This document shows, piece after piece, positions 1 through 64,000 of a DNA stretch of 64,000 nucleotides. Below the pieces are notes generated by a model. It was not told the origin of the DNA, ran no database searches, and worked only from the letters and a program-made list of their open reading frames with translations. This stretch comes from an uncultured Bacteroidales bacterium (lineage in GTDB: Bacteria > Bacteroidota > Bacteroidia > Bacteroidales > Bacteroidaceae): positions 1 to 64,000 of the forward strand of contig CADCBO010000003.1 in NCBI GenBank assembly GCA_902799685.1, written 5' to 3'. Made by a program: the position numbers and the translations under genes. Every line of letters starts with the position of its first letter. The stretch's first letter is position 1.

Positions 1-10
1 TAACAACAAA

Positions 11-1360
11 ATGGCAGAAATCATTCGTTTACGAAAAGGTCTGGACATCAAGTTGCTGGGCGCTCCCGTCAAGGAGTTGACAGAGGTTGGTCTTTCGGAG
101 TCATACGCGTTATGCCCCGATGACTTTACCGGAGTCACTCCCAAGCCGGTCGTCAAGGAACAGCAGACCGTCAAGGCCGGTGAGGCTCTGTTCATTGACA
201 AGAACCACCCTGAGGTGAAATTCGTTTCGCCTGTCAGCGGTGAGGTCATGGCAGTGAACCGTGGCGCACGCCGCAAGGTCATGAGCATTGTGGTCAAGCC
301 CGATGCAAAGCAGACCTATGTAGAGTTCGGCACCAAGAGCGTACAGTCGCTCTCAGGTGAGGAGGTAAAGGCCGCCCTATTGGAGTCGGGCCTTTTCTCT
401 TTCTTCCGTCAGCGTCCCTACGACGTGATCGCTAACCCCGCTGATGCCCCCCGCGGCATATTCGTGTCGGCTTTTGATTCAAAGCCGCTTGCTCCTGACT
501 TTGAGTTCGTGCTCCAGGGCAATGAGGTGGACTTCCGCACAGGTCTGAGCGCAATTGCCAAGATTGCCCCCACAACCCTGAGCATCAGCGCAGACCAGAA
601 GGCAGAGACCCTTACCGATGCAAAGAACGTTGACCTGTATGCATTCAAGGGTGCTCATCCCGCAGGCAACGTGGGCGTTCAGATCAACCACATCAAGCCA
701 GTGAACAAGGGTGAGATTGTATGGACCATCGATCCCGAGGCAGTAATATTCATCGGCCGTCTGTTCAACAAGGGCGTTGTGGATATGACCCGCGTCATTG
801 CAGTGGCAGGCGAGGAGATAGTTAATCCCCAGTACCTCAAGGTTATAGCCGGTGCAAAAATTTCATCGGTAGTTGACGGCCGTCTTAACAGGACTGAGCA
901 TATCCGCATCATCAACGGTAACGTGCTTACCGGTGTCAAGTGCACCAAGGATGATTACCTGGGCGCATTCGCCAATATGGTGACCGTTATCCCCGAGGGT
1001 GACGACGTAAACGAGTTCATGGGCTGGATAGCTCCCCGCTTCAAGCAGTACAGCGTAAGCCGCACATTCTTCTCATGGCTTACTTGCAAGAAGCGTTACA
1101 GCATCGATGCACGCATCAAGGGCGGTGAGCGTCACATGATTATGTCGAATGAGTACGATAAGGTATTCCCCATGGATATCTATCCCGAGTTCCTTATCAA
1201 GGCTATCATAACAGGCAATATCGACAAGATGGAGGCATACGGCATCTACGAGGTGGCCCCCGAGGATTTTGCCCTTTGCGAGTTTGTAGATTCATCTAAA
1301 CTTGAGCTTCAGCGTATCGTACGTGAGGGCTTGAATAACCTTCGTGCCGAAATGGCCTAA
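11..1360 (+). CDS. nqrA: Na+-translocating NADH:quinone reductase subunit A
   Basis: NqrA is the peripheral cytoplasmic subunit of the six-subunit Na+-pumping NADH:quinone reductase (Na+-NQR) and lies near the quinone site. The 449-residue product is full length for the family. It opens with the typical IRLRKGLDIKLLGAP segment and has the early PVSGEV lipoyl/barrel-sandwich-like motif. The ATG at 11 follows an A-rich leader (taacaacaaa). It is the first gene of nqrABCDEF, 12 bases before nqrB. The promoter lies outside the window. Identity is secure from both sequence and gene order. Confidence 0.96.
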   Translation: MAEIIRLRKGLDIKLLGAPVKELTEVGLSESYALCPDDFTGVTPKPVVKEQQTVKAGEALFIDKNHPEVKFVSPVSGEVMAVNRGARRKVMSIVVKPDAKQTYVEFGTKSVQSLSGEEVKAALLESGLFSFFRQRPYDVIANPADAPRGIFVSAFDSKPLAPDFEFVLQGNEVDFRTGLSAIAKIAPTTLSISADQKAETLTDAKNVDLYAFKGAHPAGNVGVQINHIKPVNKGEIVWTIDPEAVIFIGRLFNKGVVDMTRVIAVAGEEIVNPQYLKVIAGAKISSVVDGRLNRTEHIRIINGNVLTGVKCTKDDYLGAFANMVTVIPEGDDVNEFMGWIAPRFKQYSVSRTFFSWLTCKKRYSIDARIKGGERHMIMSNEYDKVFPMDIYPEFLIKAIITGNIDKMEAYGIYEVAPEDFALCEFVDSSKLELQRIVREGLNNLRAEMA

Positions 1361-1372
1361 AACCTTGGAGTT

Positions 1373-2530
1373 ATGAGTTTAAGAAATTACATAGACAAGA
1401 TTAAACCGCAATTCGAGGAGGGTGGCAAACTGCACGCTTTCCGTTCGGTTTTTGAAGGTTTTGAGACCTTCCTTTATGTTCCGAACACCACCGCAAAGAA
1501 CGGCGTGAACATTCACGACTCGTTTGACAGCAAGCGCATGATGATCATGGTTGTCATCGCCCTGTGCCCGGCTCTGCTGTTCGGTATGTACAACGTAGGC
1601 TATCAGCACTTTGCTCTGGCCGGTGTCAACGGTACGTTCTGGAACATGTTCTGGTTCGGCTTCCTGGCTGTCCTGCCAAGACTTATCGTTTCATATGTAG
1701 TAGGTCTTACAATCGAGTTCATCGTGGCCCAGTGGAAACACGAGGAGATTCAGGAGGGTTACCTGGTATCTGGTTTCATCATCCCTCTGATAGTTCCCGC
1801 TACCACTCCGTTGTGGATACTTGCCATCGCTGTAGCTTTCTCGGTAATCTTTGCAAAGGAGATATTCGGTGGTACAGGCATGAACTTCCTCAATGTGGCC
1901 CTGATTACCCGCGCATTCATATTTTTTGCCTATCCATCGGTGATTACAGGTGAGACAGTTTGGGTTGTTGACCACGCTATCTGCGGCCTTGGTGCCGATG
2001 TTGACGGCATGACAGCCGCTACCGCCTTGGGTACGGCCGCTACCACCGCAACCGCTCCCGCATTCTCAATGGATATGGTTTGGGGCCTGATTCCGGGTTC
2101 AGTAGGTGAGACCAGCGTTATCGCCATCGCTCTTGGCGCTCTGCTGCTTCTCTATACCGGAATCGCAAGCTGGAAGACAATGCTTTCAGTATTCGCAGGC
2201 GGTATCCTGATGGCTCTGGTATACAACCAGTGGGGTCCCGACAACGCTATGGCTCAGATGCCCTGGTACGAGCATATCTGCCTGGGCGGTTTCTGCTTCG
2301 GTGCCGTATTTATGGCAACTGATCCGGTTACATCGGCCCGCACAGAGGTTGGTAAGTGGATTTACGGTCTGCTCATCGGTATCATGGCTATCACAATCCG
2401 TGTGATGAACCCCGGTTACCCTGAAGGTATGATGCTTGCCATCCTGCTTATGAACTGCTTCGCTCCGCTCATTGACTGGTGCGTCGTACAGCGTAATGTG
2501 AACAAACGTGCTAACAGAATAAACAAATAA
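1373..2530 (+). CDS. nqrB: Na+-NQR subunit B, covalent FMN membrane subunit
   Basis: NqrB is the large integral-membrane subunit that carries a covalently bound FMN and forms much of the Na+ path. The 385-residue product has about ten hydrophobic segments. The flavinylation site in the family is a Thr in an [ST]GAT motif. Here the equivalent is DGMTAAT with T217 as the likely acceptor, an Ala replacing the usual Gly. It sits between nqrA and nqrC. Flavin attachment would need an ApbE-type transferase, which is not in this window. Confidence 0.95.
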   Translation: MSLRNYIDKIKPQFEEGGKLHAFRSVFEGFETFLYVPNTTAKNGVNIHDSFDSKRMMIMVVIALCPALLFGMYNVGYQHFALAGVNGTFWNMFWFGFLAVLPRLIVSYVVGLTIEFIVAQWKHEEIQEGYLVSGFIIPLIVPATTPLWILAIAVAFSVIFAKEIFGGTGMNFLNVALITRAFIFFAYPSVITGETVWVVDHAICGLGADVDGMTAATALGTAATTATAPAFSMDMVWGLIPGSVGETSVIAIALGALLLLYTGIASWKTMLSVFAGGILMALVYNQWGPDNAMAQMPWYEHICLGGFCFGAVFMATDPVTSARTEVGKWIYGLLIGIMAITIRVMNPGYPEGMMLAILLMNCFAPLIDWCVVQRNVNKRANRINK

Positions 2531-2535
2531 GGATT

Positions 2536-3429
2536 ATGGCTACGAAAAAATTCAGATGTAAGGTTTGTGGCTATGTCCACGAAGGAGACAAGGCTCCCGA
2601 GAAGTGCCCCATGTGTCAGGCACCTCAGAGTGAGTTCGAGGAGATTGTTGAGGCCGGCGCAGAGGCTGCCGCTCCTGCCAAAAAGGGACTCAACACCAAC
2701 AGCAACGTATATACTATCGTTTATGCTGCCGTGATGGTTATCATAGTGGCTTTCCTCCTGGTGTTCGTATCACAGACACTCAAGGAGCGTCAGACCGCCA
2801 ATGTCATCAACGATACCAAACAACAGATCCTGTCTGCCCTCAACCTGAGGGATCAGGCCGATGTTGCCGCTACATATGACAAGGTTATTACCGCCGATGC
2901 ACTCATGCAGCCCAACGGCAAGTTGGCTGAGTATGAGGGCGAGTTCAACACCTCTTACAAGAGTGAGTTTGACAACGGTAACTTCCACGTATTTGTGGCT
3001 GACATTGATGGTGAGCGCAAATTTGTGATTCCTATGAACGGACTTGGTCTGTGGGGTATCATCTGGGGTTACATTGCCCTGAATGAGGACCGCAACACAG
3101 TCTATGGCGTCTATTTCTCACACTCATCCGAAACTCCCGGATTGGGCGGTGAAATCGCAGGAACCAAATTCCAGGACCGTTTCCCCGGCAAGCTGGTGGT
3201 TAACGGCGAGGAGGTTGGCCTCAAGGTGGTCAAGTACGGCAAGGCCGACAAGGGCTCACAGTTTGAGGTTGACGGTGTGACCGGTGCTACCATCACATCG
3301 ACCGGTGTGAATACTATGATTAATAAGGTGCTGTCAGCATACATCCCGTTCCTGACCAAGCAGTGCTGCAAGGAAGGCGGCTGCGAGGAGGGTGCCGATG
3401 AGTGCTGCGATGAAAACTCTAACGACTGA
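2536..3429 (+). CDS. nqrC: Na+-NQR subunit C with N-terminal rubredoxin-like domain and Cys-rich tail
   Basis: NqrC carries a second covalent FMN on a periplasmic domain held by one N-terminal helix. This 297-residue protein is longer than a plain NqrC. Residues 1-34 form a rubredoxin-like zinc/iron ribbon (C8-x2-C11 and C24-x2-C27), followed by an Ala-rich linker, one membrane helix at about 58-79, and then the FMN domain with DGVTGAT (T252 as predicted FMN site). The last 22 residues contain six Cys in CC, C, CC type groups. In the usual topology the ribbon would face the cytoplasm and the tail the periplasm. The ribbon could hold Fe for electron transfer or Zn for structure; sequence cannot decide. 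Confidence 0.93.
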   Translation: MATKKFRCKVCGYVHEGDKAPEKCPMCQAPQSEFEEIVEAGAEAAAPAKKGLNTNSNVYTIVYAAVMVIIVAFLLVFVSQTLKERQTANVINDTKQQILSALNLRDQADVAATYDKVITADALMQPNGKLAEYEGEFNTSYKSEFDNGNFHVFVADIDGERKFVIPMNGLGLWGIIWGYIALNEDRNTVYGVYFSHSSETPGLGGEIAGTKFQDRFPGKLVVNGEEVGLKVVKYGKADKGSQFEVDGVTGATITSTGVNTMINKVLSAYIPFLTKQCCKEGGCEEGADECCDENSND

Positions 3430-3436
3430 TAGGATT

Positions 3437-4057
3437 ATGGCAAACAAGAACAGTGAGGCTTTCAAACAGCCGTTGTGGGTTAACAACCCTGTATTGGTTC
3501 AGATTCTGGGTATCTGTTCGGCTCTGGCCGTAACGGCTCAGCTCAAACCTGCCATCGTGATGGGCCTTTCAGTGACCGTCATCGTGGCTATGTCTAACGT
3601 GATCATTTCACTCCTGCGCAATACTATTCCTAACCGTATCCGTATCATCATCCAGCTGGTGGTGGTAGCTGCTCTGGTTACTATAGTAAGCGAGATCCTC
3701 AAGGCCTTTGCATACGATGTTAGCGTTCAGCTCTCAGTATATGTAGGTCTTATCATTACCAACTGTATCCTTATGGGTCGTCTGGAGGCATTTGCCATGC
3801 AGAACGGTCCCTGGGCATCGTTCCTGGACGGTATAGGTAACGGTCTGGGTTATGCTGCCATCCTGGTAGTGGTTGCTTTTGTACGTGAACTCTTCGGTAG
3901 CGGAACATTGTTCGGTTTCCAGGTTATACCGCAGGCCTGCTATGAGGCCGGTTACCTGAACAACGGTCTTATGATCATGCCGCCTATGGCTCTTATCCTG
4001 GCCGGCTGCATCATATGGTACCATCGCGCCAAGAACAAGGATTTACAGGAAAACTAA
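3437..4057 (+). CDS. nqrD: Na+-NQR subunit D
   Basis: NqrD is one of two homologous six-helix membrane subunits (with NqrE) that together hold an intramembrane iron-sulfur centre. I chose the ATG at 3437 rather than an in-frame start at 3392 because 3392 overlaps nqrC, and because ANKNSEAFKQPLWVNNPVLVQILGICSAL is a normal NqrD N-terminus (short form: ANKNSEAF... followed by NPVLVQILGICSA). The product has 206 residues. The leader AGGATT just before the ATG resembles the one before nqrC. The conserved Cys in LGICSAL and NCILMGR are present. Confidence 0.95.
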   Translation: MANKNSEAFKQPLWVNNPVLVQILGICSALAVTAQLKPAIVMGLSVTVIVAMSNVIISLLRNTIPNRIRIIIQLVVVAALVTIVSEILKAFAYDVSVQLSVYVGLIITNCILMGRLEAFAMQNGPWASFLDGIGNGLGYAAILVVVAFVRELFGSGTLFGFQVIPQACYEAGYLNNGLMIMPPMALILAGCIIWYHRAKNKDLQEN

Positions 4058-4076
4058 TCTCAAAGCGTAAAGAACT

Positions 4077-4685
4077 ATGGAACATTTCTTCAGTTTATTC
4101 GTAAGGTCGATATTCGTCGACAACATGATATTCGCTTTCTTCCTGGGTATGTGCTCATTTCTGGCAGTATCCAAGAACGTAAAGACGTCTTTGGGACTTG
4201 GTGTAGCCGTTATCTTTGTTGAGCTCATTACACTCCCTGTAAACTATCTGCTTCAGACCAAGGTTCTTGAGCCCATGGGACTGGAGTTCCTCAGTTTCAT
4301 CCTTTTCATCGCTGTTATAGCCGGTATAGTCCAGCTGGTTGAGATGGTGGTTGAGAAATTCTCACCGTCACTTTACAACTCACTGGGTATATTCCTGCCG
4401 CTTATCGCCGTGAACTGCGCCATCATGGGTGCATCACTGTTCATGCAGCAGCGTATCGGAATGGATCCGGACAACACTCAGGCCATAACCTCATTCGGTG
4501 ACTCAATCGCATACGCACTGGGTTCAGGTATCGGTTGGGCTCTGGCTATCGTCTGCCTGGCTGCCATCCGCGAGAAGATGGAATACTGCGATATCCCCAA
4601 GCCTCTGAAGGGAGTGGGTATTACATTCATTACCGTGGGCCTGATGGCTATGGCTTTCATGTGTTTCTCAGGTCTGGCAATTTAA
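4077..4685 (+). CDS. nqrE: Na+-NQR subunit E
   Basis: NqrE is the membrane partner of NqrD. The two form an inverted pair of helical bundles that ligates a [2Fe-2S] centre with Cys from each subunit. The 202-residue product has six hydrophobic segments, the [13 protein letters not shown] motif near the N-terminus and NCAIMG in the middle, both with the conserved Cys. It lies 19 bases after nqrD and 12 before nqrF, which supports one transcript. Confidence 0.96.
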
Positions 4686-4697
4686 AAAGGTAATATT

Positions 4698-5966
4698 ATG
4701 AACAACATCTATATTTCAAGTATTATAGTTTTCCTGGCCGTTATCCTGCTGCTGGTAGTGATTCTGCTGGTGGCCAAGAGCTACCTTGTTGCCTCAGGCA
4801 AGGTCAAGGTAACCATCAACGGCGACAAGGAACTTGAGGTGAATTCAGGTGCAAGCCTCTTGAGCACTCTGGCCGAGAACGGTGTTTATCTGCCCTCTGC
4901 CTGCGGTGGTAAGGGTTCTTGCGGACAGTGCAAATGCCAGGTCGTTGAGGGCGGCGGTGAGATTCTGGACTCTGAGAAGGGCCACTTTACACGCAAGCAG
5001 ATCAAGGACAACTGGCGTCTGGGTTGCCAGTGCAAGGTCAAGGGTGACCTGGCCATCAAGGTTCCCGAGAGCGTACTCGGTGTCAAGGAGTGGGAGTGCG
5101 AGGTTATCTCCAACAAGAACGTGGCTACCTTTATCAAGGAGTTCATCGTTCAGCTTCCTCCCGGAGAGCATATGGACTTCCTGCCCGGAAGCTATGCTCA
5201 GATCAAGATTCCTGCATACTCTATGGATTACAATAAGGATATCGATAAGGACCTTATCGGTCCCGAGTATCTGCCTGCATGGGAAAAGTTCGGTCTCTTC
5301 GGTCTTAAGTCTGTAGTTACCGAGCCTACCATCCGCGCTTACTCTATGGCTAACTATCCTGCCGAGGGTGACCGCATCATGCTGACGGTACGTATCGCTA
5401 CTCCTCCTTTCAAACCAAAACCTGAGGTTGGATTCCAGGATGTTCCCACCGGCGTGGCTTCATCATATATCTTCAGCCTCAAACCGGGTGACAAGGTTAT
5501 CATGTCAGGTCCTTACGGTGAGTTCCATCCTATCTTTGACTCCAAGAAGGAGATGATCTGGGTTGGTGGCGGTGCCGGTATGGCTCCTCTGCGTGCACAG
5601 ATTATGCACATGACCAAGACTCTCAAGACCACTGACCGTGAGATGCATTATTTCTATGGTGCACGTGCTCTTAACGAGGTGTTCTATCTGGATGACTTCC
5701 TGGGTCTGGAGAAGGAGTTCAAGAACTTCCACTTCCATCTGGCTCTGGACCGTCCGGATCCCGCAGCCGATGCAGCAGGCGTTAAGTATACTCCGGGATT
5801 TGTGCATAATGTTATGTATGAGACATATCTTAAGGACCATGAGGCTCCCGAGGATATCGAGTACTACATGTGCGGTCCTGGCCCGATGTCAAAGGCTGTT
5901 ACCGGTATGCTGGATAACCTGGGTGTTGATCCTGCATCAATCATGTACGATAACTTTGGTGGGTAA
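4698..5966 (+). CDS. nqrF: Na+-NQR subunit F, NADH-oxidising ferredoxin/FAD subunit
   Basis: NqrF takes electrons from NADH to FAD and then to a [2Fe-2S] cluster. The 422 residues show, in order: a membrane anchor (about 5-28), a plant-type ferredoxin domain with C69-x5-C75-x2-C78-x31-C110, an FAD-binding domain with RAYSMANYP, and an NADH-binding domain with GGGAGMAPLR and the terminal MYDNFGG. All expected ligands and motifs are present. It is the last gene of the operon; two possible hairpin terminators follow within 75 bases. Confidence 0.96.
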   Translation: MNNIYISSIIVFLAVILLLVVILLVAKSYLVASGKVKVTINGDKELEVNSGASLLSTLAENGVYLPSACGGKGSCGQCKCQVVEGGGEILDSEKGHFTRKQIKDNWRLGCQCKVKGDLAIKVPESVLGVKEWECEVISNKNVATFIKEFIVQLPPGEHMDFLPGSYAQIKIPAYSMDYNKDIDKDLIGPEYLPAWEKFGLFGLKSVVTEPTIRAYSMANYPAEGDRIMLTVRIATPPFKPKPEVGFQDVPTGVASSYIFSLKPGDKVIMSGPYGEFHPIFDSKKEMIWVGGGAGMAPLRAQIMHMTKTLKTTDREMHYFYGARALNEVFYLDDFLGLEKEFKNFHFHLALDRPDPAADAAGVKYTPGFVHNVMYETYLKDHEAPEDIEYYMCGPGPMSKAVTGMLDNLGVDPASIMYDNFGG

Positions 5967-5978
5967 AACAGTACAATT

Positions 5979-5995
5979 GGGGTCTGTCCCCTTTT
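5979..5995 (+). terminator. short GGGG/CCCC hairpin after nqrF
   Basis: GGGG-TCTGT-CCCC is followed directly by TTTT, 13 bases after the nqrF stop. It could be a weak terminator. A near copy of this palindrome lies at 7202-7220, so it may also be a small dispersed repeat. Confidence 0.4.
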
Positions 5996-6009
5996 GTATT
6001 ATTTTTGAG

Positions 6010-6043
6010 AAAGCGGCTCTTTGTGGGGCCGCTTTTCTTTTTT
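6010..6043 (+). terminator. rho-independent terminator of the nqr operon
   Basis: AAAGCGGC (6010-6017) pairs with GCCGCTTT (6028-6035) across a ten-base loop, followed by a T-rich run to 6043. Its position after nqrF and before the convergent gene that ends at 6057 fits termination of the nqr transcript and possibly of the opposing gene. Confidence 0.8.
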
Positions 6044-6056
6044 AAGCACCGCCGGA

Positions 6057-7142
6057 CTAGTCTATGTCGTAATCATCGGGCAGGCATGCGCCGACTCTTT
6101 TTCTGGAGATGTCACCCATGAACCGGATGTTGTTGTCAATAACAATACCATCCTTATAGAAAACGCAGGTATCTTTCATGAAAGCAATCCCGGACTCGGA
6201 AAAAGGATATAGGGTTGTCTTGTTTTCTTTCAGATTCAAGGGGGTGCCGTCATACTTATGGTAGTACAGTATTTTAAGCCTTTTGTCTTTCAGGCCAAAT
6301 ATCTGCATCATATTGTCCCCGATGTTGTCCGAATACCTTTCAATGTCTATGGGCTTATATTTTATCATGTCCAGGCGTATTACTTTATCAGCCATAGCCA
6401 ATATGTAGCCGTTCTCTTCCAGACGGTTTTCATATGCAGACCTCAGGAAATGCTGGCTTGAATTGTAATATGCCTGCCGGCGGTTCTTCTCAAAACTCAG
6501 AAGCTTTGAATCTTTTCCTATTGAGTAAGGCTTGTAGTAAAAATAGCCAAGCATATCGCACAGCGTATTATTGCCAATGCGTTCAACCGAGAAATGAACC
6601 AGATCCACATATAACACATATCCCAATAAGGGCAAATCTATGATTAAGGGTTCACTGGCCCAGGCCTTGAAAACAGACGCTCCGTTGTAAATGGTGTTTT
6701 CAATCATAATGGCATTCTCATTCCTGATGGTTGCGTGCCGTCCCCATCGGTCATCGCCCAAGAACATGCTTTTGAAATAACTCAGGTCTTTCCTTTTCAC
6801 TTTCTTGTCTGTTATCACGACCTCGGGCAATTCAATGTTTGGGTTTAGTTTGACCGACAATTGGCCGGGTTTACGGACAAAATCGTGTGCTTGAGGCTTA
6901 TAACCTACAAAACTGAATACCACAGTGGCAGGGAAAGAAACATCTTTCAGTTCAAAATGTCCATCGGCATCGGTAACAGTCCCTTTGGTAGTGCCGTTTA
7001 TATAGACTGTGGCGAATTGCAGCGGCTCTTGTGTAAGGCTGTCAAGGACAGTTCCCGTTATGCTGTTTTGTCCTTGTACGGCAACAGGGATGCATAATGA
7101 TACAAACGCTATTACAGCCAGTACTGCAAGAGTTCTTTTCAT
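6057..7142 (-). CDS. secreted CarboxypepD_reg-like protein
   Basis: The 361-residue product starts with a signal peptide (about residues 1-24, ending VAVQGQ). A carboxypeptidase regulatory-like beta-sandwich domain follows at about 26-105 (ITGTVLD...PLQFATVYINGTTKGTVTDADGHFEL, quoted in parts). The remaining 250 residues match nothing I can name. Such proteins are common in Bacteroidota and sit in the periplasm or at the outer membrane. It is not followed by a TonB plug or barrel, so it is not a receptor. It is transcribed toward the nqr operon. The exact role is unknown. Confidence 0.8.
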   Translation of the reverse strand: MKRTLAVLAVIAFVSLCIPVAVQGQNSITGTVLDSLTQEPLQFATVYINGTTKGTVTDADGHFELKDVSFPATVVFSFVGYKPQAHDFVRKPGQLSVKLNPNIELPEVVITDKKVKRKDLSYFKSMFLGDDRWGRHATIRNENAIMIENTIYNGASVFKAWASEPLIIDLPLLGYVLYVDLVHFSVERIGNNTLCDMLGYFYYKPYSIGKDSKLLSFEKNRRQAYYNSSQHFLRSAYENRLEENGYILAMADKVIRLDMIKYKPIDIERYSDNIGDNMMQIFGLKDKRLKILYYHKYDGTPLNLKENKTTLYPFSESGIAFMKDTCVFYKDGIVIDNNIRFMGDISRKRVGACLPDDYDID

Positions 7143-7201
7143 TTTCCATTACTTAGCTTTCACGCAAAGTTATGAAAAATCTTTTTCACTGTTTCGGTGC
7201 A

Positions 7202-7220
7202 AAAGGGGTCAGACCCCTTT
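7202..7220 (-). terminator. perfect GGGGTC/GACCCC palindrome after the ORF6N gene
   Basis: AAAGGGGTC and GACCCCTTT form a perfect palindrome centred on base 7211, lying 10 bases beyond the stop of the ORF6N gene. Read on the minus strand it ends in CCCCTTTTG, so it could act as a short terminator. It resembles the hairpin at 5979-5995. Confidence 0.4.
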
Positions 7221-7229
7221 CGTACTTTT

Positions 7230-7799
7230 TCATTCCTTAGGTGGATTGAATCCTATGGGATTACTCTTAGTCGTTTTGGGGCGTTCACTTTGGAGTTCAG
7301 CCAAAGCTGTGCTTATGGCATCAAGCTGGGCACGAGTGCTTTCGTTGATATCATTTTGGTCTCTCAATATTTCGTTTATTTCATCTCTCAGATCTTGAAT
7401 TTCTTTTCGTAATTCAGTGTTGCTGTCAGGTAATTGCTGTATAGTTAAGTGTTGAATCGACACAAAGGCTCTCATTATATCACGATTAATTCTAATGGCT
7501 ATAGGCGAAGTCAATACGCTACTGAGCATAGCAACCCCTAATTGTGTGAAGGCAAAGGGTAGATATTTGATGTTTTGTCCTCGTTTTATGTTCAAGGTGC
7601 CAATTTGGCATCTTGAAAGTTCTTCACGAGTTACTACAAACATAAAATCATCATCCTCAAACCTTTCCATATTACGGCGTACCTGTCTTTTCAATTGTGC
7701 CGTATCAACTCCATAAGCATCTGCTAAATCAAAGTCCAGCATTACACGTTGCCCTCTAATCTCATAGATTTTGCGTTTAATAGGTTCTAGATCATTCAT
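7230..7799 (-). CDS. ORF6N domain-containing protein
   Basis: The N-terminal ~90 residues (EPIKRKIYEIRGQRVMLDFD, then LADAYGVDTAQLKRQVRRN) are a clear ORF6N domain, a putative DNA-binding module first seen in phage proteins and widespread in Bacteroidota chromosomes. The C-terminal part (about 120-170) is charged and heptad-like, consistent with a coiled coil for oligomerisation. At 189 residues it is a normal length. The start ATG at 7799 is close to the AT-rich upstream region. It is a single-gene unit with no phage genes nearby. The function is probably regulatory, but this is inferred only from the domain. Confidence 0.85.
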   Translation of the reverse strand: MNDLEPIKRKIYEIRGQRVMLDFDLADAYGVDTAQLKRQVRRNMERFEDDDFMFVVTREELSRCQIGTLNIKRGQNIKYLPFAFTQLGVAMLSSVLTSPIAIRINRDIMRAFVSIQHLTIQQLPDSNTELRKEIQDLRDEINEILRDQNDINESTRAQLDAISTALAELQSERPKTTKSNPIGFNPPKE

Positions 7800-8260
7800 A
7801 TTATCTCTATTTTTAAATTAGTATCATCTGCAAACAACAAGGGGCATCCCTGGCCTGACACCGATATGCCTAGCGGAATACCCCCTGGTATCAGATACAG
7901 CAAAGATAGTGCAAGCTGAGAGAAATATAAAATAAGCGCTTATTTTTATTTCCGATGCGCGATGTTTCCAAGCACCGCCGGACATACAGTTGGGGGACAC
8001 AACGTTCCGCGACTACTCGATCTCCTTTCGGGGGCTAAACGGCGAACTCCTCCGTCTTAGCCACCTCTGGTGTCTAACCGTCGTCAACAAACGCCGTTCT
8101 TAACGCCACCCTCCAGGGCTCTCGCTTAACGTCGCTTCACTGATGGTCCCCCAACCGTATGTCCAGCTCCTGCAAATGGGAAGAATCCAATTGTAGCAAC
8201 TGTAGCGTAGCAGAATATGGTTATTACAATTACTTATTTTTATTTTTTTAGCGAAAAAAT
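7800..8260. other. gene-free stretch upstream of blaI
   Basis: No convincing gene is present. It holds the upstream region of the ORF6N gene (7800-7979), the 185-bp inverted-repeat element (7980-8164) and a short segment with the repeated motif TGTAGC (two copies near 8192-8206 and a third at 8290). Stop codons close all frames inside the element. Confidence 0.7.
7980..8164. repeat. 185-bp structured element closed by 19-bp inverted repeats
   Basis: GGACATACAGTTGGGGGAC (7980-7998) is matched at 18 of 19 positions by the reverse complement of GTCCCCCAACCGTATGTCC (8146-8164). Inside, GGCTAA-ACGG (8033-8042) pairs with CCGT and TTAGCC (8052-8062), and smaller stems (CACC/GGTG, CCCT/AGGG) are visible. 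There is no ORF and I see no target-site duplication. It could be a multi-branched non-coding RNA, a MITE-like mobile repeat or a REP-type element. I do not recognise a named family. Confidence 0.6.
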
Positions 8261-8307
8261 TTTGTTGATTAAAAATTATCCTTTTTCTTTGTAGCGAAAT
8301 TGTTTCG
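8261..8307 (+). promoter_or_regulatory. promoter and candidate BlaI operator
   Basis: TTTG (8261-8264), 19 bases, then TTTCTTTG (8284-8291) fits the Bacteroidota TTTG-N19/20-TAnnTTTG promoter with one mismatch. Just downstream, CGAAA-TTG-TTTCG (8295-8307) is a perfect dyad placed at the likely transcription start. A related half-site, TAGCGAAA, recurs at 8249. This is the expected place for an autoregulatory BlaI operator; binding is inferred. Confidence 0.55.
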
Positions 8308-8332
8308 TCAATAACAATTAAACGTTATATTT

Positions 8333-8704
8333 ATGAGACGTCTTACCAAGAAGGAGAGAGTAATAATGGACTACTACTGGACCTATGGGCCCATGTTCAT
8401 CCGAGAGTTGCAGGAGCGCTATCCTGATCCCAAACCATCATTCGGCACGCTGTCCAACCAGGTGCGTACACTCCAGGCCGACGGCTTCATGAGCCACAAA
8501 GCCTACGGCACCAACTATCAGTACTACGCAATAGTTGACAGGGAGCAGTACAGCAAGTCCGGTATAAGCGGCATAGTGGATGAGTTCTTCAGTAGCTCTT
8601 ATTCAAACGTGGTGATGTCGTTCGTAAAGGATGAGAAACTGTCGGTCGAGGAGTTGGAGAAGATAATAAAGGAAATAAAGAAAAACAGGAAGCAGAAGAA
8701 ATAA
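8333..8704 (+). CDS. BlaI/MecI-family transcriptional repressor
   Basis: The 123-residue product has the BlaI/MecI winged-helix layout: RRLTKKERVIMDYYW at the start, FIRELQERYPDPKPSFGTLSNQVR (in parts) as recognition helix region, a wing, then a C-terminal dimerisation segment ending in a Lys-rich tail. In this family a partner M56 membrane protease relieves repression after sensing a signal. The stop TAA (8702-8704) shares a base with the ATG of the M56 gene, so the two are translationally coupled. No beta-lactamase is present; the target is more likely this operon. Confidence 0.88.
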   Translation: MRRLTKKERVIMDYYWTYGPMFIRELQERYPDPKPSFGTLSNQVRTLQADGFMSHKAYGTNYQYYAIVDREQYSKSGISGIVDEFFSSSYSNVVMSFVKDEKLSVEELEKIIKEIKKNRKQKK

Positions 8705-11700
8705 TGACCCCCCTCCTTGTTTACATATTAAAGGTTGCGTTGCTTACGGTGGTATTCGTGCTGCTGTACCACCTGTTGCTACGGCGTGATACTTTCCACC
8801 GTACAGCACGCATAGTCCTTGTATCATCGCTGGTAATCTCTTATATACTGCCGTTCTGCGTAATCACAATCCATAAGCCCATAATCTTAGCTGAAAGCCC
8901 AGAAGTGGAGGTGGCTCAGACTCCTGTAGCCGTTCCTACACCACAATACAACCATCAGGCTCAACCTGGATTGCAGCAATCGCAATTCCAGATGCAGCCA
9001 CAGCAGCAGGCATTAACAACGGTCGTTGCCGACCATAGGCAAATAGACTGGATAGCGATATCAGCAGTCATCTATGCATTGGGAGTAGTAATACTGATAG
9101 CGTTAAGACTCCTGTCAGTACAGAAAGTATTGCGTATAATCCGTCGCGGCCGGGTAATAGTGGAAAAGAAAGGTTGCAGGATAGTAATATCAAGTGATGA
9201 CATCCGTCCCTTCAGCTGGATGAATAGCATAGTTCTTCCGGAAAATATGGCGCAGTCTGAATCCTTATGGAATTCGGCAGTAGTGCGTCACGAACATTCC
9301 CATGTATCACACCATCATTCCATAGAGTTGTTGGCCACAGATATACTATCCGCATTCCAGTGGTTCAACCCGGCAGTTTGGCTTCTTAGACACGATTTGT
9401 GCTGCGTACAGGAGTTTGAGGCCGATGCCTCAGTCCTTGAGTCCGGTCTGGACATAGAAGAGTATGAGCAAAGCTTGTTAAGCATAGCAACCGGCGGCTT
9501 GTCCATCCCGCTTGTAAACGGTTTGGGCGAGAGTTATCTGCACACAAGAATCAAGATGATGAACCGCAAGCATTCACGCAAGGCAAATCTGCTCAAGCTC
9601 ATTTATCTTCCGGTAGTGGTACTCGTCTCATTGAGCTTGATGGCCAATAATGTTTATGATGATAATAAAACATATTGGGACAACTATACGGATGCCACTC
9701 CTGGTATAAAATCAATAGAGGTTAATGACAGGGACGTGCAAGGCAGTACTACCATATATAACGAAAATGGTATGCAACTGGAACGCCTCAATTGGATATG
9801 CCAGACAAATGAAGCTGGTGCCAACATAATTAGAAATAACGGTAGTGAACATTATAATTATGATGAAAATGGCCGTCTTGTATCAAGAAGAACAAGTACA
9901 GACGGTGTTGTAGTGATAAACATAGAATATGGTAATCACGGAAAGTATGTGCCGGTTAGCATAGGCGAACCTTACAGAGGTGATATCATGACTCTGATGG
10001 ACACCAGGCTTATTAAGGATGTATCGGCAATTTCCATGGAATATTCTGACGGTTCTGTCATCAGACATGTATTTGTTCCAGACGGAAACCGTTTGATACA
10101 CAAATATCCTGATATGACAAATGGACAAGATACAGTTGAAAAGCAACAGATAATTGAATGCAATGAAAGAGGCCTTCCATATTACATTGAGACTGAGAAT
10201 GGTCATATAGGTCCTGTTTCTTATCAGTCTGACGGCGGGTTTGACAGCATAATTGAGTTACACGGAAAGACAGGGGAACCACAATGGACAATTATTTACA
10301 AATATGCTCCAGGAACTCATTATACGTCAGAGATTATCAGAATTTCTGATGATATGACCACCAGAACACTGTATTCCCATAATGACAAAGGAGATTTGCT
10401 GAATTCGCGGATGGATGTAGAACACAGAGATAATCAGCCAAAACAGGATTTTTCTTATGAATACGATTCGCATGGTAACTGGGTAAAAAGAAACCGTGAC
10501 ATTTATGCTTATGCTGGAGCTACACCCATTTCAGAAGTAATGACCAGAAGCATCAAATATTATGATTCCGATATTTCAAAGGAAGAGTATCAGAGGTTGC
10601 TTTCGCAATCTTATTTGCTTACACCAGATACACTACTTACCAGAGAACAACTATCCTTACAACTGAAATTGGGCAACTTCATGAATACATACGTTACGGT
10701 AGAAAATAACCACATGAAATTGTCTGTTCCAAGAATAGTCCTTACGTCTATGGGAATCCCTTCATTCTACTACGATATTCTTCAGTATCAGATAGATGAA
10801 AACAATACTTTCTTTGACAATATGTTTGAAGAAGATGTGATGTTTGATACTGAGAAAATGCTCCAAGAGGCTAATGACCGCTATTGGAATGAGGAGCGCC
10901 CGCAGTTAGTCTCGCGCATAGAACGATATGACAGTTCTGAAAGGCAAAAATCCATTGAGTTCATTCAAAACAATTGGCAGATTTCATCGCCTGGCGAGAC
11001 AACCCAACAGACAAAGAATGATTCCATCATTACATATATAGATGTTGATGTAAAGAATGGTGATGCAAAGTCCCTGGTTGAGAGAGAACAGTTCAAGGAA
11101 GCAACTGACAGATTCTCCAGCAAACTGTCATATAATGAAGATGGTACGGTCTCCTTATCAGACAATACTACATCACAGGATATACAGATCAGTCCGGAAC
11201 TCTTTGAGATGTTCAATGAAGTTATAGATATCTATAATAATGGTGTAAAAGAGACGGATAGCGTCATGGCATCAGATGGCACTGACGCTAATAGGGAAGA
11301 TGTATTTGATCCTGCAAATTCTATTGATGAATTGTTTGAAAATGACGGAATAGTGACAAATAATAAAGCATATAAGGGGTATTTGAACTTTATCCGCATT
11401 TCCAATTCCGTTTATGAATTCTGGATTGTTGGCGTGGCTGATAAAGGTGGTAAGGCTGTCACAATAGAATTGGGATCTATAAATTATGCCATTACATTCT
11501 TAGAGAATCTTATTTCATCATATAAGCAAGGCAGTACCATTGAGATTAAAGGACACTCATTTACCGGAGTCAAAGGAAAGGCGTATTCAATTCCCAGAAG
11601 TGATGGCTTTGACTCTGAGCCATATCTGGTAAGTATCAAACACCTCAAGCATGACTTGTCTGTACTGGAGAAAAGAAGGGATAGGCCAAATGTGGGCTTT

Positions 11701-12150
11701 GATGAGGTTGGATTCTTTACAGAGGAAAACAAACCGGATCATTATGTACTTTTATTTCCTGACCGTCCTTCTACATCAGTCTTAGTAGATGATCAAAATG
11801 ATGGCGTATATGGAGAGACTGCAGCAAATGTGCTGATTGAAAGGAAAATTCGGGAAAGGGCAGTTGGAATAGCAGAGGGAAACTGGAGCCGATTCAACGG
11901 TGTAATATTAGTAGGCCCGTTGCGCCATACTGAACATATGGGAGCGTCAGGACAAAAATATAATTCTTATATCAGGACTTATATTCCTATTATCTACGAC
12001 TCAGAGAAGTATCAGGCCCCGCTTACCGATTATCAGAGAGGCCTTAAAAGGCCCGTTTTCAGACATCCCAAAAAAGAAAAATCAACAAAGGAAGCAGGTA
12101 TTATAAGCGCAAGACAAAAAGAAGGATCAACAAACGATGAGAATACATAA
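8704..12150 (+). CDS. M56-family (BlaR1-like) membrane metallopeptidase with very large C-terminal region
   Basis: The first ~320 residues are a BlaR1/M56 sensor-protease: membrane helices at about 5-25, 36-58, 118-138 and 298-316, with the zinc motif HEHSH (196-200) and the downstream EFEAD (237-241). The C-terminal ~830 residues are unusual. They follow the last helix, so should lie outside the cytoplasm, and contain several scattered YD/RHS-like units (YNENGMQLE, YDENGRLVS, EYDSHGNWVK, YNEDGTVSL). I see no penicillin-binding domain. At 1148 residues it is far longer than the ~300-600 usual for M56 sensors. The 3' half is AT-rich compared with flanking core genes. Its ligand is unknown. Confidence 0.85.
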   Translation: MTPLLVYILKVALLTVVFVLLYHLLLRRDTFHRTARIVLVSSLVISYILPFCVITIHKPIILAESPEVEVAQTPVAVPTPQYNHQAQPGLQQSQFQMQPQQQALTTVVADHRQIDWIAISAVIYALGVVILIALRLLSVQKVLRIIRRGRVIVEKKGCRIVISSDDIRPFSWMNSIVLPENMAQSESLWNSAVVRHEHSHVSHHHSIELLATDILSAFQWFNPAVWLLRHDLCCVQEFEADASVLESGLDIEEYEQSLLSIATGGLSIPLVNGLGESYLHTRIKMMNRKHSRKANLLKLIYLPVVVLVSLSLMANNVYDDNKTYWDNYTDATPGIKSIEVNDRDVQGSTTIYNENGMQLERLNWICQTNEAGANIIRNNGSEHYNYDENGRLVSRRTSTDGVVVINIEYGNHGKYVPVSIGEPYRGDIMTLMDTRLIKDVSAISMEYSDGSVIRHVFVPDGNRLIHKYPDMTNGQDTVEKQQIIECNERGLPYYIETENGHIGPVSYQSDGGFDSIIELHGKTGEPQWTIIYKYAPGTHYTSEIIRISDDMTTRTLYSHNDKGDLLNSRMDVEHRDNQPKQDFSYEYDSHGNWVKRNRDIYAYAGATPISEVMTRSIKYYDSDISKEEYQRLLSQSYLLTPDTLLTREQLSLQLKLGNFMNTYVTVENNHMKLSVPRIVLTSMGIPSFYYDILQYQIDENNTFFDNMFEEDVMFDTEKMLQEANDRYWNEERPQLVSRIERYDSSERQKSIEFIQNNWQISSPGETTQQTKNDSIITYIDVDVKNGDAKSLVEREQFKEATDRFSSKLSYNEDGTVSLSDNTTSQDIQISPELFEMFNEVIDIYNNGVKETDSVMASDGTDANREDVFDPANSIDELFENDGIVTNNKAYKGYLNFIRISNSVYEFWIVGVADKGGKAVTIELGSINYAITFLENLISSYKQGSTIEIKGHSFTGVKGKAYSIPRSDGFDSEPYLVSIKHLKHDLSVLEKRRDRPNVGFDEVGFFTEENKPDHYVLLFPDRPSTSVLVDDQNDGVYGETAANVLIERKIRERAVGIAEGNWSRFNGVILVGPLRHTEHMGASGQKYNSYIRTYIPIIYDSEKYQAPLTDYQRGLKRPVFRHPKKEKSTKEAGIISARQKEGSTNDENT

Positions 12151-12182
12151 CAGGATAAAACCATGTATATCTAAACATAAAT

Positions 12183-13577
12183 ATGAAAAGATTCTATTCT
12201 CCTATCTATTTACTGATGGCTACAGGTTTCCTGTTCCTGTCATCGTGCGGCGACAAGTCAACGGACCCTGTAATTGAAGAGTCAAGCAACGTGGTTGCCG
12301 GACAGGTTAAGCCAACGTCATTCACAGCAACCATATCAGGTACATACAAAGACATCTCCAAGGCAGACATAGCACTTGGTAATCACGGCGTCTTGTTCTG
12401 TCCAAAAACAGATACTGCTGCAGATATCTTCCAATCCTGGAAAAACGGCAATGATAATCCGGGATGCAGTATTTCCGCTAAAGGCACATTCTCAGGTGAA
12501 TCATATTCATGCAGGATTGAAGGTCTATATCCTGAGACAGAATACAGCTTTTGCCTTTTCTTCCAAAACAAGGACAACACAGTCCGTGAGATAAGTAGTG
12601 TCTATTCATTCACCACCGCAATCTTCAGTCCAAAGTTTGATGAACTCAAGTACGGTAATGTTCATTATGTTGATGCCGAAGCTACAATCAGCGTCTCTAT
12701 GGATGCGCCTGACGTGAGCAGTTGCACAATAGGCGTAATGTTCTCGCAGTCATCAGGCGTGAATAAAGAAAACGCTCAGTCCGTAATAGATTTTACTGGT
12801 GATTTTGGCAGTAATAATACAGTTGCATTAAAGGGTTTGAAGCCAGACAGCGTCTATTATTGCCGGCCATTTGCCAGCTACAAGACCAGTACGGGAGTTG
12901 ATGTCTTTGTATATGGTCCAGAGAACAGTTTTTCTACTGTTCGTTCTGATAATATGTGGGTTGACCTGGAATTGCCAAGTGGCATAAAGTGGTCAAAATG
13001 CGATTTGGGTGATACTAAGTTCGAGGCTGCCGGATCATCGTTCAACTATCAGTGGGGAATGTTGGTTCCATTTGAGTATCCCACAGCAGGTGGAATAAAC
13101 AATGACGATTGGCGTCTTTCCCAATACAAATATTATAATCCGGAAAGCGATAGCTTCATAGATATAGGCAATGAAATAAGCGGTACAGAATATGATGTGG
13201 CAAGGGCTGTTCTAGGCGGTAAATGGCGTATGCCTACAAAAGCCGATGTGGATGAACTTATTGCCAATTGTGACTTGACAAAGTTGGAGAGGGTGCATTA
13301 TTCTGTAGAAGTGTCCGGTTACACATATGAAGGTAACGCCCAGGTAGGTGACGCAATTGGCAAAAACGGCAATACCATACAATTTTTGTTAAACAATGGC
13401 GCATATTGGTGTGGCACTATGAACGATGATGGAAATCCATACTGTTTTGTTTTTACTGCCGACTATAACGATCATGCTGTTCCTGTGCCCGGCACTGGAA
13501 GGATACAAATATGGACTCAGCAGAAACGCTTTTATAATCTATGGATCCGTCCGGTCTGGGATCCCAACATGCAGTGA
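12183..13577 (+). CDS. lipoprotein with FN3-like domains and a Fibrobacter-type paralogous domain
   Basis: The product (464 residues) has a lipoprotein signal (FLFLSSC, Cys about 22). Two fibronectin-III-like segments with ETEYSF and DSVYYCRPFASY follow. The C-terminal ~200 residues (WVDLELPSGIKWSKCDLG, GGKWRMPTKADVDEL, WIRPVW) match the domain called Fibrobacter succinogenes major paralogous domain, common in surface lipoproteins of Bacteroidales. It lies 32 bases after the M56 gene on the same strand and may be an operon partner. It is probably surface-exposed; the function is unknown. Confidence 0.78.
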   Translation: MKRFYSPIYLLMATGFLFLSSCGDKSTDPVIEESSNVVAGQVKPTSFTATISGTYKDISKADIALGNHGVLFCPKTDTAADIFQSWKNGNDNPGCSISAKGTFSGESYSCRIEGLYPETEYSFCLFFQNKDNTVREISSVYSFTTAIFSPKFDELKYGNVHYVDAEATISVSMDAPDVSSCTIGVMFSQSSGVNKENAQSVIDFTGDFGSNNTVALKGLKPDSVYYCRPFASYKTSTGVDVFVYGPENSFSTVRSDNMWVDLELPSGIKWSKCDLGDTKFEAAGSSFNYQWGMLVPFEYPTAGGINNDDWRLSQYKYYNPESDSFIDIGNEISGTEYDVARAVLGGKWRMPTKADVDELIANCDLTKLERVHYSVEVSGYTYEGNAQVGDAIGKNGNTIQFLLNNGAYWCGTMNDDGNPYCFVFTADYNDHAVPVPGTGRIQIWTQQKRFYNLWIRPVWDPNMQ

Positions 13578-13664
13578 AAATGCAACGATATTGCAACGCC
13601 TAATCCTTGTTGATTGTGAATATGGGAACTATTTTTGCCAACAAAAGTATAAAGACAAGAAAAA

Positions 13665-14402
13665 ATGAATATTAGAAAGTTTCTTTTTCTGGCATTCACA
13701 TTCATTGCCATAGTAGCAAATGCACAAGAGCGTATTGATTTGCTTCAGACCAGCAAGTATTTCAAGCGTGGTTATATTGGTTTGGTAGAGCGTATGCTTC
13801 TGCCTCAGGCAACTGAAGAAGAGTTTGATGAACTTGTATATGGCCGAATCTGGGGCATCATCTCCAGACCAAGTTTCTCTGCTGAGGAAAGCGTTTACTG
13901 TGTAAGGACAGCTTTGGGTTACAAACTGGTAATGCGTCGTGCCGAAAGAAACATCTGGTATGCGGCTCGCGATATAGTATATGATAGGATAGAAAATGAG
14001 ATCGGTATTCGCTTTGAGCGCAACAATGTCAGATGGGAAGATGTTGATTTAAAGATGAAGGTCAGTGAAACAGAGCTGTTTATTACCGATAATCAGGCAT
14101 CAGCCCTTAAACAGCTGATTAGTTTGGCTGTTAATACATCATCACCCTTGGCTTCAGTTATTGGATTGGACGGTGAGACTACTGTTTTCTTCCATAACGG
14201 TTATGCTGCCGAATGTTGGAGCCCCCAGGACGGCAAACTTAAACAACTTGTTGATGTAACAAAAGCCATGAAAGAGGCTGTACAGAAGAATGATAACACC
14301 ATTATTCAGGAGATACTTCCCCAAGTCCAGTCACTTACCCAAGAATTCCAGAAATTGGTCCAGGATTGGGCCGCATCACAATCGCTTGATTTGGCTTTTT
14401 GA
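13665..14402 (+). CDS. secreted protein of unknown family (paralogue of 17805-18554)
   Basis: I do not recognise this family. The 245-residue product has a signal peptide (about 1-20, ending IVANAQ). The C-terminal ~100 residues contain GLDGETTVFF...AECWSPQDGKLKQLVDV (in parts), which aligns with GLDGTTYRFY...ARCWSPRGGNNAALVAI of the gene at 17805, followed in both by an amphipathic helix. The two are therefore diverged paralogues in one region. It lies between the FN3 lipoprotein and a broken plug fragment. It is probably periplasmic. Confidence 0.72.
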   Translation: MNIRKFLFLAFTFIAIVANAQERIDLLQTSKYFKRGYIGLVERMLLPQATEEEFDELVYGRIWGIISRPSFSAEESVYCVRTALGYKLVMRRAERNIWYAARDIVYDRIENEIGIRFERNNVRWEDVDLKMKVSETELFITDNQASALKQLISLAVNTSSPLASVIGLDGETTVFFHNGYAAECWSPQDGKLKQLVDVTKAMKEAVQKNDNTIIQEILPQVQSLTQEFQKLVQDWAASQSLDLAF

Positions 14403-14414
14403 CATTATTATAAT

Positions 14415-14742
14415 ATGAAAATAAGAAGGATCAGAATCTGGCTTTCACGCGGTTGGTACCGCAGGAAAACCGTTAATTGTGTTGGACGGTAGTGTAATCA
14501 TTTTGAATAGTGACAAACGGGCTGATTTTGATTTTGCAAATGATTCCTTTTCAAGAAAAGAGGTTGCCAGACTTTTGGATATTAAGCCTAAACAGATTAA
14601 ATCCATTTCATTCCTTAAAGATGATAAAGCAACGGCATTCTGGGGCAGCAGAGGCGCCAATGGCGTACTTGAAATAAAGAGTAAAGATTTTTACCGCAGG
14701 ATGAAGAAAGAGGGCAATCAAAATATAGATAAGCAGCAGTAA
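14415..14742 (+). pseudogene. TonB-plug-like fragment with a disrupted 5' end
   Basis: From 14434 to 14742 one frame reads GFHAVGTAGKPLIVLDG, then RKEVARLLDIKPKQIKSISF and FWGSRGANGVLEIKS. This is the core of a TonB-dependent-receptor plug. The only upstream ATG (14415) is in another frame and gives RIRI before hitting a stop; joined by a frameshift near 14436 it would restore RIRI-SGFHAVG, the usual entry to a plug. A GTG at 14479 with AGGA upstream could instead start an 87-residue product. The C-terminal half aligns with the end of the protein encoded at 20040-21338. No barrel follows. Confidence 0.55.
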
Positions 14743-14778
14743 TCATTAAAAAATATAAACATGTTATGAAGTAGTATT

Positions 14779-16404
14779 ATGAAACATTATTTGTACAATC
14801 TATTTTTTATTGTTCTGATCTTTACATCTTGCATTACATCACAACATGTAAACAGAAGCAAAGATGCCTTTGATGGTTCTTTAAAATTGCTTGATAAAAA
14901 GTACGGACAGGGAAAATTCCAAACGCTTCCGGAAGAAGCCGGAGCAGTTTGGATTTTACCGGACGGGACAATCAACATCAGGTTCACACTCTCTGATACA
15001 TCTCATTTCAGTTATGAAGAGTTAAAGTCTTATTTGAGAAAGAATACTATACCCAGGCGAATGGTTGTGGTTATGTCAAAAATCCAGAATCCCAAACTGG
15101 AAGACGCACGTGATTATGTTGAATTGTTCAATCATTCAGGGTGTAGGACTATTGTAGTGGCCAATGAAAACCAACTGAACGAATCCTTCTACTCAACTTA
15201 TAAATATGCCCGTATTTATTCAACCGGTAAAGAAGATTATGAATTAGATCATAATGGTATCACGGTTCAAGGTGATGCCAAAATGATTGCTGACTGGATT
15301 TCAATTCTTGGTGTAGAAAGCGTTGCTTTTTATCCCGATGAAAAAATGAGCTGGAACGATGCTGCCATAATTATGAAATCGGCAAAAGCAAGAGGTATCA
15401 GAAACTTTTCAATCTGTACTCTTTTGTATAATACCAGTCATGATTTGGCCATCAACAAAAAAGAAACGTCATACTATCAGATGACATTTATTCCGTCCGA
15501 TATCAAAACAGATGATATGGATAAGGATATGAAGCTATTGGATGTAGAACATAAGTTGTCTGAAAGGCTTTCCGAAGACTGCAAGAAAGATGCTGTCAAG
15601 ATAGTGGATTGGCCAAAGGTGTTTTTTGATCCGGACATGGAGATGAAGGTTAAAACAGCGGTTTTTAAGGAAGACGAATTTATTCTTGTCCTTACACGTC
15701 AGGGATTGGGAAGGAACTGCTGGTATAAGCCTGATATGAACACCTCAATAATTGCAGATGGAAAAGAATATCGTCTAATAAAAGATGATGGCTTTGAAGA
15801 TTTCAGCTGTTTTCCGTACAATCCAGACTATGGATATTCAAATGGAAGTTTGTGTTGGGTCCCGGAAAGAGGTATAATCCTTAACACACTTCATTTTGAG
15901 GCAATACCTTTAAATACAGATTATATTGACTTTGTAGGAACAAGAGAATACTGTTTTTACGGAATCCAACTTGGCGAGACAGACAGGTTTTCTGATACAG
16001 AAGTTATTAATAGCATGATGTTGAGAACTCCCATTTCATTGAATGGAACTAAAGGAGGTGATGCCCTGGCCATCAATAGAATTGAGCTATCGCCAAATGA
16101 GACCACTATAGGCTTGAATGTGTTTATAAATGCAGATTTCACTTATAAAGCTCATTTTGGTTCAGATTTTGAACTGACTTTGGCTGATGGCACAATTGTA
16201 AAGGCACTCAGAATAGAGGGAGTACCCACTGATACAGATTATATACGCGCGGGAGACATGGTCGTAGAATACCCTAGAATAGTATTCCCCAAAATACCGG
16301 AGGAACAGTTAAAACACCTGAGATTGACCGGAACTATTTGCCACTCACCGATTAATGTCTCCTTTGGATATAAAAGGCCATCACAATATGATGTACTATT
16401 TTAA
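14779..16404 (+). CDS. large lipoprotein of unknown function
   Basis: I do not recognise this 541-residue protein. It begins with a lipoprotein signal (FIVLIFTSC). The middle has alternating short strands and helices (RMVVVMSKIQNPKLEDARDY; IADWISILGVESVAFYPDEK), somewhat like ExbD-type or DUF-type periplasmic folds. The C-terminal half looks beta-rich. It is AT-rich: line 15421-15480 has 20 G+C of 60. It is the last gene of the run that starts at the BlaI gene. Confidence 0.7.
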   Translation: MKHYLYNLFFIVLIFTSCITSQHVNRSKDAFDGSLKLLDKKYGQGKFQTLPEEAGAVWILPDGTINIRFTLSDTSHFSYEELKSYLRKNTIPRRMVVVMSKIQNPKLEDARDYVELFNHSGCRTIVVANENQLNESFYSTYKYARIYSTGKEDYELDHNGITVQGDAKMIADWISILGVESVAFYPDEKMSWNDAAIIMKSAKARGIRNFSICTLLYNTSHDLAINKKETSYYQMTFIPSDIKTDDMDKDMKLLDVEHKLSERLSEDCKKDAVKIVDWPKVFFDPDMEMKVKTAVFKEDEFILVLTRQGLGRNCWYKPDMNTSIIADGKEYRLIKDDGFEDFSCFPYNPDYGYSNGSLCWVPERGIILNTLHFEAIPLNTDYIDFVGTREYCFYGIQLGETDRFSDTEVINSMMLRTPISLNGTKGGDALAINRIELSPNETTIGLNVFINADFTYKAHFGSDFELTLADGTIVKALRIEGVPTDTDYIRAGDMVVEYPRIVFPKIPEEQLKHLRLTGTICHSPINVSFGYKRPSQYDVLF

Positions 16405-16618
16405 AATTCAACTTAAACAGAAAAAGCCAAATACATAAGTATGCTGTTTTTCTGGACATTTATACATTGGACACAATCTGTCAGGATTCCCATCACGCGA
16501 TAGGTGGTTTCTCATAAGACATTAACAACAGGAATAAGGTAGCATTCTTTAGGCTCGCAACCGACCTGTTTGGACATTTTCTTGGTTAGTTTCTTGGTGC
16601 TCTTTATTAACGAATTAA

Positions 16619-16643
16619 AGCCGTAGGTACTCGACCAACGGCT
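16619..16643 (-). terminator. possible terminator for the minus-strand remnant
   Basis: On the minus strand AGCCGT and ACGGCT form a six-base stem around a 13-base loop, followed by TTTAATTC. It lies 22 bases beyond the stop of the toxin fragment. The T tract is short, so termination is uncertain. Confidence 0.4.
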
Positions 16644-16665
16644 CTAATATACTGCTACCCAAATG

Positions 16666-16925
16666 TTACTTTATCTGTGCGGCTTGGGTTGTGGGTACTT
16701 GTCTACAATCCCAGAAACCTACAATATGTATTGTGTCATTATTTGTGCGGTAAATTATTTTGCTCAAGCCATTGACAATCATATTTTTCATAGAGCTTTT
16801 GTCAGTTCAAGTTCCTCCTGTTCAATGCGGGATATTTCTTCATCCCATTCTTGCATCACTTCGTCGTTAGGAGTTCCCTTGCCTACAACTTTTTTGCGAG
16901 AATTCAAAGATTTCCAATGTTGAGA
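16666..16925 (-). pseudogene. remnant of a RelE/ParE-type toxin-antitoxin pair
   Basis: Read on the minus strand, 16925 to 16788 gives a 45-residue open stretch with no start codon (KVVGKGTPNDEVMQEWDEEI, then SRIEQEELELTKAL). An ATGA overlap at 16791 leads into a 41-residue frame (16791-16666) with LSKIIYRTNNDTIHIVGFWD followed by CRQVP. The second part matches the C-terminal half of RelE/ParE-type toxins (KIIYRI...VRFWDCRQ). The N-terminal halves of both are missing, so this is a relic rather than a working module. Assignment of the first fragment as antitoxin is by position only. Confidence 0.5.
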
Positions 16926-17029
16926 TTATTGTGGTGGAGTGAGAGGCTATAACGGAATTTTTTTTAAAACAGGAGACGCATTTTGCATATATATCCGTTT
17001 AGATGACAGACAGCCGGATTAATTGCTTT

Positions 17030-17803
17030 ATGAGAAAGAATAAACTGTTTTTGTTGCTGACATCGGTTTTTATGTTGGTGAGCTTTCCCTTAAGTGCCCA
17101 ACAGACGGTGGGTGCCGATAAGGAAGATGCGGATTTGCAGGCTAAACTGGATTCGACAATTGAAAGGATCAATGAATTGAGTAAGATGAGTAGCGAGCAG
17201 TTGGATTCGCTGCTTAAAAAGATGCAAGAGGATTTGCGCAAGCCTATTGCGTCGGCACCAAAAGTGGGTGGAAGGATTAACGGGCATGTGCTGGATGTAA
17301 ATGGTAATCCTATCAGATACAGGAGCGTGAATATTTGTGAGCGCGACATTGTGGGCCGTGCTGTCACAACTGGCGGATCTGGCCAGGAAGACGGTTTCTT
17401 CATGCTTATGGGCATAAAAAGTCCTGATAATTATCTGACTTTTGGGGCCGAAGGATATGAAACGCAGACCTTACCCATTGATCGAGGAACATACGAGATT
17501 AGACTTAAACCTGTTCCTGTGGCATTGAAGCCGGGCGATGTAATCAAGGGGTCGGTCACCTGCTGGCAGAAAGATGAATTAGGAGGTCCTGGTCGTGGAG
17601 GATATGCATCGACAGGTGCGGTGGTTGCCGAGGTGGATGATAATGGAAATACTGTATCCAGTACCGTAATTGAAGACCGTACATTCAGCCTGAAGATTAC
17701 CAGACCCGGCAACACGCTTGTGGTGTCAAAGGACGGATACACCACATTTACGGCTCCGATAGAGATAACGAGTTATGTTATTGGACTTGATAAAATAGAA
17801 TAA
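17030..17803 (+). CDS. secreted protein with two CarboxypepD_reg-like domains
   Basis: The 257-residue product starts at the ATG at 17030 because MRKNKLFLLLTSVFMLVSFP gives a clean signal peptide ending SAQ; an earlier in-frame ATG at 17003 would add an unlikely polar leader. A helical segment (about 30-75) is followed by a CarboxypepD_reg-like domain (GGRINGHVLDVNGNPIRYRS) and a second beta-sandwich (VIKGSVTCWQKDE...TLVVSKDGYTTF, in parts). One base separates it from the next gene, so the two are likely co-expressed. The role is unknown, probably periplasmic. Confidence 0.72.
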   Translation: MRKNKLFLLLTSVFMLVSFPLSAQQTVGADKEDADLQAKLDSTIERINELSKMSSEQLDSLLKKMQEDLRKPIASAPKVGGRINGHVLDVNGNPIRYRSVNICERDIVGRAVTTGGSGQEDGFFMLMGIKSPDNYLTFGAEGYETQTLPIDRGTYEIRLKPVPVALKPGDVIKGSVTCWQKDELGGPGRGGYASTGAVVAEVDDNGNTVSSTVIEDRTFSLKITRPGNTLVVSKDGYTTFTAPIEITSYVIGLDKIE

Positions 17804-17804
17804 T

Positions 17805-18554
17805 ATGAACAGAAAGAGTTTTAAGTTGGCTGCATGCGGCCTTATGTTGACGCTGGCTATGCCGGTTATGGGACAGGGAACCGATGAGTATCTGCAACCA
17901 TGCGATGTTACCTTCAAGGTTGTTGCTATGGGTGGTGGAAACATTTTTGATGATCCGGAAGGTTTTGATAATCAGATGAAGGCTATCAGGAACAATTCCA
18001 GTACATATGATATCAAGTGCTGGGCTACAAAGGTGGAGCCTTCTTTTGAAGAGAGTTATGAGATACAATGCATTTACAACAGGCAGTCACAGAAGTGCAG
18101 GCTTGAACTGAAGATACAGAATCAGCAGGATCCGCATGTGATGGAGATTGATGAGGAGCTGGCATATCAGATCAAGAATCTTTTTGATGCGGCGGTGTAT
18201 TCTGCCAGCAATCTGCCTGACAAAAAGTGGATGCAACAGAAATTGGATAATCTCAAGTCCGGTAATGGAGGGATGATAGTGGCTGCCGGTCTTGACGGCA
18301 CAACATACCGTTTCTATAACAGGACTCTCTGCGCTAGGTGTTGGTCACCAAGAGGTGGTAACAATGCCGCGCTTGTGGCAATAGGCAATGCATTGTATGA
18401 TGCCATTGGACACCAGGACATCAAGAGGATAGAATCAAAACTTGAGGATATCAAAAACCTTACAAGGAAATACGCATCACTGCTCCAGGACCCGTACCGC
18501 GAGTATTATCTGCTCAGGATTGACAAGAAACCTTCAGGTTGGGTGACTGATTAA
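17805..18554 (+). CDS. secreted protein of unknown family (paralogue of 13665-14402)
   Basis: This 249-residue secreted protein has a signal peptide (LAACGLMLTLAMPVMGQG). Its C-terminal region shares the GLDGTT...CWSP pattern and the following helix with the protein at 13665, though overall identity is low. It is in a two-gene unit with a CarboxypepD_reg protein and is followed by a strong terminator. I cannot name the family. Two copies in 5 kb, each beside receptor-like fragments, suggest a shared envelope role. Confidence 0.72.
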   Translation: MNRKSFKLAACGLMLTLAMPVMGQGTDEYLQPCDVTFKVVAMGGGNIFDDPEGFDNQMKAIRNNSSTYDIKCWATKVEPSFEESYEIQCIYNRQSQKCRLELKIQNQQDPHVMEIDEELAYQIKNLFDAAVYSASNLPDKKWMQQKLDNLKSGNGGMIVAAGLDGTTYRFYNRTLCARCWSPRGGNNAALVAIGNALYDAIGHQDIKRIESKLEDIKNLTRKYASLLQDPYREYYLLRIDKKPSGWVTD

Positions 18555-18577
18555 GTATGTAATGACTGATTATTGAG

Positions 18578-18615
18578 AAAGAAGCGGACTGATATTCTCG
18601 GTCCGTTTCTTTTTT
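18578..18615 (+). terminator. rho-independent terminator
   Basis: AAAGAAGCGGAC (18578-18589) pairs with GTCCGTTTCTTT (18601-18612) with one mismatch, across an 11-base loop, and runs into TTT. It lies 24 bases after the stop of the gene at 17805-18554. Confidence 0.8.
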
Positions 18616-18656
18616 ATTTGTAAGTTTGTGTCCTGTTCTAACTTAAAATCAATTTG

Positions 18657-19391
18657 ATGATGAAAAAGATAATGCTTATGGCGGCCGCAATCATTATGTG
18701 CGGCGTATTGAATCTGAATGCTCAAACAACCTATACTGATATTGGTTTCAATGATATAGCAGATGTGTTTGCTGAGGTAAAAGCCAATGAGACAGTGGTG
18801 TTCCTGCTCCGTCATGGTGAGCGCGGCAGGGATTATTCCAAGGCCGGACTGCTTACTGAGAACGGAAAGGCTCAGGCCCGCATGGTGGGTGAGAAGATTG
18901 GTGGCGGTGGTCAGGCTTTTTATGCTCACTCTGATTATGACCGCACCAAGCAGACCTGTGAGAACATTGCAATAGGTCGTGGTGACGAGTTTATTCATGA
19001 GGAGTGGGGCATACTTAACGGTGACTGGTATCGCAAGGATATTCCTGCGCTCAAGCGTAACGGATGGGACAACTGGGAGTCTTTGTCACAGTGGGCCTAT
19101 GAAGGTGGTAAGGAAGAGGGATTCTATAACCTTGAGGAGCGCAGCAGGGAGTGGCTGGATTCCCTCAAGGCACATTTGCCGGGCATGAAGCGTATCAATG
19201 TGCTGGTATCACATGACTACATGGTGACTCCAATGGCCGTATATGCATCGGACAAACAGGTTGACCTGCACTACTGGGTAAACCGTAAGTGGATAAACTA
19301 TCTGGCAGGAATTGCCATAATAATTGATCCGCAGGGTAATATGCGTTTCAAGACAGTTCGTGGTCTGGATTCCGGTGTTTTGGCCAGATAA
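18657..19391 (+). CDS. secreted histidine phosphatase family protein
   Basis: Members of the histidine phosphatase (phosphoglycerate mutase-like) superfamily use a His in an RHG motif as phosphoryl acceptor. Here LLRHGERG is present at about residue 51, with later DYDRTKQTCE and VLVSHDYM supplying the second Arg/His positions. A signal peptide (ending LNLNAQ) places it in the periplasm. The product has 244 residues from the first ATG at 18657; an upstream TTG at 18654 is less likely. The substrate is unknown. It stands alone after a terminator and 76 bases before the sigma factor gene. Confidence 0.85.
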   Translation: MMKKIMLMAAAIIMCGVLNLNAQTTYTDIGFNDIADVFAEVKANETVVFLLRHGERGRDYSKAGLLTENGKAQARMVGEKIGGGGQAFYAHSDYDRTKQTCENIAIGRGDEFIHEEWGILNGDWYRKDIPALKRNGWDNWESLSQWAYEGGKEEGFYNLEERSREWLDSLKAHLPGMKRINVLVSHDYMVTPMAVYASDKQVDLHYWVNRKWINYLAGIAIIIDPQGNMRFKTVRGLDSGVLAR

Positions 19392-19467
19392 TCTGAAGTT
19401 TTTTGTTTTGGGCAAGACGCATTTTCAGCGTTTTTCAGTTTAGTTATCAGAAAGGCCTGAAAAAGTG

Positions 19468-20043
19468 ATGAGGAAAACCTTTCTCACTGAGCAAGATCTT
19501 GCTTTAGGGTGTGCCCGTAAAGAGCGGGATGCAGAGGGGGAGCTGTATGCCAGATATGCAGCCGGGCTCTTTGCGCTCTCACTCAGGTACATTGAGAATA
19601 GGGAGGATGCCCGTGACCTTATGCATGATGCAATGATCAAGGCTATGGATAACTTCAAGTCTTTCAAGTATTCAGGTGAGGGCTCTGTTTGGGCTTGGTT
19701 GAGCAGGATTACCGTAAATATGGCTATTGACAGGCTCAAGGAGAACAGCAGGTTCAGGCAGATTCCGCTTGAGATGGTTGGCGGTGAGGAACTGGAGGAT
19801 GCTATGGAGCCCGATGCTGAATCAGTGAGGGAGATTCCTGACAGTGTATTGGATGGAATAATAGCTGAACTGCCTCCCGTGAAACGTGCGGTTTTCAATA
19901 TGTACTGCATAGACGGATTCAGCCATAAGGAGATTGCCGGGAAACTGGGTATCACAGAGAGAGGATCCACATCCATAATGGCAAAGGCCCGTGCCAGCGT
20001 AAAGAAGGCTATTCTGAGTTATTTAAACAAGACAGGACTATGA
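19468..20043 (+). CDS. ECF-family RNA polymerase sigma factor
   Basis: The 191-residue product has sigma-70 region 2 (ALSLRYIENREDARDLMHDA, then MIKAMDNF) and region 4 (LPPVKRAVFNMYCIDGFSHK, EIAGKLGIT), the layout of extracytoplasmic-function sigma factors. The ATG at 19468 is preferred over a GTG one codon upstream. The last four bases overlap the next gene (ATGA), whose product has a membrane helix. This pairing is typical of a sigma factor with its membrane-bound partner. The target promoters cannot be told from here. Confidence 0.93.
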   Translation: MRKTFLTEQDLALGCARKERDAEGELYARYAAGLFALSLRYIENREDARDLMHDAMIKAMDNFKSFKYSGEGSVWAWLSRITVNMAIDRLKENSRFRQIPLEMVGGEELEDAMEPDAESVREIPDSVLDGIIAELPPVKRAVFNMYCIDGFSHKEIAGKLGITERGSTSIMAKARASVKKAILSYLNKTGL

Positions 20044-21338
20044 AGGATTGGGAAGACATAATCAAAGAGCGTCAGTCAGGCCGAAAGGCAGAACTGCCGG
20101 AGTCTGACTGGAATGATTTCCTCTCCAGAAAGGCTGCTCATGACCTTTCCGTAAGGCGTCGTCACAGGATTCTTGCTTCAGCCATATCAATCCCGGCGGT
20201 AGCCGCGGTACTGCTGCTCCTGTTCCTTGTTCCGTTCAATACGGATGTTCCCGATAATCAGGTTTCACAGAATGAACCGTCAGAGCAGCCGGTAATTGCG
20301 GACAGCGTAGATGTCAATCCCGTTGACAGCATAATGATTCCGGCTAATCCGGAGCCTGAGAAGACTGTAATTATAGTGCCAAAGCCGGTTAAGAAGATAT
20401 ATGCACAGGATGAAAAGCCGGAACCACAGCCGGAAATAACAGTTGAAATTCCGACAGAGCCCCAGGTTAAGCAATTGGTTGCACAGAATCATTCAGTTAC
20501 AGGTGTAATATATGATTTTGATTCCGCTGAGCCTCTTTATTCTGCCGCTGTAATGATATATCAGGTTGACGGTGCTGATACTATATATATAGGTGGTAGT
20601 GGAACCAATGATAACGGTGAGTTTATAATAAGCGATCTTGAACCGGGCAACTATATTGCAAACACCAGATTCGCCGGTTTTGATGACACGTACAGGAATT
20701 TTACAATCAGTCCGGTTGATTCTATGACTGATCTTGGTAAGATTGCCATGAGAGGTGACCAAGGGATGCTTTCAGAGCTTGCCGTATCGGCAGTTGTGGC
20801 TAAGGTCCAGATGATAAACGATACTGTTATGTTCAACAGCGCCGCTTACAAAGTGCCCGAAGGTGCATCTGTAGAGGATATGGTTCGTAAGCTTCCCGGT
20901 GTTGAAATAGCCGATGACGGTTCCATAACGGTTAACGGTAAGGCAGTATCCAGAATTCTGGTCAACGGGAAGGAATTCTTTGATGACAACAAGCAAAAGG
21001 AACTGAACCAGCTCACCGCCGAGATGATTGAGAAGGTTAAGGCATATGAAAAGCAGAGTGACCTGTCCCGTCAGACCGGTATCGATGACGGTATGGAGGA
21101 ACTGGTGCTTGACCTGGGATTTCCTATGATAGTCCTGAACGGACAGATTGCCGATATCGATGAGAGCAGACTGGCTACATGTAATTTCAGGAGAACAGTC
21201 AGAAAACGTGATTTGGCCCGTTTGCTGGGAATACCCGTCAAGAATATAAGGTCGGTGAATATGTATGACGCCGATTCCGGCAGGAAAATCTGGGGTGAGA
21301 AAGGTGCTCATGGCGTTGTATCGGTAGTTACAAAATAG
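20040..21338 (+). CDS. membrane partner of the ECF sigma factor with CarboxypepD_reg and TonB-plug-like domains, no barrel
   Basis: The 432 residues run as follows: a short cytoplasmic region with WNDFLSRKAAHD (about 1-43), one membrane helix (about 44-66), a Pro-rich linker, a CarboxypepD_reg domain (about 152-240), a plug-like segment (INDTVMFNSAAYKVPEGASV and ILVNGKEFFDD) as in outer-membrane barrel receptors, and a second plug-like end (IWGEKGAHGVVSVVTK). There is no beta-barrel after it. The architecture suggests an anti-sigma-like protein whose periplasmic part imitates or contacts a receptor plug. The anti-sigma role is inferred from overlap with the sigma gene. Confidence 0.75.
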   Translation: MKDWEDIIKERQSGRKAELPESDWNDFLSRKAAHDLSVRRRHRILASAISIPAVAAVLLLLFLVPFNTDVPDNQVSQNEPSEQPVIADSVDVNPVDSIMIPANPEPEKTVIIVPKPVKKIYAQDEKPEPQPEITVEIPTEPQVKQLVAQNHSVTGVIYDFDSAEPLYSAAVMIYQVDGADTIYIGGSGTNDNGEFIISDLEPGNYIANTRFAGFDDTYRNFTISPVDSMTDLGKIAMRGDQGMLSELAVSAVVAKVQMINDTVMFNSAAYKVPEGASVEDMVRKLPGVEIADDGSITVNGKAVSRILVNGKEFFDDNKQKELNQLTAEMIEKVKAYEKQSDLSRQTGIDDGMEELVLDLGFPMIVLNGQIADIDESRLATCNFRRTVRKRDLARLLGIPVKNIRSVNMYDADSGRKIWGEKGAHGVVSVVTK

Positions 21339-21530
21339 TGACATATTTTGTCTTTTTGTCAGAGTTTCAGCGAGGTTTTGTAAAAAATATTACAAAGTGA
21401 CATAAAATTCCGATATTTGTTTGCAAGGTGTAAATAATATGGCTTTTTGAGTTTGCAAAATATTTGTATATTGTTGAAAAATTTATCACTTTTTTCATTG
21501 AAAATATTTTTTTAGTCCGAATTAAGGGAG

Positions 21531-21538
21531 TACCTTTG
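21531..21538 (+). promoter_or_regulatory. -7 element of the serC promoter
   Basis: TACCTTTG matches the Bacteroidota -7 consensus TAnnTTTG, 36 bases before the serC ATG. The -33 box is not clear in the T-rich sequence around 21505-21513. Further upstream a dyad TTTGTAA/TTACAAA (about 21377-21398) and two copies of GTGACATA flank it; their role is unknown. Confidence 0.55.
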
Positions 21539-21574
21539 CGGCACGAATCAAAAACAATAAAAAATTATATCGTC

Positions 21575-22639
21575 ATGAAGCATAATTTTTGCGCAGGTCC
21601 TGCTGTTCTTCCGCAGGAAGTGATTGAGAAATCAGCCCAGGCTGTCTATGATTTTGCCGGCACAGGCATTTCAATTCTCTCTATCAGCCACCGTTCAAAG
21701 GAGTTCAAGCCCATTGTTGATGAGGCCGAGGCTTTGATCAAGGAGATTCTGGATGTTCCGGAAGGTTATTCAGTACTGTTCCTGGCCGGTGGTGCCAGCA
21801 TGGAGTTCTGCCGCGTTCCCTATAACTTCCTTAACAAGAAGGCTGCTTATCTGAACACCGGTGTATGGGCCAAGAAGGCCATGAAGGAGGCCAAGGCTTT
21901 CGGTGAGGTTGTTGAGGTTGCTTCATCGGCAGAGTCAACTTACACCTACATCCCCAAGGATTATGTAATCCCTGCCGATGCAGATTATTTCCACTATACC
22001 ACAAACAATACCATCTACGGTACAGAAATCCGCAGGGACCTGGACAGCCCGGTTCCATTGATTTCAGATATGTCATCGGATATTTTCTCACGTCCTGTAG
22101 ATGTAAGCAAGTATAACTGCATATACGGTGGTGCTCAGAAGAACCTGGCTCCCTCAGGCATGGCTTTCGTTATTGTCAAGAACGATGCCCTGGGTCATGT
22201 GGACCGCTATATCCCCACCATGCTGAACTACCAGACTCATATCGACAACGGTTCAATGTTCAATACTCCTCCCACATTCACCATCTATTCAGCTCTGGAG
22301 TCACTCCGCTGGCTCAAGGCTCAGGGTGGCGTTAAGGAGATGGCCAAGCGTGCCGAGGCCCGCGCTGCAAAGCTCTACACTGAGATTGACCGCAACAAGC
22401 TGTTTGTCGGTACCGCCAATGAGGAGGATCGTTCATACATGAACATCTGCTGGGTTATGAAACCCGAGTACAAGGAGCTGGAGGAGGATTTCCTCAGGTT
22501 CGCACAGGGCAAGGGTATGGTAGGCATCAAGGGTCACCGTTCAGTGGGCGGTTTCCGCGCTTCCTGCTACAACGCTCTGCCTATGGAGAGTGTTGACGCT
22601 CTGATTGCCTGCATGAAAGAGTATGAGGCAAACCATTAA
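21575..22639 (+). CDS. serC: phosphoserine aminotransferase
   Basis: SerC is a PLP enzyme that converts 3-phosphohydroxypyruvate and glutamate to phosphoserine and 2-oxoglutarate. The 354-residue product begins [13 protein letters not shown], the standard family start; an in-frame TTG at 21464 only adds an untranslated leader. [11 protein letters not shown] holds the PLP Lys. The C-terminal [17 protein letters not shown] is the substrate-binding end. It is followed 25 bases later by serA, so two successive serine-biosynthesis steps are encoded together. Confidence 0.96.
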
Positions 22640-22664
22640 TTGAAAATTAAAATTCTATATTGAT

Positions 22665-23585
22665 ATGAAGGTACTTGTTGCTACATCAAAGCCTTTTGCA
22701 AAGGTTGCAGTTGATGAAATCCGTGATGTTATAGAGGGCGCCGGTTTTGAGCTGGCCCTGCTTGAGAAATATTCAGAGAAGGCAGCTCTGCTTGCTGCAG
22801 TTGCCGATGCTGACGCTATCATCATCCGTAGTGACATTATAGATGCCGATGTGTTTGATGCCGCCAAGCAGCTTAAGATTGTGGTTCGTGCAGGAGCAGG
22901 TTACGACAATGTCGATCTGGCATCTGCTACCGCACATGGTGTATGCGTTATGAATACTCCGGGTCAGAATGCCAACGCAGTTGCAGAACTTGTAGCCGGT
23001 CTGATGGTTTACGCTGTACGTAACTTCTACAACGGTACATCAGGTATTGAACTTCTGGGCAAGAAGTTGGGAATCCATGCTTTCGGTAACGTAGGCCGTA
23101 ACGTAGCCCGCATAGCCAAGGGCTTCGGCATGGAGGTTTATGCATACGATGCATATTGCCCCAAGGAGGTTATCGAGGCTGCCGGTGTGCATGCAGTTGA
23201 CAATGTTGAGGATATGTACAAGACCTGCCAGTTCATCTCGCTGCACTTGCCTGCAACTGATGAGACCAAGAACTCCATAGACCGTAAGCTTGTGAGCCTG
23301 ATGCCTAAGGGTGGCGTCCTGGTTAACTCAGCACGTAAGGAGATAATAAATGAGGATGAGCTCATTCAGCTGATGCAGGAGCGCGATGACCTCAAGTTCG
23401 TATCCGATATAGCACCTGCCGCAGCTACAAAGTTTGAGGAACTGTTTGTGGGCCGTTACTTTGCTACTCCCAAGAAGATGGGTGCCCAGACTGCCGAGGC
23501 TAACATCAACGCCGGTATAGCAGCCGCCAACCAGATTGTCGGCTTTATCAAGGATGGTTGCACCAAGTTCATGGTTAACCGCTAA
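22665..23585 (+). CDS. serA: D-3-phosphoglycerate dehydrogenase, short form without ACT domain
   Basis: SerA oxidises 3-phosphoglycerate to 3-phosphohydroxypyruvate with NAD+. The 306 residues cover only the substrate and nucleotide-binding domains (type III form, no ACT or ASB regulatory domain), so serine feedback through an ACT domain is not expected. The nucleotide loop reads GIHAFGNVGRNVARIAKGFG. The usual catalytic His of PHxGA is replaced by Lys: TPKKMGAQT, K270, as in the known Lys-type short enzymes. The stop TAA overlaps the next ATG by one base. Confidence 0.93.
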   Translation: MKVLVATSKPFAKVAVDEIRDVIEGAGFELALLEKYSEKAALLAAVADADAIIIRSDIIDADVFDAAKQLKIVVRAGAGYDNVDLASATAHGVCVMNTPGQNANAVAELVAGLMVYAVRNFYNGTSGIELLGKKLGIHAFGNVGRNVARIAKGFGMEVYAYDAYCPKEVIEAAGVHAVDNVEDMYKTCQFISLHLPATDETKNSIDRKLVSLMPKGGVLVNSARKEIINEDELIQLMQERDDLKFVSDIAPAAATKFEELFVGRYFATPKKMGAQTAEANINAGIAAANQIVGFIKDGCTKFMVNR

Positions 23586-24832
23586 TGGCAATAGTAAAAC
23601 CTTTCCAGGGCATACGTCCGCCCAAGGAACTTGTTGAAAAGGTGCAGAGCCGTCCTTACGATGTGCTCAACTCGGAGGAGGCACGTGCCGAGGCCGCAGG
23701 CAACGAGATGTCGCTTTATCACATCATCAAGCCTGAGATTGACTTTGATCCTATAGCCGAGGAGACTGATCCCCGCGTATATGCCAAGGCTGCCGAGAAC
23801 TTCAAGAAGTTCCAGGAGAAGGGTTGGCTGGTACGTGACAACAAGGAGCAGTACTACATTTACGCTCAGACAATGAACGGTAAGACCCAATACGGTTTGG
23901 TAGTTTGCGCATACGTTGAGGATTACCTTAAGGGCAATATCAAGAAGCACGAGCTGACTCGTGCCGATAAGGAGGAGGACCGCATGAAGCATGTCCGCGT
24001 AAACAACGCCAACATCGAGCCGGTGTTCTTTGCTTATCCCGATGACAAGGTGCTTGACGAGCTTGTTGCCAAGTACGTAAAGGGGGCTCCCGAGTATGAT
24101 TATGTTGCCCAGGGCGACGGTTTCCGTCATCAGCTATGGATAATTGACAAGGATGAGGATATCAAGACCGTAACTGAGAGGTTTGCAGGTATTCCTTCAC
24201 TATATATTGCCGATGGTCACCACCGCTCAGCTGCCGCTGCACTGGTAGGCGCCGAGAAGGCCCGTCAGAATCCCAACCATCGTGGCGATGAGGAGTATAA
24301 CTACTTCATGGCAGTCTGCTTCCCGGCTTCACAGCTCACAATCATTGACTACAATCGTGTGGTCAAGGATCTGAACGGAATGTCATCGGAAGAGTTCCTT
24401 AAGGCTCTTGAAAAGAACTTTGTCGTGGAGAAAAAGGGCAAGGATATATTCAAGCCGTCTGAGCTGCACACATTCTCACTCTATCTGGATGGAGAATGGT
24501 ATAAGCTGACCGCCAGGAAGGGTACATTCGATGACTGCGATCCCATAGGTGTGCTGGATGTGACAATCTCATCGAACCTGATTCTGGACCAGCTGCTTGG
24601 TATAAAGGATTTGCGCCGCGACAAGAGGATTGACTTTGTAGGCGGCATACGCGGTCTTGGTGAGCTGAAGCGTCGCGTTGACAGCGGTGAGATGAAGATG
24701 GCTCTGGCGCTCTATCCGGTCTCCATGAAACAGCTTATGGATATAGCCGATACGGGCAACATAATGCCGCCCAAGACTACCTGGTTTGAGCCAAAGCTCC
24801 GCTCTGGTCTCGTGATACACTCACTTGATTAA
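23585..24832 (+). CDS. DUF1015 family protein
   Basis: The 415-residue product starts MAIVKPFQGIRPPKELVEKV, and has RPYDVLNSEEARAEAAGN and IADGHHRSAAAALVGAEK, all typical of the DUF1015 family (PF06245), which is often encoded beside serA and serC. The His-rich IADGHHR segment looks like an active-site or metal motif, but no reaction is known to me. It overlaps serA by one base. It is probably cytoplasmic and linked to serine or one-carbon metabolism by context only. Confidence 0.9.
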   Translation: MAIVKPFQGIRPPKELVEKVQSRPYDVLNSEEARAEAAGNEMSLYHIIKPEIDFDPIAEETDPRVYAKAAENFKKFQEKGWLVRDNKEQYYIYAQTMNGKTQYGLVVCAYVEDYLKGNIKKHELTRADKEEDRMKHVRVNNANIEPVFFAYPDDKVLDELVAKYVKGAPEYDYVAQGDGFRHQLWIIDKDEDIKTVTERFAGIPSLYIADGHHRSAAAALVGAEKARQNPNHRGDEEYNYFMAVCFPASQLTIIDYNRVVKDLNGMSSEEFLKALEKNFVVEKKGKDIFKPSELHTFSLYLDGEWYKLTARKGTFDDCDPIGVLDVTISSNLILDQLLGIKDLRRDKRIDFVGGIRGLGELKRRVDSGEMKMALALYPVSMKQLMDIADTGNIMPPKTTWFEPKLRSGLVIHSLD

Positions 24833-24967
24833 TTGAAAATTGAAAATTGAGAATTGAGAATTATAAAAATGGCTCGGAAGATTTCCGGGCCATTTTTAAT
24901 GTCGCGGGCTTTATGCAGGTGCTTTTTACGCAGGTGCTTGTTAATTCTCAATTCTCAATTGTCAATT
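24833..24967. repeat. inverted AATTGAGAATTG repeat around a terminator
   Basis: The left arm (24833-24863) is built of iterated AATTGAAA and AATTGAG units. The right arm (24942-24967) is made of AATTCTC units and is its near-perfect reverse complement (about 22 of 24 over the core). Between them are a terminator and two copies of GCAGGTGCTT (24916 and 24931). The right arm reaches into the 3' end of the YjbR gene. The whole can fold into a long hairpin. Confidence 0.7.
24866..24897. terminator. bidirectional terminator between DUF1015 and YjbR genes
   Basis: AAAATGGC-CGG (24866-24876) pairs with CCG-GGCCATTTTT (24885-24897). A-rich and T-rich ends on both sides let it work for the two convergent transcripts. 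Confidence 0.75.
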
Positions 24968-25308
24968 AGAAGGACTCTGTCTTTTCTGGGGAGTTTGGCG
25001 TTGACTTCGTTGTAGGCGTGGCGGGTAAGTTCCTCTATCAGGGGACGGTCCACATCGGCGTCCAGACGTATCTGGTTCCAGTATTTCTTGTTCCAGTGGA
25101 AAGCACCTTCTATTGCGGAGTAATGGTCACGCAGTTCAAGCGCGCGGTCGGGGTCACACTTGAGTACCACAATATCGGGCTTATCGAGCGTAATGCAGGC
25201 AAAAATCTTGCCTTTGAGGCGGAATACCACAACCGTATCATCAAACGGCATATCCTCTGTTACCAGCGGCAGACTCAGGCAGTATTCGCGGAACAGTTCT
25301 ATATCCAT
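24955..25308 (-). CDS. MmcQ/YjbR family protein
   Basis: The 117-residue product (MDIELFREYCLSLPLVTEDM, then FDDTVVVFRLKGKIFACITL, and HWNKKYWNQIRLD) is a full-length MmcQ/YjbR-like protein, a small alpha/beta fold thought to bind DNA. Its final codons (LIDN and TGA) are supplied by the right arm of the inverted repeat, so the C-terminus has probably been reset by that repeat. It starts 8 bases after the broken fRMsr gene and probably shares its transcript. Confidence 0.88.
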   Translation of the reverse strand: MDIELFREYCLSLPLVTEDMPFDDTVVVFRLKGKIFACITLDKPDIVVLKCDPDRALELRDHYSAIEGAFHWNKKYWNQIRLDADVDRPLIEELTRHAYNEVNAKLPRKDRVLLIDN

Positions 25309-25316
25309 AACGCGTT

Positions 25317-25732
25317 TCAGTTCAACAGTTTGACAATCTGCTCCAGGTAACTGGCGTCGGTCTCATCGAAAGTGTCCAGATACCTGCTGTCAATGTCAAG
25401 TACGGCCGATACCTTATCGGCTTTGAATACGGGTACCACTATTTCGCTGCGGGACTCGCTGCTGCAGGCAATGTGTCCCGGGAAGTTCCGCACACTCCGC
25501 GGCCCAGAGCTATACGGGTGCAGGCTATCGGACCTTGGAACGGTCCCAGAACCAGTTGTTCCTTACCGTCCTTATCGGCACGCACGATATAGAATCCTGT
25601 CCACCAGAATCCCATATTCTCATGAATGATAGCAGCCAGATTGGCCATATTGGCAATCATATCAGTCTCTCCGTCCAGCAGTGCGGTTGCCTCTTTGAGC
25701 AACTGCGTGTATTTGAGTCCCTTATCTGTCAT
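25317..25732 (-). pseudogene. free methionine-R-sulfoxide reductase (GAF), broken by an internal deletion
   Basis: The first 97-codon frame (25732 down to about 25439) has the GAF-type fRMsr start and two active-site regions, GPFQGPIACTRI and GRGVCG. It then runs out of frame. The other frame continues directly with NFPGHIACSSESRSEIVVPV and FDETDASYLEQIVKLLN to a stop at 25317. Compared with the family, about 16 codons between GRGVCG and the FPGHIAC motif are missing, by a number of bases not divisible by three (junction near 25490). All three conserved Cys exist but in two frames. It is either a pseudogene or an assembly error. Confidence 0.8.
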
Positions 25733-27090
25733 TTGATTATTATCCTCTGGTTTTCGACAGATCCGCCATTGCTGCGAAGTGTAACATTGTAAACGCCTTT
25801 TGGCATTGCTTCTGTGTTGAAAGAAACGGAGTTTCCATTCTTTACCGGGGATGATTCAAGCACTTGTCCGGACATTCCGGTAATAGTTACATTGTCATTT
25901 GCCGAAGGTTGGGATACACTAATGTCAAGCCTGTTGCCTTGCTCTATGACCGTGGGGTCTATCACCATACGTGAAGGTGCCCTGGAGATGGATTGGACAC
26001 TGGTTGTAGTGGGGTCTATTACATATATACCTTCGTATGTTTTCCATCTGTAGTTAATACCCAAGCCTTTCTGTACATCCTCAGATGTAAGGATATAAAC
26101 CAGGCCGTTCAGTACCGATACGGTATTAATCCTGACATATGTAGTCCTTTCATCATTCGCATCGGGAATGCCTATGTAAGTCAGTTGTTCACCTTTGTCG
26201 TTCAATATCCTTAGGCCTTTGATGTAACCGGATTGCTGAACCCTTCTCCTTACAACCTGGTCATCGCAGATATAACCGTCGCCCGGGTGACGGGTCATCT
26301 CTATGTCAAAGGTCAGGAACTCCCAGTTGTCATCATTGTTGAATATGTTTTGACTGGCATAAACAACTGTTGTCGGATAGAAAGATCCGTCAATGTCCTG
26401 ATACAGGAATCCGGAAAGATTCATGGAATATGGTTCGTAGTCATTGGCAATAGAGAAATCCAGGTCTTTTGTCCATACGGCATTTGTGGTATCAAGTTCG
26501 GTATAATAACCAAAGTAGTGGTACATGCAGACGCAACTGTCATCGCTGACGCCCCAGAACTCATACGGATACTTACGGCCGTAACGCTCAAACAGGTAGA
26601 ACTGGTCATCCCTGAGGTTGTTGCCCATCAAAGCCTTCATGCCGTCGGCATCAAAGAACTCAATCAGCTGGAATGACTCTCCGTATCCCCATAATCTCCG
26701 GATGAAATCCTCTATCTCAGGAATCATGGACAGGGTGTAGGTGGTATCCTTATCCGTAAACTTGTCATAGAACTTGTTATCAAACCTGACTGTCTCAATC
26801 ACACCTTCGGCCTTCTCATAATATGTGTCCGATGACTCCTGCAGCGGAACAGAAATAGCCTGTTTGATGCCCTGTGGCCCCGGACTTTCATAGATGCCTA
26901 TCTCTGATTTATTCCCGTTGTGGTCAAAATCCACTACGGTCATATATGCCTTACCGTCTTTGGTCAGTTCCTTGGGCAGGGGGCTGACTGTTGATTCACT
27001 GCCCATACGGGCTTCCATCTGCACAGTCTGCGCTGTAAGTGTTGCTGATGCTGTAAGCAATGCTGCGATAATAAAAGAGTATTTTCCCAT
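25729..27090 (-). CDS. secreted protein with T9SS type A-like C-terminal domain
   Basis: The 453-residue product starts at the ATG at 27090 (MGKYSFIIAALLTASATLTA, a signal peptide); an upstream TTG-initiated extension is unlikely. The long middle is not recognised, with WGYGESFQLIEFFDADGMK and many aromatic residues. The last ~75 residues (GNRLDISVSQPSANDNVTIT, MPKGVYNVTLRSNGG) have the beta-sandwich pattern of type A sorting domains used by the type IX secretion system. Its stop overlaps the start of the fRMsr gene (ATGA). It is probably surface-attached or released. Confidence 0.75.
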   Translation of the reverse strand: MGKYSFIIAALLTASATLTAQTVQMEARMGSESTVSPLPKELTKDGKAYMTVVDFDHNGNKSEIGIYESPGPQGIKQAISVPLQESSDTYYEKAEGVIETVRFDNKFYDKFTDKDTTYTLSMIPEIEDFIRRLWGYGESFQLIEFFDADGMKALMGNNLRDDQFYLFERYGRKYPYEFWGVSDDSCVCMYHYFGYYTELDTTNAVWTKDLDFSIANDYEPYSMNLSGFLYQDIDGSFYPTTVVYASQNIFNNDDNWEFLTFDIEMTRHPGDGYICDDQVVRRRVQQSGYIKGLRILNDKGEQLTYIGIPDANDERTTYVRINTVSVLNGLVYILTSEDVQKGLGINYRWKTYEGIYVIDPTTTSVQSISRAPSRMVIDPTVIEQGNRLDISVSQPSANDNVTITGMSGQVLESSPVKNGNSVSFNTEAMPKGVYNVTLRSNGGSVENQRIIIK

Positions 27091-27182
27091 AACAGTCTTT
27101 CTGATAATTATCTGCAATAATAATCAATTGTTTTTATGTGACAAAGATTATCCATGCGTATCATTTTATTAATTTTGCGTTT

Positions 27183-27989
27183 ATGGCGGAGCATTGGAGC
27201 ATATATGCGGATTGGAATCCCTGGCATGGTTGTACAAAGATAAGCCCGGGTTGCAAGTACTGCTATGTCTATAGGCAGGATCAGATGTACGGTAGTGAGA
27301 TAGGGAGCAATCTGGCCCGCAAGACCGCCGCATTCAACCTGCCAGTTAAGCGTAAGCGTGACCGCAGCTGGAAAATTGAGCCGGGCAAGATGGTATTTAC
27401 CTGCTTTACATCAGATTTCCTGCTTAAGGATGCCGATGAGTGGCGCCCGGACTGCTGGCGTATGATGTTCTTTACCAAGCGGATAGACCGTTTCATGGAG
27501 TGCGTCCCTGATGACTGGGACGATGGCTATGACAACGTGCTGGTTGGCTGTACGGTTGAGAACCAGCAGATGGCTGACTATCGTCTGCCTATATTCAAGG
27601 CGCTGCCTATCAAGCACAAGTCAATCATTGTGTCGCCTTTGATATCGGCGGTGGATATATCTGAGTATCTGGACAGTAGTATTGAGGAGGTATCGGTAGG
27701 AGGGGAGTCGGGGGTTGATGCAAGGCCGTGTGATTATGAGTGGGTGCTGGATCTGCGTCGCCAGTGTGTTGAGAAGGATGTGCCGTTCAGGTTTCATCAG
27801 ACAGGCGCCAAGTTTATCAAAGACGGAAAGCAGTATTATGTGCGCCGTCCGTTTCAACTCAGTCAGGCACATAAGGCCAACATAGACTATAAGATAGACC
27901 AATTCTTTGTGCCGGAGAAAGTCAAATTTGAGTGGAAGGAATCGGACTATCGCCAGGAAGAGCTGTTTGATGTATTATTAACCGAATAA
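27183..27989 (+). CDS. DUF5131 / phage Gp37-Gp68-like protein
   Basis: The 268-residue product starts at the ATG at 27183, where MAEHWSIYADWNPWHGCTKI is the normal N-terminus; an ATG at 27138 would add a leader from the promoter region. Three Cys (C17, C24, C27) in GCTKISPGCKYCY resemble a radical-SAM-like cluster motif. VSVGGESG and FHQTGAKFIKDG are typical of the family (DUF5131, also named Gp37/Gp68). The biochemical role is not known to me. The gene is divergent from the T9SS-like gene. Confidence 0.87.
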   Translation: MAEHWSIYADWNPWHGCTKISPGCKYCYVYRQDQMYGSEIGSNLARKTAAFNLPVKRKRDRSWKIEPGKMVFTCFTSDFLLKDADEWRPDCWRMMFFTKRIDRFMECVPDDWDDGYDNVLVGCTVENQQMADYRLPIFKALPIKHKSIIVSPLISAVDISEYLDSSIEEVSVGGESGVDARPCDYEWVLDLRRQCVEKDVPFRFHQTGAKFIKDGKQYYVRRPFQLSQAHKANIDYKIDQFFVPEKVKFEWKESDYRQEELFDVLLTE

Positions 27990-27999
27990 ACTATAGGAT

Positions 28000-28611
28000 A
28001 TGAAAAAAATATTGTTCATTCAGATTACCTGCGCAGCTTTGATGCTGTGCGCTTGTGGCGGAAACCAACCGTCGGTCCAGAGTTTTGATGAAATCGTGGC
28101 ATCGCGCCGCAGTGTACGTGACTATGACGCTTCTAAGACAATCAGTCAGGAAGAGGTTATGGAACTTATCAAGTGTGCGCAGGAGGCTCCGTCGTGGGCC
28201 AATCAGCAGCCTTCAAAGTATTATGTGGCCATGAGCCCGGAGAAGGTGGCCGCCGTTAAGGATCTGGTGGGTGACGGTAACAAACGTAATACTGCGGGCG
28301 CTACCGTTATGATTGTATCAACGTATGTAAAGGGTAAATCAGGCTTTTTCCGTTCTAATCCGGCCAATGAGATTGGTGACGGTTGGGGCGCATACGATAA
28401 CGGCCTGAGTAATGCCTACTTTATACTGAAAGCCCGTGAGCGTGGGTTTGATACCTTGATTATGGGTATGCGTAATTCTGATGAACTGCGCAAGCTGTTT
28501 GCCATCCCTGAAGATGAGTGCATCATGGCGGTCATCAGCCTGGGTTACCGTGCTTCGGACCCCAACCGTCCGGACCGCAAACCGGTTAATGAGGTGGCAA
28601 AGTTTTTCTGA
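28000..28611 (+). CDS. nitroreductase family lipoprotein
   Basis: The 203-residue product has a lipoprotein-type signal (ALMLCAC, Cys about 20), which is unusual for a flavin nitroreductase. The catalytic body reads SFDEIVASRRSVRDYD and EAPSWANQQPSKYYVAM (FMN-binding), with MGMRNSDELRKLF near the end. The family reduces nitro groups, quinones or flavin-linked substrates with NAD(P)H. A lipidated form would lie in the periplasm, where NAD(P)H is not available, so the electron donor is uncertain. It is 10 bases after the DUF5131 gene. Confidence 0.85.
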   Translation: MKKILFIQITCAALMLCACGGNQPSVQSFDEIVASRRSVRDYDASKTISQEEVMELIKCAQEAPSWANQQPSKYYVAMSPEKVAAVKDLVGDGNKRNTAGATVMIVSTYVKGKSGFFRSNPANEIGDGWGAYDNGLSNAYFILKARERGFDTLIMGMRNSDELRKLFAIPEDECIMAVISLGYRASDPNRPDRKPVNEVAKFF

Positions 28612-28625
28612 TGCCATTTTTAGTT

Positions 28626-28633
28626 TATATTTG
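28626..28633 (+). promoter_or_regulatory. -7 element upstream of the RidA gene
   Basis: TATATTTG fits the Bacteroidota -7 consensus, 17 bases before the RidA ATG. The -33 region is T-rich (about 28603) but lacks a clean TTTG. Confidence 0.5.
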
Positions 28634-28650
28634 CAGAAACTATTATAACA

Positions 28651-29025
28651 ATGAAAAAGACAATTGCTACAATCAAGGCTCCGGCTGCAATAGGACCATA
28701 TTCACAGGCAGTTAATCTGAACGGTACGGTGTTTGTATCGGGACAGCTTCCGGTAAATCCTGCCGATGGAACAATTCCTGCGGGTATTGAAATGCAGACC
28801 CGTCAGGCTTTGGATAATATCGGCGCAATACTGAATGAGTCCGGACTGACATTCAATGATATAGTAAAGACTACGGTGCTGATGGCCGACCTTAAGGATT
28901 TTGCGGCTATGAACGCAGTGTATGCCGAGTATTTCCCGCAGGATAAGCCTGCCCGTGCATGTTTTCAGGTGGCAGCTGTGCCCAGAGGTGCACTTTTGGA
29001 GATTGAAGCGATAGCCGGAAGGTAA
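28651..29025 (+). CDS. ridA: RidA family enamine/imine deaminase
   Basis: RidA hydrolyses reactive 2-aminoacrylate and related enamines made by PLP enzymes. The 124-residue product has the family pattern: AIGPYSQAV, FVSGQLPVNPADG, DNIGAILNESG, and the active-site PARACFQVAAVPRGALLEIE with the conserved Arg and Glu. It is full length. It has its own likely promoter and is followed 9 bases later by a sensor kinase gene. Confidence 0.95.
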   Translation: MKKTIATIKAPAAIGPYSQAVNLNGTVFVSGQLPVNPADGTIPAGIEMQTRQALDNIGAILNESGLTFNDIVKTTVLMADLKDFAAMNAVYAEYFPQDKPARACFQVAAVPRGALLEIEAIAGR

Positions 29026-29034
29026 GGCTCATAT

Positions 29035-30975
29035 ATGAGAATTGCGCATGGTTTCCTGTTCTGTTTGGTCATGGCGTTTGCCACGACCTCAGTCTGTTTT
29101 GCTCAGAATAATCCTTATCAGATTGATGATGAGTGTTATAAATACATGACGGAGGCCGACAGACTGATTGGTAAGCCGGGATTTGACGAACAGAATGAGG
29201 CTTTGCTCAGGACTGCTCTGCTTAAGGAAGACAAGAAAGCAGAGGTACTGTACTACGTTGAAAAACTGCGTGATAATACACGCAGGCCGGAAGCGGACGA
29301 GCAACAGGTTCTGGAATCACAGGCCAGACTCAAGGAGATAGCGGAGCGGTATGATTACATGCAGTATTATTTCCAGTCCTATCAGTTTGTAAAGAACTAT
29401 TACTACAATAACGGTAAACGCCTCAGGGCACTTGATGTGCTGCTTGAGATGCAGCAACTGGCAATTGCCAAGGATAATGAGTACGGTAAGTGGCTCTCGG
29501 ACGGGGAGTTGGCGTCAATCTATTTAAATTTCGGTGCAGGAAAGGCTGCAAGAAGTAATCTGGCCAGACTGATTGACATTTACAACAACACTGATAATCC
29601 TACTATCCGAAGGCAGAGCCTGTCTAACTATTATCTCAACTATGCCGAGGCCTTTGCGGTCGATGTGGACTCTGTGGAGATTTATGTCAATATGGCATGG
29701 AAGGCGGCCAAGATTGAAACTGACTCTGTAAGGTGCGCCAGGGAGACTGCCAAGATTCAAGCCATGAAGGGCAACCGCAGTGAGTATGCCAAATACAGGG
29801 ATATCTGTCTGAGTTCGGACAACATCAATGCGATAGGGCGCTATACCGGATTTCTGTTCAGTTGCATAGATGAGATTTTTGACGGTACCTTTAATCACGA
29901 TCAAAAAGAGATTTATACTGGTATTTCAATAAATAACATAAGGGTACTGTCTTGTGTGGCCGAGGCTACCGGTCAGTACAAGCTGGCAGGTTACCTTAAG
30001 AACATCTGCTTGGACGGAAAGGAGAAAGAACTCAATGACCTGTTGGATATGAACCTGAGTGAGATGGAGGCCAAGTACAAGAACAATGAGCTATCGGCCA
30101 CCATTGAGGAGCAGACATCAGAGCTGAAGGTTGTAAATGTCATAGTAGCAGTCTTGTTGTCAGTCATTCTGTTGGGTGGTATCCTAGGCCTTTATATATA
30201 TGTAAGGAATCTCAGGAAGAGCCAGCGTAAGGACCGTATCATGATAGCCGAACTCACAGAGGCCAATGAGCGGGCCCGTGCTGCTGACGTGGCCAAGACA
30301 CAGTTCATACAGAATATGACACACGAGTTGCGTACCCCGCTCAATGCCATATCGGGCTTTTCGCAGGTGCTGAGCATGACCGATGACATGTCTGTACAGG
30401 ACAAGAAAGAAATGGCCGGTTATATTGTTGAGAATACCAATATTATGACCATGCTGATAGATGACATCATCAACTCGTCGGCTATGGACAGGAATGAGTA
30501 TGAGGTTGTTATGGAAGATGCCGAGTGCGGGCAGTTATGCCGTGACTCAATGGCTACTGCCGAGTATCGTCTGCAACGTGGTGTAAAGATGCGGTTCAAG
30601 CCTACTATGCCAATCCCATACAACATTAGGACTGACGCCAGGCGTGTGCAGCAGGTGTTGATCAACCTGCTGACCAATGCTTGCAAGCATACTGTCAAGG
30701 GAGAGATACGTCTGGGCTGCTCTGTAACCGAGGTGCCGGGTATGCTTTCTTTCAGCGTTGAGGATACAGGCCCGGGTATTCCGGCCTCCGAGGCTGAACA
30801 TATATTTGAGCGATTTGTCAAACTGGACTCATTCGTACAGGGTACAGGACTGGGACTGAGTATATGCCGTCAGATAGCGCAGGCATTGGGCGGCAGCGTG
30901 TATCTAGACACTGAATATACCGGTGGGGCTCGATTTGTTTTCAATGTTCCGGTATCAGGACAGACTGAAGAATAG
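29035..30975 (+). CDS. sensor histidine kinase with periplasmic helical-repeat domain
   Basis: The 646-residue protein has a signal peptide (ending VCFAQ), a large periplasmic all-helical region (about 25-345, TPR-like pairs), one membrane helix (about 365-388), a coiled-coil linker, HisKA with QNMTHELRTPL (H430), and HATPase motifs LINLLTNACKH, VEDTGPGIP and GTGLGLSI. No receiver or DNA-binding domain is attached and no response regulator lies next to it, so its partner is elsewhere. The phosphotransfer core looks complete. Confidence 0.9.
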   Translation: MRIAHGFLFCLVMAFATTSVCFAQNNPYQIDDECYKYMTEADRLIGKPGFDEQNEALLRTALLKEDKKAEVLYYVEKLRDNTRRPEADEQQVLESQARLKEIAERYDYMQYYFQSYQFVKNYYYNNGKRLRALDVLLEMQQLAIAKDNEYGKWLSDGELASIYLNFGAGKAARSNLARLIDIYNNTDNPTIRRQSLSNYYLNYAEAFAVDVDSVEIYVNMAWKAAKIETDSVRCARETAKIQAMKGNRSEYAKYRDICLSSDNINAIGRYTGFLFSCIDEIFDGTFNHDQKEIYTGISINNIRVLSCVAEATGQYKLAGYLKNICLDGKEKELNDLLDMNLSEMEAKYKNNELSATIEEQTSELKVVNVIVAVLLSVILLGGILGLYIYVRNLRKSQRKDRIMIAELTEANERARAADVAKTQFIQNMTHELRTPLNAISGFSQVLSMTDDMSVQDKKEMAGYIVENTNIMTMLIDDIINSSAMDRNEYEVVMEDAECGQLCRDSMATAEYRLQRGVKMRFKPTMPIPYNIRTDARRVQQVLINLLTNACKHTVKGEIRLGCSVTEVPGMLSFSVEDTGPGIPASEAEHIFERFVKLDSFVQGTGLGLSICRQIAQALGGSVYLDTEYTGGARFVFNVPVSGQTEE

Positions 30976-30978
30976 GAT

Positions 30979-31632
30979 ATGGAGCATAGAACTGATACAT
31001 ATTTCACCGTTAAGGATAGCGCACAGACTCAGTTTGTGGAGCAGCGCAGCAGGTTCATTTCCTTTATCTGGCATGTAACTCAGGCCGATGAGGTTAAGGA
31101 GCGTATAGCAGCCCTGCAGAAAGAGTATTACGATGCGCGTCATATATGTTATGCCTATATGTTAGGCCCGGATCGTACAGAGTGGCGTGCCAATGACAAC
31201 GGCGAACCGTCTGGTACAGCTGGAAAACCCATTCTGGGACAGATAAATAGTGCCGGACTAAGTGATGTGCTGATAGCTGTGGTCCGATACTTTGGTGGCG
31301 TGAAACTGGGAACCTCAGGACTGACAGAGGCCTACCGTTTGGGTGCCCACCAGGTGATAGAGAAGGCCGAAGTCATCACGGCGTACGTGGAGCGCGAAGT
31401 CACCGTGCTTTTCACTTACAACATGATGAATGTGGTGATGAAGGCGGCAAAGGACCTGGATGTGCAGATGGGTGCACAGGATTGGGGGAGTTTCACGAAT
31501 GATAAGTTTTCTGGTAGTTTTGACTGCAAGATGACCTTCAGAGCTAGGCTTTCAGTGGCCGATGAGTTGGAGAGGAAACTGGATGCGATAGGCGAGACTC
31601 AGGCAGTAAGAGAGATAATTATTGATAAATGA
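30979..31632 (+). CDS. YigZ/IMPACT family protein
   Basis: The 217-residue product carries the YigZ/IMPACT motifs: FVEQRSRFISFIWHV, DARHICYAYMLG, NDNGEPSGTAGKPIL and VVRYFGGVKLGTSGLTEAYR, followed by an EF-G-like C-terminal domain. The family is conserved and possibly translation-linked, but its precise bacterial role is unsettled. It starts 3 bases after the kinase gene and ends one base before the GH67 start. Confidence 0.93.
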   Translation: MEHRTDTYFTVKDSAQTQFVEQRSRFISFIWHVTQADEVKERIAALQKEYYDARHICYAYMLGPDRTEWRANDNGEPSGTAGKPILGQINSAGLSDVLIAVVRYFGGVKLGTSGLTEAYRLGAHQVIEKAEVITAYVEREVTVLFTYNMMNVVMKAAKDLDVQMGAQDWGSFTNDKFSGSFDCKMTFRARLSVADELERKLDAIGETQAVREIIIDK

Positions 31633-31633
31633 T

Positions 31634-33721
31634 ATGAGAATAGTAAAGAACGTTTTCGGACTGTCCGTAGCTTTGATGGCTATGAGTATACAGTCCTGCA
31701 CTCAGGCTAGGCCTGAAAACGAGAGTGGACATGATCTGTGGCTGGGAGACATAACCGTAAAAGGGGAATCACAAAAACCAGCATGGCAGAGGGAATGTGA
31801 ACTAATTGACCCAAAGGCACTTGGCGTAGATGAAATTAGTGTTCCTGTATCTGGAAATTTCAATGGTGATTTGGGTGGTGAGGGATTCAGCATAAACTGT
31901 ACAAACAAGCATGTTTCAGTTATTGCCAATACTGATGCCGGCAGATTGTATGCAATGTTCTATCTTAAGAGAATGGCAGACTGTGGTGAGAAGATAGAGG
32001 ACAAGTTCCTGGTTACAGAAAAACCTGCGTTCCAATATCGTGTACTTAACCACTGGGATAATCCCAACCTTACTGTGGAGCGCGGATACGCAGGCAAGTC
32101 TCTCTGGAAATGGGAGGAACTGCCCGGAAAGATACGCCCGGAGTATGAGGAGTACGCACGCGCCAACGCATCGATAGGAATTAACGGCACAGTTCTGAAC
32201 AATGTGAATGCCGATGCACGTATGCTCTCACGTGAGTATTTGGAGAAGGTAAAGGTACTGGCCGACATATTCCGCCCATACAATATCAAGGTATATCTGT
32301 CATTGAATTTTGCGGCCCCCAAGCACTTGGCAAACCTTAAGACCAGCGATCCTCTTGACAAGGATGTAATCAAGTGGTGGAACGATAAGGTTGCCGAGAT
32401 ATACAGCATAATCCCGGACTTTGGAGGATTCCTGGTAAAGGCCAACTCTGAAGGCCAATCCGGCCCTCAGGACTATGGCCGTACGCATGCTGACGGCGCA
32501 AATATGATAGCCGATGCAGTGAAGCCTTATGGAGGCATTGTGATGTGGAGAGCATTCGTGTATGCCGCAACGTCACCTGACCGCGCCAAGCAGGCTGTTG
32601 AGGAGTTCAAGCCGCTGGATGGACAGTTCCGTGACAACGTGATCATCCAGATCAAGAACGGACCGGTTGATTTCCAGCCGCGTGAGCCTTTCAGCCCTCT
32701 GTTCGGTCAGATGGAAAAGACCAACGTGATGGCCGAGATGCAGATTACCCAGGAGTATCTGGGGCACAGCAACCACATGGTCTATCTGCACCCCATGTGG
32801 AAGGAGTGCCTGGATTCCGATACATATCAGAAGGGTAAGGGAAGCACCGTGGCAGCCGAGACTCTTGGTAAGGTACATGGCAACACCCAGTGGAGCGCAA
32901 TTGCCGGTGTTACAAACATAGGCGACAGCGTGAACTGGTGCGGACATCAGCTGGCTCAGGCTAACTGGTACGCATTCGGTCGTATGGCGTGGAACCCTGA
33001 CCTGAGTTCGGAACAGATCATAGATGAGTGGCTCAAGCAGACCTTCACTCCGGACAAGAAGTTTGTGGAGCCTGTGGCCAAGATGATGCTGGCATCTCGC
33101 GAGGCTTGCGTCAAGTATGAGATGCCTATGGGATTGCACCACTGCTTCTCGGGCGCAGGACACTATGGCCCCGGACCTTGGGACCGCTCGTCACGCCCGG
33201 ACTGGGAGCCTGCATACTATCACAAGGCAGCAGCCGACGGTATAGGATTTGACCGTACATCCAAGACCGGAACCGATGCCGTATCGCAGTATCATGAGCC
33301 GTTGCGCTCACTCTATGACAATGTTGAGACCTGTCCCAAGGAACTTATCCTGTGGTTCCACCATCTGCCTTGGGATTATAAGATGAAGAGCGGCCGTACC
33401 TTGTGGAACGAACTCTGCTACACCTTTGAGGAAGGCATTCAGGAGGCACGCGGCTTCATAAAGACCTGGGAAAGCGTAGAGAAATATGTTGACCCGTATC
33501 GTTACGGACAGGTTCATGAGAAACTGATACGTCAGGCCAAGGACGCCATCTGGTGGCGTGACGCCCTGATGCTCTATTTTCAGCAGTACTCAAAGATGGA
33601 TATCCCGTCAGACTGCACGCAGCCTCAGCATACTCTTGATGAGTTGCGCAGTTTCCGTCTGCGTATATCCAACTATGAGACTCCGGCTCTTGACAAACTG
33701 CCGGAATACACTCTGGAGTGA
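31634..33721 (+). CDS. GH67 alpha-glucuronidase lipoprotein
   Basis: GH67 enzymes remove 4-O-methyl-glucuronic acid from the non-reducing end of xylo-oligosaccharides. The 695-residue product has a lipoprotein signal (SIQSC), an N-terminal GH67 domain, and the catalytic barrel with FQYRVLNHWDNPNLTVERGY, GGFLVKANSEGQSGPQDYGR and HNTQ-like downstream segments (LGKVHGNTQWSAIAG). I took the ATG at 31634 over a TTG at 31622 that overlaps YigZ. It is probably periplasmic or cell-surface, serving xylan use. No other xylan genes are near. Confidence 0.93.
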   Translation: MRIVKNVFGLSVALMAMSIQSCTQARPENESGHDLWLGDITVKGESQKPAWQRECELIDPKALGVDEISVPVSGNFNGDLGGEGFSINCTNKHVSVIANTDAGRLYAMFYLKRMADCGEKIEDKFLVTEKPAFQYRVLNHWDNPNLTVERGYAGKSLWKWEELPGKIRPEYEEYARANASIGINGTVLNNVNADARMLSREYLEKVKVLADIFRPYNIKVYLSLNFAAPKHLANLKTSDPLDKDVIKWWNDKVAEIYSIIPDFGGFLVKANSEGQSGPQDYGRTHADGANMIADAVKPYGGIVMWRAFVYAATSPDRAKQAVEEFKPLDGQFRDNVIIQIKNGPVDFQPREPFSPLFGQMEKTNVMAEMQITQEYLGHSNHMVYLHPMWKECLDSDTYQKGKGSTVAAETLGKVHGNTQWSAIAGVTNIGDSVNWCGHQLAQANWYAFGRMAWNPDLSSEQIIDEWLKQTFTPDKKFVEPVAKMMLASREACVKYEMPMGLHHCFSGAGHYGPGPWDRSSRPDWEPAYYHKAAADGIGFDRTSKTGTDAVSQYHEPLRSLYDNVETCPKELILWFHHLPWDYKMKSGRTLWNELCYTFEEGIQEARGFIKTWESVEKYVDPYRYGQVHEKLIRQAKDAIWWRDALMLYFQQYSKMDIPSDCTQPQHTLDELRSFRLRISNYETPALDKLPEYTLE

Positions 33722-33772
33722 TGTTTCAAGATTATACTTTTTTCATTAACCAATTAATATTTATAAAAAGCT

Positions 33773-34228
33773 ATGGCATCAATTTCTGATCTTATCTTGA
33801 AGCAGGTAACATCATCTGCTGGTAAAATTGACATCCCCGCAGGGATAAAGGACAAAGTTCTGGGCGGTCTCTCAGATTCAATAGTTGACAGCCTTACCCA
33901 GACCGCTGCCAAGTCAGGCGGCATTGACATGATTAAGGATCTTGTAACAGGCAAGACCAAAGCTGCTGCAAGTCCTATCACATCGCTGGCTACAAACCTG
34001 TTTACCAAGAATATTCTGGGTAAAATGGATTTGGGTTCATCCGCATCCGCTCTCACAGGACTTATCCCTGGTGTACTGGGTAACCTTTCATCCTTCATCA
34101 AGGACCAGGACGGTGACGGTGATATAGACCTTCAGGATTTCCTGGCTGCACTGAGTGGCGGCAAGGGAGGTATCCTTAAATCTGCCGGTTCACTGCTGGG
34201 CGGCTTGGGCGGCCTGTTCAAGAAGTGA
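33773..34228 (+). CDS. small Gly/Ser-rich protein with a calcium-loop motif
   Basis: The 151-residue product lacks a signal peptide. It is rich in small residues, with repeated amphipathic segments (ILKQVTSSAGKIDIPAGI; KSAGSLLGGLGGLFKK at the end). DQDGDGDIDLQDF (about 115-127) is a close match to an EF-hand or dockerin-type Ca2+ loop. Similar small proteins occur in Bacteroidales, but I cannot name a function. It follows GH67 after 51 bases. Confidence 0.7.
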   Translation: MASISDLILKQVTSSAGKIDIPAGIKDKVLGGLSDSIVDSLTQTAAKSGGIDMIKDLVTGKTKAAASPITSLATNLFTKNILGKMDLGSSASALTGLIPGVLGNLSSFIKDQDGDGDIDLQDFLAALSGGKGGILKSAGSLLGGLGGLFKK

Positions 34229-34254
34229 TTGCGTTGCAAAAAAAGTTGATAAAA

Positions 34255-34285
34255 TGTGAATATTGATAAAAACTGACTATATTTG
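34255..34285 (+). promoter_or_regulatory. promoter of the small barrel gene
   Basis: TGTG (34255-34258), 19 bases, then TATATTTG (34278-34285) fits the Bacteroidota promoter with a one-base change in the -33 box. It ends 31 bases before the ATG at 34317. Confidence 0.6.
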
Positions 34286-34316
34286 CAGTATCATTTACTA
34301 ATTAAAAAGAGAAAAA

Positions 34317-34907
34317 ATGAAGAAATTAATGATTATGGCATTAGCTCTGCTCACAGCAGGAATTGCCAGTGCTCAGGTTACTTACTCAATTGGTTACATC
34401 AACACCAGTTCTAAAAGTGAAACAAAGTTTGGTGGTATTACTACTACCAGCACAAGCCAGATGAACGGTTTTACAATCTCTGTTGATGACAACATCAATC
34501 TGGCCGGTGACCTTAATGTTGCTCCCGGATTAGGAATGGATCTGTCTTTCAGAAAGGACAATGGCATAAATTATAATAAGTTCGGAATCTATATTCCGGT
34601 TGATTTCAACTATGGTTTTGCTCTTGGCTCAAACCTTAAGTTGTTCATTTTTGCAGGTCCTACTTTGGATCTTGGACTGATAAGCAGCGCCAAGGACGGT
34701 AATGGCAACAAGGCTAACTTATATAAGGAGAATGAAGGAAACATGAGCCGCTTTGATCTTCTTCTTGGTGGTGGTGCTTGGGTTACTATCCAGGACCAGT
34801 TCCGTTTCAAGATTGGCTATAAGGCTGGCATGCTGAATACCTGCAAGACAGACAATGTTACTGTAAAGAACAATGTTCTCTCAGTATCTGTAGGTTACAT
34901 TTTCTAA
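34317..34907 (+). CDS. outer-membrane beta-barrel protein
   Basis: The 196-residue product has a signal peptide (ALALLTAGIASAQ) and then alternating amphipathic strands with Gly/aromatic turns, ending in VSVGYIF, the usual terminal aromatic of an outer-membrane barrel. The size suits an eight-stranded barrel of the OmpX/PorT-like type found in Bacteroidota. It has its own promoter and terminator. Its function is unknown. Confidence 0.8.
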   Translation: MKKLMIMALALLTAGIASAQVTYSIGYINTSSKSETKFGGITTTSTSQMNGFTISVDDNINLAGDLNVAPGLGMDLSFRKDNGINYNKFGIYIPVDFNYGFALGSNLKLFIFAGPTLDLGLISSAKDGNGNKANLYKENEGNMSRFDLLLGGGAWVTIQDQFRFKIGYKAGMLNTCKTDNVTVKNNVLSVSVGYIF

Positions 34908-34926
34908 AACAAATTCTTACTTAAAT

Positions 34927-34960
34927 AAAAAATGGCGTCCATTCGGGCGCCATTTTTTTT
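34927..34960 (+). terminator. terminator of the small barrel gene
   Basis: AAAATGGCG pairs with CGCCATTTT around a ten-base loop, followed by a run of eight or nine T. It lies 20 bases after the stop codon. Confidence 0.85.
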
Positions 34961-34994
34961 GGCTCGGAGAGCCCCCTGTTTCCGTTAGGAAACT

Positions 34995-35021
34995 AAAAAA
35001 AAGAGGTGGGACAACAGTCCC
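34995..35021 (-). terminator. terminator of tRNA-Thr
   Basis: On the minus strand GGGAC-TGTT-GTCCC is followed by ACCTC and eight T. It is a short terminator for the tRNA transcript. Its first stem arm overlaps the inverted repeat that can pair with the tRNA 3' half. Confidence 0.65.
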
Positions 35022-35036
35022 GCTTTAGGCTCGAAG

Positions 35037-35051
<15 letters not shown>
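35017..35051. repeat. inverted repeat between the tRNA-Thr 3' half and its trailer
   Basis: GTCCCGCTTTAGGCTC (35017-35032) and GAGCCGAAAGCGGGAC (35036-35051) pair at 15 of 16 positions around a 3-base loop. The second arm is the T-arm and acceptor 3' strand of the tRNA itself. The trailer can therefore compete with the mature tRNA fold and, separately, with the terminator stem. Confidence 0.75.
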
Positions 35052-35110
<59 letters not shown>

Positions 35111-35199
35111 GATTTCGGCCGCGAAGGTAGTCATTTTCCATAAAACAGAAACTTAGTTTTCACGTCTTTTTAATAGATACGTCGTTAATTGCAGCATAA

Positions 35200-35231
35200 T
35201 TTGGCTGTGTCGGCTTTTTTGAGTTATTTTG
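35200..35231 (+). promoter_or_regulatory. promoter of the aryl-polyene-like cluster
   Basis: TTTG (35200-35203), exactly 20 bases, then TTATTTTG (35224-35231) is a good Bacteroidota promoter. It lies 52 bases before the fabG ATG and is the only strong promoter I see before the 28-kb run of plus-strand genes. The region between the tRNA and this point holds nothing else recognisable. Confidence 0.7.
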
Positions 35232-35283
35232 CACCTTATTATAGGCATGGTTAAAAAGTGCCTTTAACTAATAATTGAAAGTA

Positions 35284-36012
35284 ATGAAATATGCATTGGT
35301 AACAGGTGGTTCAAGAGGCCTTGGCCGCGCGGTGTGCATAAGATTGGCAGGGCAGGGTTATCCTGTTCTCATTAACTATAAGTCCAATTCTGATGCTGCA
35401 CTTGAGACCAAGCGGCTCGTGGAGGAGGCCGGCGGTCAGGCCGAGCTTCTGCCGTTCGATGTCTCTGTACAGCAAGAGGTGGAGACTGCTATAGACAGCT
35501 GGCAGGATGCCCACAAGGATGATTACATAGCCGTGCTGGTAAACAACGCAGGGATTCGTCGAGACAACCTGATGATATTTATGCAAGACGAAGACTGGAA
35601 CAGTGTCCTAAATACAAACCTGAACAGTTTCTTCTATCTTACACGCCGTCTGCTCAAGAACATGCTTTCCAAACGATGGGGCAGGATAGTGAACATGGCT
35701 TCGCTTTCCGGCATAAAGGGCCTGCCTGGTCAGACAAACTATTCGGCCGCAAAGGCAGCTCTTATCGGAGCCACCAAGGCTCTGGCTCAGGAGGTTGCCG
35801 CCCGTAAGGTTACCGTCAACGCGGTGGCTCCGGGATTCATTGCCACAGATATGACTAAGGAACTGCCAGAGGATGAACTTAAGAAAATGATTCCGGTAGG
35901 ACGTTTCGGCAGCCCCGAAGAGGTTGCCGCAACTGTAGGTTTTCTGGCATCCGAAGAAGCCTCGTACATAACAGGTGAGGTGATTTCAGTAAACGGTGGC
36001 CTTTATACATGA
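35284..36012 (+). CDS. 3-oxoacyl-ACP reductase, SDR family (FabG-like)
   Basis: This enzyme would reduce the beta-keto group after each chain extension, using NADPH. The 242-residue product has TGGSRGLGRA for the cofactor, NNAG, a catalytic Ser in NMASLSG and NYSAAKAAL (Tyr/Lys), and a C-terminal GEVISVNGG. The ATG at 35284 is chosen over a TTG three codons upstream. It is the first gene of the cluster and plays the role of ApeQ in known aryl-polyene clusters. The next gene starts 7 bases after it. Confidence 0.92.
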   Translation: MKYALVTGGSRGLGRAVCIRLAGQGYPVLINYKSNSDAALETKRLVEEAGGQAELLPFDVSVQQEVETAIDSWQDAHKDDYIAVLVNNAGIRRDNLMIFMQDEDWNSVLNTNLNSFFYLTRRLLKNMLSKRWGRIVNMASLSGIKGLPGQTNYSAAKAALIGATKALAQEVAARKVTVNAVAPGFIATDMTKELPEDELKKMIPVGRFGSPEEVAATVGFLASEEASYITGEVISVNGGLYT

Positions 36013-36019
36013 TTGGAAT

Positions 36020-37240
36020 ATGGGAAGAGTTGTAATTACGGGAATGGGAATCTGGGGATGCCTGGGGCAGAATCTTGACCAGGTGCGTGAATCCCTTTTT
36101 GCAGGAAAATCAGGAATAGGCACAGAGCCCATACGTAAGGAGTACGGTTACCGCTCCATGCTTACCGGCATAGTACCTAAACCCGTTTTGAAAGGAGTGC
36201 TTGACCGTCGCACGCGCGCCGGAATGAGCGAGGAGGCCGAATACGCCTATATGGCATCATCCGAGGCATTCCGCGGAGCAGGCATCGATGATGACTACCT
36301 GCTGAATAATGAGGTGGGTGTGATATTCGGTAATGACTCCAGCGCGGAGCCGGTCATTGAGACGGCCCGTATCATGAGTGAGTACCGTGATTCCGCCATG
36401 TGCGGTTCTGGACTGATATTCCAGTCCATGAACTCGACGGTGAACATGAACATGAGCACCATATTCCATCTGCGTGGCATAAACTTTACCGTGAGCGCAG
36501 CATGTGCAAGCGGTTCACATGCCATAGGTCTGGGATTCATGATGATACAGCAGGGCCTGCAGGATATGGTCCTTTGCGGTGGAGCGCAGGAGACCAACCA
36601 CATGTCCATGGCATCGTTCGATGCGCTTTCGGCATTCTCCATCCGTCATGATGAGCCAACCAGGGCATCGCGTCCGTTTGACCGTGACCGTGACGGGCTG
36701 GTGCCCAGCGGCGGTGCCGCAGCCGTGGTGCTTGAGGATTATGACCATGCCGTAAAGCGTGGTGCCACCATCCTGGCCGAGGTACTTGGCTACGGATTCT
36801 CATCGAACGGTACTGGAGGCATATCGCAGCCCAATTCCGATGCATCATTCCTGGCTATGACCCGCGCTCTGGATAGAGCCGGTCTGCAGCCTGATGACAT
36901 TGACTATATAAACGCTCACGCCACATCAACCCCTCAGGGCGATATGTATGAGGCTGTGGCTCTGGCACGTCTGTTTGAGGGACGCAAGGCATTGATAAGT
37001 TCCACCAAGTCCATGACAGGACACGAATGCTGGATGGCCGGTGCAAGCGAGATTGTCTATTCCACAATCATGCTCAATAACGGTTTCGTAGCCCCCAACA
37101 TAAATTTTGAGAATCCCGATGAGCAGTCGGCCAAGCTGAATATCGCAGCTGAGACCAAGCAGACTGAGCTAAGGACCATACTGTCAAATAGCTTTGGTTT
37201 TGGAGGAACCAACAGCGCACTTGTAATCAGAAAGATATGA
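36020..37240 (+). CDS. beta-ketoacyl-ACP synthase (FabF-like), KS1
   Basis: The enzyme would condense malonyl-ACP with the growing chain. The 406-residue product has a complete Cys-His-His triad: C162 in SAACASGS, H300 in NAHATST and H335 in TGHECWMAG. The C-terminal NSFGFGGTNS is normal. Start at 36020 (MGRVVITGMGIWG); the in-frame start at 35996 overlaps fabG and adds a non-homologous leader. The last four bases overlap the methyltransferase gene (ATGA). It is one of three complete KS in the cluster. Confidence 0.93.
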   Translation: MGRVVITGMGIWGCLGQNLDQVRESLFAGKSGIGTEPIRKEYGYRSMLTGIVPKPVLKGVLDRRTRAGMSEEAEYAYMASSEAFRGAGIDDDYLLNNEVGVIFGNDSSAEPVIETARIMSEYRDSAMCGSGLIFQSMNSTVNMNMSTIFHLRGINFTVSAACASGSHAIGLGFMMIQQGLQDMVLCGGAQETNHMSMASFDALSAFSIRHDEPTRASRPFDRDRDGLVPSGGAAAVVLEDYDHAVKRGATILAEVLGYGFSSNGTGGISQPNSDASFLAMTRALDRAGLQPDDIDYINAHATSTPQGDMYEAVALARLFEGRKALISSTKSMTGHECWMAGASEIVYSTIMLNNGFVAPNINFENPDEQSAKLNIAAETKQTELRTILSNSFGFGGTNSALVIRKI

Positions 37241-38337
37241 ATCTGTCACCAGCCTTGAAGGAGGCATACACCAAGGAGCACCTGAGCGCCCGTGACGCAC
37301 AGCGTCTGGCGGAGTTCATCGCATGGGGCCCCATAGTTTTCCAGACATCACGTCTGATGGTCAAGTTCGGAATACTGGACCTGTTGCGTGACAATATTGA
37401 CGGACTAACACAGCAGGAGATAGCCGATAAGACCGGTCTGTCACTTTATGCTGTCAAGGTACTTACTGAAGGTTCTTTGTCAATAGGAACAGTGCTGCTG
37501 GATCCGGATACGGACCGTTTCAGCCTGTCCAAGACCGGCTGGTTCCTGCTGACTGACCCCGCCACACGTGCCAATATGGACTTTAACCATGACGTTAATT
37601 ATGAGGGCTGGTTCAAGCTGGAGGAGTCACTCCTGGAGGGTCGTCCCGCAGGTCTGGAGCACTTTGGCAGCTGGCCTACGGTTTATGAAGGCCTGTCACA
37701 ACTGCCGCCTCAGGTGCAGAAGAGCTGGTTCGGATTTGACCATTTTTATTCAGACCACTCGTTCGATGAGGCCCTGAAGATAGTGTTTGACGGAGGCCGG
37801 ACTGAATCACTTGTGGATGTGGGCGGAAACACCGGCCGTTGGGCATTGCGCTGCGTGGATTACAATGACAAGGTCAAGGTGACTATAATGGATCTGCCGC
37901 AGCAGCTGGAAATGATGCGCGCCCAGACCGCAGGCAAAAAGGGTTCCGACCGCATAGAGGGATTCGGCATAAACCTGCTTGACCGCAGCGCCAAGTTCCC
38001 ACAGGGCCGTCATTTCGATGCCATCTGGATGAGCCAGTTCCTGGACTGCTTTGCCGAAGATGAGATCCTGAGCATACTTACCCGTGCCACAGCAGCAATG
38101 GACAAGGAGACGCGCCTTTACATAATGGAGACATTCTGGGACCGCCAGCGTTTTGAGCCGGGAGCATTGTGCCTTACCATGACCAGCCTTTACTTTACTG
38201 CCATTGCAAACGGTAACAGCAAGATGTACCACTCGGAGTGTATGGAGCGTCTGGTGGAGCAGGCCGGCATGAAGGTGGAGCGCATACATGACAATCTGGG
38301 GCAAGGCCACAGCATCATGGTATGCAAACTTAAATAG
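37237..38337 (+). CDS. SAM-dependent O-methyltransferase
   Basis: The 366-residue product has an N-terminal winged-helix dimerisation domain (GLTQQEIADKTGLSLYAVKV) and a C-terminal SAM-binding domain with LVDVGGNTGRWALR (about 193-206) and IMDLPQQLEMM, the layout of plant-type and polyketide O-methyltransferases. In aryl-polyene and related clusters such enzymes methylate the aryl hydroxyl. The catalytic base is not certain. It overlaps KS1 by four bases and is 35 bases before the ACP gene. Confidence 0.87.
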   Translation: MNLSPALKEAYTKEHLSARDAQRLAEFIAWGPIVFQTSRLMVKFGILDLLRDNIDGLTQQEIADKTGLSLYAVKVLTEGSLSIGTVLLDPDTDRFSLSKTGWFLLTDPATRANMDFNHDVNYEGWFKLEESLLEGRPAGLEHFGSWPTVYEGLSQLPPQVQKSWFGFDHFYSDHSFDEALKIVFDGGRTESLVDVGGNTGRWALRCVDYNDKVKVTIMDLPQQLEMMRAQTAGKKGSDRIEGFGINLLDRSAKFPQGRHFDAIWMSQFLDCFAEDEILSILTRATAAMDKETRLYIMETFWDRQRFEPGALCLTMTSLYFTAIANGNSKMYHSECMERLVEQAGMKVERIHDNLGQGHSIMVCKLK

Positions 38338-38372
38338 GTAATAATCAAACAAGTAAATAATAAACTTAACAA

Positions 38373-38615
38373 ATGGAAAGAAGTGAAATTGAAGCCAAGG
38401 TCCGCAAGTTCATGATTGAGGACCTGGAGATTGACGAGGAGAAGATAACCCCCGATGCCCATCTTATGAAGGACATGGGAATAGACAGTCTTGATTTCAT
38501 AGACATCGTAGTTATAGTGGAGAAGACCTTCGGCGTCAAGATCAAGAGTGAGGAGATGGCCGGGGTTGACACCTTCAGCAAGTTCTGTGATTATCTGGAA
38601 AAGAAGATAGGCTGA
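38373..38615 (+). CDS. acyl carrier protein, ACP1
   Basis: The 80-residue product is acidic with the phosphopantetheine site at S39 in DMGIDSLDF, and a normal four-helix pattern. It would carry the growing acyl chain between the cluster KS, reductase and dehydratase enzymes. No phosphopantetheinyl transferase is seen in the cluster, so a housekeeping enzyme probably activates it. The next gene starts two bases after its stop, at a TTG. Confidence 0.93.
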   Translation: MERSEIEAKVRKFMIEDLEIDEEKITPDAHLMKDMGIDSLDFIDIVVIVEKTFGVKIKSEEMAGVDTFSKFCDYLEKKIG

Positions 38616-38616
38616 T

Positions 38617-39513
38617 TTGGCAAGGCAAGAGGGAAAACCTGTGGAGTGGAAAGGCCGTACTGACGGCCTGCCGTGGATGATACGCTCGCTTGTGGCAGTC
38701 ATGAGGGTGCTGGACCGCAGGGCCATCTATCTGGTTATGGCGCTGATAGTCCCTTTCTACATGATATTCAACCACAAAGGTTATAAGGCAATCTACAGGT
38801 TCTTCCGCCAGAGGTTAGGACTGGGGCCCTTGAAATCCTTCCTTAAGGTCTATGCCAACCATTTCCGGTTCGGGCAGGTGATAGTTGACCGTTACGCCGC
38901 GTTTGCCGGCAAGAGGTTCCGGTTTGCTTTTGACGGCAATGACATGTTCCTTGCCATGCTCAATGAACCGGGAGGGTTTGTCCAGCTGAGCTCCCACATT
39001 GGGAACTACGAGATGGTGGGGTACAGCCTTACATCGGCCACCAAGAAGATTAACGGCCTGTTCTATGGAGGAGAATCGGAGGTGATGATGGAATTCAGGC
39101 GCAAGATACTGAGCATGCACAATATAGGACTGATAGAGGTGAACGGCAGCATGGAGCATATTTTCCAGATGAATGCGGCCATAGACCGTGGCGAGATAGT
39201 CAGTATGACGGGTGACCGTATGCTTGGCTCTCCCAAGTCATTCCGTTGCCAGTTCATGGGTGCCGAAGCAAACTTTCCCATGGGACCGTTTGCGCTTGCC
39301 GTGCAGAAGGATGTGCCTATAGTGGCAGTGTTCTGCATGCGCGGCAAATGGGGCGTCTATAACGTCTATGTGCGAAAGGTTACGGCTGCACCGGGACTGC
39401 CGCCCAGGGCATCCATGCAGGATATGGCTCAGAAGTTCGCGGCAGAACTGGAGAGTATTGTGCGCCTGTATCCAACACAGTGGTTCAACTATTATGATTT
39501 CTGGAACGCCTGA
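38617..39513 (+). CDS. LpxL/HtrB-type lipid acyltransferase
   Basis: This 298-residue membrane-associated protein has the HX4E motif of the LpxL/HtrB acyltransferases (SSHIGNYE, H127 and E132) and a membrane helix at about 42-60. The start is a TTG at 38617. It is kept because the residues after it (EWKGRT) match the conserved WKG start of the family and the next Met is well inside. In related clusters such an enzyme moves the finished chain from ACP to a lipid or the next building block. It would act at the inner membrane. Confidence 0.85.
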   Translation: MARQEGKPVEWKGRTDGLPWMIRSLVAVMRVLDRRAIYLVMALIVPFYMIFNHKGYKAIYRFFRQRLGLGPLKSFLKVYANHFRFGQVIVDRYAAFAGKRFRFAFDGNDMFLAMLNEPGGFVQLSSHIGNYEMVGYSLTSATKKINGLFYGGESEVMMEFRRKILSMHNIGLIEVNGSMEHIFQMNAAIDRGEIVSMTGDRMLGSPKSFRCQFMGAEANFPMGPFALAVQKDVPIVAVFCMRGKWGVYNVYVRKVTAAPGLPPRASMQDMAQKFAAELESIVRLYPTQWFNYYDFWNA

Positions 39514-39514
39514 T

Positions 39515-39949
39515 ATGTGTGTTTTCTCCAAATACGGTATTCTTGAGCTGATTCCGCAGCGTCCTCCGTTCGTGATGGTGGATAGCCTGATATACTGCGA
39601 TTTGAGCATAACCAGGACTCAGCTGGAAGTCAGGGCTGACAATATCTTCAATGACGGAGGCCGTCTGTCAACCGCAGGAATATGCGAGAACATAGCGCAG
39701 ACCTGCGCCGCACGCCTGGGCTATCTGAGTCTGGCATCGGGTCAGGCGGTAAAGCTGGGATACATAGGAGCCATAAGCAACATGCAGGTCTATAGGACAC
39801 CTGTCACGGGCGAGACTCTGGTTACTGAGATTAAAGTGCTGCAGGAGGTGTTCAACATAACTCTTGTACACGCTGTGGTAAAATGCGGTGATGAACTGAT
39901 AGCTGAGACAGACCTCAAGATTGCCTTGGGCGATGATGCGGCAAAATAA
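39515..39949 (+). CDS. hot-dog 3-hydroxyacyl-ACP dehydratase-like protein (ApeP-type), DH1
   Basis: The 144-residue product begins at the ATG at 39515, two bases after the preceding stop. It has the LIPQRPPFVMVDSL start typical of FabZ/ApeP-like hot-dog proteins, with Gln instead of the usual His in HRxPF. The GHFPG active-site loop of FabZ is replaced by IFNDGGRLSTAG, so the catalytic His is absent, while ENIAQTCAA keeps the acid position. The ApeP subgroup of aryl-polyene clusters has a similar non-FabZ loop, so the enzyme may dehydrate with different residues or partner with DH2. Confidence 0.8.
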   Translation: MCVFSKYGILELIPQRPPFVMVDSLIYCDLSITRTQLEVRADNIFNDGGRLSTAGICENIAQTCAARLGYLSLASGQAVKLGYIGAISNMQVYRTPVTGETLVTEIKVLQEVFNITLVHAVVKCGDELIAETDLKIALGDDAAK

Positions 39950-39958
39950 GATGATGCT

Positions 39959-40375
39959 ATGAAAGAGCTTAAAGAGACAATACCGTTCCGCGTAAGGTTC
40001 AGTGAGGTTGACTCAATGAACATAGTATGGCACGGTTCGTACCCCCTCTATTTTGAGGATGCCCGCGAGGCTTTCGGCCGCAAGTACGGGTTGGGGTATT
40101 ATGACATATTTGACAATGGTTATTATGCGCCTCTTGTGGAACTGTCGTTCAAATACAAGAAGCCCATAACATATGGCATGAAACCAGAGATTACGATCAT
40201 GTATCGTCCTACCGATTCGGCCAAGATAGTGTTTGATTATGAGATAAGGGACTCTGCAAACGGTGAGTTGCTGGCCGAGGGCCATTCCGTCCAGGTATTC
40301 ATGGACCGCAACTACCAGTTAGTATGGGCTAACCCGGAATTCTACGAGGAGTGGAAAAAGAGATGGCAAGAGTGA
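39959..40375 (+). CDS. 4HBT-type acyl thioesterase
   Basis: The 138-residue hot-dog protein has RFSEVDSMNIVWHGSYPLYF, with the conserved Asp of the 4-hydroxybenzoyl-CoA thioesterase family, and YFEDAREAF after it. It would hydrolyse acyl-ACP or acyl-CoA and may release or edit chains. It overlaps the start of KS2 by 13 bases, so expression is coupled. Such a thioesterase is a regular member of aryl-polyene clusters. Confidence 0.88.
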   Translation: MKELKETIPFRVRFSEVDSMNIVWHGSYPLYFEDAREAFGRKYGLGYYDIFDNGYYAPLVELSFKYKKPITYGMKPEITIMYRPTDSAKIVFDYEIRDSANGELLAEGHSVQVFMDRNYQLVWANPEFYEEWKKRWQE

Positions 40376-41508
40376 TACAGTGCATAGCGGACAACGTGGT
40401 TTCGCCGCTTGGCAGGACATCGATGGAAAACTACGTCAATGTCAAGGCCGGGTGCAGCGGGCTGGCACGTTTTGAGGAGATGGACAGGGTCAGCTCCCCG
40501 TTCATGCTGTCTCGCATAGACCGCTATGTGATGGATGAACTATGCATCGGACTTGATATTCCTGACGGCAAATACACGTTCTTTGAGAAAATGCTGCTGA
40601 CCAGTAGCATACAGGCCGTAAGAAAGGCGGGCATAGACCCGTCATCGGACAGGGTGCTGTTCATAATTTCTACCACAAAGGGGAATGTATCGCTGTTGGA
40701 CAGGGATGTAAAGGGATTCCCGCAGGAGAGGGTGCTGCTTGGCAAGTCGGCAAGCATGGTTTCACGCTATTTCGGTAATCCTAATGCACCTGTAGTGGTT
40801 TGCAATGCCTGCATATCGGGCGTATGTGCCCAGATTGAGGCCATGCGTGCTTTGCAGAGCGGCCGTTATGACTATGCCGTTGTAACTGGAGCCGATGAGC
40901 AGTCGCCGTTCATTATTTCGGGATTCCTCTCATTCAAGGCGCTGACAGATACCCCTTGCCGTCCGTTTGACAAGGACCGTACAGGGCTTAACTTGGGTGA
41001 GTGCGCCGCTACCGTGGTGCTTAAGGCATCGGACGCACCGGCTTGCGGCTGGGTGCTTGAGGGCGGAGCCATACGTAATGACGCCAACCATATTTCAGGC
41101 CCGTCCAGAACAGGCGAGGGGAGTTATCTGGCCCTTATGGAGGTCTTGCGCAAATGCGGCAGGGAGGGACTGGCTTTTGTGAACGTGCATGGCACGGCAA
41201 CAGCCTACAATGATGAGATGGAATCCATAGCCCTTTACCGTGCAGGACTGATTGACGTACCTGTTACGGGATTGAAAGGCTATTACGGACATACTATGGG
41301 TGCGGCGGGAATAATGGAGAGCATACTTTCCATGTATGCCGTCCAGGACGGAACGGTGCTGGCCACACGGGGTTATGCTGAGCAGGGAGTGACCTATCCG
41401 GTGAATGTTAGCCCTGAAAACAGGCCTGCCCACGGAAACAGGTTCATAAAGCTGCTGTCAGGTTTCGGCGGATGCAACGCCGCCCTCAGTTATGCTTATT
41501 ACAGTTAA
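40363..41508 (+). CDS. beta-ketoacyl-ACP synthase, KS2
   Basis: The 381-residue product has a complete triad: C150 in NACISGVC, H276 in VHGTAT and H310 in YGHTMGAAG. It is more distant from FabF than KS1 and KS3, with a short N-terminal region. The ATG at 40363 is used; an in-frame GTG at 40351 is less likely. It is similar to the ApeC/ApeO group of aryl-polyene clusters by position. The stop and the next ATG overlap by one base. Confidence 0.9.
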   Translation: MARVIQCIADNVVSPLGRTSMENYVNVKAGCSGLARFEEMDRVSSPFMLSRIDRYVMDELCIGLDIPDGKYTFFEKMLLTSSIQAVRKAGIDPSSDRVLFIISTTKGNVSLLDRDVKGFPQERVLLGKSASMVSRYFGNPNAPVVVCNACISGVCAQIEAMRALQSGRYDYAVVTGADEQSPFIISGFLSFKALTDTPCRPFDKDRTGLNLGECAATVVLKASDAPACGWVLEGGAIRNDANHISGPSRTGEGSYLALMEVLRKCGREGLAFVNVHGTATAYNDEMESIALYRAGLIDVPVTGLKGYYGHTMGAAGIMESILSMYAVQDGTVLATRGYAEQGVTYPVNVSPENRPAHGNRFIKLLSGFGGCNAALSYAYYS

Positions 41509-42152
41509 TGACGGATATGGAAAAGGAGAGGAATCTGAAATATACTGTCATTACTGACAAGGGAGTAACAGTATGCGGACGTGTGCTAGAACATAATCAC
41601 ACAGGTTCGGCCATGCTTACAGAGATATATCGCGCCCAACTGGGTGACTGGCCCAAGTTCTTCAAGATGGACACCCTGAGCAAGGTGGGCTATCTGGCAT
41701 CGGAACTGTTGCTCAAGGAGCTGGGCGAGCGCAGGCTGGAGGGCGAAGAATATGCTTCGGACCGCGCCATAGTGCTGTTCGGTACGACGGCGTCACTTTG
41801 CGCAGACCGAAACTATCAGGAAACCATTCAGGACAGTGATAATTACTATCCCAGTCCGGCCCTGTTCGTATATACGCTGCCCAATATTGTGACAGGCGAG
41901 ATAGCCATCCGGAATCATTACCGCGGAGAGACGTCGTTTTATGTGCTGGACGGATATGATACCGGCAGCATGGCGTTTCATTTGCAGTGCGCTTTCCAGG
42001 ATGATGTGACGGAGAGTCTCCTTGCAGGATGGGTTGACAGCACGGACAACGATGATTTCCGCTGTTTCTTCACGCTTATGGACAGGGCGGATGCATCGGA
42101 CCTGAAGGGGCTTGAGAATGAATTGAAAGGAATAATGGATAACTTAAAATGA
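41508..42152 (+). CDS. truncated ketosynthase-like protein without catalytic Cys
   Basis: The 214-residue product resembles only the N-terminal lobe of a thiolase-fold ketosynthase: IVLFGTTASLCADRNYQETI and SPALFVYTLPNIVTGEIAIR match the KS dimer-interface and substrate region. At the nucleophile elbow it reads SFYVLDGYDTG, with no Cys, and no later His motifs exist. Proteins of this type annotated as 3-oxoacyl-ACP synthase occur in Bacteroidota aryl-polyene clusters. It is probably structural or chain-length-setting, as partner of KS2 or KS3. Function is inferred. Confidence 0.75.
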   Translation: MTDMEKERNLKYTVITDKGVTVCGRVLEHNHTGSAMLTEIYRAQLGDWPKFFKMDTLSKVGYLASELLLKELGERRLEGEEYASDRAIVLFGTTASLCADRNYQETIQDSDNYYPSPALFVYTLPNIVTGEIAIRNHYRGETSFYVLDGYDTGSMAFHLQCAFQDDVTESLLAGWVDSTDNDDFRCFFTLMDRADASDLKGLENELKGIMDNLK

Positions 42153-42161
42153 TATTGAACT

Positions 42162-42419
42162 ATGGAAGAGATGATTCTTAAACTGAAGCAGGAGATTATT
42201 GAGGTGCTTAACCTTGAGGATGTAAAACCCGAGGATATTGACAATGACGCTCCTCTGTTCGGTGAGGGTCTGGGACTGGATTCTATTGATGCTCTTGAGC
42301 TTATAGTTCTCATGGAGAAGAACTACGGCATCAAGCTGCAGGATCCTGCCAAGGGCAAGGAGATATTCAAGTCCATCAACGTGATGGCTGATTACATCCA
42401 GAAAAACCGTACCCGCTGA
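42162..42419 (+). CDS. acyl carrier protein, ACP2
   Basis: The 85-residue product has the phosphopantetheine Ser at S41 in GLGLDSIDALEL and a normal ACP fold. It is the second ACP, as in aryl-polyene clusters that use two carriers (ApeE/ApeF). Its stop overlaps the KS3 start by one base. Confidence 0.94.
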   Translation: MEEMILKLKQEIIEVLNLEDVKPEDIDNDAPLFGEGLGLDSIDALELIVLMEKNYGIKLQDPAKGKEIFKSINVMADYIQKNRTR

Positions 42420-43621
42420 TGGCTCAAAACAGGTCAGTGCTCATAACCGGCTGCGGCATAATCTGTGCCATAGGCAACGGTAAGGAGGAGGTGCTCAAAT
42501 CTCTTCTGGCTAACCGTACTGGTATAGGCCCGCTCAAATACCTCAAGACCACTCATACGGAATTCCCGGTGGGCGAGGTAAAGATGTCCGATACGGAGAT
42601 GGAACAGGCAATGGGCATTGAGCCCGGAACACCCGTTACACGCACGGCTCTGATGGGAATGATTGCCCTGCATGAGGCGTTGGGTGAGGCAGGCCTGGAC
42701 CGTGATGACCTTAAGGAGTGCAGTTTTGTGAACGGCACCACCGTGGGGGGCATGGACAAGAGCGAGCAATACTACACTGACTTCATTGAGAACGATACGC
42801 GCAATGAGTATATAAAGACGCATGACTGCGGTTCCTGCTCGGAGATGATTGCCGACAGGTTCGGAAGATTTAAGTACATCACTACAATCTCCACGGCATG
42901 CTCATCGGCTGCCAACGCCGTTGAACTTGGGGCGGACATGATCCGTTCCGGCCAGGCAGACATTGTTGTGGCAGGCGGAAGCGAGTGCATAACCAAGTTC
43001 CACCTGAACGGGTTCAACTCGCTCATGATACTTGACCACGGCCAGTGCCGTCCGTTCGATGCCGAGCGTGCAGGCCTTAACCTGGGTGAGGGGGCGGCTT
43101 ATCTGGTGCTGGAGTCCGCTGAGTCTGCTGCAAGGCGTGGCGTGAAGCCGGTTGCGCTGCTTTCAGGTTATGGCAATGCCTGCGACGCATTCCACCAGAC
43201 GGCATCGTCACCTGATGGTGAAGGCGCATATCTGGCCATGTCAAAGGCTCTGGCCGATGCAGGGCTGCAACCATCAGACATTGACTATATCAATGCACAC
43301 GGCACAGGAACGCCTAACAACGATGTAAGTGAGAGCCAGGCCATGAAACGGCTTTTCGGCAGCGCGATGCCGCCTGTTTCATCCACCAAGTCATTGACCG
43401 GTCATACCACCAGTGCATCAGGGTCGGTCGAGGCGGTCATCTGCATACTGGCGCTCCGCAACGGATTCGTGCCTGTCAATTACGCGTGGGCCAATCCCAT
43501 GGATGATGGAATTGTTCCCAATATGGAGCTTAAGCCATCGCATCAGTTGCGTCATATTCTGTGCAACTCGTTCGGTTTCGGAGGCAATGACTCTTCGGTA
43601 ATACTAACGGCAATTGACTAA
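42419..43621 (+). CDS. beta-ketoacyl-ACP synthase (FabF-like), KS3
   Basis: The 400-residue product has a full triad: C161 in STACSSAAN, H294 in NAHGTGT and H329 in LTGHTTSASG, and ends with NSFGFGGNDSSVI. It is a typical elongating FabF-type KS. It forms a tight unit with ACP2 upstream and the KS-like protein downstream, as expected for a KS/chain-length-factor pair. Confidence 0.93.
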   Translation: MAQNRSVLITGCGIICAIGNGKEEVLKSLLANRTGIGPLKYLKTTHTEFPVGEVKMSDTEMEQAMGIEPGTPVTRTALMGMIALHEALGEAGLDRDDLKECSFVNGTTVGGMDKSEQYYTDFIENDTRNEYIKTHDCGSCSEMIADRFGRFKYITTISTACSSAANAVELGADMIRSGQADIVVAGGSECITKFHLNGFNSLMILDHGQCRPFDAERAGLNLGEGAAYLVLESAESAARRGVKPVALLSGYGNACDAFHQTASSPDGEGAYLAMSKALADAGLQPSDIDYINAHGTGTPNNDVSESQAMKRLFGSAMPPVSSTKSLTGHTTSASGSVEAVICILALRNGFVPVNYAWANPMDDGIVPNMELKPSHQLRHILCNSFGFGGNDSSVILTAID

Positions 43622-43625
43622 AGCA

Positions 43626-44651
43626 ATGGTTCAAGATAATAATGTAAAGATATTGTCTGCCAAGCAGATATCAATACAGAATCCGCTTTCTGAGGAGTGG
43701 ATGGAGAGTCCGTTGGCTTACACTGAAGGTTATGTTCCTGCCATAGACCCGGAGTTCAGGCAGTTCATATCGGCCGGCGACGCACGCCGTATGGGCAAGC
43801 TGCTCAAGCGTGCGTTGGCCACATCATTATCGGCATTGAGAGAGGGCGGTATTGAGCACCCTGATGCCATAATAACCGGAACAGGATTCGGAAGCGTTGA
43901 GAACACTGAACTGTTCCTGGACGCAATGGTGCGTGAGGGTGAGCAGATGCTCAAGCCCACGCAGTTCATGCAATCCACGCATAACACGGCATCATCACTC
44001 ATAGGCATACACACCCGCAGCCACGGCTACAACTCCACCTATACGCAGAAAGGAATGTCGTTTGACTGTGCCCTTTATGATGCGTGGCTCCAGTTCCGTC
44101 TGGGCAAGATAAAGACGGCTCTGGTGGGTAGCCACGACGAGATGACACCCGTGTTTGCCGGGTTCATGCGCAAGGCCGACCATGTTATGGAGGGCGAGAT
44201 TTGCAGTGAGGCGGCAGTATCGGTTCTTATGGGCACCGGTCAGGAAACCCCTGCATACTGTACGATGGACGGCGTGGTAATCCTGAATCGTCCCGATGAG
44301 GATGAACTGGCCCGGGCCGTGCGTTCACTCACGGACGGCAATGCCCCGTCGGCCATAATGACCGGCATGAGCGGAAACGCTGAAAATGACAGTTGGTACA
44401 GCTTTTTGGGTAAGCTGTTGCCTGATATACCTCTGCTCCGTTACAAGCATCTGTTCGGAGTCAATTTCTCATCATCGGCCATAGGCTTCTATACGGCGGT
44501 CTGTTGCCTTAAAAAAGGACTGATTCCCGCCTGCCTCACAAAGGACGGCAATACAATCAACCCCAATGGAGGAATCCTGGTGGTAAATATTGTCGAGGAC
44601 AGGCACTATTCCATTTCTTTACTCAAACCGATATTATGTGGAGGACATTAA
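43626..44651 (+). CDS. ketosynthase-like protein (chain-length-factor-like)
   Basis: The 341-residue product is a thiolase-fold KS relative: TGTGFGSVENTELFLDAMV and MQSTHNTASSLIG match the KS N-domain. A Cys lies near the nucleophile position (SFDCALYDAW, C148), but both catalytic His motifs are missing (KHLFGVNFSSSAIGFYTAV in place of the GH segment). It should not condense by itself and could heterodimerise with KS3. The ATG at 43626 follows the KS3 stop; an overlapping TTG at 43614 is less likely. Confidence 0.8.
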   Translation: MVQDNNVKILSAKQISIQNPLSEEWMESPLAYTEGYVPAIDPEFRQFISAGDARRMGKLLKRALATSLSALREGGIEHPDAIITGTGFGSVENTELFLDAMVREGEQMLKPTQFMQSTHNTASSLIGIHTRSHGYNSTYTQKGMSFDCALYDAWLQFRLGKIKTALVGSHDEMTPVFAGFMRKADHVMEGEICSEAAVSVLMGTGQETPAYCTMDGVVILNRPDEDELARAVRSLTDGNAPSAIMTGMSGNAENDSWYSFLGKLLPDIPLLRYKHLFGVNFSSSAIGFYTAVCCLKKGLIPACLTKDGNTINPNGGILVVNIVEDRHYSISLLKPILCGGH

Positions 44652-44992
44652 TACCGCTATCTCTTTTACAAAGTTTCACGCTGGCTACAGGCCAGATGAT
44701 GCTTAAGCTGGCTCTCAAGAAAATGGGCCACTATACCGGCATCGGCCAGTTCCTGGCAGGAGAGTGGACCAACTGGTGGTGGTACGCCTGCGGAACTTTC
44801 ATGGGCGGAGCCATGCTCTTGTGGATGTATATACTCAAGCACTTCCCCTTCAGCATAGCATACCCCCTGAGTTGCCTCAGTTTCCTTTTCGGAATGTTCG
44901 GTGCCTGGATATTTCTGGGTGAATCCATACCGCCCATCCGTTGGGTAGGGGTGGTCCTGATACTGATAGGTGCCTACTTCATAGCCAAGTAA
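44636..44992 (+). CDS. small EamA/ArnE-F-like transporter subunit, copy 1
   Basis: The 118-residue product has four membrane helices (LSLLQSFTLATGQMMLKLAL; YILKHFPFSIAYPLSCLSF; VGVVLILIGAYFIA) and resembles half-size EamA proteins such as ArnE/ArnF, which flip undecaprenyl-linked lipids. A clear paralogue lies at the end of the cluster (63578-63934), so the two may act as a heterodimer. It overlaps the KS-like gene by 16 bases. The substrate is unknown; a lipid-linked intermediate is plausible. Confidence 0.82.
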   Translation: MWRTLIPLSLLQSFTLATGQMMLKLALKKMGHYTGIGQFLAGEWTNWWWYACGTFMGGAMLLWMYILKHFPFSIAYPLSCLSFLFGMFGAWIFLGESIPPIRWVGVVLILIGAYFIAK

Positions 44993-45005
44993 GGCAGTTT
45001 TTTTA

Positions 45006-45899
45006 ATGCAGCACTGCAGCACACCAATCAGGCATATGCGTCAGACGCTCTATTATATGGTTGCGGAACATCTGTTCTGTGTAGAGGCCGATGAAACCCT
45101 CATCGCCCTCATGGCTAACTATGAGCCGTTCCGGACAGAAGCCGCCCATAATTCCGATGCCCTCTTCTCGCTGTCGGTAACCCACAGCGGCCCCGTAAGC
45201 TATATAGAAGAGTGGCGGCAGGAAGAAGAGGGGCAGGATACTATATGCGGACATACCGAGCAGGGAGAGCCCGTGTTCGGTTTCCGCTTTAACGCGCAGG
45301 ACGCCGGCTGGCTCATATGCACGCCCGGTTACCACACCGCAACGCTGCATCTGAGCGGCTTCCAGACCAAATTCGCGCTGGACAACGCACTCATGATATT
45401 GTTTGCTATGGCATCGGCATGCACGGGAACGGTGCTGTTCCACTCTGCTGCAGTAACTCTGGACGGCCGCGGCTATATGTTCCTGGGCAAAAGCGGCACA
45501 GGCAAGAGCACGCACGCCAGGCTTTGGCTTAGACACATACCCGGCACGGAGCTTATGAACGACGACAACCCCGCAGTGCGCGTAACCCCAGACGGCACAG
45601 CTACAGTCTATGGAACCCCTTGGAGCGGCAAGACTCCCTGTTACCGCAACGTAAGCGCCCCGCTGGGCGGCATAGTGCTGCTAAGCCAGGCACCGCACAA
45701 CCGCATCACGCGACTGGATGGCATAGGCGCATACGCCGCTGTGGTGCCCAGCATATCGGGCAAGCGCTGGGAAACACGCATAGCCGACGGCTTGCATAGT
45801 ACCGAAGATACTCTTGCGCAGAAAATACCCGTGTGGCTTATGGACTGCCTGCCGGACGCCGATGCCGCCCGCCTTTGTAAGGAAACCATAGTCCTATGA
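45006..45899 (+). CDS. HprK-like ATP-binding protein
   Basis: The 297-residue product has the HprK-kinase core: HSAAV, the P-loop GKSGTGKST (161-169), LMNDDNPAV, and GTPWSGKTP. Such HprK-like proteins, distinct from carbon-control HPr kinases, sit in peptide-modification clusters next to PqqD and ABC genes. No HPr or phosphocarrier is near. A start at 45036 is also possible. The region is GC-rich (39 of 60 in line 45541). It overlaps the next gene by four bases. Confidence 0.82.
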   Translation: MQHCSTPIRHMRQTLYYMVAEHLFCVEADETLIALMANYEPFRTEAAHNSDALFSLSVTHSGPVSYIEEWRQEEEGQDTICGHTEQGEPVFGFRFNAQDAGWLICTPGYHTATLHLSGFQTKFALDNALMILFAMASACTGTVLFHSAAVTLDGRGYMFLGKSGTGKSTHARLWLRHIPGTELMNDDNPAVRVTPDGTATVYGTPWSGKTPCYRNVSAPLGGIVLLSQAPHNRITRLDGIGAYAAVVPSISGKRWETRIADGLHSTEDTLAQKIPVWLMDCLPDADAARLCKETIVL

Positions 45900-46342
45900 C
45901 CGATGAGCAGATCATAAATGAGGCTGTGCGCCTGGTGTCCGACGGCGTGAGCGTGACCTTTCCGGTAAAGGGCCGCAGCATGATACCGTTCATAATAGGG
46001 GGGCGTGACAGCGTGGTGCTGCAGAAACCTGACAACCTTAAAGTGGGTCATGTCGTGCTGGCGGAAATAGGCCCGGAGAGGTATGTGGTACACCGCATAA
46101 CAGGCATTGGCCCGGACGGCCGCATAACCCTGATGGGCGACGGGAACATCATCGGTAAGGAAAGCTGCCACCGCAATAATGTGTTGGCCCGTGCCACCCA
46201 CGTGGTGGACCCTGATGGCCGCCGCCGCACGCTGGAGTCCGGATGGCAGCTGTTCAAGGCTAGAGTATGGTACATAATGCGTCCGTTACGCCGCATCATA
46301 CTGGCCGTATTAAGGAGAGTAAACAAAAAGTACGCAATATGA
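45896..46342 (+). CDS. S24/S26-family serine peptidase, Ser-His type
   Basis: The 148-residue product has VKGRSMIPFI with Ser28 as nucleophile and YVVHRITGI with His66. A Ser-His dyad instead of Ser-Lys is the pattern of SipW/Sec11-like signal peptidases. MGDGNIIGKES matches the family's third motif. A basic hydrophobic C-terminus (MRPLRRIILAVLRRV) may anchor it to the membrane. It is fixed between HprK-like and PqqD genes by ATGA overlaps, which suggests that it cuts a peptide or protein handled by the cassette. Confidence 0.82.
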   Translation: MTDEQIINEAVRLVSDGVSVTFPVKGRSMIPFIIGGRDSVVLQKPDNLKVGHVVLAEIGPERYVVHRITGIGPDGRITLMGDGNIIGKESCHRNNVLARATHVVDPDGRRRTLESGWQLFKARVWYIMRPLRRIILAVLRRVNKKYAI

Positions 46343-46608
46343 ACATAAAGAAGGGATTTGTGCTGCGCACCGTGTGCGGCCAGAACGTGATAGTGGGCGA
46401 AGGGCTTGATGCCATAAACTTCGGGCGCATGCTGTGCCTGAACGATACCGCCGCCTGGCTCTGGAAAAAGGCGCTGGAGATCGGAAACTTTACCATAGAG
46501 AGCCTGGCCGATGCCCTATGCCAGGAATATGAAGTGGAGCGGCCGCAGGCACTGGCCGACGTAAAAGAGACCATTGAGAACTGGAAACAGCTGGGCGTGG
46601 TAGAATGA
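46339..46608 (+). CDS. PqqD-like peptide-recognition protein
   Basis: The 89-residue product (MNIKKGFVLRTVCGQNVIVG, then LCLNDTAAWLWKKALEIG and LADALCQEYEVERPQALADV) is a PqqD-like RRE domain, the small winged-helix fold that binds leader peptides of RiPP precursors. The ATG at 46339 overlaps the peptidase stop (ATGA); earlier in-frame starts lie inside the peptidase gene. Its stop overlaps the ABC gene start. It is normal length and is the best sign that the cassette deals with a peptide. Confidence 0.85.
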   Translation: MNIKKGFVLRTVCGQNVIVGEGLDAINFGRMLCLNDTAAWLWKKALEIGNFTIESLADALCQEYEVERPQALADVKETIENWKQLGVVE

Positions 46609-48221
46609 GATACGCGGGCTGGATTTGGCGTAACACGCAGGGCATACGCTGGAACACGGCGGTGCGCATTGTGGCAGGAACGGCACAGGTGGCGCTGGGT
46701 CTGCTCATGGTGTGGCTATGCCGCCGCTTCATAGATGATACCATACACAACGGCACCGCCCGCGACGTAACGCTCATGTGCGTGTGGTTGGTGCTTACCG
46801 TAGTGGGTGGCGTGCTTCTGAGACAGGTCTATTTCCTGCTCACCACCCGTGCCGGCATCCGGCTTACCAACACCCTGCGCCTGCGCATGTTCAGCGGCCT
46901 GTTCCGCCGTCAGCTGTACGATGACAATGAGATACATTCGGGCGATGTCAGCTCACGCCTTACCAAAGACATAGAGGTAGTATCGGAAACCACCACCGAT
47001 ACGCTGCCCCAGATGTGCATAACCGGCATCCAGCTTACCGGCGCGTTCCTGTTGCTGCACTATTTTGACCGCTGGCTGGCTTGGGCACTACTTATAATGA
47101 CCCCGCTGGCCATCCTTATGGCCAAGTTCATAGGCCACCGCCTGCGCCAGATGACGCTGGACATACGCCAGGACGAAAGCCGCATACAGATGCAGGTGCA
47201 GGAGGGCATGGAAAACAATGCCGTGCTGCGTGCCATGGGCAGCCAGGAGTGGATGACAGACCGACTGGACACCGCTCAGCAGAAGCTTAAAGGCAACATA
47301 ATGCGCCGCACCCGCTTTACCATACTCATACGTATCATACTGGGCTGCGCTTTCGGGCTGGGGTACCTGCTGGCGTTCGTGTGGGGCGGCCTTCAGCTTC
47401 GCAACGGCGCAATAACCTTTGGTATCATGACATCATTCCTGCAGCTGGTAGGGCAGATACAGCACCCCGTGATGCAGCTGCTTAACCTGGTGCCGCAGGT
47501 AATACACTCAACCGCCAGCATAGACCGCCTGTCAGAGCTGGAAAGCATAAGCACGGCACAGGAAAGCGTCGCGCCGCATCCTGCGCTGGGTGGCATACGC
47601 TTCGATAACGTAAGCTTCCGTTACGCCGGCGGCGACCGCCAGATTTTGACCGATTTCAGTCATAATTTCAGTCCCGGCACCAAGACCGCCCTCATGGGCG
47701 AGACCGGAATAGGCAAGACCACACTTTTCCGCCTGATGCTGGGATTCATAACCCCCGATGCCGGCACCGTAACCCTCTACGGTCAGGATGCAACCCTTAC
47801 GGCAGGCGCCCAGACCCGCCCGGACCTGGTGTTCGTGCCTCAGGGCAACACCCTGATGAGCGGTAGCATACGCTTCAACCTGCAGGTAGCGCGCCCTGAT
47901 GCATCGGACGCAGAGCTTATGGAGGCCTTGCACACCGCATGCGCCGATTTCGTAACCGAACTGCCCGACGGCCTGGACACCCAGCTGGGCGAGCGCGGAA
48001 GCGGCCTGAGCGAGGGCCAGGCCCAGCGCATAGCCATAGCCCGAGGACTGCTGCGCCCCGGCTCCATCCTGCTGCTGGACGAGATAAGCTCATCGCTGGA
48101 CCCCGAAACCGAGACCCAGCTCTACCGCCGCCTCTTCCAGGCCTATCCCGCCAAGACCATGATCTTCATAACCCACCGCTCCGCCGTAACCGCTCTCTGC
48201 GACTTCGTCCTGTCACTCTAA
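46605..48221 (+). CDS. ABC exporter (TM + ATPase)
   Basis: The 538-residue half-transporter has about six membrane helices in residues 15-290, then an ATPase domain with Walker A GETGIGKTT (365-373), signature LSEGQ (468-472) and Walker B LLLDEISSSLD. There is no N-terminal C39 peptidase, so cleavage would come from the S24/S26 enzyme. It is the last gene of the HprK-peptidase-PqqD-ABC cassette; line 48001-48060 has 45 G+C of 60. It could export a peptide or a lipid. Confidence 0.9.
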   Translation: MRYAGWIWRNTQGIRWNTAVRIVAGTAQVALGLLMVWLCRRFIDDTIHNGTARDVTLMCVWLVLTVVGGVLLRQVYFLLTTRAGIRLTNTLRLRMFSGLFRRQLYDDNEIHSGDVSSRLTKDIEVVSETTTDTLPQMCITGIQLTGAFLLLHYFDRWLAWALLIMTPLAILMAKFIGHRLRQMTLDIRQDESRIQMQVQEGMENNAVLRAMGSQEWMTDRLDTAQQKLKGNIMRRTRFTILIRIILGCAFGLGYLLAFVWGGLQLRNGAITFGIMTSFLQLVGQIQHPVMQLLNLVPQVIHSTASIDRLSELESISTAQESVAPHPALGGIRFDNVSFRYAGGDRQILTDFSHNFSPGTKTALMGETGIGKTTLFRLMLGFITPDAGTVTLYGQDATLTAGAQTRPDLVFVPQGNTLMSGSIRFNLQVARPDASDAELMEALHTACADFVTELPDGLDTQLGERGSGLSEGQAQRIAIARGLLRPGSILLLDEISSSLDPETETQLYRRLFQAYPAKTMIFITHRSAVTALCDFVLSL

Positions 48222-48293
48222 CTGAAATCGGGTCCAAACTGTCATTCCCGATGAAGCTAAAAGAGTTACAATAGGGATTTGCTGATTTTTGTG

Positions 48294-48301
48294 TATTTTT
48301 G
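48294..48301 (+). promoter_or_regulatory. possible -7 element before the LolA-like gene
   Basis: TATTTTTG fits TAnnTTTG and lies in the only gap (100 bases) in the central part of the cluster. No clear -33 TTTG at the right distance is present, so this internal promoter is uncertain. The rest of the gap holds only a seven-codon ATG frame and no candidate precursor peptide. Confidence 0.4.
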
Positions 48302-48321
48302 CAGATTAAATAAATTAAGGT

Positions 48322-48948
48322 ATGACAATCCGAAGACGATATACCGTTATCATACTGGTGTTGCTTGTGGTGTCGGCCTTGGTGTATGCCGGGACACAGA
48401 GCCAAAAGGAGGATCCCATAGTGGAGAGCATAGTGAAGGAATGCGCCCGGATGGAATCCATGAGCTGTGACTTTACCCAGGTGCGTACGGTGCCGCTTAT
48501 GGATGCGCCGCAGGAGTCCAGGGGCAGGATGCTCTACCGCCGGCCGGATGCGCTGAAATGGTCATATACCGAGCCGTTCGTGAACTCGTTCACCATAGAC
48601 GGTGACATGATAACCATAAACAACGGCGATGGTGATACAGAGGTTAGCGGCGAGGCCGCCCGCATGTTCAAGGGAATGGCCGGAATAATGCTGGGATGCA
48701 TGACCGGCGAGAGCCTTAAGGACAAGCGCCTGTTCCAGACATCGGTCACCGTGAAGGATGGCGAATGGGAGGCGGTACTGGTGCCGCAGCGCAGGGAGAT
48801 AAAGCGAGTGTTCACTCAGATAGTGATGGTGTTTGACCCAGCCACACGGCTGCTTAAGCGGCTCACCATGATGGAGCAGAGCGGAGGCAGCACTGAGATT
48901 ATTGTAAGCAACGTTTCAATAAACGGCAATTATGACGCTGAATGGTGA
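48322..48948 (+). CDS. LolA-like outer-membrane lipoprotein carrier
   Basis: The 208-residue product has a signal-anchor or signal peptide (YTVIILVLLVVSALVYA), then CDFTQVRTVPLMDAPQESRG, MLYRRPDALKWSYTEPF and the LolA-like concave barrel pattern. LolA homologues in aryl-polyene and flexirubin clusters are thought to carry the hydrophobic product across the periplasm. It precedes the DH2 gene with a 17-base overlap. Confidence 0.88.
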   Translation: MTIRRRYTVIILVLLVVSALVYAGTQSQKEDPIVESIVKECARMESMSCDFTQVRTVPLMDAPQESRGRMLYRRPDALKWSYTEPFVNSFTIDGDMITINNGDGDTEVSGEAARMFKGMAGIMLGCMTGESLKDKRLFQTSVTVKDGEWEAVLVPQRREIKRVFTQIVMVFDPATRLLKRLTMMEQSGGSTEIIVSNVSINGNYDAEW

Positions 48949-49327
48949 TTTCTACACGATAGAGGGCAGGCTTCCTGCACAGGACGGCATGGTTTATGGG
49001 TTTGATGTGCGGCTTAACCCGGAGCATTACATATTCAGGGCCCATTTTCCGGGGCATCCAATAACCCCCGGCGTATGCCTGATGCAGATGGTGGCCGAGC
49101 TGGCCGCGGAGGCCGAAGGCTGCAGCCTGTATGTGCGTAGCGTCAAGAACGCAAAATACACAGGTGTAGTGACACCCGGCGAGAATGCCAGGCTGCGGTT
49201 TGTGTTTTCATCACGCGCAGAGACCGGCGACGGTGGGATAAAGGTGCAGGCATTGGTAACAGCACCTGACAATCCCGAAACATTGTTTACCAAGTTCTCA
49301 TTGACCTTATACAAAGACCAGATCTGA
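48932..49327 (+). CDS. hot-dog dehydratase (FabZ/ApeI-like), DH2
   Basis: The 131-residue product has RAHFPGHPITPGVCLMQMVA. The catalytic His (H38) of the FabZ/FabA loop is there, but the Glu expected 14 residues later is Gln (Q52), with a Glu at 56. It would form the trans-2 double bonds of the polyene. DH1 in this cluster has lost the His but keeps an acid, so the two might complement each other. It overlaps LolA and is 7 bases from the GT2 gene. Confidence 0.85.
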   Translation: MTLNGDFYTIEGRLPAQDGMVYGFDVRLNPEHYIFRAHFPGHPITPGVCLMQMVAELAAEAEGCSLYVRSVKNAKYTGVVTPGENARLRFVFSSRAETGDGGIKVQALVTAPDNPETLFTKFSLTLYKDQI

Positions 49328-49334
49328 TATCCCG

Positions 49335-50075
49335 ATGTCCTTGAACCGCTACTGCATAATAATTCCAACATACAACAATTGCCGTACAGTGGCCGACGTG
49401 GCACGGCGCGCCCTTGCGGTCTGCCCGGATGTGATTGTGGTGAATGACGGCAGTACGGACAACACTGCCGAAGTGTTGTGTGGCATGGACATAAAGATAA
49501 TAACCCATGACCGTAACCGCGGTAAGGGGCAGGCTCTGAAGACGGGGCTCAGGTATGCAGGCGGGAAAGGATTTACCCATGTGGTCACGATTGATGCCGA
49601 CGGCCAGCATTTCCCTGAGGACATACCGTTGCTGATGGGCGAATCAGACAGGACCCCCAAGAATATCATAGTGGGATGCCGCAACCTGACCAGTGATAAT
49701 ATGCCGCGCCGTAATACGTTTGCCAACCGTTTCTCAAACTTCTGGTTCAGGCTGCAGACAGCGCAGAAACTTGATGATACACAGTCAGGGTTCAGAATAT
49801 ATCCGTTGGACAGGCTTTACGGATTGTGGCTTGTAACCTCACGATACGAGGCTGAACTGGAGCTGATGGTCTATGCCGCTTGGCATGGGGTGCGCGTGAC
49901 AGGCGTTCCCGTAAGGGTGCTTTATCAGCCGGAAGGTGAGCGAGTGTCACATTTCCGTCCGTTTTGGGATTTCTTTAGGATAACGGTGCTGAACACGCTG
50001 CTATGCTTTGGGGCGGTGCTATATGCCCTTCCGTTGGCGTTGTTCAGGATAATAACAGGTAAGGGGCATGGCTGA
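49335..50075 (+). CDS. family 2 glycosyltransferase
   Basis: The 246-residue product has the GT2 fold with IIPTYNNCRTVADVARRAL, VVNDGSTDNTAEVL and the DXD-like IDADGQHFPED, followed by two C-terminal hydrophobic segments. It resembles dolichol-phosphate-mannose-synthase-type enzymes. It would transfer a sugar to a lipid or to the head group of the product. It overlaps the MMPL gene by 8 bases; GT2 genes are regular members of aryl-polyene clusters. Confidence 0.88.
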   Translation: MSLNRYCIIIPTYNNCRTVADVARRALAVCPDVIVVNDGSTDNTAEVLCGMDIKIITHDRNRGKGQALKTGLRYAGGKGFTHVVTIDADGQHFPEDIPLLMGESDRTPKNIIVGCRNLTSDNMPRRNTFANRFSNFWFRLQTAQKLDDTQSGFRIYPLDRLYGLWLVTSRYEAELELMVYAAWHGVRVTGVPVRVLYQPEGERVSHFRPFWDFFRITVLNTLLCFGAVLYALPLALFRIITGKGHG

Positions 50076-53004
50076 TTTCTTCTTGAGGATATATGACCGG
50101 CTCAGATGCCGCAAGGGGTTGGCTGTACTGATAGTGGCGGTCATAATGGCCCTTTGTGTGATTTCAATGTGCCGCCTGCATTATGAGGAGGATATAGCCG
50201 GTTTCCTGCCTATAGACCGTTCTGACAGCCGTCAGACGGAGTTCATGGAGTCCGTATCCAGGCAGAACAGCGTAGCTGTCATATTCCGTGGACATGATAA
50301 TGCATCGGATGATGAGATATTGAGCGCTATGGACCTGTTTGAGGAGCTGTGGTTTGAGAATGATACTCTGGAGCTGGTTCCGGATTTGAGCGCGCTGGCC
50401 GATGAATCCATGGCGCTTGAGCTGATACAGTTTGTGCAGGAGCATTACGCCAGTTTCCTGACTGCTGATGATTACCGCCGCATGGACTCGCTGCTTTCAG
50501 AGCCCGGTTATGTGGAGAGTCAGCTGGAGGCGGACCGTCGTTCACTCCAAATGCTGAGCGGAAGCTTTACTTCAAATACTATACCGTATGATCCTCTGAA
50601 TCTGTTCAGTAACATATTGATAAACTTGGCAGATGTTGGCGGAGGCGGCGGTTACCGTATGGTTGACGGCCATATAATGCATCGGACTGAAAATGCTGGA
50701 CTGATACTGTTTGAATCACCATTCGGTGACAGTGAATCGGGGCTTAACGCGCAGATTGTGCAGCTAGTGGAAAAGACCGGCGCTCAGGTTTCGGAGCAGA
50801 CCGGAATCAAGGTCTCGGCAGTGGGTGCTCCGGTGATAGCCGTAACCAACGCCGACAGGATTAAGCGTGACAGCATACTGGCCGTTGGGCTGGCCGTGAT
50901 AGGCATCCTGGCAGTATTGCTCTACTCGTTCCGAAGACTGGACTATATATTCTGGATTGCAGCCACGCTGCTGTTCGGCGCGGTGTTCTCGCTGGGACTT
51001 ATAGGTTGCATAAAGGATTCGGTATCTATAATCGTTATCGGGATAGGCTCCGTGATAGTGGGTATTGCCACCAACTATCCGCTCCATTTCCTGCACTCGT
51101 TGCGGGCCACTGCCGATAACCGGGAGTCACTGCGTGAGATGGTGGTGCCGCTTCTGGTGGGTAACATAACCACCGTGAGCGCATTCCTGTGCCTGTTGTT
51201 CCTTAAGGCCCAGGCTATGCATGACCTGGCGCTGTTCGGGTCATTCATGCTGGCCGGCACAATCATATTCTCGCTGGTGTTCCTGCCTGTGTTCGCAAAA
51301 GCCGGCGTCAGACCGGTTGCCGAAGAGAGCAGGGAGGAGTTGCAGCCTGCGGGTAGCGGCAGATTGACAAAGATTGTATCACCTGTGGTGATTCTCATAA
51401 CCATAGCGATGATTATTTGGGGCGGCAGCGCCGGTTTTGACACTGACCTGAACCATATAAACTACATGACCGCTCAGCAGCAGGAGGATATGGAACTATT
51501 GTCCGGCAGCGTGGGCGATGCGGGTCTGGACCAGCTTTCCATTCTGGCGGGGATGCTTGCCCAGGATACCGAAAAGGAGGCTGTGGGGCAGCGATGGACA
51601 ACATTCTGGCGGGAGCACTCTGATGCAGTGGAACAGCTGGAGCAGGAGGCTGCAAAGGCCGGATTCACTACCGGCGCTTTTGCACCGTTCCTGGAATCCG
51701 TACGCACGGAGCCGAAGGTGGTGTCGGCGCAGGACGTAACGCCTGTGAATATGAGCCAGGTTATGGCATCACTGGTAAGTTCACTGTCACAGGATTTCAA
51801 CAAGATACTGTTCCTGTGCGGATTCATAGTATTTGCGTTCCTCTGGATATCGTTCAGGCGGCTGGAGCTGGCGTTGATTTCGTTCCTGCCGCTCACGGTG
51901 GGCTGGATTTGGATCCTTAGCATCATGAACTGGTGCGGCATACAGTTCAACATAGTAAGCATAATCCTGGCCACATTCATTTTCGGTCAGGGCGATGATT
52001 ATACAATCTTCATTACCGAGGGTCTGATGCAGGAGTATGAGACCGGACGCAGCACCCTTAGGGAAAGGCGCAAGAGCGTAATCATATCGGCAGTGATAAT
52101 GTTCATAGGCATAGGTACGCTCATTTTTGCCAAGCATCCGGCCATGCGGTCTCTTGCCGTGATTACCATGCTGGGAATGTTTGTGGTGGTGGTCATGGCA
52201 CATTTCCTACCCGAGTGGCTGTTCCGCTGGCTAACGGAAAAGAAGGGACGGCGCAGGGAGGAGCCTGTAACGCTGTGGCGGCTGGCCAAGACGGTTTATG
52301 CTTTTGCGTTCCTGATTCTTTCCGTGCTGGTGGTGACACCCATAGCTTTTGTGTTGTTCCTAGGCCGCAAGCGCGATTGGAAAGACCGCTGGCTGCACGG
52401 AGTGCTCTACAGGTTCTCAAATTTCGTGATAAGGCGAGTACCCGGGGTGGGCTTCACTTTTGACAACAGTGTTGGAGAGACGTTTGAGAAGCCGGCTGTA
52501 ATTATAAGCAACCACCAGTCACACCTGGACCTGATGTGCCTGCTTATGCTTACTCCCAGGATGGTGGTCATAACCAATGAGTGGGTGTGGCGTAACCCGA
52601 TATACGGTGCGCTGATACGCCGGGCAGAGTTTGTGCCTGCCGCCGAGGGCGTGGAGAACTATATGCCGCAGTTGCGCAGTCTGGTGGAGCGCGGATATTC
52701 CGTGATGGTTTTCCCAGAAGGTACACGCTCCGAGGATTGCCGTATCCTGCGTTTCCACAAGGGGGCGTTCCATCTGGCACAGGAACTGGGTCTGGACATA
52801 GTTCCGGTATGTCTTGTTGGGGTAGGTAAGGTGCTGCCCAAGAGGGAGCTTATGCTACGCAAAGGACACATAACCGTAACCGTTGGAAAGCGAATTGAGG
52901 CCGGTGATACGTCTTGGGGTGAAGATTCGCGCTCACGCACGCAGGCTTTCCACAGATATTACATTGATTGGTACAGTGAGTTGTGCCGCAAACTTGAGGA
53001 GTAG
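50068..53004 (+). CDS. MMPL/RND-type exporter fused to a PlsC-like acyltransferase
   Basis: The 978 residues contain an MMPL-type transporter with about 12 helices in two repeats (about 1-745; loops with GIGSVIVGIATNYPLHFL and TFIFGQGDDYTIFITEGL). A C-terminal PlsC acyltransferase follows (about 800-960) with NHQSHLD (HX4D, 816-821) and FPEGTRSE (882-889). The fusion puts transport and acyl transfer in one inner-membrane protein. MMPL-acyltransferase fusions appear in Bacteroidota aryl-polyene clusters. It would move the lipidated product outward. The next gene starts right after the stop. Confidence 0.9.
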   Translation: MADFFLRIYDRLRCRKGLAVLIVAVIMALCVISMCRLHYEEDIAGFLPIDRSDSRQTEFMESVSRQNSVAVIFRGHDNASDDEILSAMDLFEELWFENDTLELVPDLSALADESMALELIQFVQEHYASFLTADDYRRMDSLLSEPGYVESQLEADRRSLQMLSGSFTSNTIPYDPLNLFSNILINLADVGGGGGYRMVDGHIMHRTENAGLILFESPFGDSESGLNAQIVQLVEKTGAQVSEQTGIKVSAVGAPVIAVTNADRIKRDSILAVGLAVIGILAVLLYSFRRLDYIFWIAATLLFGAVFSLGLIGCIKDSVSIIVIGIGSVIVGIATNYPLHFLHSLRATADNRESLREMVVPLLVGNITTVSAFLCLLFLKAQAMHDLALFGSFMLAGTIIFSLVFLPVFAKAGVRPVAEESREELQPAGSGRLTKIVSPVVILITIAMIIWGGSAGFDTDLNHINYMTAQQQEDMELLSGSVGDAGLDQLSILAGMLAQDTEKEAVGQRWTTFWREHSDAVEQLEQEAAKAGFTTGAFAPFLESVRTEPKVVSAQDVTPVNMSQVMASLVSSLSQDFNKILFLCGFIVFAFLWISFRRLELALISFLPLTVGWIWILSIMNWCGIQFNIVSIILATFIFGQGDDYTIFITEGLMQEYETGRSTLRERRKSVIISAVIMFIGIGTLIFAKHPAMRSLAVITMLGMFVVVVMAHFLPEWLFRWLTEKKGRRREEPVTLWRLAKTVYAFAFLILSVLVVTPIAFVLFLGRKRDWKDRWLHGVLYRFSNFVIRRVPGVGFTFDNSVGETFEKPAVIISNHQSHLDLMCLLMLTPRMVVITNEWVWRNPIYGALIRRAEFVPAAEGVENYMPQLRSLVERGYSVMVFPEGTRSEDCRILRFHKGAFHLAQELGLDIVPVCLVGVGKVLPKRELMLRKGHITVTVGKRIEAGDTSWGEDSRSRTQAFHRYYIDWYSELCRKLEE

Positions 53005-54510
53005 ATGGAGAGGAACTGCGTCATAATAGGAGCCGGACTGGGAGGGCTGTCGTGCGGTGCCGTATTGGCCCGTCACGGTTTCAAGGTGACAGTCCTGGAG
53101 CAGGAGAGCCATGCCGGCGGATGCCTCCAGACATTTGTGCGTGACGGGGTAAGGTTTGAGACCGGCATGCACTTTATAGGCAGCGCCGGGCGGGGTGAGC
53201 TGCTTGACTCATTGCTCAGGTTCCTGGGAATCAGGGGCGGGCTGGAGCTTCACGAACTGGACCATGACGGTTATGACATAATAACCTACAAAGGTCAGGA
53301 CTATCCGTTCCGTAACGGCCGCGATGCATTCATTGAAGGGCTTGCTGAGCATTTTCCCGGTCAGAAGGATAATCTGGTCCGGTATATGGATACGGTGTAT
53401 AAGGCATCGGCTGCGTCGTCGGTGGAGAGTTTCAACCCGGCGCGTGTGATGGATTCGAATGATACGGTGTGGCACACCCGCAGCGTGGACAGCGTTATTG
53501 ACGGGATTGTGGATGACGCTGACCTGCGTGAGATACTGGCCGGAAACCAGCCACTTTATGCAGGCGTAAAAGGACATACGCCTTTTTCATTGCACGCATT
53601 CATAACATCATTCTACAACCGCAGCGCATGGCGTATAGCGGGTGGCAGCGACAATATCGCCAGACTTCTGATAGAGCGTATTACCTGCGCGGGAGGAAGT
53701 ATAAAGATAGGCTGCAAGGCGGTGGAGATAGTCTGCGACGAGACTAAGGCTACAGGAGTTAAGTTCATTGTTGACGGGGTGGAACAGATGATGGATGCTG
53801 ATTACGTAATCTCCACAATCCATCCTGCACTGACGGTGGGGATGGTGCATTCACCCCTGTTAAGACCGGCTTACAAAAAAAGAATTCAGCAATTACCCGA
53901 TACGATTGGGGTTTTTGAACTATATTTGAAGTTTAAAACAAACACTGTCCCGTACATGAACGCCAACCGCTTTGTTTATGAAAGCGGAAGTGTCTGGGGA
54001 TGTGATAGTTACACGACCGATGACTGGCCGCGTGGCTATTTGTACATGCACCAGTGGCCGCAGGGCGACAGCCGTTATGCCGATGCCGGAGTGATTCTGG
54101 CCTATATGCGCAATGACGAACTGGCTGCATGGACCGATACGCTCACAGGCAGGCGCGGTGATGACTATAGGGAGTTCAAGAAGCGTAAGGCGGAGAAGCT
54201 TCTAGCCGTTGCAGCCAAGCGTTTCCCTGAACTCGGGGACGGGTTGGAGCGATACTATACGTCAACTCCGCTCACGTACCGTGACTATACAGGTGCAGTG
54301 GGGGGCGGATTGTACGGTATTGCAAAGGATATTGAACTTGGACAGTCGGGCAGAGTGTCTTACCGCACCCGCGTGGGAAACCTCTTCCTGGCCGGACAGT
54401 CAGTCAACTCGCACGGCATCATGGGTGTCCTGGTGGGCAGTATGGTGGTGTGTGACAGTATTTTAGGAAACGGAATCCTATATGATGAGATCATAAAGGC
54501 TTCCAAATGA
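53005..54510 (+). CDS. CrtI-like FAD oxidoreductase, copy 1
   Basis: The 501-residue product has a Rossmann FAD site at the start (IIGAGLGGLSCGAVLARHG) followed by EQESHAGGCLQTF, and ends with GQSVNSHGIMGVLVGS, a phytoene-desaturase/CrtISO/retinol-saturase-type protein. These flavoenzymes desaturate, isomerise or saturate polyene chains. It sits with a paralogue just downstream. In this cluster it could adjust the unsaturation or cis/trans state of the polyene. The reaction cannot be told from sequence. Confidence 0.87.
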   Translation: MERNCVIIGAGLGGLSCGAVLARHGFKVTVLEQESHAGGCLQTFVRDGVRFETGMHFIGSAGRGELLDSLLRFLGIRGGLELHELDHDGYDIITYKGQDYPFRNGRDAFIEGLAEHFPGQKDNLVRYMDTVYKASAASSVESFNPARVMDSNDTVWHTRSVDSVIDGIVDDADLREILAGNQPLYAGVKGHTPFSLHAFITSFYNRSAWRIAGGSDNIARLLIERITCAGGSIKIGCKAVEIVCDETKATGVKFIVDGVEQMMDADYVISTIHPALTVGMVHSPLLRPAYKKRIQQLPDTIGVFELYLKFKTNTVPYMNANRFVYESGSVWGCDSYTTDDWPRGYLYMHQWPQGDSRYADAGVILAYMRNDELAAWTDTLTGRRGDDYREFKKRKAEKLLAVAAKRFPELGDGLERYYTSTPLTYRDYTGAVGGGLYGIAKDIELGQSGRVSYRTRVGNLFLAGQSVNSHGIMGVLVGSMVVCDSILGNGILYDEIIKASK

Positions 54511-54517
54511 GCAGTAA

Positions 54518-56005
54518 ATGGAAATAGTAGTGATAGGTGCCGGTCTGGGCGGTCTGTTCTGCGGAGCGTTGCTTGCCAAGGAGGGTCATAAGGTGACCGT
54601 TCTTGAGAAGAACGCACTTATAGGCGGTGGCTTGCAGACATTCGTCCGTAAGGGCGAGAGCTACGAGACCGGAATGCATGTGGCGGGCGGATTCCACGAA
54701 CAGGGTTCGCTCTACCGTATATGCAGGTATCTGGGCATATCGGACAGGTTTGAGCCTGCCCCGTCGGACCTTATGTCAAGTGTGACTTATCTGGCAGAGG
54801 GACGCACTTACGATATCCCGGCCGGGAAGGAAGCTTTCATTGAATATCTTTCATGCAAGTTTCCTGATGAACGGGACAACATAAGACGTTATACCGATGC
54901 CGTGTTCCGCCTGTCTCAAGAGGAGAAGCTGTTCTACATGAAGAGCGAGCAGGGTGGCTATCCCGTCCATTCGGACGAGTTCCTGATGCCTGCCGACCAA
55001 TTCATAGCCAAGTATATAGACAATCCGGAGCTGCGTTCTCTGCTGGCGTTCGTGAACCCGCTCTATGCCGGTGTGGCAGGCCATTCTCCGGCATATCTCC
55101 ACGCTATGATATCGGTCATGTTCATAGACCATCCGTGCCGTTTTGCCGGGGGCAGCAACAGACTGGCCGAGGCTTTGGCATGGGTGATAGAGCAGGGCGG
55201 AGGTGCCGTGCTTACACGCCGCAATGTGACCCGTATTCAGGTAGAGGAGCGTATGATAAAGTGCGTGACGGACTCTGAGGGCCGTGAGTACAGGGCGGAT
55301 ATGTATATATCGGACATACATCCCTGTGCACTTCTGGATATGATAGAAGGTAAGGCGTTCACACCGGGTTATCGCGAGAGGCTCAGAACTATACCAGATA
55401 CAGTGTCGGCATTCAAGGTGTTCATTAAGGTCAAGCCCGGAACAATACCTTTCAGTGACCATCCTGTATCCATACTTGACAATATGTCAAATGCATGGAA
55501 ACTGAGCGCCTATGATCCCCAGGGCTGGCCGCACGGAGTGAGCTGTTTCATGGCTCCGTCTGAAGACGGCAAGTGGGCTACACATATATCAGTCCTTTCG
55601 CTTATGAGTTGGGACGAGGTGAGCCGATGGGCCGACACCCGCACGGGACACCGCACACCGGAGTATGAGGAGTGGAAACGCGCCCGTACGGAGAAGGTCA
55701 TAGATATGGTGTCAAATGTCTATCCCGGAATCAGGGAGTGTACGGAGGATTGCTTTGCCGCATCGCCGCTTACTTTCCGTGACTGGCTGGGTAGCCGCAA
55801 CGGCTCCATTTACGGTTATTTCAAGGACACCGAGAATCTGGTTATGTCACAGCTGCCCATACGTACCAAGGTGGGTAACCTGCTGCTTACCGGCCAGAAC
55901 GTAAACATGCACGGCATAGGCGGAGTGCCCATGACCGCCATAGAGACTGCCGAGACCATAACAGGTATGGGCGTGATAGTGAATAAGATAAAGAATGCAA
56001 GATAA
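54518..56005 (+). CDS. CrtI-like FAD oxidoreductase, copy 2
   Basis: The 495-residue product is a paralogue of the one before it, with IGAGLGGLFCGALLAKEGHK, EKNALIGGGLQTF and a C-terminal GQNVNMHGIGGVPMTA. The two share the same fold and length but differ throughout the substrate region, so they may act in sequence or as a heterodimer, as some CrtI pairs do. It starts 8 bases after copy 1. Confidence 0.87.
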   Translation: MEIVVIGAGLGGLFCGALLAKEGHKVTVLEKNALIGGGLQTFVRKGESYETGMHVAGGFHEQGSLYRICRYLGISDRFEPAPSDLMSSVTYLAEGRTYDIPAGKEAFIEYLSCKFPDERDNIRRYTDAVFRLSQEEKLFYMKSEQGGYPVHSDEFLMPADQFIAKYIDNPELRSLLAFVNPLYAGVAGHSPAYLHAMISVMFIDHPCRFAGGSNRLAEALAWVIEQGGGAVLTRRNVTRIQVEERMIKCVTDSEGREYRADMYISDIHPCALLDMIEGKAFTPGYRERLRTIPDTVSAFKVFIKVKPGTIPFSDHPVSILDNMSNAWKLSAYDPQGWPHGVSCFMAPSEDGKWATHISVLSLMSWDEVSRWADTRTGHRTPEYEEWKRARTEKVIDMVSNVYPGIRECTEDCFAASPLTFRDWLGSRNGSIYGYFKDTENLVMSQLPIRTKVGNLLLTGQNVNMHGIGGVPMTAIETAETITGMGVIVNKIKNAR

Positions 56006-56014
56006 AGAAGGATC

Positions 56015-57322
56015 ATGAAACCTTTCAAACTTAAACTGATATACCCCAAGTGGCAGAAGCTGAAAGGGCAGACCACTTTCAACCTGCCTCCTCACGGACC
56101 GGTGGCTTTTGCCGCCACATTGCCAGAATGGGTTGATGTGACCTTTACCGATGAGAACGTAGAGGCCATTGACTTTGAAGAGGAGTGCGACGGCGTTGCT
56201 CTGTCAATGATGCTCAGCACCCAGGTCAAACGTGGATGGGAGATAGCCGATGAGTACCATAAGCGCGGCAAGCTGGTTATGGCCGGAGGCATATCCACAA
56301 TGCTTCATGCCGAGGATATGGTAAAGCATGTGGACTGCGTGTTCCTGGGTGAATCGGAAGGGCGTATGGAGGAGGTTATGACGGACTGGGTGAACGGCAA
56401 GCTGCGCAAGTTCTACAACTACATGGGCAATATGCCGCCAATTGAATCGGTAGGCCCGTGCCGCAGGGACTTGTATAAGCGCGAGCTCTATAACCACAAG
56501 GGCGTACAGATGGTGGACTTGTTCCACGCCAGCCGTGGATGCCGGTTCAGCTGCTATCCCTGTGCCGTTTCATATCTGGGAGGCCGCAAGTTCCGTCCGC
56601 GCCCCATTGATAAAGTGGTTGAGGATATGGCTGCCATTGAGAACAACCGTCTGTTCATAGTGGATAATTCACTTGCACAGAACAAGGAGTGGGAGAAAGA
56701 ACTCTTTACCGCCATTGCCCCGCTCAAGAAAAAATGGATAAGCCATACCATTGAGGATGACCCCGAGGTGCTGGACCTGGCTGCAAAGGCAGGTGCATGG
56801 TATGTGTATCAGGCCGTGTATGATACATCGGACTACATAAAGGAGCGCGTTAAGCGTTACCATGACTACGGAATAGGCGTGGAGGGCACGATCCTGCTGG
56901 GACTTGACAACCAGACAGAGGATGACATAAAGCGCTTGATTGATTTTCTGGGTGAGATTGATCTGGATCTAGCCGAATTCACCGTAATGACGCCGTTCCC
57001 GCATACCAAGGGTTACGATGACCTGCTGCGTCAGGGACGTATCTTTGACTTTGACTGGAACCATTACAACGCCGGTCAGGTGGTGTTCCAGCCCAAGCAC
57101 ATGAGCCCGGAGCGGCTTCAGGAGCTGTATGACTATGCCTGGAAGAGCTTCTATGCCGATGAGAGCCAGGAGCAGAAGATGTTCCGTCTGTTCTGCAACG
57201 TGGCTCTGCGTGAGATGAATGAGGGTACATACCGTCCGCGTGACCGCCGATTGGCCAACAAGTCATTCGGAAAGGATGTGGTAAGAAACATAAAAACCGT
57301 AAATCATGAAAGTATCTCCTGA
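56015..57322 (+). CDS. B12-binding-type radical SAM enzyme
   Basis: The 435-residue product has an N-terminal B12-binding-like domain (about 1-140) and a radical SAM core with C176-x3-C180-x2-C183 (SRGCRFSCYPCAVS), the three Cys that hold the [4Fe-4S] cluster. The DxHxxG cobalamin motif is not obvious; the region reads VALSMMLSTQVKRGWEIADE, so cobalamin use is uncertain. Related enzymes methylate or cyclise unreactive carbons. It overlaps the next gene by 17 bases. Confidence 0.85.
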   Translation: MKPFKLKLIYPKWQKLKGQTTFNLPPHGPVAFAATLPEWVDVTFTDENVEAIDFEEECDGVALSMMLSTQVKRGWEIADEYHKRGKLVMAGGISTMLHAEDMVKHVDCVFLGESEGRMEEVMTDWVNGKLRKFYNYMGNMPPIESVGPCRRDLYKRELYNHKGVQMVDLFHASRGCRFSCYPCAVSYLGGRKFRPRPIDKVVEDMAAIENNRLFIVDNSLAQNKEWEKELFTAIAPLKKKWISHTIEDDPEVLDLAAKAGAWYVYQAVYDTSDYIKERVKRYHDYGIGVEGTILLGLDNQTEDDIKRLIDFLGEIDLDLAEFTVMTPFPHTKGYDDLLRQGRIFDFDWNHYNAGQVVFQPKHMSPERLQELYDYAWKSFYADESQEQKMFRLFCNVALREMNEGTYRPRDRRLANKSFGKDVVRNIKTVNHESIS

Positions 57323-57668
57323 TTATTACGACGAGATATTCCAGTATCTGGGCGAATGGGATATGCCGTCGGCCTGCGGACTTAAGATCCGTACGGTTGA
57401 AGGCAAGACTTACGTTATCGTTACAGAGCTGTATCAGGACAATCCCGGAACATCGGTAACATACGCCGGGCAGAAGCTGGCCGACCAGATATGTGAGGCT
57501 AAGGGCTTGAACCTGAACGATATTGTTTATGTGGAATGCAATCCCAATACAAACTCAAAACTCTCTTTCTATGATGAGGAGTATTTTGTGGTTGACTTTG
57601 ATGCCGAACCTGCCCATAAGTACCGGCAGTTAGGCAGGGATGAGATAATGAAACTTCTAGGTAAGTGA
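57306..57668 (+). CDS. hypothetical protein coupled to the radical SAM gene
   Basis: I do not recognise this 120-residue protein. It has no signal peptide or membrane helix. It shows an alpha/beta pattern (LKIRTVEGKTYVIVTELYQD; YAGQKLADQICEAKGL; IVYVECNPNTNSKLSFYDEE) with a single Cys in ECNPN. The 17-base overlap with the radical SAM gene and one-base overlap with the hydrolase gene imply that it is made together with them. It may be an accessory subunit. Confidence 0.72.
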   Translation: MKVSPDYYDEIFQYLGEWDMPSACGLKIRTVEGKTYVIVTELYQDNPGTSVTYAGQKLADQICEAKGLNLNDIVYVECNPNTNSKLSFYDEEYFVVDFDAEPAHKYRQLGRDEIMKLLGK

Positions 57669-58555
57669 TGCTGAGAAACCTTTTGCTCCTTATTCCATTA
57701 ATTATCATTCCATCAGTAAACAGCATGAAACCTTGGGCCAAAGATGACAGACGCGCAGAGGAGGTAATCATAACCCCGTACCTGGCTGACAACAGCAGCA
57801 ACGCCCCCGCCGTCATAGTCTGTCCTGGTGGAAGCTACTGCTGGCTTGACGTTAAGGGAGAGGGTATAGAAGTTGCCGAATGGCTCAGGGATAACGGAAT
57901 AAACGCTTTCCTGCTTCAGTACAGGACAGCGGGATTCGGTGCATACTTTACCCGATACCGTCTGGTGGCACGTGGTAACCGTCATCCTGATATGATCTGC
58001 GATGTGCAGCGGGCCATACGGTTTGTGCGTGAGAAAGCAGACAGTCTGAGCATAGATCCTGGCCGTGTGGGCGTGATGGGCTTTTCGGCAGGAGGGCATC
58101 TGGCCTTGTGTGCCGCATGTTTCAGCGGCACTGACTATACAGACCTGCCGCAGAAGGGAGAGTCAGACATATCCCTGAGACCGGATTTTGTGGCTGCCAT
58201 ATATCCTGTGGTTACAATGAAGGGAGAATATGTGCACAAGCGTTCCCGCAGGGGGCTTCTGGGCGAGTGGGGCAAGTACAACAAGGAGTTGAGGGAGCAG
58301 ATGTCCATAGAGGAGCATATCCCGAATGACTGCCCGCCGGTGTTCATGATAAACTGCAAGGATGACCCTGTGGTAGATTGGCACAACTCCGTCATGCTGG
58401 ACCAGGCGCTCACCAAAGCAGGCGTGGAGCATAAGTACATTCAGTATGAGACAGGCAAGCACGGTTTTGGAGTGAGTGAGGTCTATGGCAGCGAGGAGTC
58501 ACAGAAATGGAAATATGAGTTCCTGGAGTGGCTAAAACCATATATGAACAAATGA
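57668..58555 (+). CDS. alpha/beta hydrolase (esterase/lipase-like)
   Basis: The 295-residue product has a hydrophobic N-terminus (RNLLLLIPLIIIPSV), then VIVCPGGSYCWLDVKGEGIE with the oxyanion HGG-like PGG, GFSAGGH with the nucleophile S141, and a C-terminal DDPVVDWHNS plus TGKHGFG giving Asp and His. It belongs to the BD-FAE/esterase group and is probably periplasmic. It may cleave an ester in the finished product or in a precursor. The ATG at 57668 overlaps the upstream stop. Confidence 0.85.
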   Translation: MLRNLLLLIPLIIIPSVNSMKPWAKDDRRAEEVIITPYLADNSSNAPAVIVCPGGSYCWLDVKGEGIEVAEWLRDNGINAFLLQYRTAGFGAYFTRYRLVARGNRHPDMICDVQRAIRFVREKADSLSIDPGRVGVMGFSAGGHLALCAACFSGTDYTDLPQKGESDISLRPDFVAAIYPVVTMKGEYVHKRSRRGLLGEWGKYNKELREQMSIEEHIPNDCPPVFMINCKDDPVVDWHNSVMLDQALTKAGVEHKYIQYETGKHGFGVSEVYGSEESQKWKYEFLEWLKPYMNK

Positions 58556-59856
58556 TTAACAGGATGAAAGACATAGAGTTTGAGTCACCTGAACGGATCA
58601 AGGCGTTTCAGGAGGACCTGTTGCGCAAACATCTGGTGTATCTGCGTGACAACTCGCCGTATTACAGGAGGCTGTTTGACAGCTATGGCATAAACACTGA
58701 ACGCATCAGGCACATAGAAGACCTTACGCGCATTCCGTTTACCGAAAAGAAGGACCTGCAGCTATACAACGATGACTTCTGCTGCGTTCCCAAAAAGAGG
58801 ATAATAGACTATATCACCACATCGGGAACACTGGGCGACCCGGTGCTGTTTGGATGTACCGAGAAAGACCTGCAGCGTCTGGCCTACAACGAGAAGAAAT
58901 CATTCATGTGTGCCGGTCTTACCGATGAGAGCGTGCTGCAGCTCATGACCACGCTCGATAAGCGTTTCATGGCCGGAATGGCATATTTCCTGGGATTGCG
59001 TGAGATGGGTGCCGGAGTGATACGCGTGGGTAACGGAATACCTGAGCTGCAGTGGGACACCATACGCCGTTTCCATCCCGATTCAATAATGTGTGTGCCC
59101 TCATTCATTCTCAAACTGATTGAGTATGCCGAGGCTCACGATATAGATTACCGCTCCAGCAGTATACGCCGCATCATAGGCATAGGTGAGGGTTTGCGTG
59201 ACCAGAACTTTGAGCTTAACCTGCTGGGCCGCCAGATTCATGACCGGTGGCCGGAGGTGCAGCTGTTTGCCACTTATTCATCGACAGAGATGGGGGCCAC
59301 ATTCAGCGAGTGCGAGTACGGAATTGGCGGTCATGTGCATCCGGAGCTTATCATAGTGGAGATTATAGGCGATGACGGGATGCCGGTGGTCGACGGTCAG
59401 CCCGGTGAGGTGGTGGTTACCACACTTGGCGTGGAGGGCATGCCTCTGCTGCGTTTCCGTACCGGCGACATAGCCTGCAAGCATGTTGAACAATGCCGCT
59501 GCGGCCGATGGTCATACAGGCTGTCGCCGCTGCTGGGCCGCAAGAACAACATGATAAAGCTTAAGGGCACCACGCTCTATCCGCCTGCCATAAACGACGT
59601 GCTGGACAACACGGACTATGTGGAGAACTATGTGGTCATAGTACGCAACAGCGCGGCCGGAACAGACGATGTGCTGGTTAAGGTGGGACTGAAGCATGAC
59701 CCGGGATTTGATGCCGTAAAGGAGCTGAAAGACCGTTTCCGCTCACGCATACGCGTGGCTCCGGAGATAGAGATATGCGCTGTAGATGAGATTCACGCCA
59801 TAAACTATCCGCCTACAGGCCGCAAGCCGGTAAAATTCATTGACCAAAGAAAGTAA
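58552..59856 (+). CDS. PaaK-like AMP-forming acyl/aryl ligase
   Basis: The 434-residue product is in the phenylacetate-CoA ligase (PaaK) group: YLRDNSPYYRRLFDSYGI, IDYITTSGTLGDPVLFGC (P-loop), ATYSSTEMGATFSECEYG and RFRTGDIACK, with the C-terminal LKGTTLYPPAINDVLD. These ligases activate aryl acids to the CoA or ACP thioester. It could load an aromatic starter unit. The ATG at 58552 overlaps the hydrolase stop (ATGA); an in-frame GTG at 58528 is less likely. Confidence 0.88.
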   Translation: MINRMKDIEFESPERIKAFQEDLLRKHLVYLRDNSPYYRRLFDSYGINTERIRHIEDLTRIPFTEKKDLQLYNDDFCCVPKKRIIDYITTSGTLGDPVLFGCTEKDLQRLAYNEKKSFMCAGLTDESVLQLMTTLDKRFMAGMAYFLGLREMGAGVIRVGNGIPELQWDTIRRFHPDSIMCVPSFILKLIEYAEAHDIDYRSSSIRRIIGIGEGLRDQNFELNLLGRQIHDRWPEVQLFATYSSTEMGATFSECEYGIGGHVHPELIIVEIIGDDGMPVVDGQPGEVVVTTLGVEGMPLLRFRTGDIACKHVEQCRCGRWSYRLSPLLGRKNNMIKLKGTTLYPPAINDVLDNTDYVENYVVIVRNSAAGTDDVLVKVGLKHDPGFDAVKELKDRFRSRIRVAPEIEICAVDEIHAINYPPTGRKPVKFIDQRK

Positions 59857-59861
59857 GCCAT

Positions 59862-60986
59862 ATGACCGACGAGCATAAATTTGACGATATCCGTCCGTAC
59901 CGTGACGATGAGATTCCGGCAGCAATGCAGCGCATTGTATCGGACCCGTACTTTCCGCAGGTGGCACAGTATGTCTATCCTGACCGCAACGTACAGGAGG
60001 TGAGGGATATCATGCTGAGTTGCAGGAATATATATGAGTTCCAGACAACCGTGATGAAGCAGGTGAACGAGCAGGTCATAGCCCGTACTACCGATGGTCT
60101 CACATTCGGCGGCGTGGAGCGGCTTGACCCATCAAAGCGGTATCTCTTTATCAGCAACCACAGGGATATTGTGCTGGATTCGTGCCTGCTCATGTACATC
60201 CTGCATACCAACGGCCACAAGATAGGCGAGATTACCTTCGGCTCAAACCTTATGAAAGGCCAGATGGTGATTGACATAGGCAAGAGCAACAAGATGTTCA
60301 AGGTGGAGCGTGGCGGTAACCCAAGGGAGCTTTACACCACATCGGTGCATCTTTCGGAATACATCCGATACGCCATTACTGAAAAGAAGGAGTCTGTATG
60401 GATTGCGCAGCGCAACGGCCGCACCAAGGACGGCATGGACCGTACAGACCAGGGACTGATAAAGATGCTCAGCATGAGCGGCGGCAAGGACCGCGTCAAG
60501 GCTCTTGCTGAACTGAATATTGCGCCCGTATCGGTATCGTACGAGTGGGAGTCATGTGATATACTGAAAGCCCTTGAGCTCTATGCGTCACGTGACGGCA
60601 AGCCATATGTAAAGAAACCGGGCGAGGACCTTAACAGCATCCTTACGGGAATAACGCAGCCCAAGGGGCGTGTGCATATAGAGATTTGTGAGCCATTGAC
60701 CGCCAGTGACCTGAACGCCATTCCTACGGATTATGTGGATGCACAGTTCCGTCATGCTGTGGCGGAGCTTATGGACAGCCGTATATGCGGCGGTTACCGT
60801 TTGTTCCCCAATGCATATGTGGCACATGACATTCGCTCGGGCAACAACCGGTACGCAGACCGTTATACTGACAGCCAGCGTGACGCATTTACGGCCCGCC
60901 TGCATGAGTTGGACAAATACGGTACGGATCCGGCCCTGCGTGACATATTCCTGGGAATATACGCCAATCCTGTTGACAGCCATTAA
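59862..60986 (+). CDS. HX4D acyltransferase (glycerol-phosphate acyltransferase-like)
   Basis: The 374-residue product has ISNHRDIVLDSCLLMYIL (HX4D) in a PlsB/PlsC-type acyltransferase core, followed by VERGGNPRELYTT and SVWIAQRNGRTKDGMDRTDQ. It lacks clear membrane helices and may bind the membrane surface. It is the third acyltransferase of the cluster, with the LpxL-like protein and the MMPL fusion, which fits final attachment of the chain to a lipid. It is 5 bases after the ligase gene. Confidence 0.85.
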   Translation: MTDEHKFDDIRPYRDDEIPAAMQRIVSDPYFPQVAQYVYPDRNVQEVRDIMLSCRNIYEFQTTVMKQVNEQVIARTTDGLTFGGVERLDPSKRYLFISNHRDIVLDSCLLMYILHTNGHKIGEITFGSNLMKGQMVIDIGKSNKMFKVERGGNPRELYTTSVHLSEYIRYAITEKKESVWIAQRNGRTKDGMDRTDQGLIKMLSMSGGKDRVKALAELNIAPVSVSYEWESCDILKALELYASRDGKPYVKKPGEDLNSILTGITQPKGRVHIEICEPLTASDLNAIPTDYVDAQFRHAVAELMDSRICGGYRLFPNAYVAHDIRSGNNRYADRYTDSQRDAFTARLHELDKYGTDPALRDIFLGIYANPVDSH

Positions 60987-61022
60987 ACCAATTGGTACAG
61001 ATTGCATCTAATAATCAGGAAT

Positions 61023-61826
61023 ATGTGTATGGCTAATCAGGGAATATTGAGGTTATGGTGCAGCATGCTGGCTCTAAGCCTGTGTGCAGTGCTTCATGCT
61101 CAGTTTGAGGAGCCTATCATAATAGACCATAATTACCAGCACTACGAGTATCCTATACAGGAGGGCTCTCCGCTTGAATTCGGAAGGCGGCCATCTGGTA
61201 CAGGATCGGTGCTGTTCGAGACCAATCCTACGGGAGCAAAGGTCTTTATAAATGACATATTCCAGGGTGAGACCCCTCTGCTTATAGACAATGTGCCCGA
61301 CGGTACATACAGCGCCCGTTTTGAAATGGAGGGCTATCTGAACCATTACGCATCGTTCGATGTGGCAGCCACACTGCAGTCACACGTAACAGCAGGGCTG
61401 CAACCCAGACCCAATTACTTCTTTGACCGTCGTGAGCTCTATACCACACTGATTTATGAGTATAGCGACATGAACGCCGGCAGCTGGGGAGTAGGCAACT
61501 CCTGGGGCGGATATTTCAAGAATATCAATCTGGAGCAGACCACAGTAGTGCATATTGGAGTGCTCAATACCGTATCGTTCGAGGGCTCATTAGGCTACGG
61601 CTTTATCCTGGGCAGGCTTAACCGCTGCCGCCTGACACCGCAGATAGGATATTCGGGCGTATGGTTTGACGATGTGGCCAATGCTGTAAGCAACTGGCGC
61701 GGCTATCTGCGCGGCGCCCTGAACTTTAAGTGCGCATTCACGCAGCAATACGCTTTCTCTGCCACACTGCTCTATGACAAGACCGGATTCGGATTCAGGG
61801 CAGGCGTGCTGTTCTATGTAAACTGA
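61023..61826 (+). CDS. PEGA-domain outer-membrane protein
   Basis: The 267-residue product has a signal peptide (ILRLWCSMLALSLCAVLHAQ) and a PEGA domain (GSVLFETNPTGAKVFINDIF, then PDGTYSARFEMEGY). The C-terminal ~130 residues alternate in aromatic strands (YTTLIYEYSDMNAGSWGVGN; YLRGALNFKCAFTQQYAFSA) and end in FRAGVLFYVN, as in a small outer-membrane barrel. The ATG at 61023 is preferred over one at 61002, which is before a weaker leader. It could anchor or display the product. Confidence 0.78.
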   Translation: MCMANQGILRLWCSMLALSLCAVLHAQFEEPIIIDHNYQHYEYPIQEGSPLEFGRRPSGTGSVLFETNPTGAKVFINDIFQGETPLLIDNVPDGTYSARFEMEGYLNHYASFDVAATLQSHVTAGLQPRPNYFFDRRELYTTLIYEYSDMNAGSWGVGNSWGGYFKNINLEQTTVVHIGVLNTVSFEGSLGYGFILGRLNRCRLTPQIGYSGVWFDDVANAVSNWRGYLRGALNFKCAFTQQYAFSATLLYDKTGFGFRAGVLFYVN

Positions 61827-61830
61827 GCAT

Positions 61831-63576
61831 ATGCGTGCTTGTGGTAACGATGAGATTCAGGTGGGAGTGCTTCCATCGCAGGAAAAGATATGGCACCGTT
61901 ATTATGATGAAAAGGAATTGAATCCTGAACTGTCAGATGACAGTATGTTTAAGGCCATATGTCATGCCGGTTATGAGAACAGGACCGCATGCATGTTCTA
62001 TGGCAAATCATTTACATACCGAAAACTGTATGAAGGGATAGAACTTGTTGCCAAAGCATTTTTGCAGAATGGCATAGGCAAGGGTGATGTGGTGATGCTC
62101 ATGCTGCCCACGCTCCCGGAGTCACTTTATTGTTTTTATGCCCTGAACAGGATTGGCGCTATCTCAAATCTGGTTGATGTCCGTATAGCACCAAGACAGT
62201 TGGTGGAGATATCGCATAAGACTAAGCCCAAGATGATTTTCCTTATGGATTTCTATCTGGAACGGGCAGATTCCATAAAGGACTTGACAGGCATTGAGAA
62301 GATTGTTGTACTCAGGGGGTGTGAATCTTTTCCGTTTGCCGTTTCAATGTACAGATTCAGCGAGCTGTTCAACGGCAGGAGCAGGATTGTCCGTAGGGAC
62401 AGCAGATATTCATTCTGGCAGGAGTTCTTAAGGTCGGGCAAGGATTGTAGTATGCCTCTTGATGCGGATGTCCATGCCGATGACATTGCAGCCATATATC
62501 AGACAAGCGGAACAACCGGATTCCCCAAGAGTGCCGTACACACCAATTTCAACCTGAACAACTCATCCACGATGAAGCATTTCCACATGAATGAGTTTAA
62601 TCCGGGTGATAAAGTACTCTCCATATTGCCCTTATTCACCCTGTTCGGATTTGTGTTTGACATACATATGCCACTTAGATATGGCATGACACTGGTTATA
62701 GTCCCTCTGTTCAAAAAGAAGAGTCTTGCCGACCTGATATTGCGTCATAAGCCCAACCATATATTCAGTGTGCCTTCACAATGGGAATCTGTGGTGGGTA
62801 ACAAAAGGATCAAGTGTGACCTGTCATTCATAAAGACCATATTCGTGGCAGGTGAAGTGCTTGACAAGGCTTTGAGGCTGAATATAAACAGCCTGCTCCA
62901 TGAAGGTGGCAGCAAGGCGGAGATTTGTTCTGACTACGGTATGACAGAGGCCGGCGGAACTATATCGTTCGTGAATCCTGCCTATACATCGCATGATGCC
63001 TGTGGAAACGGTTATTCGGGAATTCCCATGCCTTTGTGCAACATATGTATCTATGACAATGAAGCCTTAAAAGAGATGGATTATAACCGGCCGGGTGAGA
63101 TTTGCGTTCAGGTTCCTTTTGCGGTAAAAGGATATTACAATGACCCTGAAGCTACCGATAATCTGTTCTGCACGCATCCTGACGGCAGTGTGTGGCTGCA
63201 TACAGGAGATATCGGCTATCTGACAGAGAAAGGTCATCTCTATGTCATTGACCGCAAGAAACGGATGATTGTGCGTTTTGACGGCAGCAAGGTGTTCCCC
63301 ATCGAACTTGAATCAGTAATAAAAGAGGTCAGGGGTGTAGCAGAATGCTCCGTAGTCCCTGCGCCAGACCCTGTCCATCTTCAGGGTAAGGTTCCGTTTG
63401 CATTCGTAGTGACAGAGGAACCAGATATTCAGGAAAGGGTAGAGAATGACATCAAGCGTATCTGCAGTAGCAGACTCCCGGTCTATCTGCAGCCATACGG
63501 AATAAAGTTCATTGGGGAGATTCCTCGTAACTCAATGGGCAAGGCTGATTATCTGAAACTTATAGAAATGATATAA
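61831..63576 (+). CDS. class I AMP-forming acyl-CoA/acyl-ACP ligase
   Basis: The 581-residue adenylating enzyme has the P-loop IYQTSGTTGFPKSAVHTNF, SDYGMTEAGG, WLHTGDIGYLTEKGHLYVID and the C-terminal catalytic Lys region (RNSMGKADY). This group activates fatty or aryl acids as AMP esters for transfer to CoA or ACP. It is the second ligase of the cluster, with a different fold subgroup from the PaaK-like one, so the two probably load different acids. It lies one base from the last EamA gene. Confidence 0.88.
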   Translation: MRACGNDEIQVGVLPSQEKIWHRYYDEKELNPELSDDSMFKAICHAGYENRTACMFYGKSFTYRKLYEGIELVAKAFLQNGIGKGDVVMLMLPTLPESLYCFYALNRIGAISNLVDVRIAPRQLVEISHKTKPKMIFLMDFYLERADSIKDLTGIEKIVVLRGCESFPFAVSMYRFSELFNGRSRIVRRDSRYSFWQEFLRSGKDCSMPLDADVHADDIAAIYQTSGTTGFPKSAVHTNFNLNNSSTMKHFHMNEFNPGDKVLSILPLFTLFGFVFDIHMPLRYGMTLVIVPLFKKKSLADLILRHKPNHIFSVPSQWESVVGNKRIKCDLSFIKTIFVAGEVLDKALRLNINSLLHEGGSKAEICSDYGMTEAGGTISFVNPAYTSHDACGNGYSGIPMPLCNICIYDNEALKEMDYNRPGEICVQVPFAVKGYYNDPEATDNLFCTHPDGSVWLHTGDIGYLTEKGHLYVIDRKKRMIVRFDGSKVFPIELESVIKEVRGVAECSVVPAPDPVHLQGKVPFAFVVTEEPDIQERVENDIKRICSSRLPVYLQPYGIKFIGEIPRNSMGKADYLKLIEMI

Positions 63577-63577
63577 T

Positions 63578-63934
63578 ATGTGGAAAATCATACCTCTATC
63601 GCTGTTGCAGAGCGTGCTTCTTACCGCAGGCCAGCTCTTTTTCAAGCTGGCACTTGACAAGGCCGCCCCGTATGAGGGTATCCGTAAACTTTGGACATGT
63701 GTAAAGAGAGACTGGTATCTGTGGCATGGCTGCTGGATCTCACTTACCTTAGCCACATTGCTGTGGGCATATATCTTGCGCCATTTTCCGTTCAGTGTGG
63801 CCTATCCGCTAAGCTGCATAAGCTTCCTGCTGGGCATCATTGCCGGTGCTGTTTTCCTTAACGAACAGCTCTCTGCCAATAAGATTATCGGCATAGCGGT
63901 AATGATGATTGGTGCATTCATCATAGCTAAATGA
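63578..63934 (+). CDS. small EamA/ArnE-F-like transporter subunit, copy 2
   Basis: The 118-residue, four-helix product is a paralogue of the one at 44636, with the same start (MWKIIPLSLLQSVLLTAGQL) and shared LRHFPFSVAYPLSC and GAFIIAK. Equal length and close similarity suggest an ArnE/ArnF-like pair. It closes the run of overlapping cluster genes. The next ATG is 47 bases on. Confidence 0.83.
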   Translation: MWKIIPLSLLQSVLLTAGQLFFKLALDKAAPYEGIRKLWTCVKRDWYLWHGCWISLTLATLLWAYILRHFPFSVAYPLSCISFLLGIIAGAVFLNEQLSANKIIGIAVMMIGAFIIAK

Positions 63935-63980
63935 ATCTTTTTTTATAAGTTTGTAAATAGTAACCGGTTATTGACTTAAT

Positions 63981-64000
63981 ATGAAAACCAGATCCCTTAT
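63981..64000 (+). CDS. start of a further gene (partial)
   Basis: An ATG at 63981 opens a frame reading MKTRSL to the end of the window. The Lys/Arg-rich beginning could be a signal peptide. Only six codons are visible, so no product can be named. Whether it belongs to the cluster is unknown. Confidence 0.45.

Follow-up and report, generated by a model that had tools for sequence, protein, structure and literature searches.

The question raised by the locus described here is how a pigment gene cluster of the flexirubin type obtains its starter acid when it carries no ammonia-lyase. The locus lies in a stretch of 64,000 nucleotides (the window) from an uncultured Bacteroidales bacterium, a gut bacterium of a plant-eating animal, and by our own choice of open reading frames comprises 31 co-directional + strand genes between 35275 and 63934. 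All components named in the original prediction were found on this strand using the ORF list and the Pfam and NCBIfam profiles, although it counted 29 genes and did not list the g14-g17 cassette, g25, g26, the PEGA protein g29 and the EamA proteins g13 and g31. Because FlxB, FlxJ, LolA2 and FlxY each score above their NCBIfam cut-offs, the locus is, judged by its profile matches, a flexirubin-type (aryl-polyene) pigment gene cluster of gut Bacteroidales. Its genes and upstream flank are given below; g9 is called KS-like because KS2 and the counterpart of g9 form a single ORF in the genomes G032 and G005.

31622..33721, +, GH67 alpha-glucuronidase (xylan side chains) in the upstream flank; PF07488 492 bits, PF07477 309 bits
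35036..35109, -, tRNA-Thr directly before the first cluster gene; ARAGORN
35284..36012, +, g1, FlxB, 3-ketoacyl-ACP reductase (ORF open from 35275); NF053542 411.5 bits, cut-off 340
35996..37240, +, g2, ketosynthase 1; PF00109/PF02801
37237..38337, +, g3, FlxJ-family methyltransferase; NF053543 599.6 bits, cut-off 560
38373..38615, +, g4, acyl carrier protein 1; NCBIfam acyl carrier models, top 65.1 bits, under cut-offs
38617..39513, +, g5, lysophospholipid/lipid A-type acyltransferase; PF03279 57 bits
39368..39949, +, g6, FabZ-like dehydratase 1; FabZ models E 6e-8, under cut-off, no Pfam match
39959..40375, +, g7, thioesterase; PF13279 52.9 bits
40351..41508, +, g8, ketosynthase 2 (KS2); PF00109/PF02801
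41472..42152, +, g9, KS-like partner protein; no Pfam or NCBIfam match
42162..42419, +, g10, acyl carrier protein 2; NF006617 88 bits, cut-off 70
42419..43621, +, g11, ketosynthase 3; PF00109/PF02801
43614..44651, +, g12, KS-like protein; PF13723 33.7 bits, cut-off 25
44636..44992, +, g13, EamA/ArnE-like membrane protein 1; PF00892
45006..48221, +, g14-g17, cassette of HprK-like, signal-peptidase-like and PqqD-like proteins and an ABC exporter; profile matches
48322..48948, +, g18, LolA2, flexirubin-type carrier; NF053544 158.5 bits, cut-off 125
48932..49327, +, g19, FabA/FabZ-like dehydratase 2; PF07977
49335..50075, +, g20, family 2 glycosyltransferase; PF00535
50068..53004, +, g21, MMPL exporter with an acyltransferase fused at its end; PF03176, PF01553
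53005..54510, +, g22, CrtI-like flavoenzyme 1; PF01593, TIGR02733 under cut-off
54518..56005, +, g23, CrtI-like flavoenzyme 2; PF01593, TIGR02733 under cut-off
56015..57322, +, g24, B12-binding/radical SAM enzyme, BchE/HpnJ-like; PF04055 33.5 bits, cut-off 29.5
57306..57668, +, g25, 120 aa, companion of the radical SAM gene; found in 80/80 loci
57665..58555, +, g26, secreted-looking esterase, BD-FAE family; PF20434 86.8 bits
58528..59856, +, g27, FlxY, 4-coumarate-CoA ligase (PaaK-like); NF053551 679.8 bits, cut-off 520
59862..60986, +, g28, acyltransferase 3; PF01553 22.9 bits, slightly below the cut-off of 23
61002..61826, +, g29, PEGA-domain protein; PF08308, matches in 0/80 loci
61831..63576, +, g30, second AMP ligase, long-chain acyl/aryl type; PF00501 214 bits
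63578..63934, +, g31, EamA/ArnE-like membrane protein 2; PF00892

A GH43 gene (PF04616, 285 bits) follows right after g31, at 63981. The three acyltransferase domains are those of g5, the end of g21 and g28, and the real start of g6 is probably internal, close to the g5 stop. The radical SAM protein g24 contains a CxxxCxxC motif (by eye), its matches to PF02310 and TIGR04013/HpnJ/BchE being under cut-off, while g25 gave neither a Pfam family nor a clear fold match. The nearest solved chain to g26 is 6a6o, and the Ser-Asp-His residues are present in the alignment as judged by eye. The g14-g17 cassette was found in no other compared cluster, including that of the nearest relative (L024); g17 alone gave partial, generic ABC matches in G543, G324 and G401.

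As originally predicted, the window holds no ammonia-lyase, and none was seen by eye among the ORFs of the following 18 kb, where the prediction had proposed to look. The lyase family PF00221 gave no match in the window's whole genome (~86% complete), none in five other same-genus carriers of the cluster and none in the 19 genomes sampled from the window's clade (20 rows in a quick tree, SH-aLRT 100). Since all 19 are likewise without the lyase, the gap is not an accident of assembly. FlxY-bearing genomes carried a lyase in 32 of 34 cases in a phylum sample, 30 of these with the lyase no more than 35 kb from FlxY, and in 59 of 64 cases in an order sample, where the sole lyase of one of the 59 (G686) scores like HutH, a split between flexirubin-type and HutH-type lyases that we infer from bit scores. 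Counts from separate samples are not additive, because some loci (L) and genomes (G) are identical (L023=G147, L025=G024, L031=G133, L032=G104, L036=G119, L063=G722). The lyase lies directly before FlxB in all six lyase-bearing Bacteroidales clusters with both genes in the fetched stretch; at the equivalent spot in the window, where the tRNA-Thr sits, no lyase remnant was found. On this genomic evidence, the clade has cleanly lost the predicted first enzyme, the tyrosine ammonia-lyase FlxA, while keeping FlxY, which would use its product.

The original prediction had put a PaaK-like ligase, a second AMP ligase, two CrtI-like enzymes and a radical SAM enzyme in the place of the lyase. The PaaK-like ligase is FlxY, the 4-coumarate-CoA ligase acting straight after the lyase in flexirubin synthesis (PMC3992019), and a CrtI-like flavoenzyme also accompanies the lyase in the clusters of G032, G324, G162 and G401, the four first checked; therefore, neither substitutes for the lyase. 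The second AMP ligase g30 is an add-on of the window's species and a few relatives, present at half length or more in 8 of the 80 loci and with no match in the lyase-less clusters of G024 and G133. Replacement of the lyase by the radical SAM enzyme together with g25 could draw on the adjacency and strict co-occurrence of the two genes (80/80 loci) and on the dN/dS of 0.032 for g24 across the clade. This explanation is largely refuted and retains next to no credence, as 25 of the 28 order-level genomes with the radical SAM gene carry a lyase too, as do 25 of the 50 tested among its 80 relatives, and as G005 is without both genes. EutB/EutC of G005 were confirmed by family models. The same-genus genomes G050, G070 and G088 carry no radical SAM gene. 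The B12 radical SAM enzyme and its small partner protein form a very conserved pair that recurs as a standing component of polyene clusters in many gut Bacteroidales, and no open-licence full-text paper was found that combines "flexirubin" with "radical SAM".

The conservation of FlxY bears on a possible change of starter acid. At 122 columns conserved in 55 lyase-associated FlxY proteins, the 19 clade proteins show no deviation, and the median dN/dS of 0.048 (18 relatives) indicates strong purifying selection; for dN/dS, saturated-dS pairs and minus-strand matches were excluded, leaving 9 to 18 of the 18 relatives per run. As FlxY has kept these columns under purifying selection although the lyase is gone, the starter acid is probably the same and its supply changed, which makes the altered starter of the original prediction the less likely reading. 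The FlxY of Chitinophaga pinensis prefers 4-coumarate and also accepts other arylacrylic and arylpropionic acids, among its substrates 3-phenylpropionate and indole acids (substrate data in PMC3992019). A switch to phenylpropionate, phenylacetate, indole acids or a fatty acid, entering via FlxY or g30 and giving a new polyene, could build on this tolerance, on the presence of g30 and on the related clusters G110 and L077, which lack lyase and FlxY and carry another ligase (AMP ligases by family models). For L077, a locus of Caecibacteroides pullorum AN421, the lyase is missing from the whole genome and FlxY from the 10 kb around the radical SAM gene. We nevertheless consider it unlikely in view of the unaltered FlxY columns, of FlxJ being 92-93% identical in G024 and G133, and of the missing g30 match in these two lyase-less clusters.

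The selection values also argue against a decaying cluster that yields no product. The loss of the first gene and the insertion of the g14-g17 cassette would fit decay, but every cluster gene in the window is an open reading frame, FlxY and g24 are constrained across the clade, and the gene order is the same in G024 and G133, making this a very improbable explanation.

With both FlxY and FlxJ preserved, a starter of the hydroxyaryl type remains likely, and the cell might produce its own 4-coumarate by an enzyme unrelated to known ammonia-lyases and encoded elsewhere in the genome. Such a replacement would readily explain a clade-wide loss of the lyase without visible decay. It appears unlikely, however, as of the two known alternative routes searched for, the HGD-D dehydratase (PF06050) was absent from nine of nine genomes and the chorismate lyase UbiC (PF04345) from 14 of 14, and as the G024 cluster holds no replacement gene among its coding-strand ORFs from FlxB to the last acyltransferase, all of which have a homologue in the window cluster and all but the thioesterase also in the lyase-bearing G640. 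The UbiC result also speaks against the start from 4-hydroxybenzoate of proteobacterial aryl-polyene (APE) clusters. The premise of the original prediction that aryl polyenes usually start from a lyase product was too broad, given that the E. coli pathway, as outlined in PMC8253772, is predicted to begin with 4-hydroxybenzoate via chorismate lyase. Flexirubins in the strict sense need DarA and DarB for their dialkylresorcinol ester. No DarA homologue was found in the window's genome or five same-genus genomes with a query that was taken as DarA from its position beside DarB in G324 and that itself has no family-model match. With HGD-D, UbiC and DarA all not found, the pathway probably yields something other than a classical flexirubin ester.

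We favour, with a probability of about 0.5, a flexirubin-like outer-membrane pigment pathway that has lost FlxA and would still start from a 4-coumarate-like acid obtained outside the cell. FlxY would load 4-coumarate or a close arylacrylate, most likely a plant hydroxycinnamate freed from arabinoxylan, possibly with help from the esterase g26. The KS/KR/DH set would then extend the starter to a polyene, FlxJ may methylate its ring, and the thioesterase and acyltransferases may transfer the polyene to a lipid, probably not a dialkylresorcinol, before MMPL and LolA2 bring the pigment to the outer membrane. Rather than taking part in starter synthesis, the two CrtI-like flavoenzymes and the radical SAM enzyme would act in tailoring, either on the polyene or on its lipid.

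Our best guess for the source of the acid is hydroxycinnamate of plant cell walls, from which free p-coumarate is released by rumen microbes (PMC9695934). The cluster sits between GH67 and GH43 xylan genes both in the window and in four genomes of the same genus; GH67 was present in four of five same-genus contigs, the fifth beginning too near the cluster. Only 12 of the 19 clade loci, however, have GH43 close to the cluster, and G005 is without the lyase yet has neither the window's type of GH67 nor its type of GH43 near the cluster. Habitat and g26 do not set the lyase-less genomes apart, because lyase-bearing relatives likewise come from ruminant guts and most have the esterase (24 of the 27 labelled loci or clusters that carry a lyase). 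More tentatively, the clade may have outsourced the first pigment step and come to depend on hydroxycinnamates supplied by the plants that the host eats, the cluster lying between xylan genes in part of the clade. If so, pigmentation would both report on and depend on plant fibre digestion. An acid from plant cell walls would make a bacterial envelope pigment directly dependent on diet, and genome-mined gut polyene clusters could not count as self-sufficient. A loading enzyme retained throughout a clade that no longer has its supplier is a testable split, which replaces the vague guess of a new product.

Among known systems, the E. coli cluster APE-Ec resembles the window in its KS/KR/DH/ACP/TE core, acyltransferases, RND-type exporter, LolA-like carrier and lack of a lyase. 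Its predicted starter is 4-hydroxybenzoate from UbiC, which was not found on the window's side, loaded by ApeH, and its gene table, unlike the window, lists neither FlxY nor any CrtI-like or radical SAM gene (PMC8253772). The flexirubin cluster of C. pinensis (flxA-flxY) shares FlxB, FlxJ, FlxY, several ketosynthases, dehydratases, LolA, a glycosyltransferase and an exporter, but has the FlxA lyase that the window lacks, and DarA, of which the window's genome has no homologue; the radical SAM gene, g25, g26, the second CrtI-like gene, the second AMP ligase and g14-g17 of the window are absent from the gene list in the text of PMC3992019. The flexirubin-type cluster of G324, from the same class, shares the order of the core genes, the position of a CrtI-like gene behind MMPL and that of FlxY at the end, with an additional, distant second CrtI-like gene elsewhere in the cluster. 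Unlike the window, it has a lyase and DarB (NF053539, 672 bits), and between CrtI and FlxY it carries a C45-family acyltransferase/hydrolase where the window has the radical SAM gene, g25 and the esterase. The lyase-bearing gut Bacteroidales G640 and G722 have the lyase directly before FlxB, where the window has none, and show a near-identical order that includes matches to both CrtI-like genes, g25, the esterase and g28, matching the window at 88% in the radical SAM enzyme and 77-80% in FlxY.

The window forms the first part of a 272-kb contig, and by our choice of open reading frames the region 35275-63934 holds 31 genes, all on one strand. Among named records, the closest are gut assemblies from yak, deer, reindeer, buffalo and horse, labelled Bacteroidaceae or Bacteroidales, and the host is inferred from these. 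Every component named in the original prediction of an aryl-polyene-like cluster is present. FlxB, FlxJ, LolA2 and FlxY all score above the curated NCBIfam cut-offs for flexirubin biosynthesis. The PaaK-like ligase, which had been proposed to be present instead of an ammonia-lyase, is FlxY according to its NCBIfam match. In Chitinophaga pinensis, FlxA (tyrosine ammonia-lyase) converts tyrosine to 4-coumarate, which is then activated by FlxY (PMC3992019, in extract); the ligase is therefore the usual second enzyme and no substitute for the first. A CrtI-like gene also occurs in the lyase-bearing clusters of genomes G032, G324, G162 and G401, directly 3' of the MMPL gene in G032 and G324, and the clusters of G324 and G401 contain a second, more distant CrtI-like gene.

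Beyond the components listed originally, the cluster encodes a small protein (g25), an esterase (g26), a PEGA protein (g29), two EamA proteins and the following cassette:

45006-48221, + strand: g14-g17, HprK/ScmC-like, signal-peptidase-like, PqqD-like and ABC exporter genes, inserted between the EamA and LolA genes

The set g14-g17 has the appearance of a cassette for peptide maturation and export, although neither a precursor gene nor a radical SAM gene was noticed among its members. No matches to g14-g16 were obtained in 80 loci with a relative of the radical SAM protein or in 19 other clusters compared, and g17 gave only generic partial ABC matches in three of the 19. In L024, the nearest relative, KS-like 2 and LolA stand too close together to accommodate g14-g17. 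The second AMP ligase (g30) has an 80% identical counterpart in L024 and is rare elsewhere (8/80 loci, at half length or more).

The predicted absence of an ammonia-lyase was borne out genome-wide, as the family PF00221 has 0 matches in the window's genome (about 86% complete). PF00221 matched 35 of the 151 family-sample genomes and none of the eight others of the same genus in that sample. FlxY exceeded its cut-off in 34 of 395 phylum-sample genomes, 32 of which have a PF00221 gene, the exceptions being the window's genome and G005; by coordinates, this gene lies less than 35 kb from FlxY in 30 of the 32 and elsewhere in G167 and G417. FlxY was present in 64 of 295 order-sample genomes and the lyase in 59 of these, including G686, whose sole lyase scores like HutH. 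The lyase was not found in the other five (G000, the window's genome; G558, G661, G715 and G792); its absence from G661 and G792 could reflect gaps, since FlxY is near contig ends there, and the 20 kb fetched on both sides of the G558 FlxY gene showed no further cluster gene. In lyase-bearing Bacteroidales clusters (G640, G722, G646, G772, G032, G819) the lyase gene is immediately upstream of FlxB. The corresponding GH67-to-FlxB interval of the window contains a tRNA-Thr and two small ORFs, and no trace of a lyase was found in it; the GH67 gene of G024 and FlxB are some 250 bases apart. The place of the lyase is not fixed, as it lies downstream on the opposite strand in three loci (L056, L058, L068). 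The lyase is really gone from the window's genome.

Searching the GTDB collection with the radical SAM protein yielded 332 stretches encoding a relative, 80 of which were kept, and lyase testing covered 50 of the 80 kept genomes. The lyase was detected in 25 of the 50 and not found in L021-L039 (19/19), L043, L062, L077, L086, L091 and L099. In a quick tree built from three cluster proteins, with 85 rows of which 55 are labelled for lyase presence or absence, the window and L021-L039 form one group of 20 (SH-aLRT 100) with the lyase in 0/20; the label needs 5 changes on this tree, at least three of them by well-supported branches. FlxY was seen in 19 of the 20 clade rows, and the contig of the remaining row, L038, stops just past the radical SAM gene. 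The clade is thus one clear case in which the lyase was lost and FlxY kept. FlxY is also kept in the lyase-free L043 and G715, and is often absent as well from the fetched stretch of other lyase-free rows. The latter (G110, L077, L062, L086, L091, L099), with no lyase in the genome and no FlxY in the fetched stretch, represent a second route of starter change.

The cluster of G110 (loci L164, L165), a genome without lyase, lacks FlxJ as well as FlxY. In G110 and L077 (Caecibacteroides pullorum), another type of AMP ligase, some 437 aa long, is encoded downstream of the third acyltransferase, preceded in L077 by one further acyltransferase. The complete genome G005 (loci L151-L153) has FlxY and neither lyase nor radical SAM gene, and carries EutB and EutC (ethanolamine ammonia-lyase) genes upstream of FlxB.

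The FlxY proteins of the clade were compared with 55 lyase-associated ones (27 Bacteroidales, 28 phylum sample). At the 122 columns that are at least 98% conserved in this set, the clade majority residue (19 proteins) deviates at none, while seven other positions carry residues absent from the set. Clade members share with the window on average 91% identity in FlxY and 95% in the radical SAM protein, compared with 73% in both MMPL and the esterase, 63% in CrtI2 and 50% in LolA. Median dN/dS values, which are rough because several dS are near saturation, are 0.048 for FlxY and 0.032 for the radical SAM gene (18 relatives each), 0.078 for the esterase (9), 0.102 for GT2 (14), 0.141 for CrtI2 (16) and 0.144 for the acyltransferase g28 (17). 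This conservation suggests that FlxY is still in use in the clade. Acyl carrier protein 2 (42162-42419) shares 98% identity with its counterparts in G024 and G133, a value far above that of most cluster proteins.

The radical SAM enzyme was considered as a replacement of the lyase and rejected: its gene occurs in 28 of 295 order-sample genomes, 25 of which also have the lyase, and G005 has neither. The protein resembles BchE and HpnJ, scoring below their cut-offs, and its gene is accompanied by g25 in 80/80 loci. The gene is retained in G110, whose genome lacks the lyase and whose cluster lacks FlxY and FlxJ, so that the substrate of the enzyme is probably the chain or the lipid. The radical SAM protein (56015-57322; homologues in L021-L100) is 85-100% identical across the 80 loci. 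Outside the clade, identity drops to about 30-60% for most of the proteins encoded next to it in the cluster and to 67-80% for FlxY, a pattern suggestive of unusually strong constraint or exchange.

With regard to the product, the cluster of G324 contains DarB and an adjoining 301-aa gene that matched no family model and was taken as DarA by position. This query matched 6 of 22 genomes, with clear homologues in G324, G162, G401 and G819; the weak and partial matches in G110 and G722 were left out of the count. No match was found in the window's genome and five other cluster-bearing genomes of the genus, and a dialkylresorcinol ester is hence an unlikely product. As lyase-bearing G032, G640, G646 and G772 also lack a homologue, the absence of DarA does not go together with that of the lyase.

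No matches were found to the HGD-D dehydratase family PF06050 (0/9 genomes) or to UbiC, PF04345 (0/14 genomes), and none of the G024 cluster genes resembles a lyase replacement. As the remaining simple reading, the starter acid would be taken up from outside, to which we assign a probability of roughly 0.4 to 0.5. GH67 and GH43 flank the cluster in the window, G024, G133, G147 and G104. A GH43 homologue is found within about 2.5 kb 3' of the cluster in 12 of 19 clade loci, and the 61 other loci, some of which are short, contain none. The esterase g26 has a signal-peptide-like N-terminus, judged by eye, and belongs to the Pfam family named BD-FAE, which we take to denote bifunctional feruloyl and acetyl-xylan esterases; however, g26 is also present in lyase-bearing clusters, which counts against uptake. 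Rumen microbes are described as freeing p-coumarate from cell walls (PMC9695934, in extract).

Among the matches listed in the open-licence literature, no paper addresses lyase-free flexirubin clusters in its title or abstract opening. In the extracts available, flexirubin-like clusters are known from five of six Bacteroidetes classes (PMC9248904), LolA2 is tied to flexirubin-like loci (PMC11885536), and a cluster of the gut bacterium Bacteroides xylanisolvens is described as similar to the C. pinensis cluster (PMC12940132).
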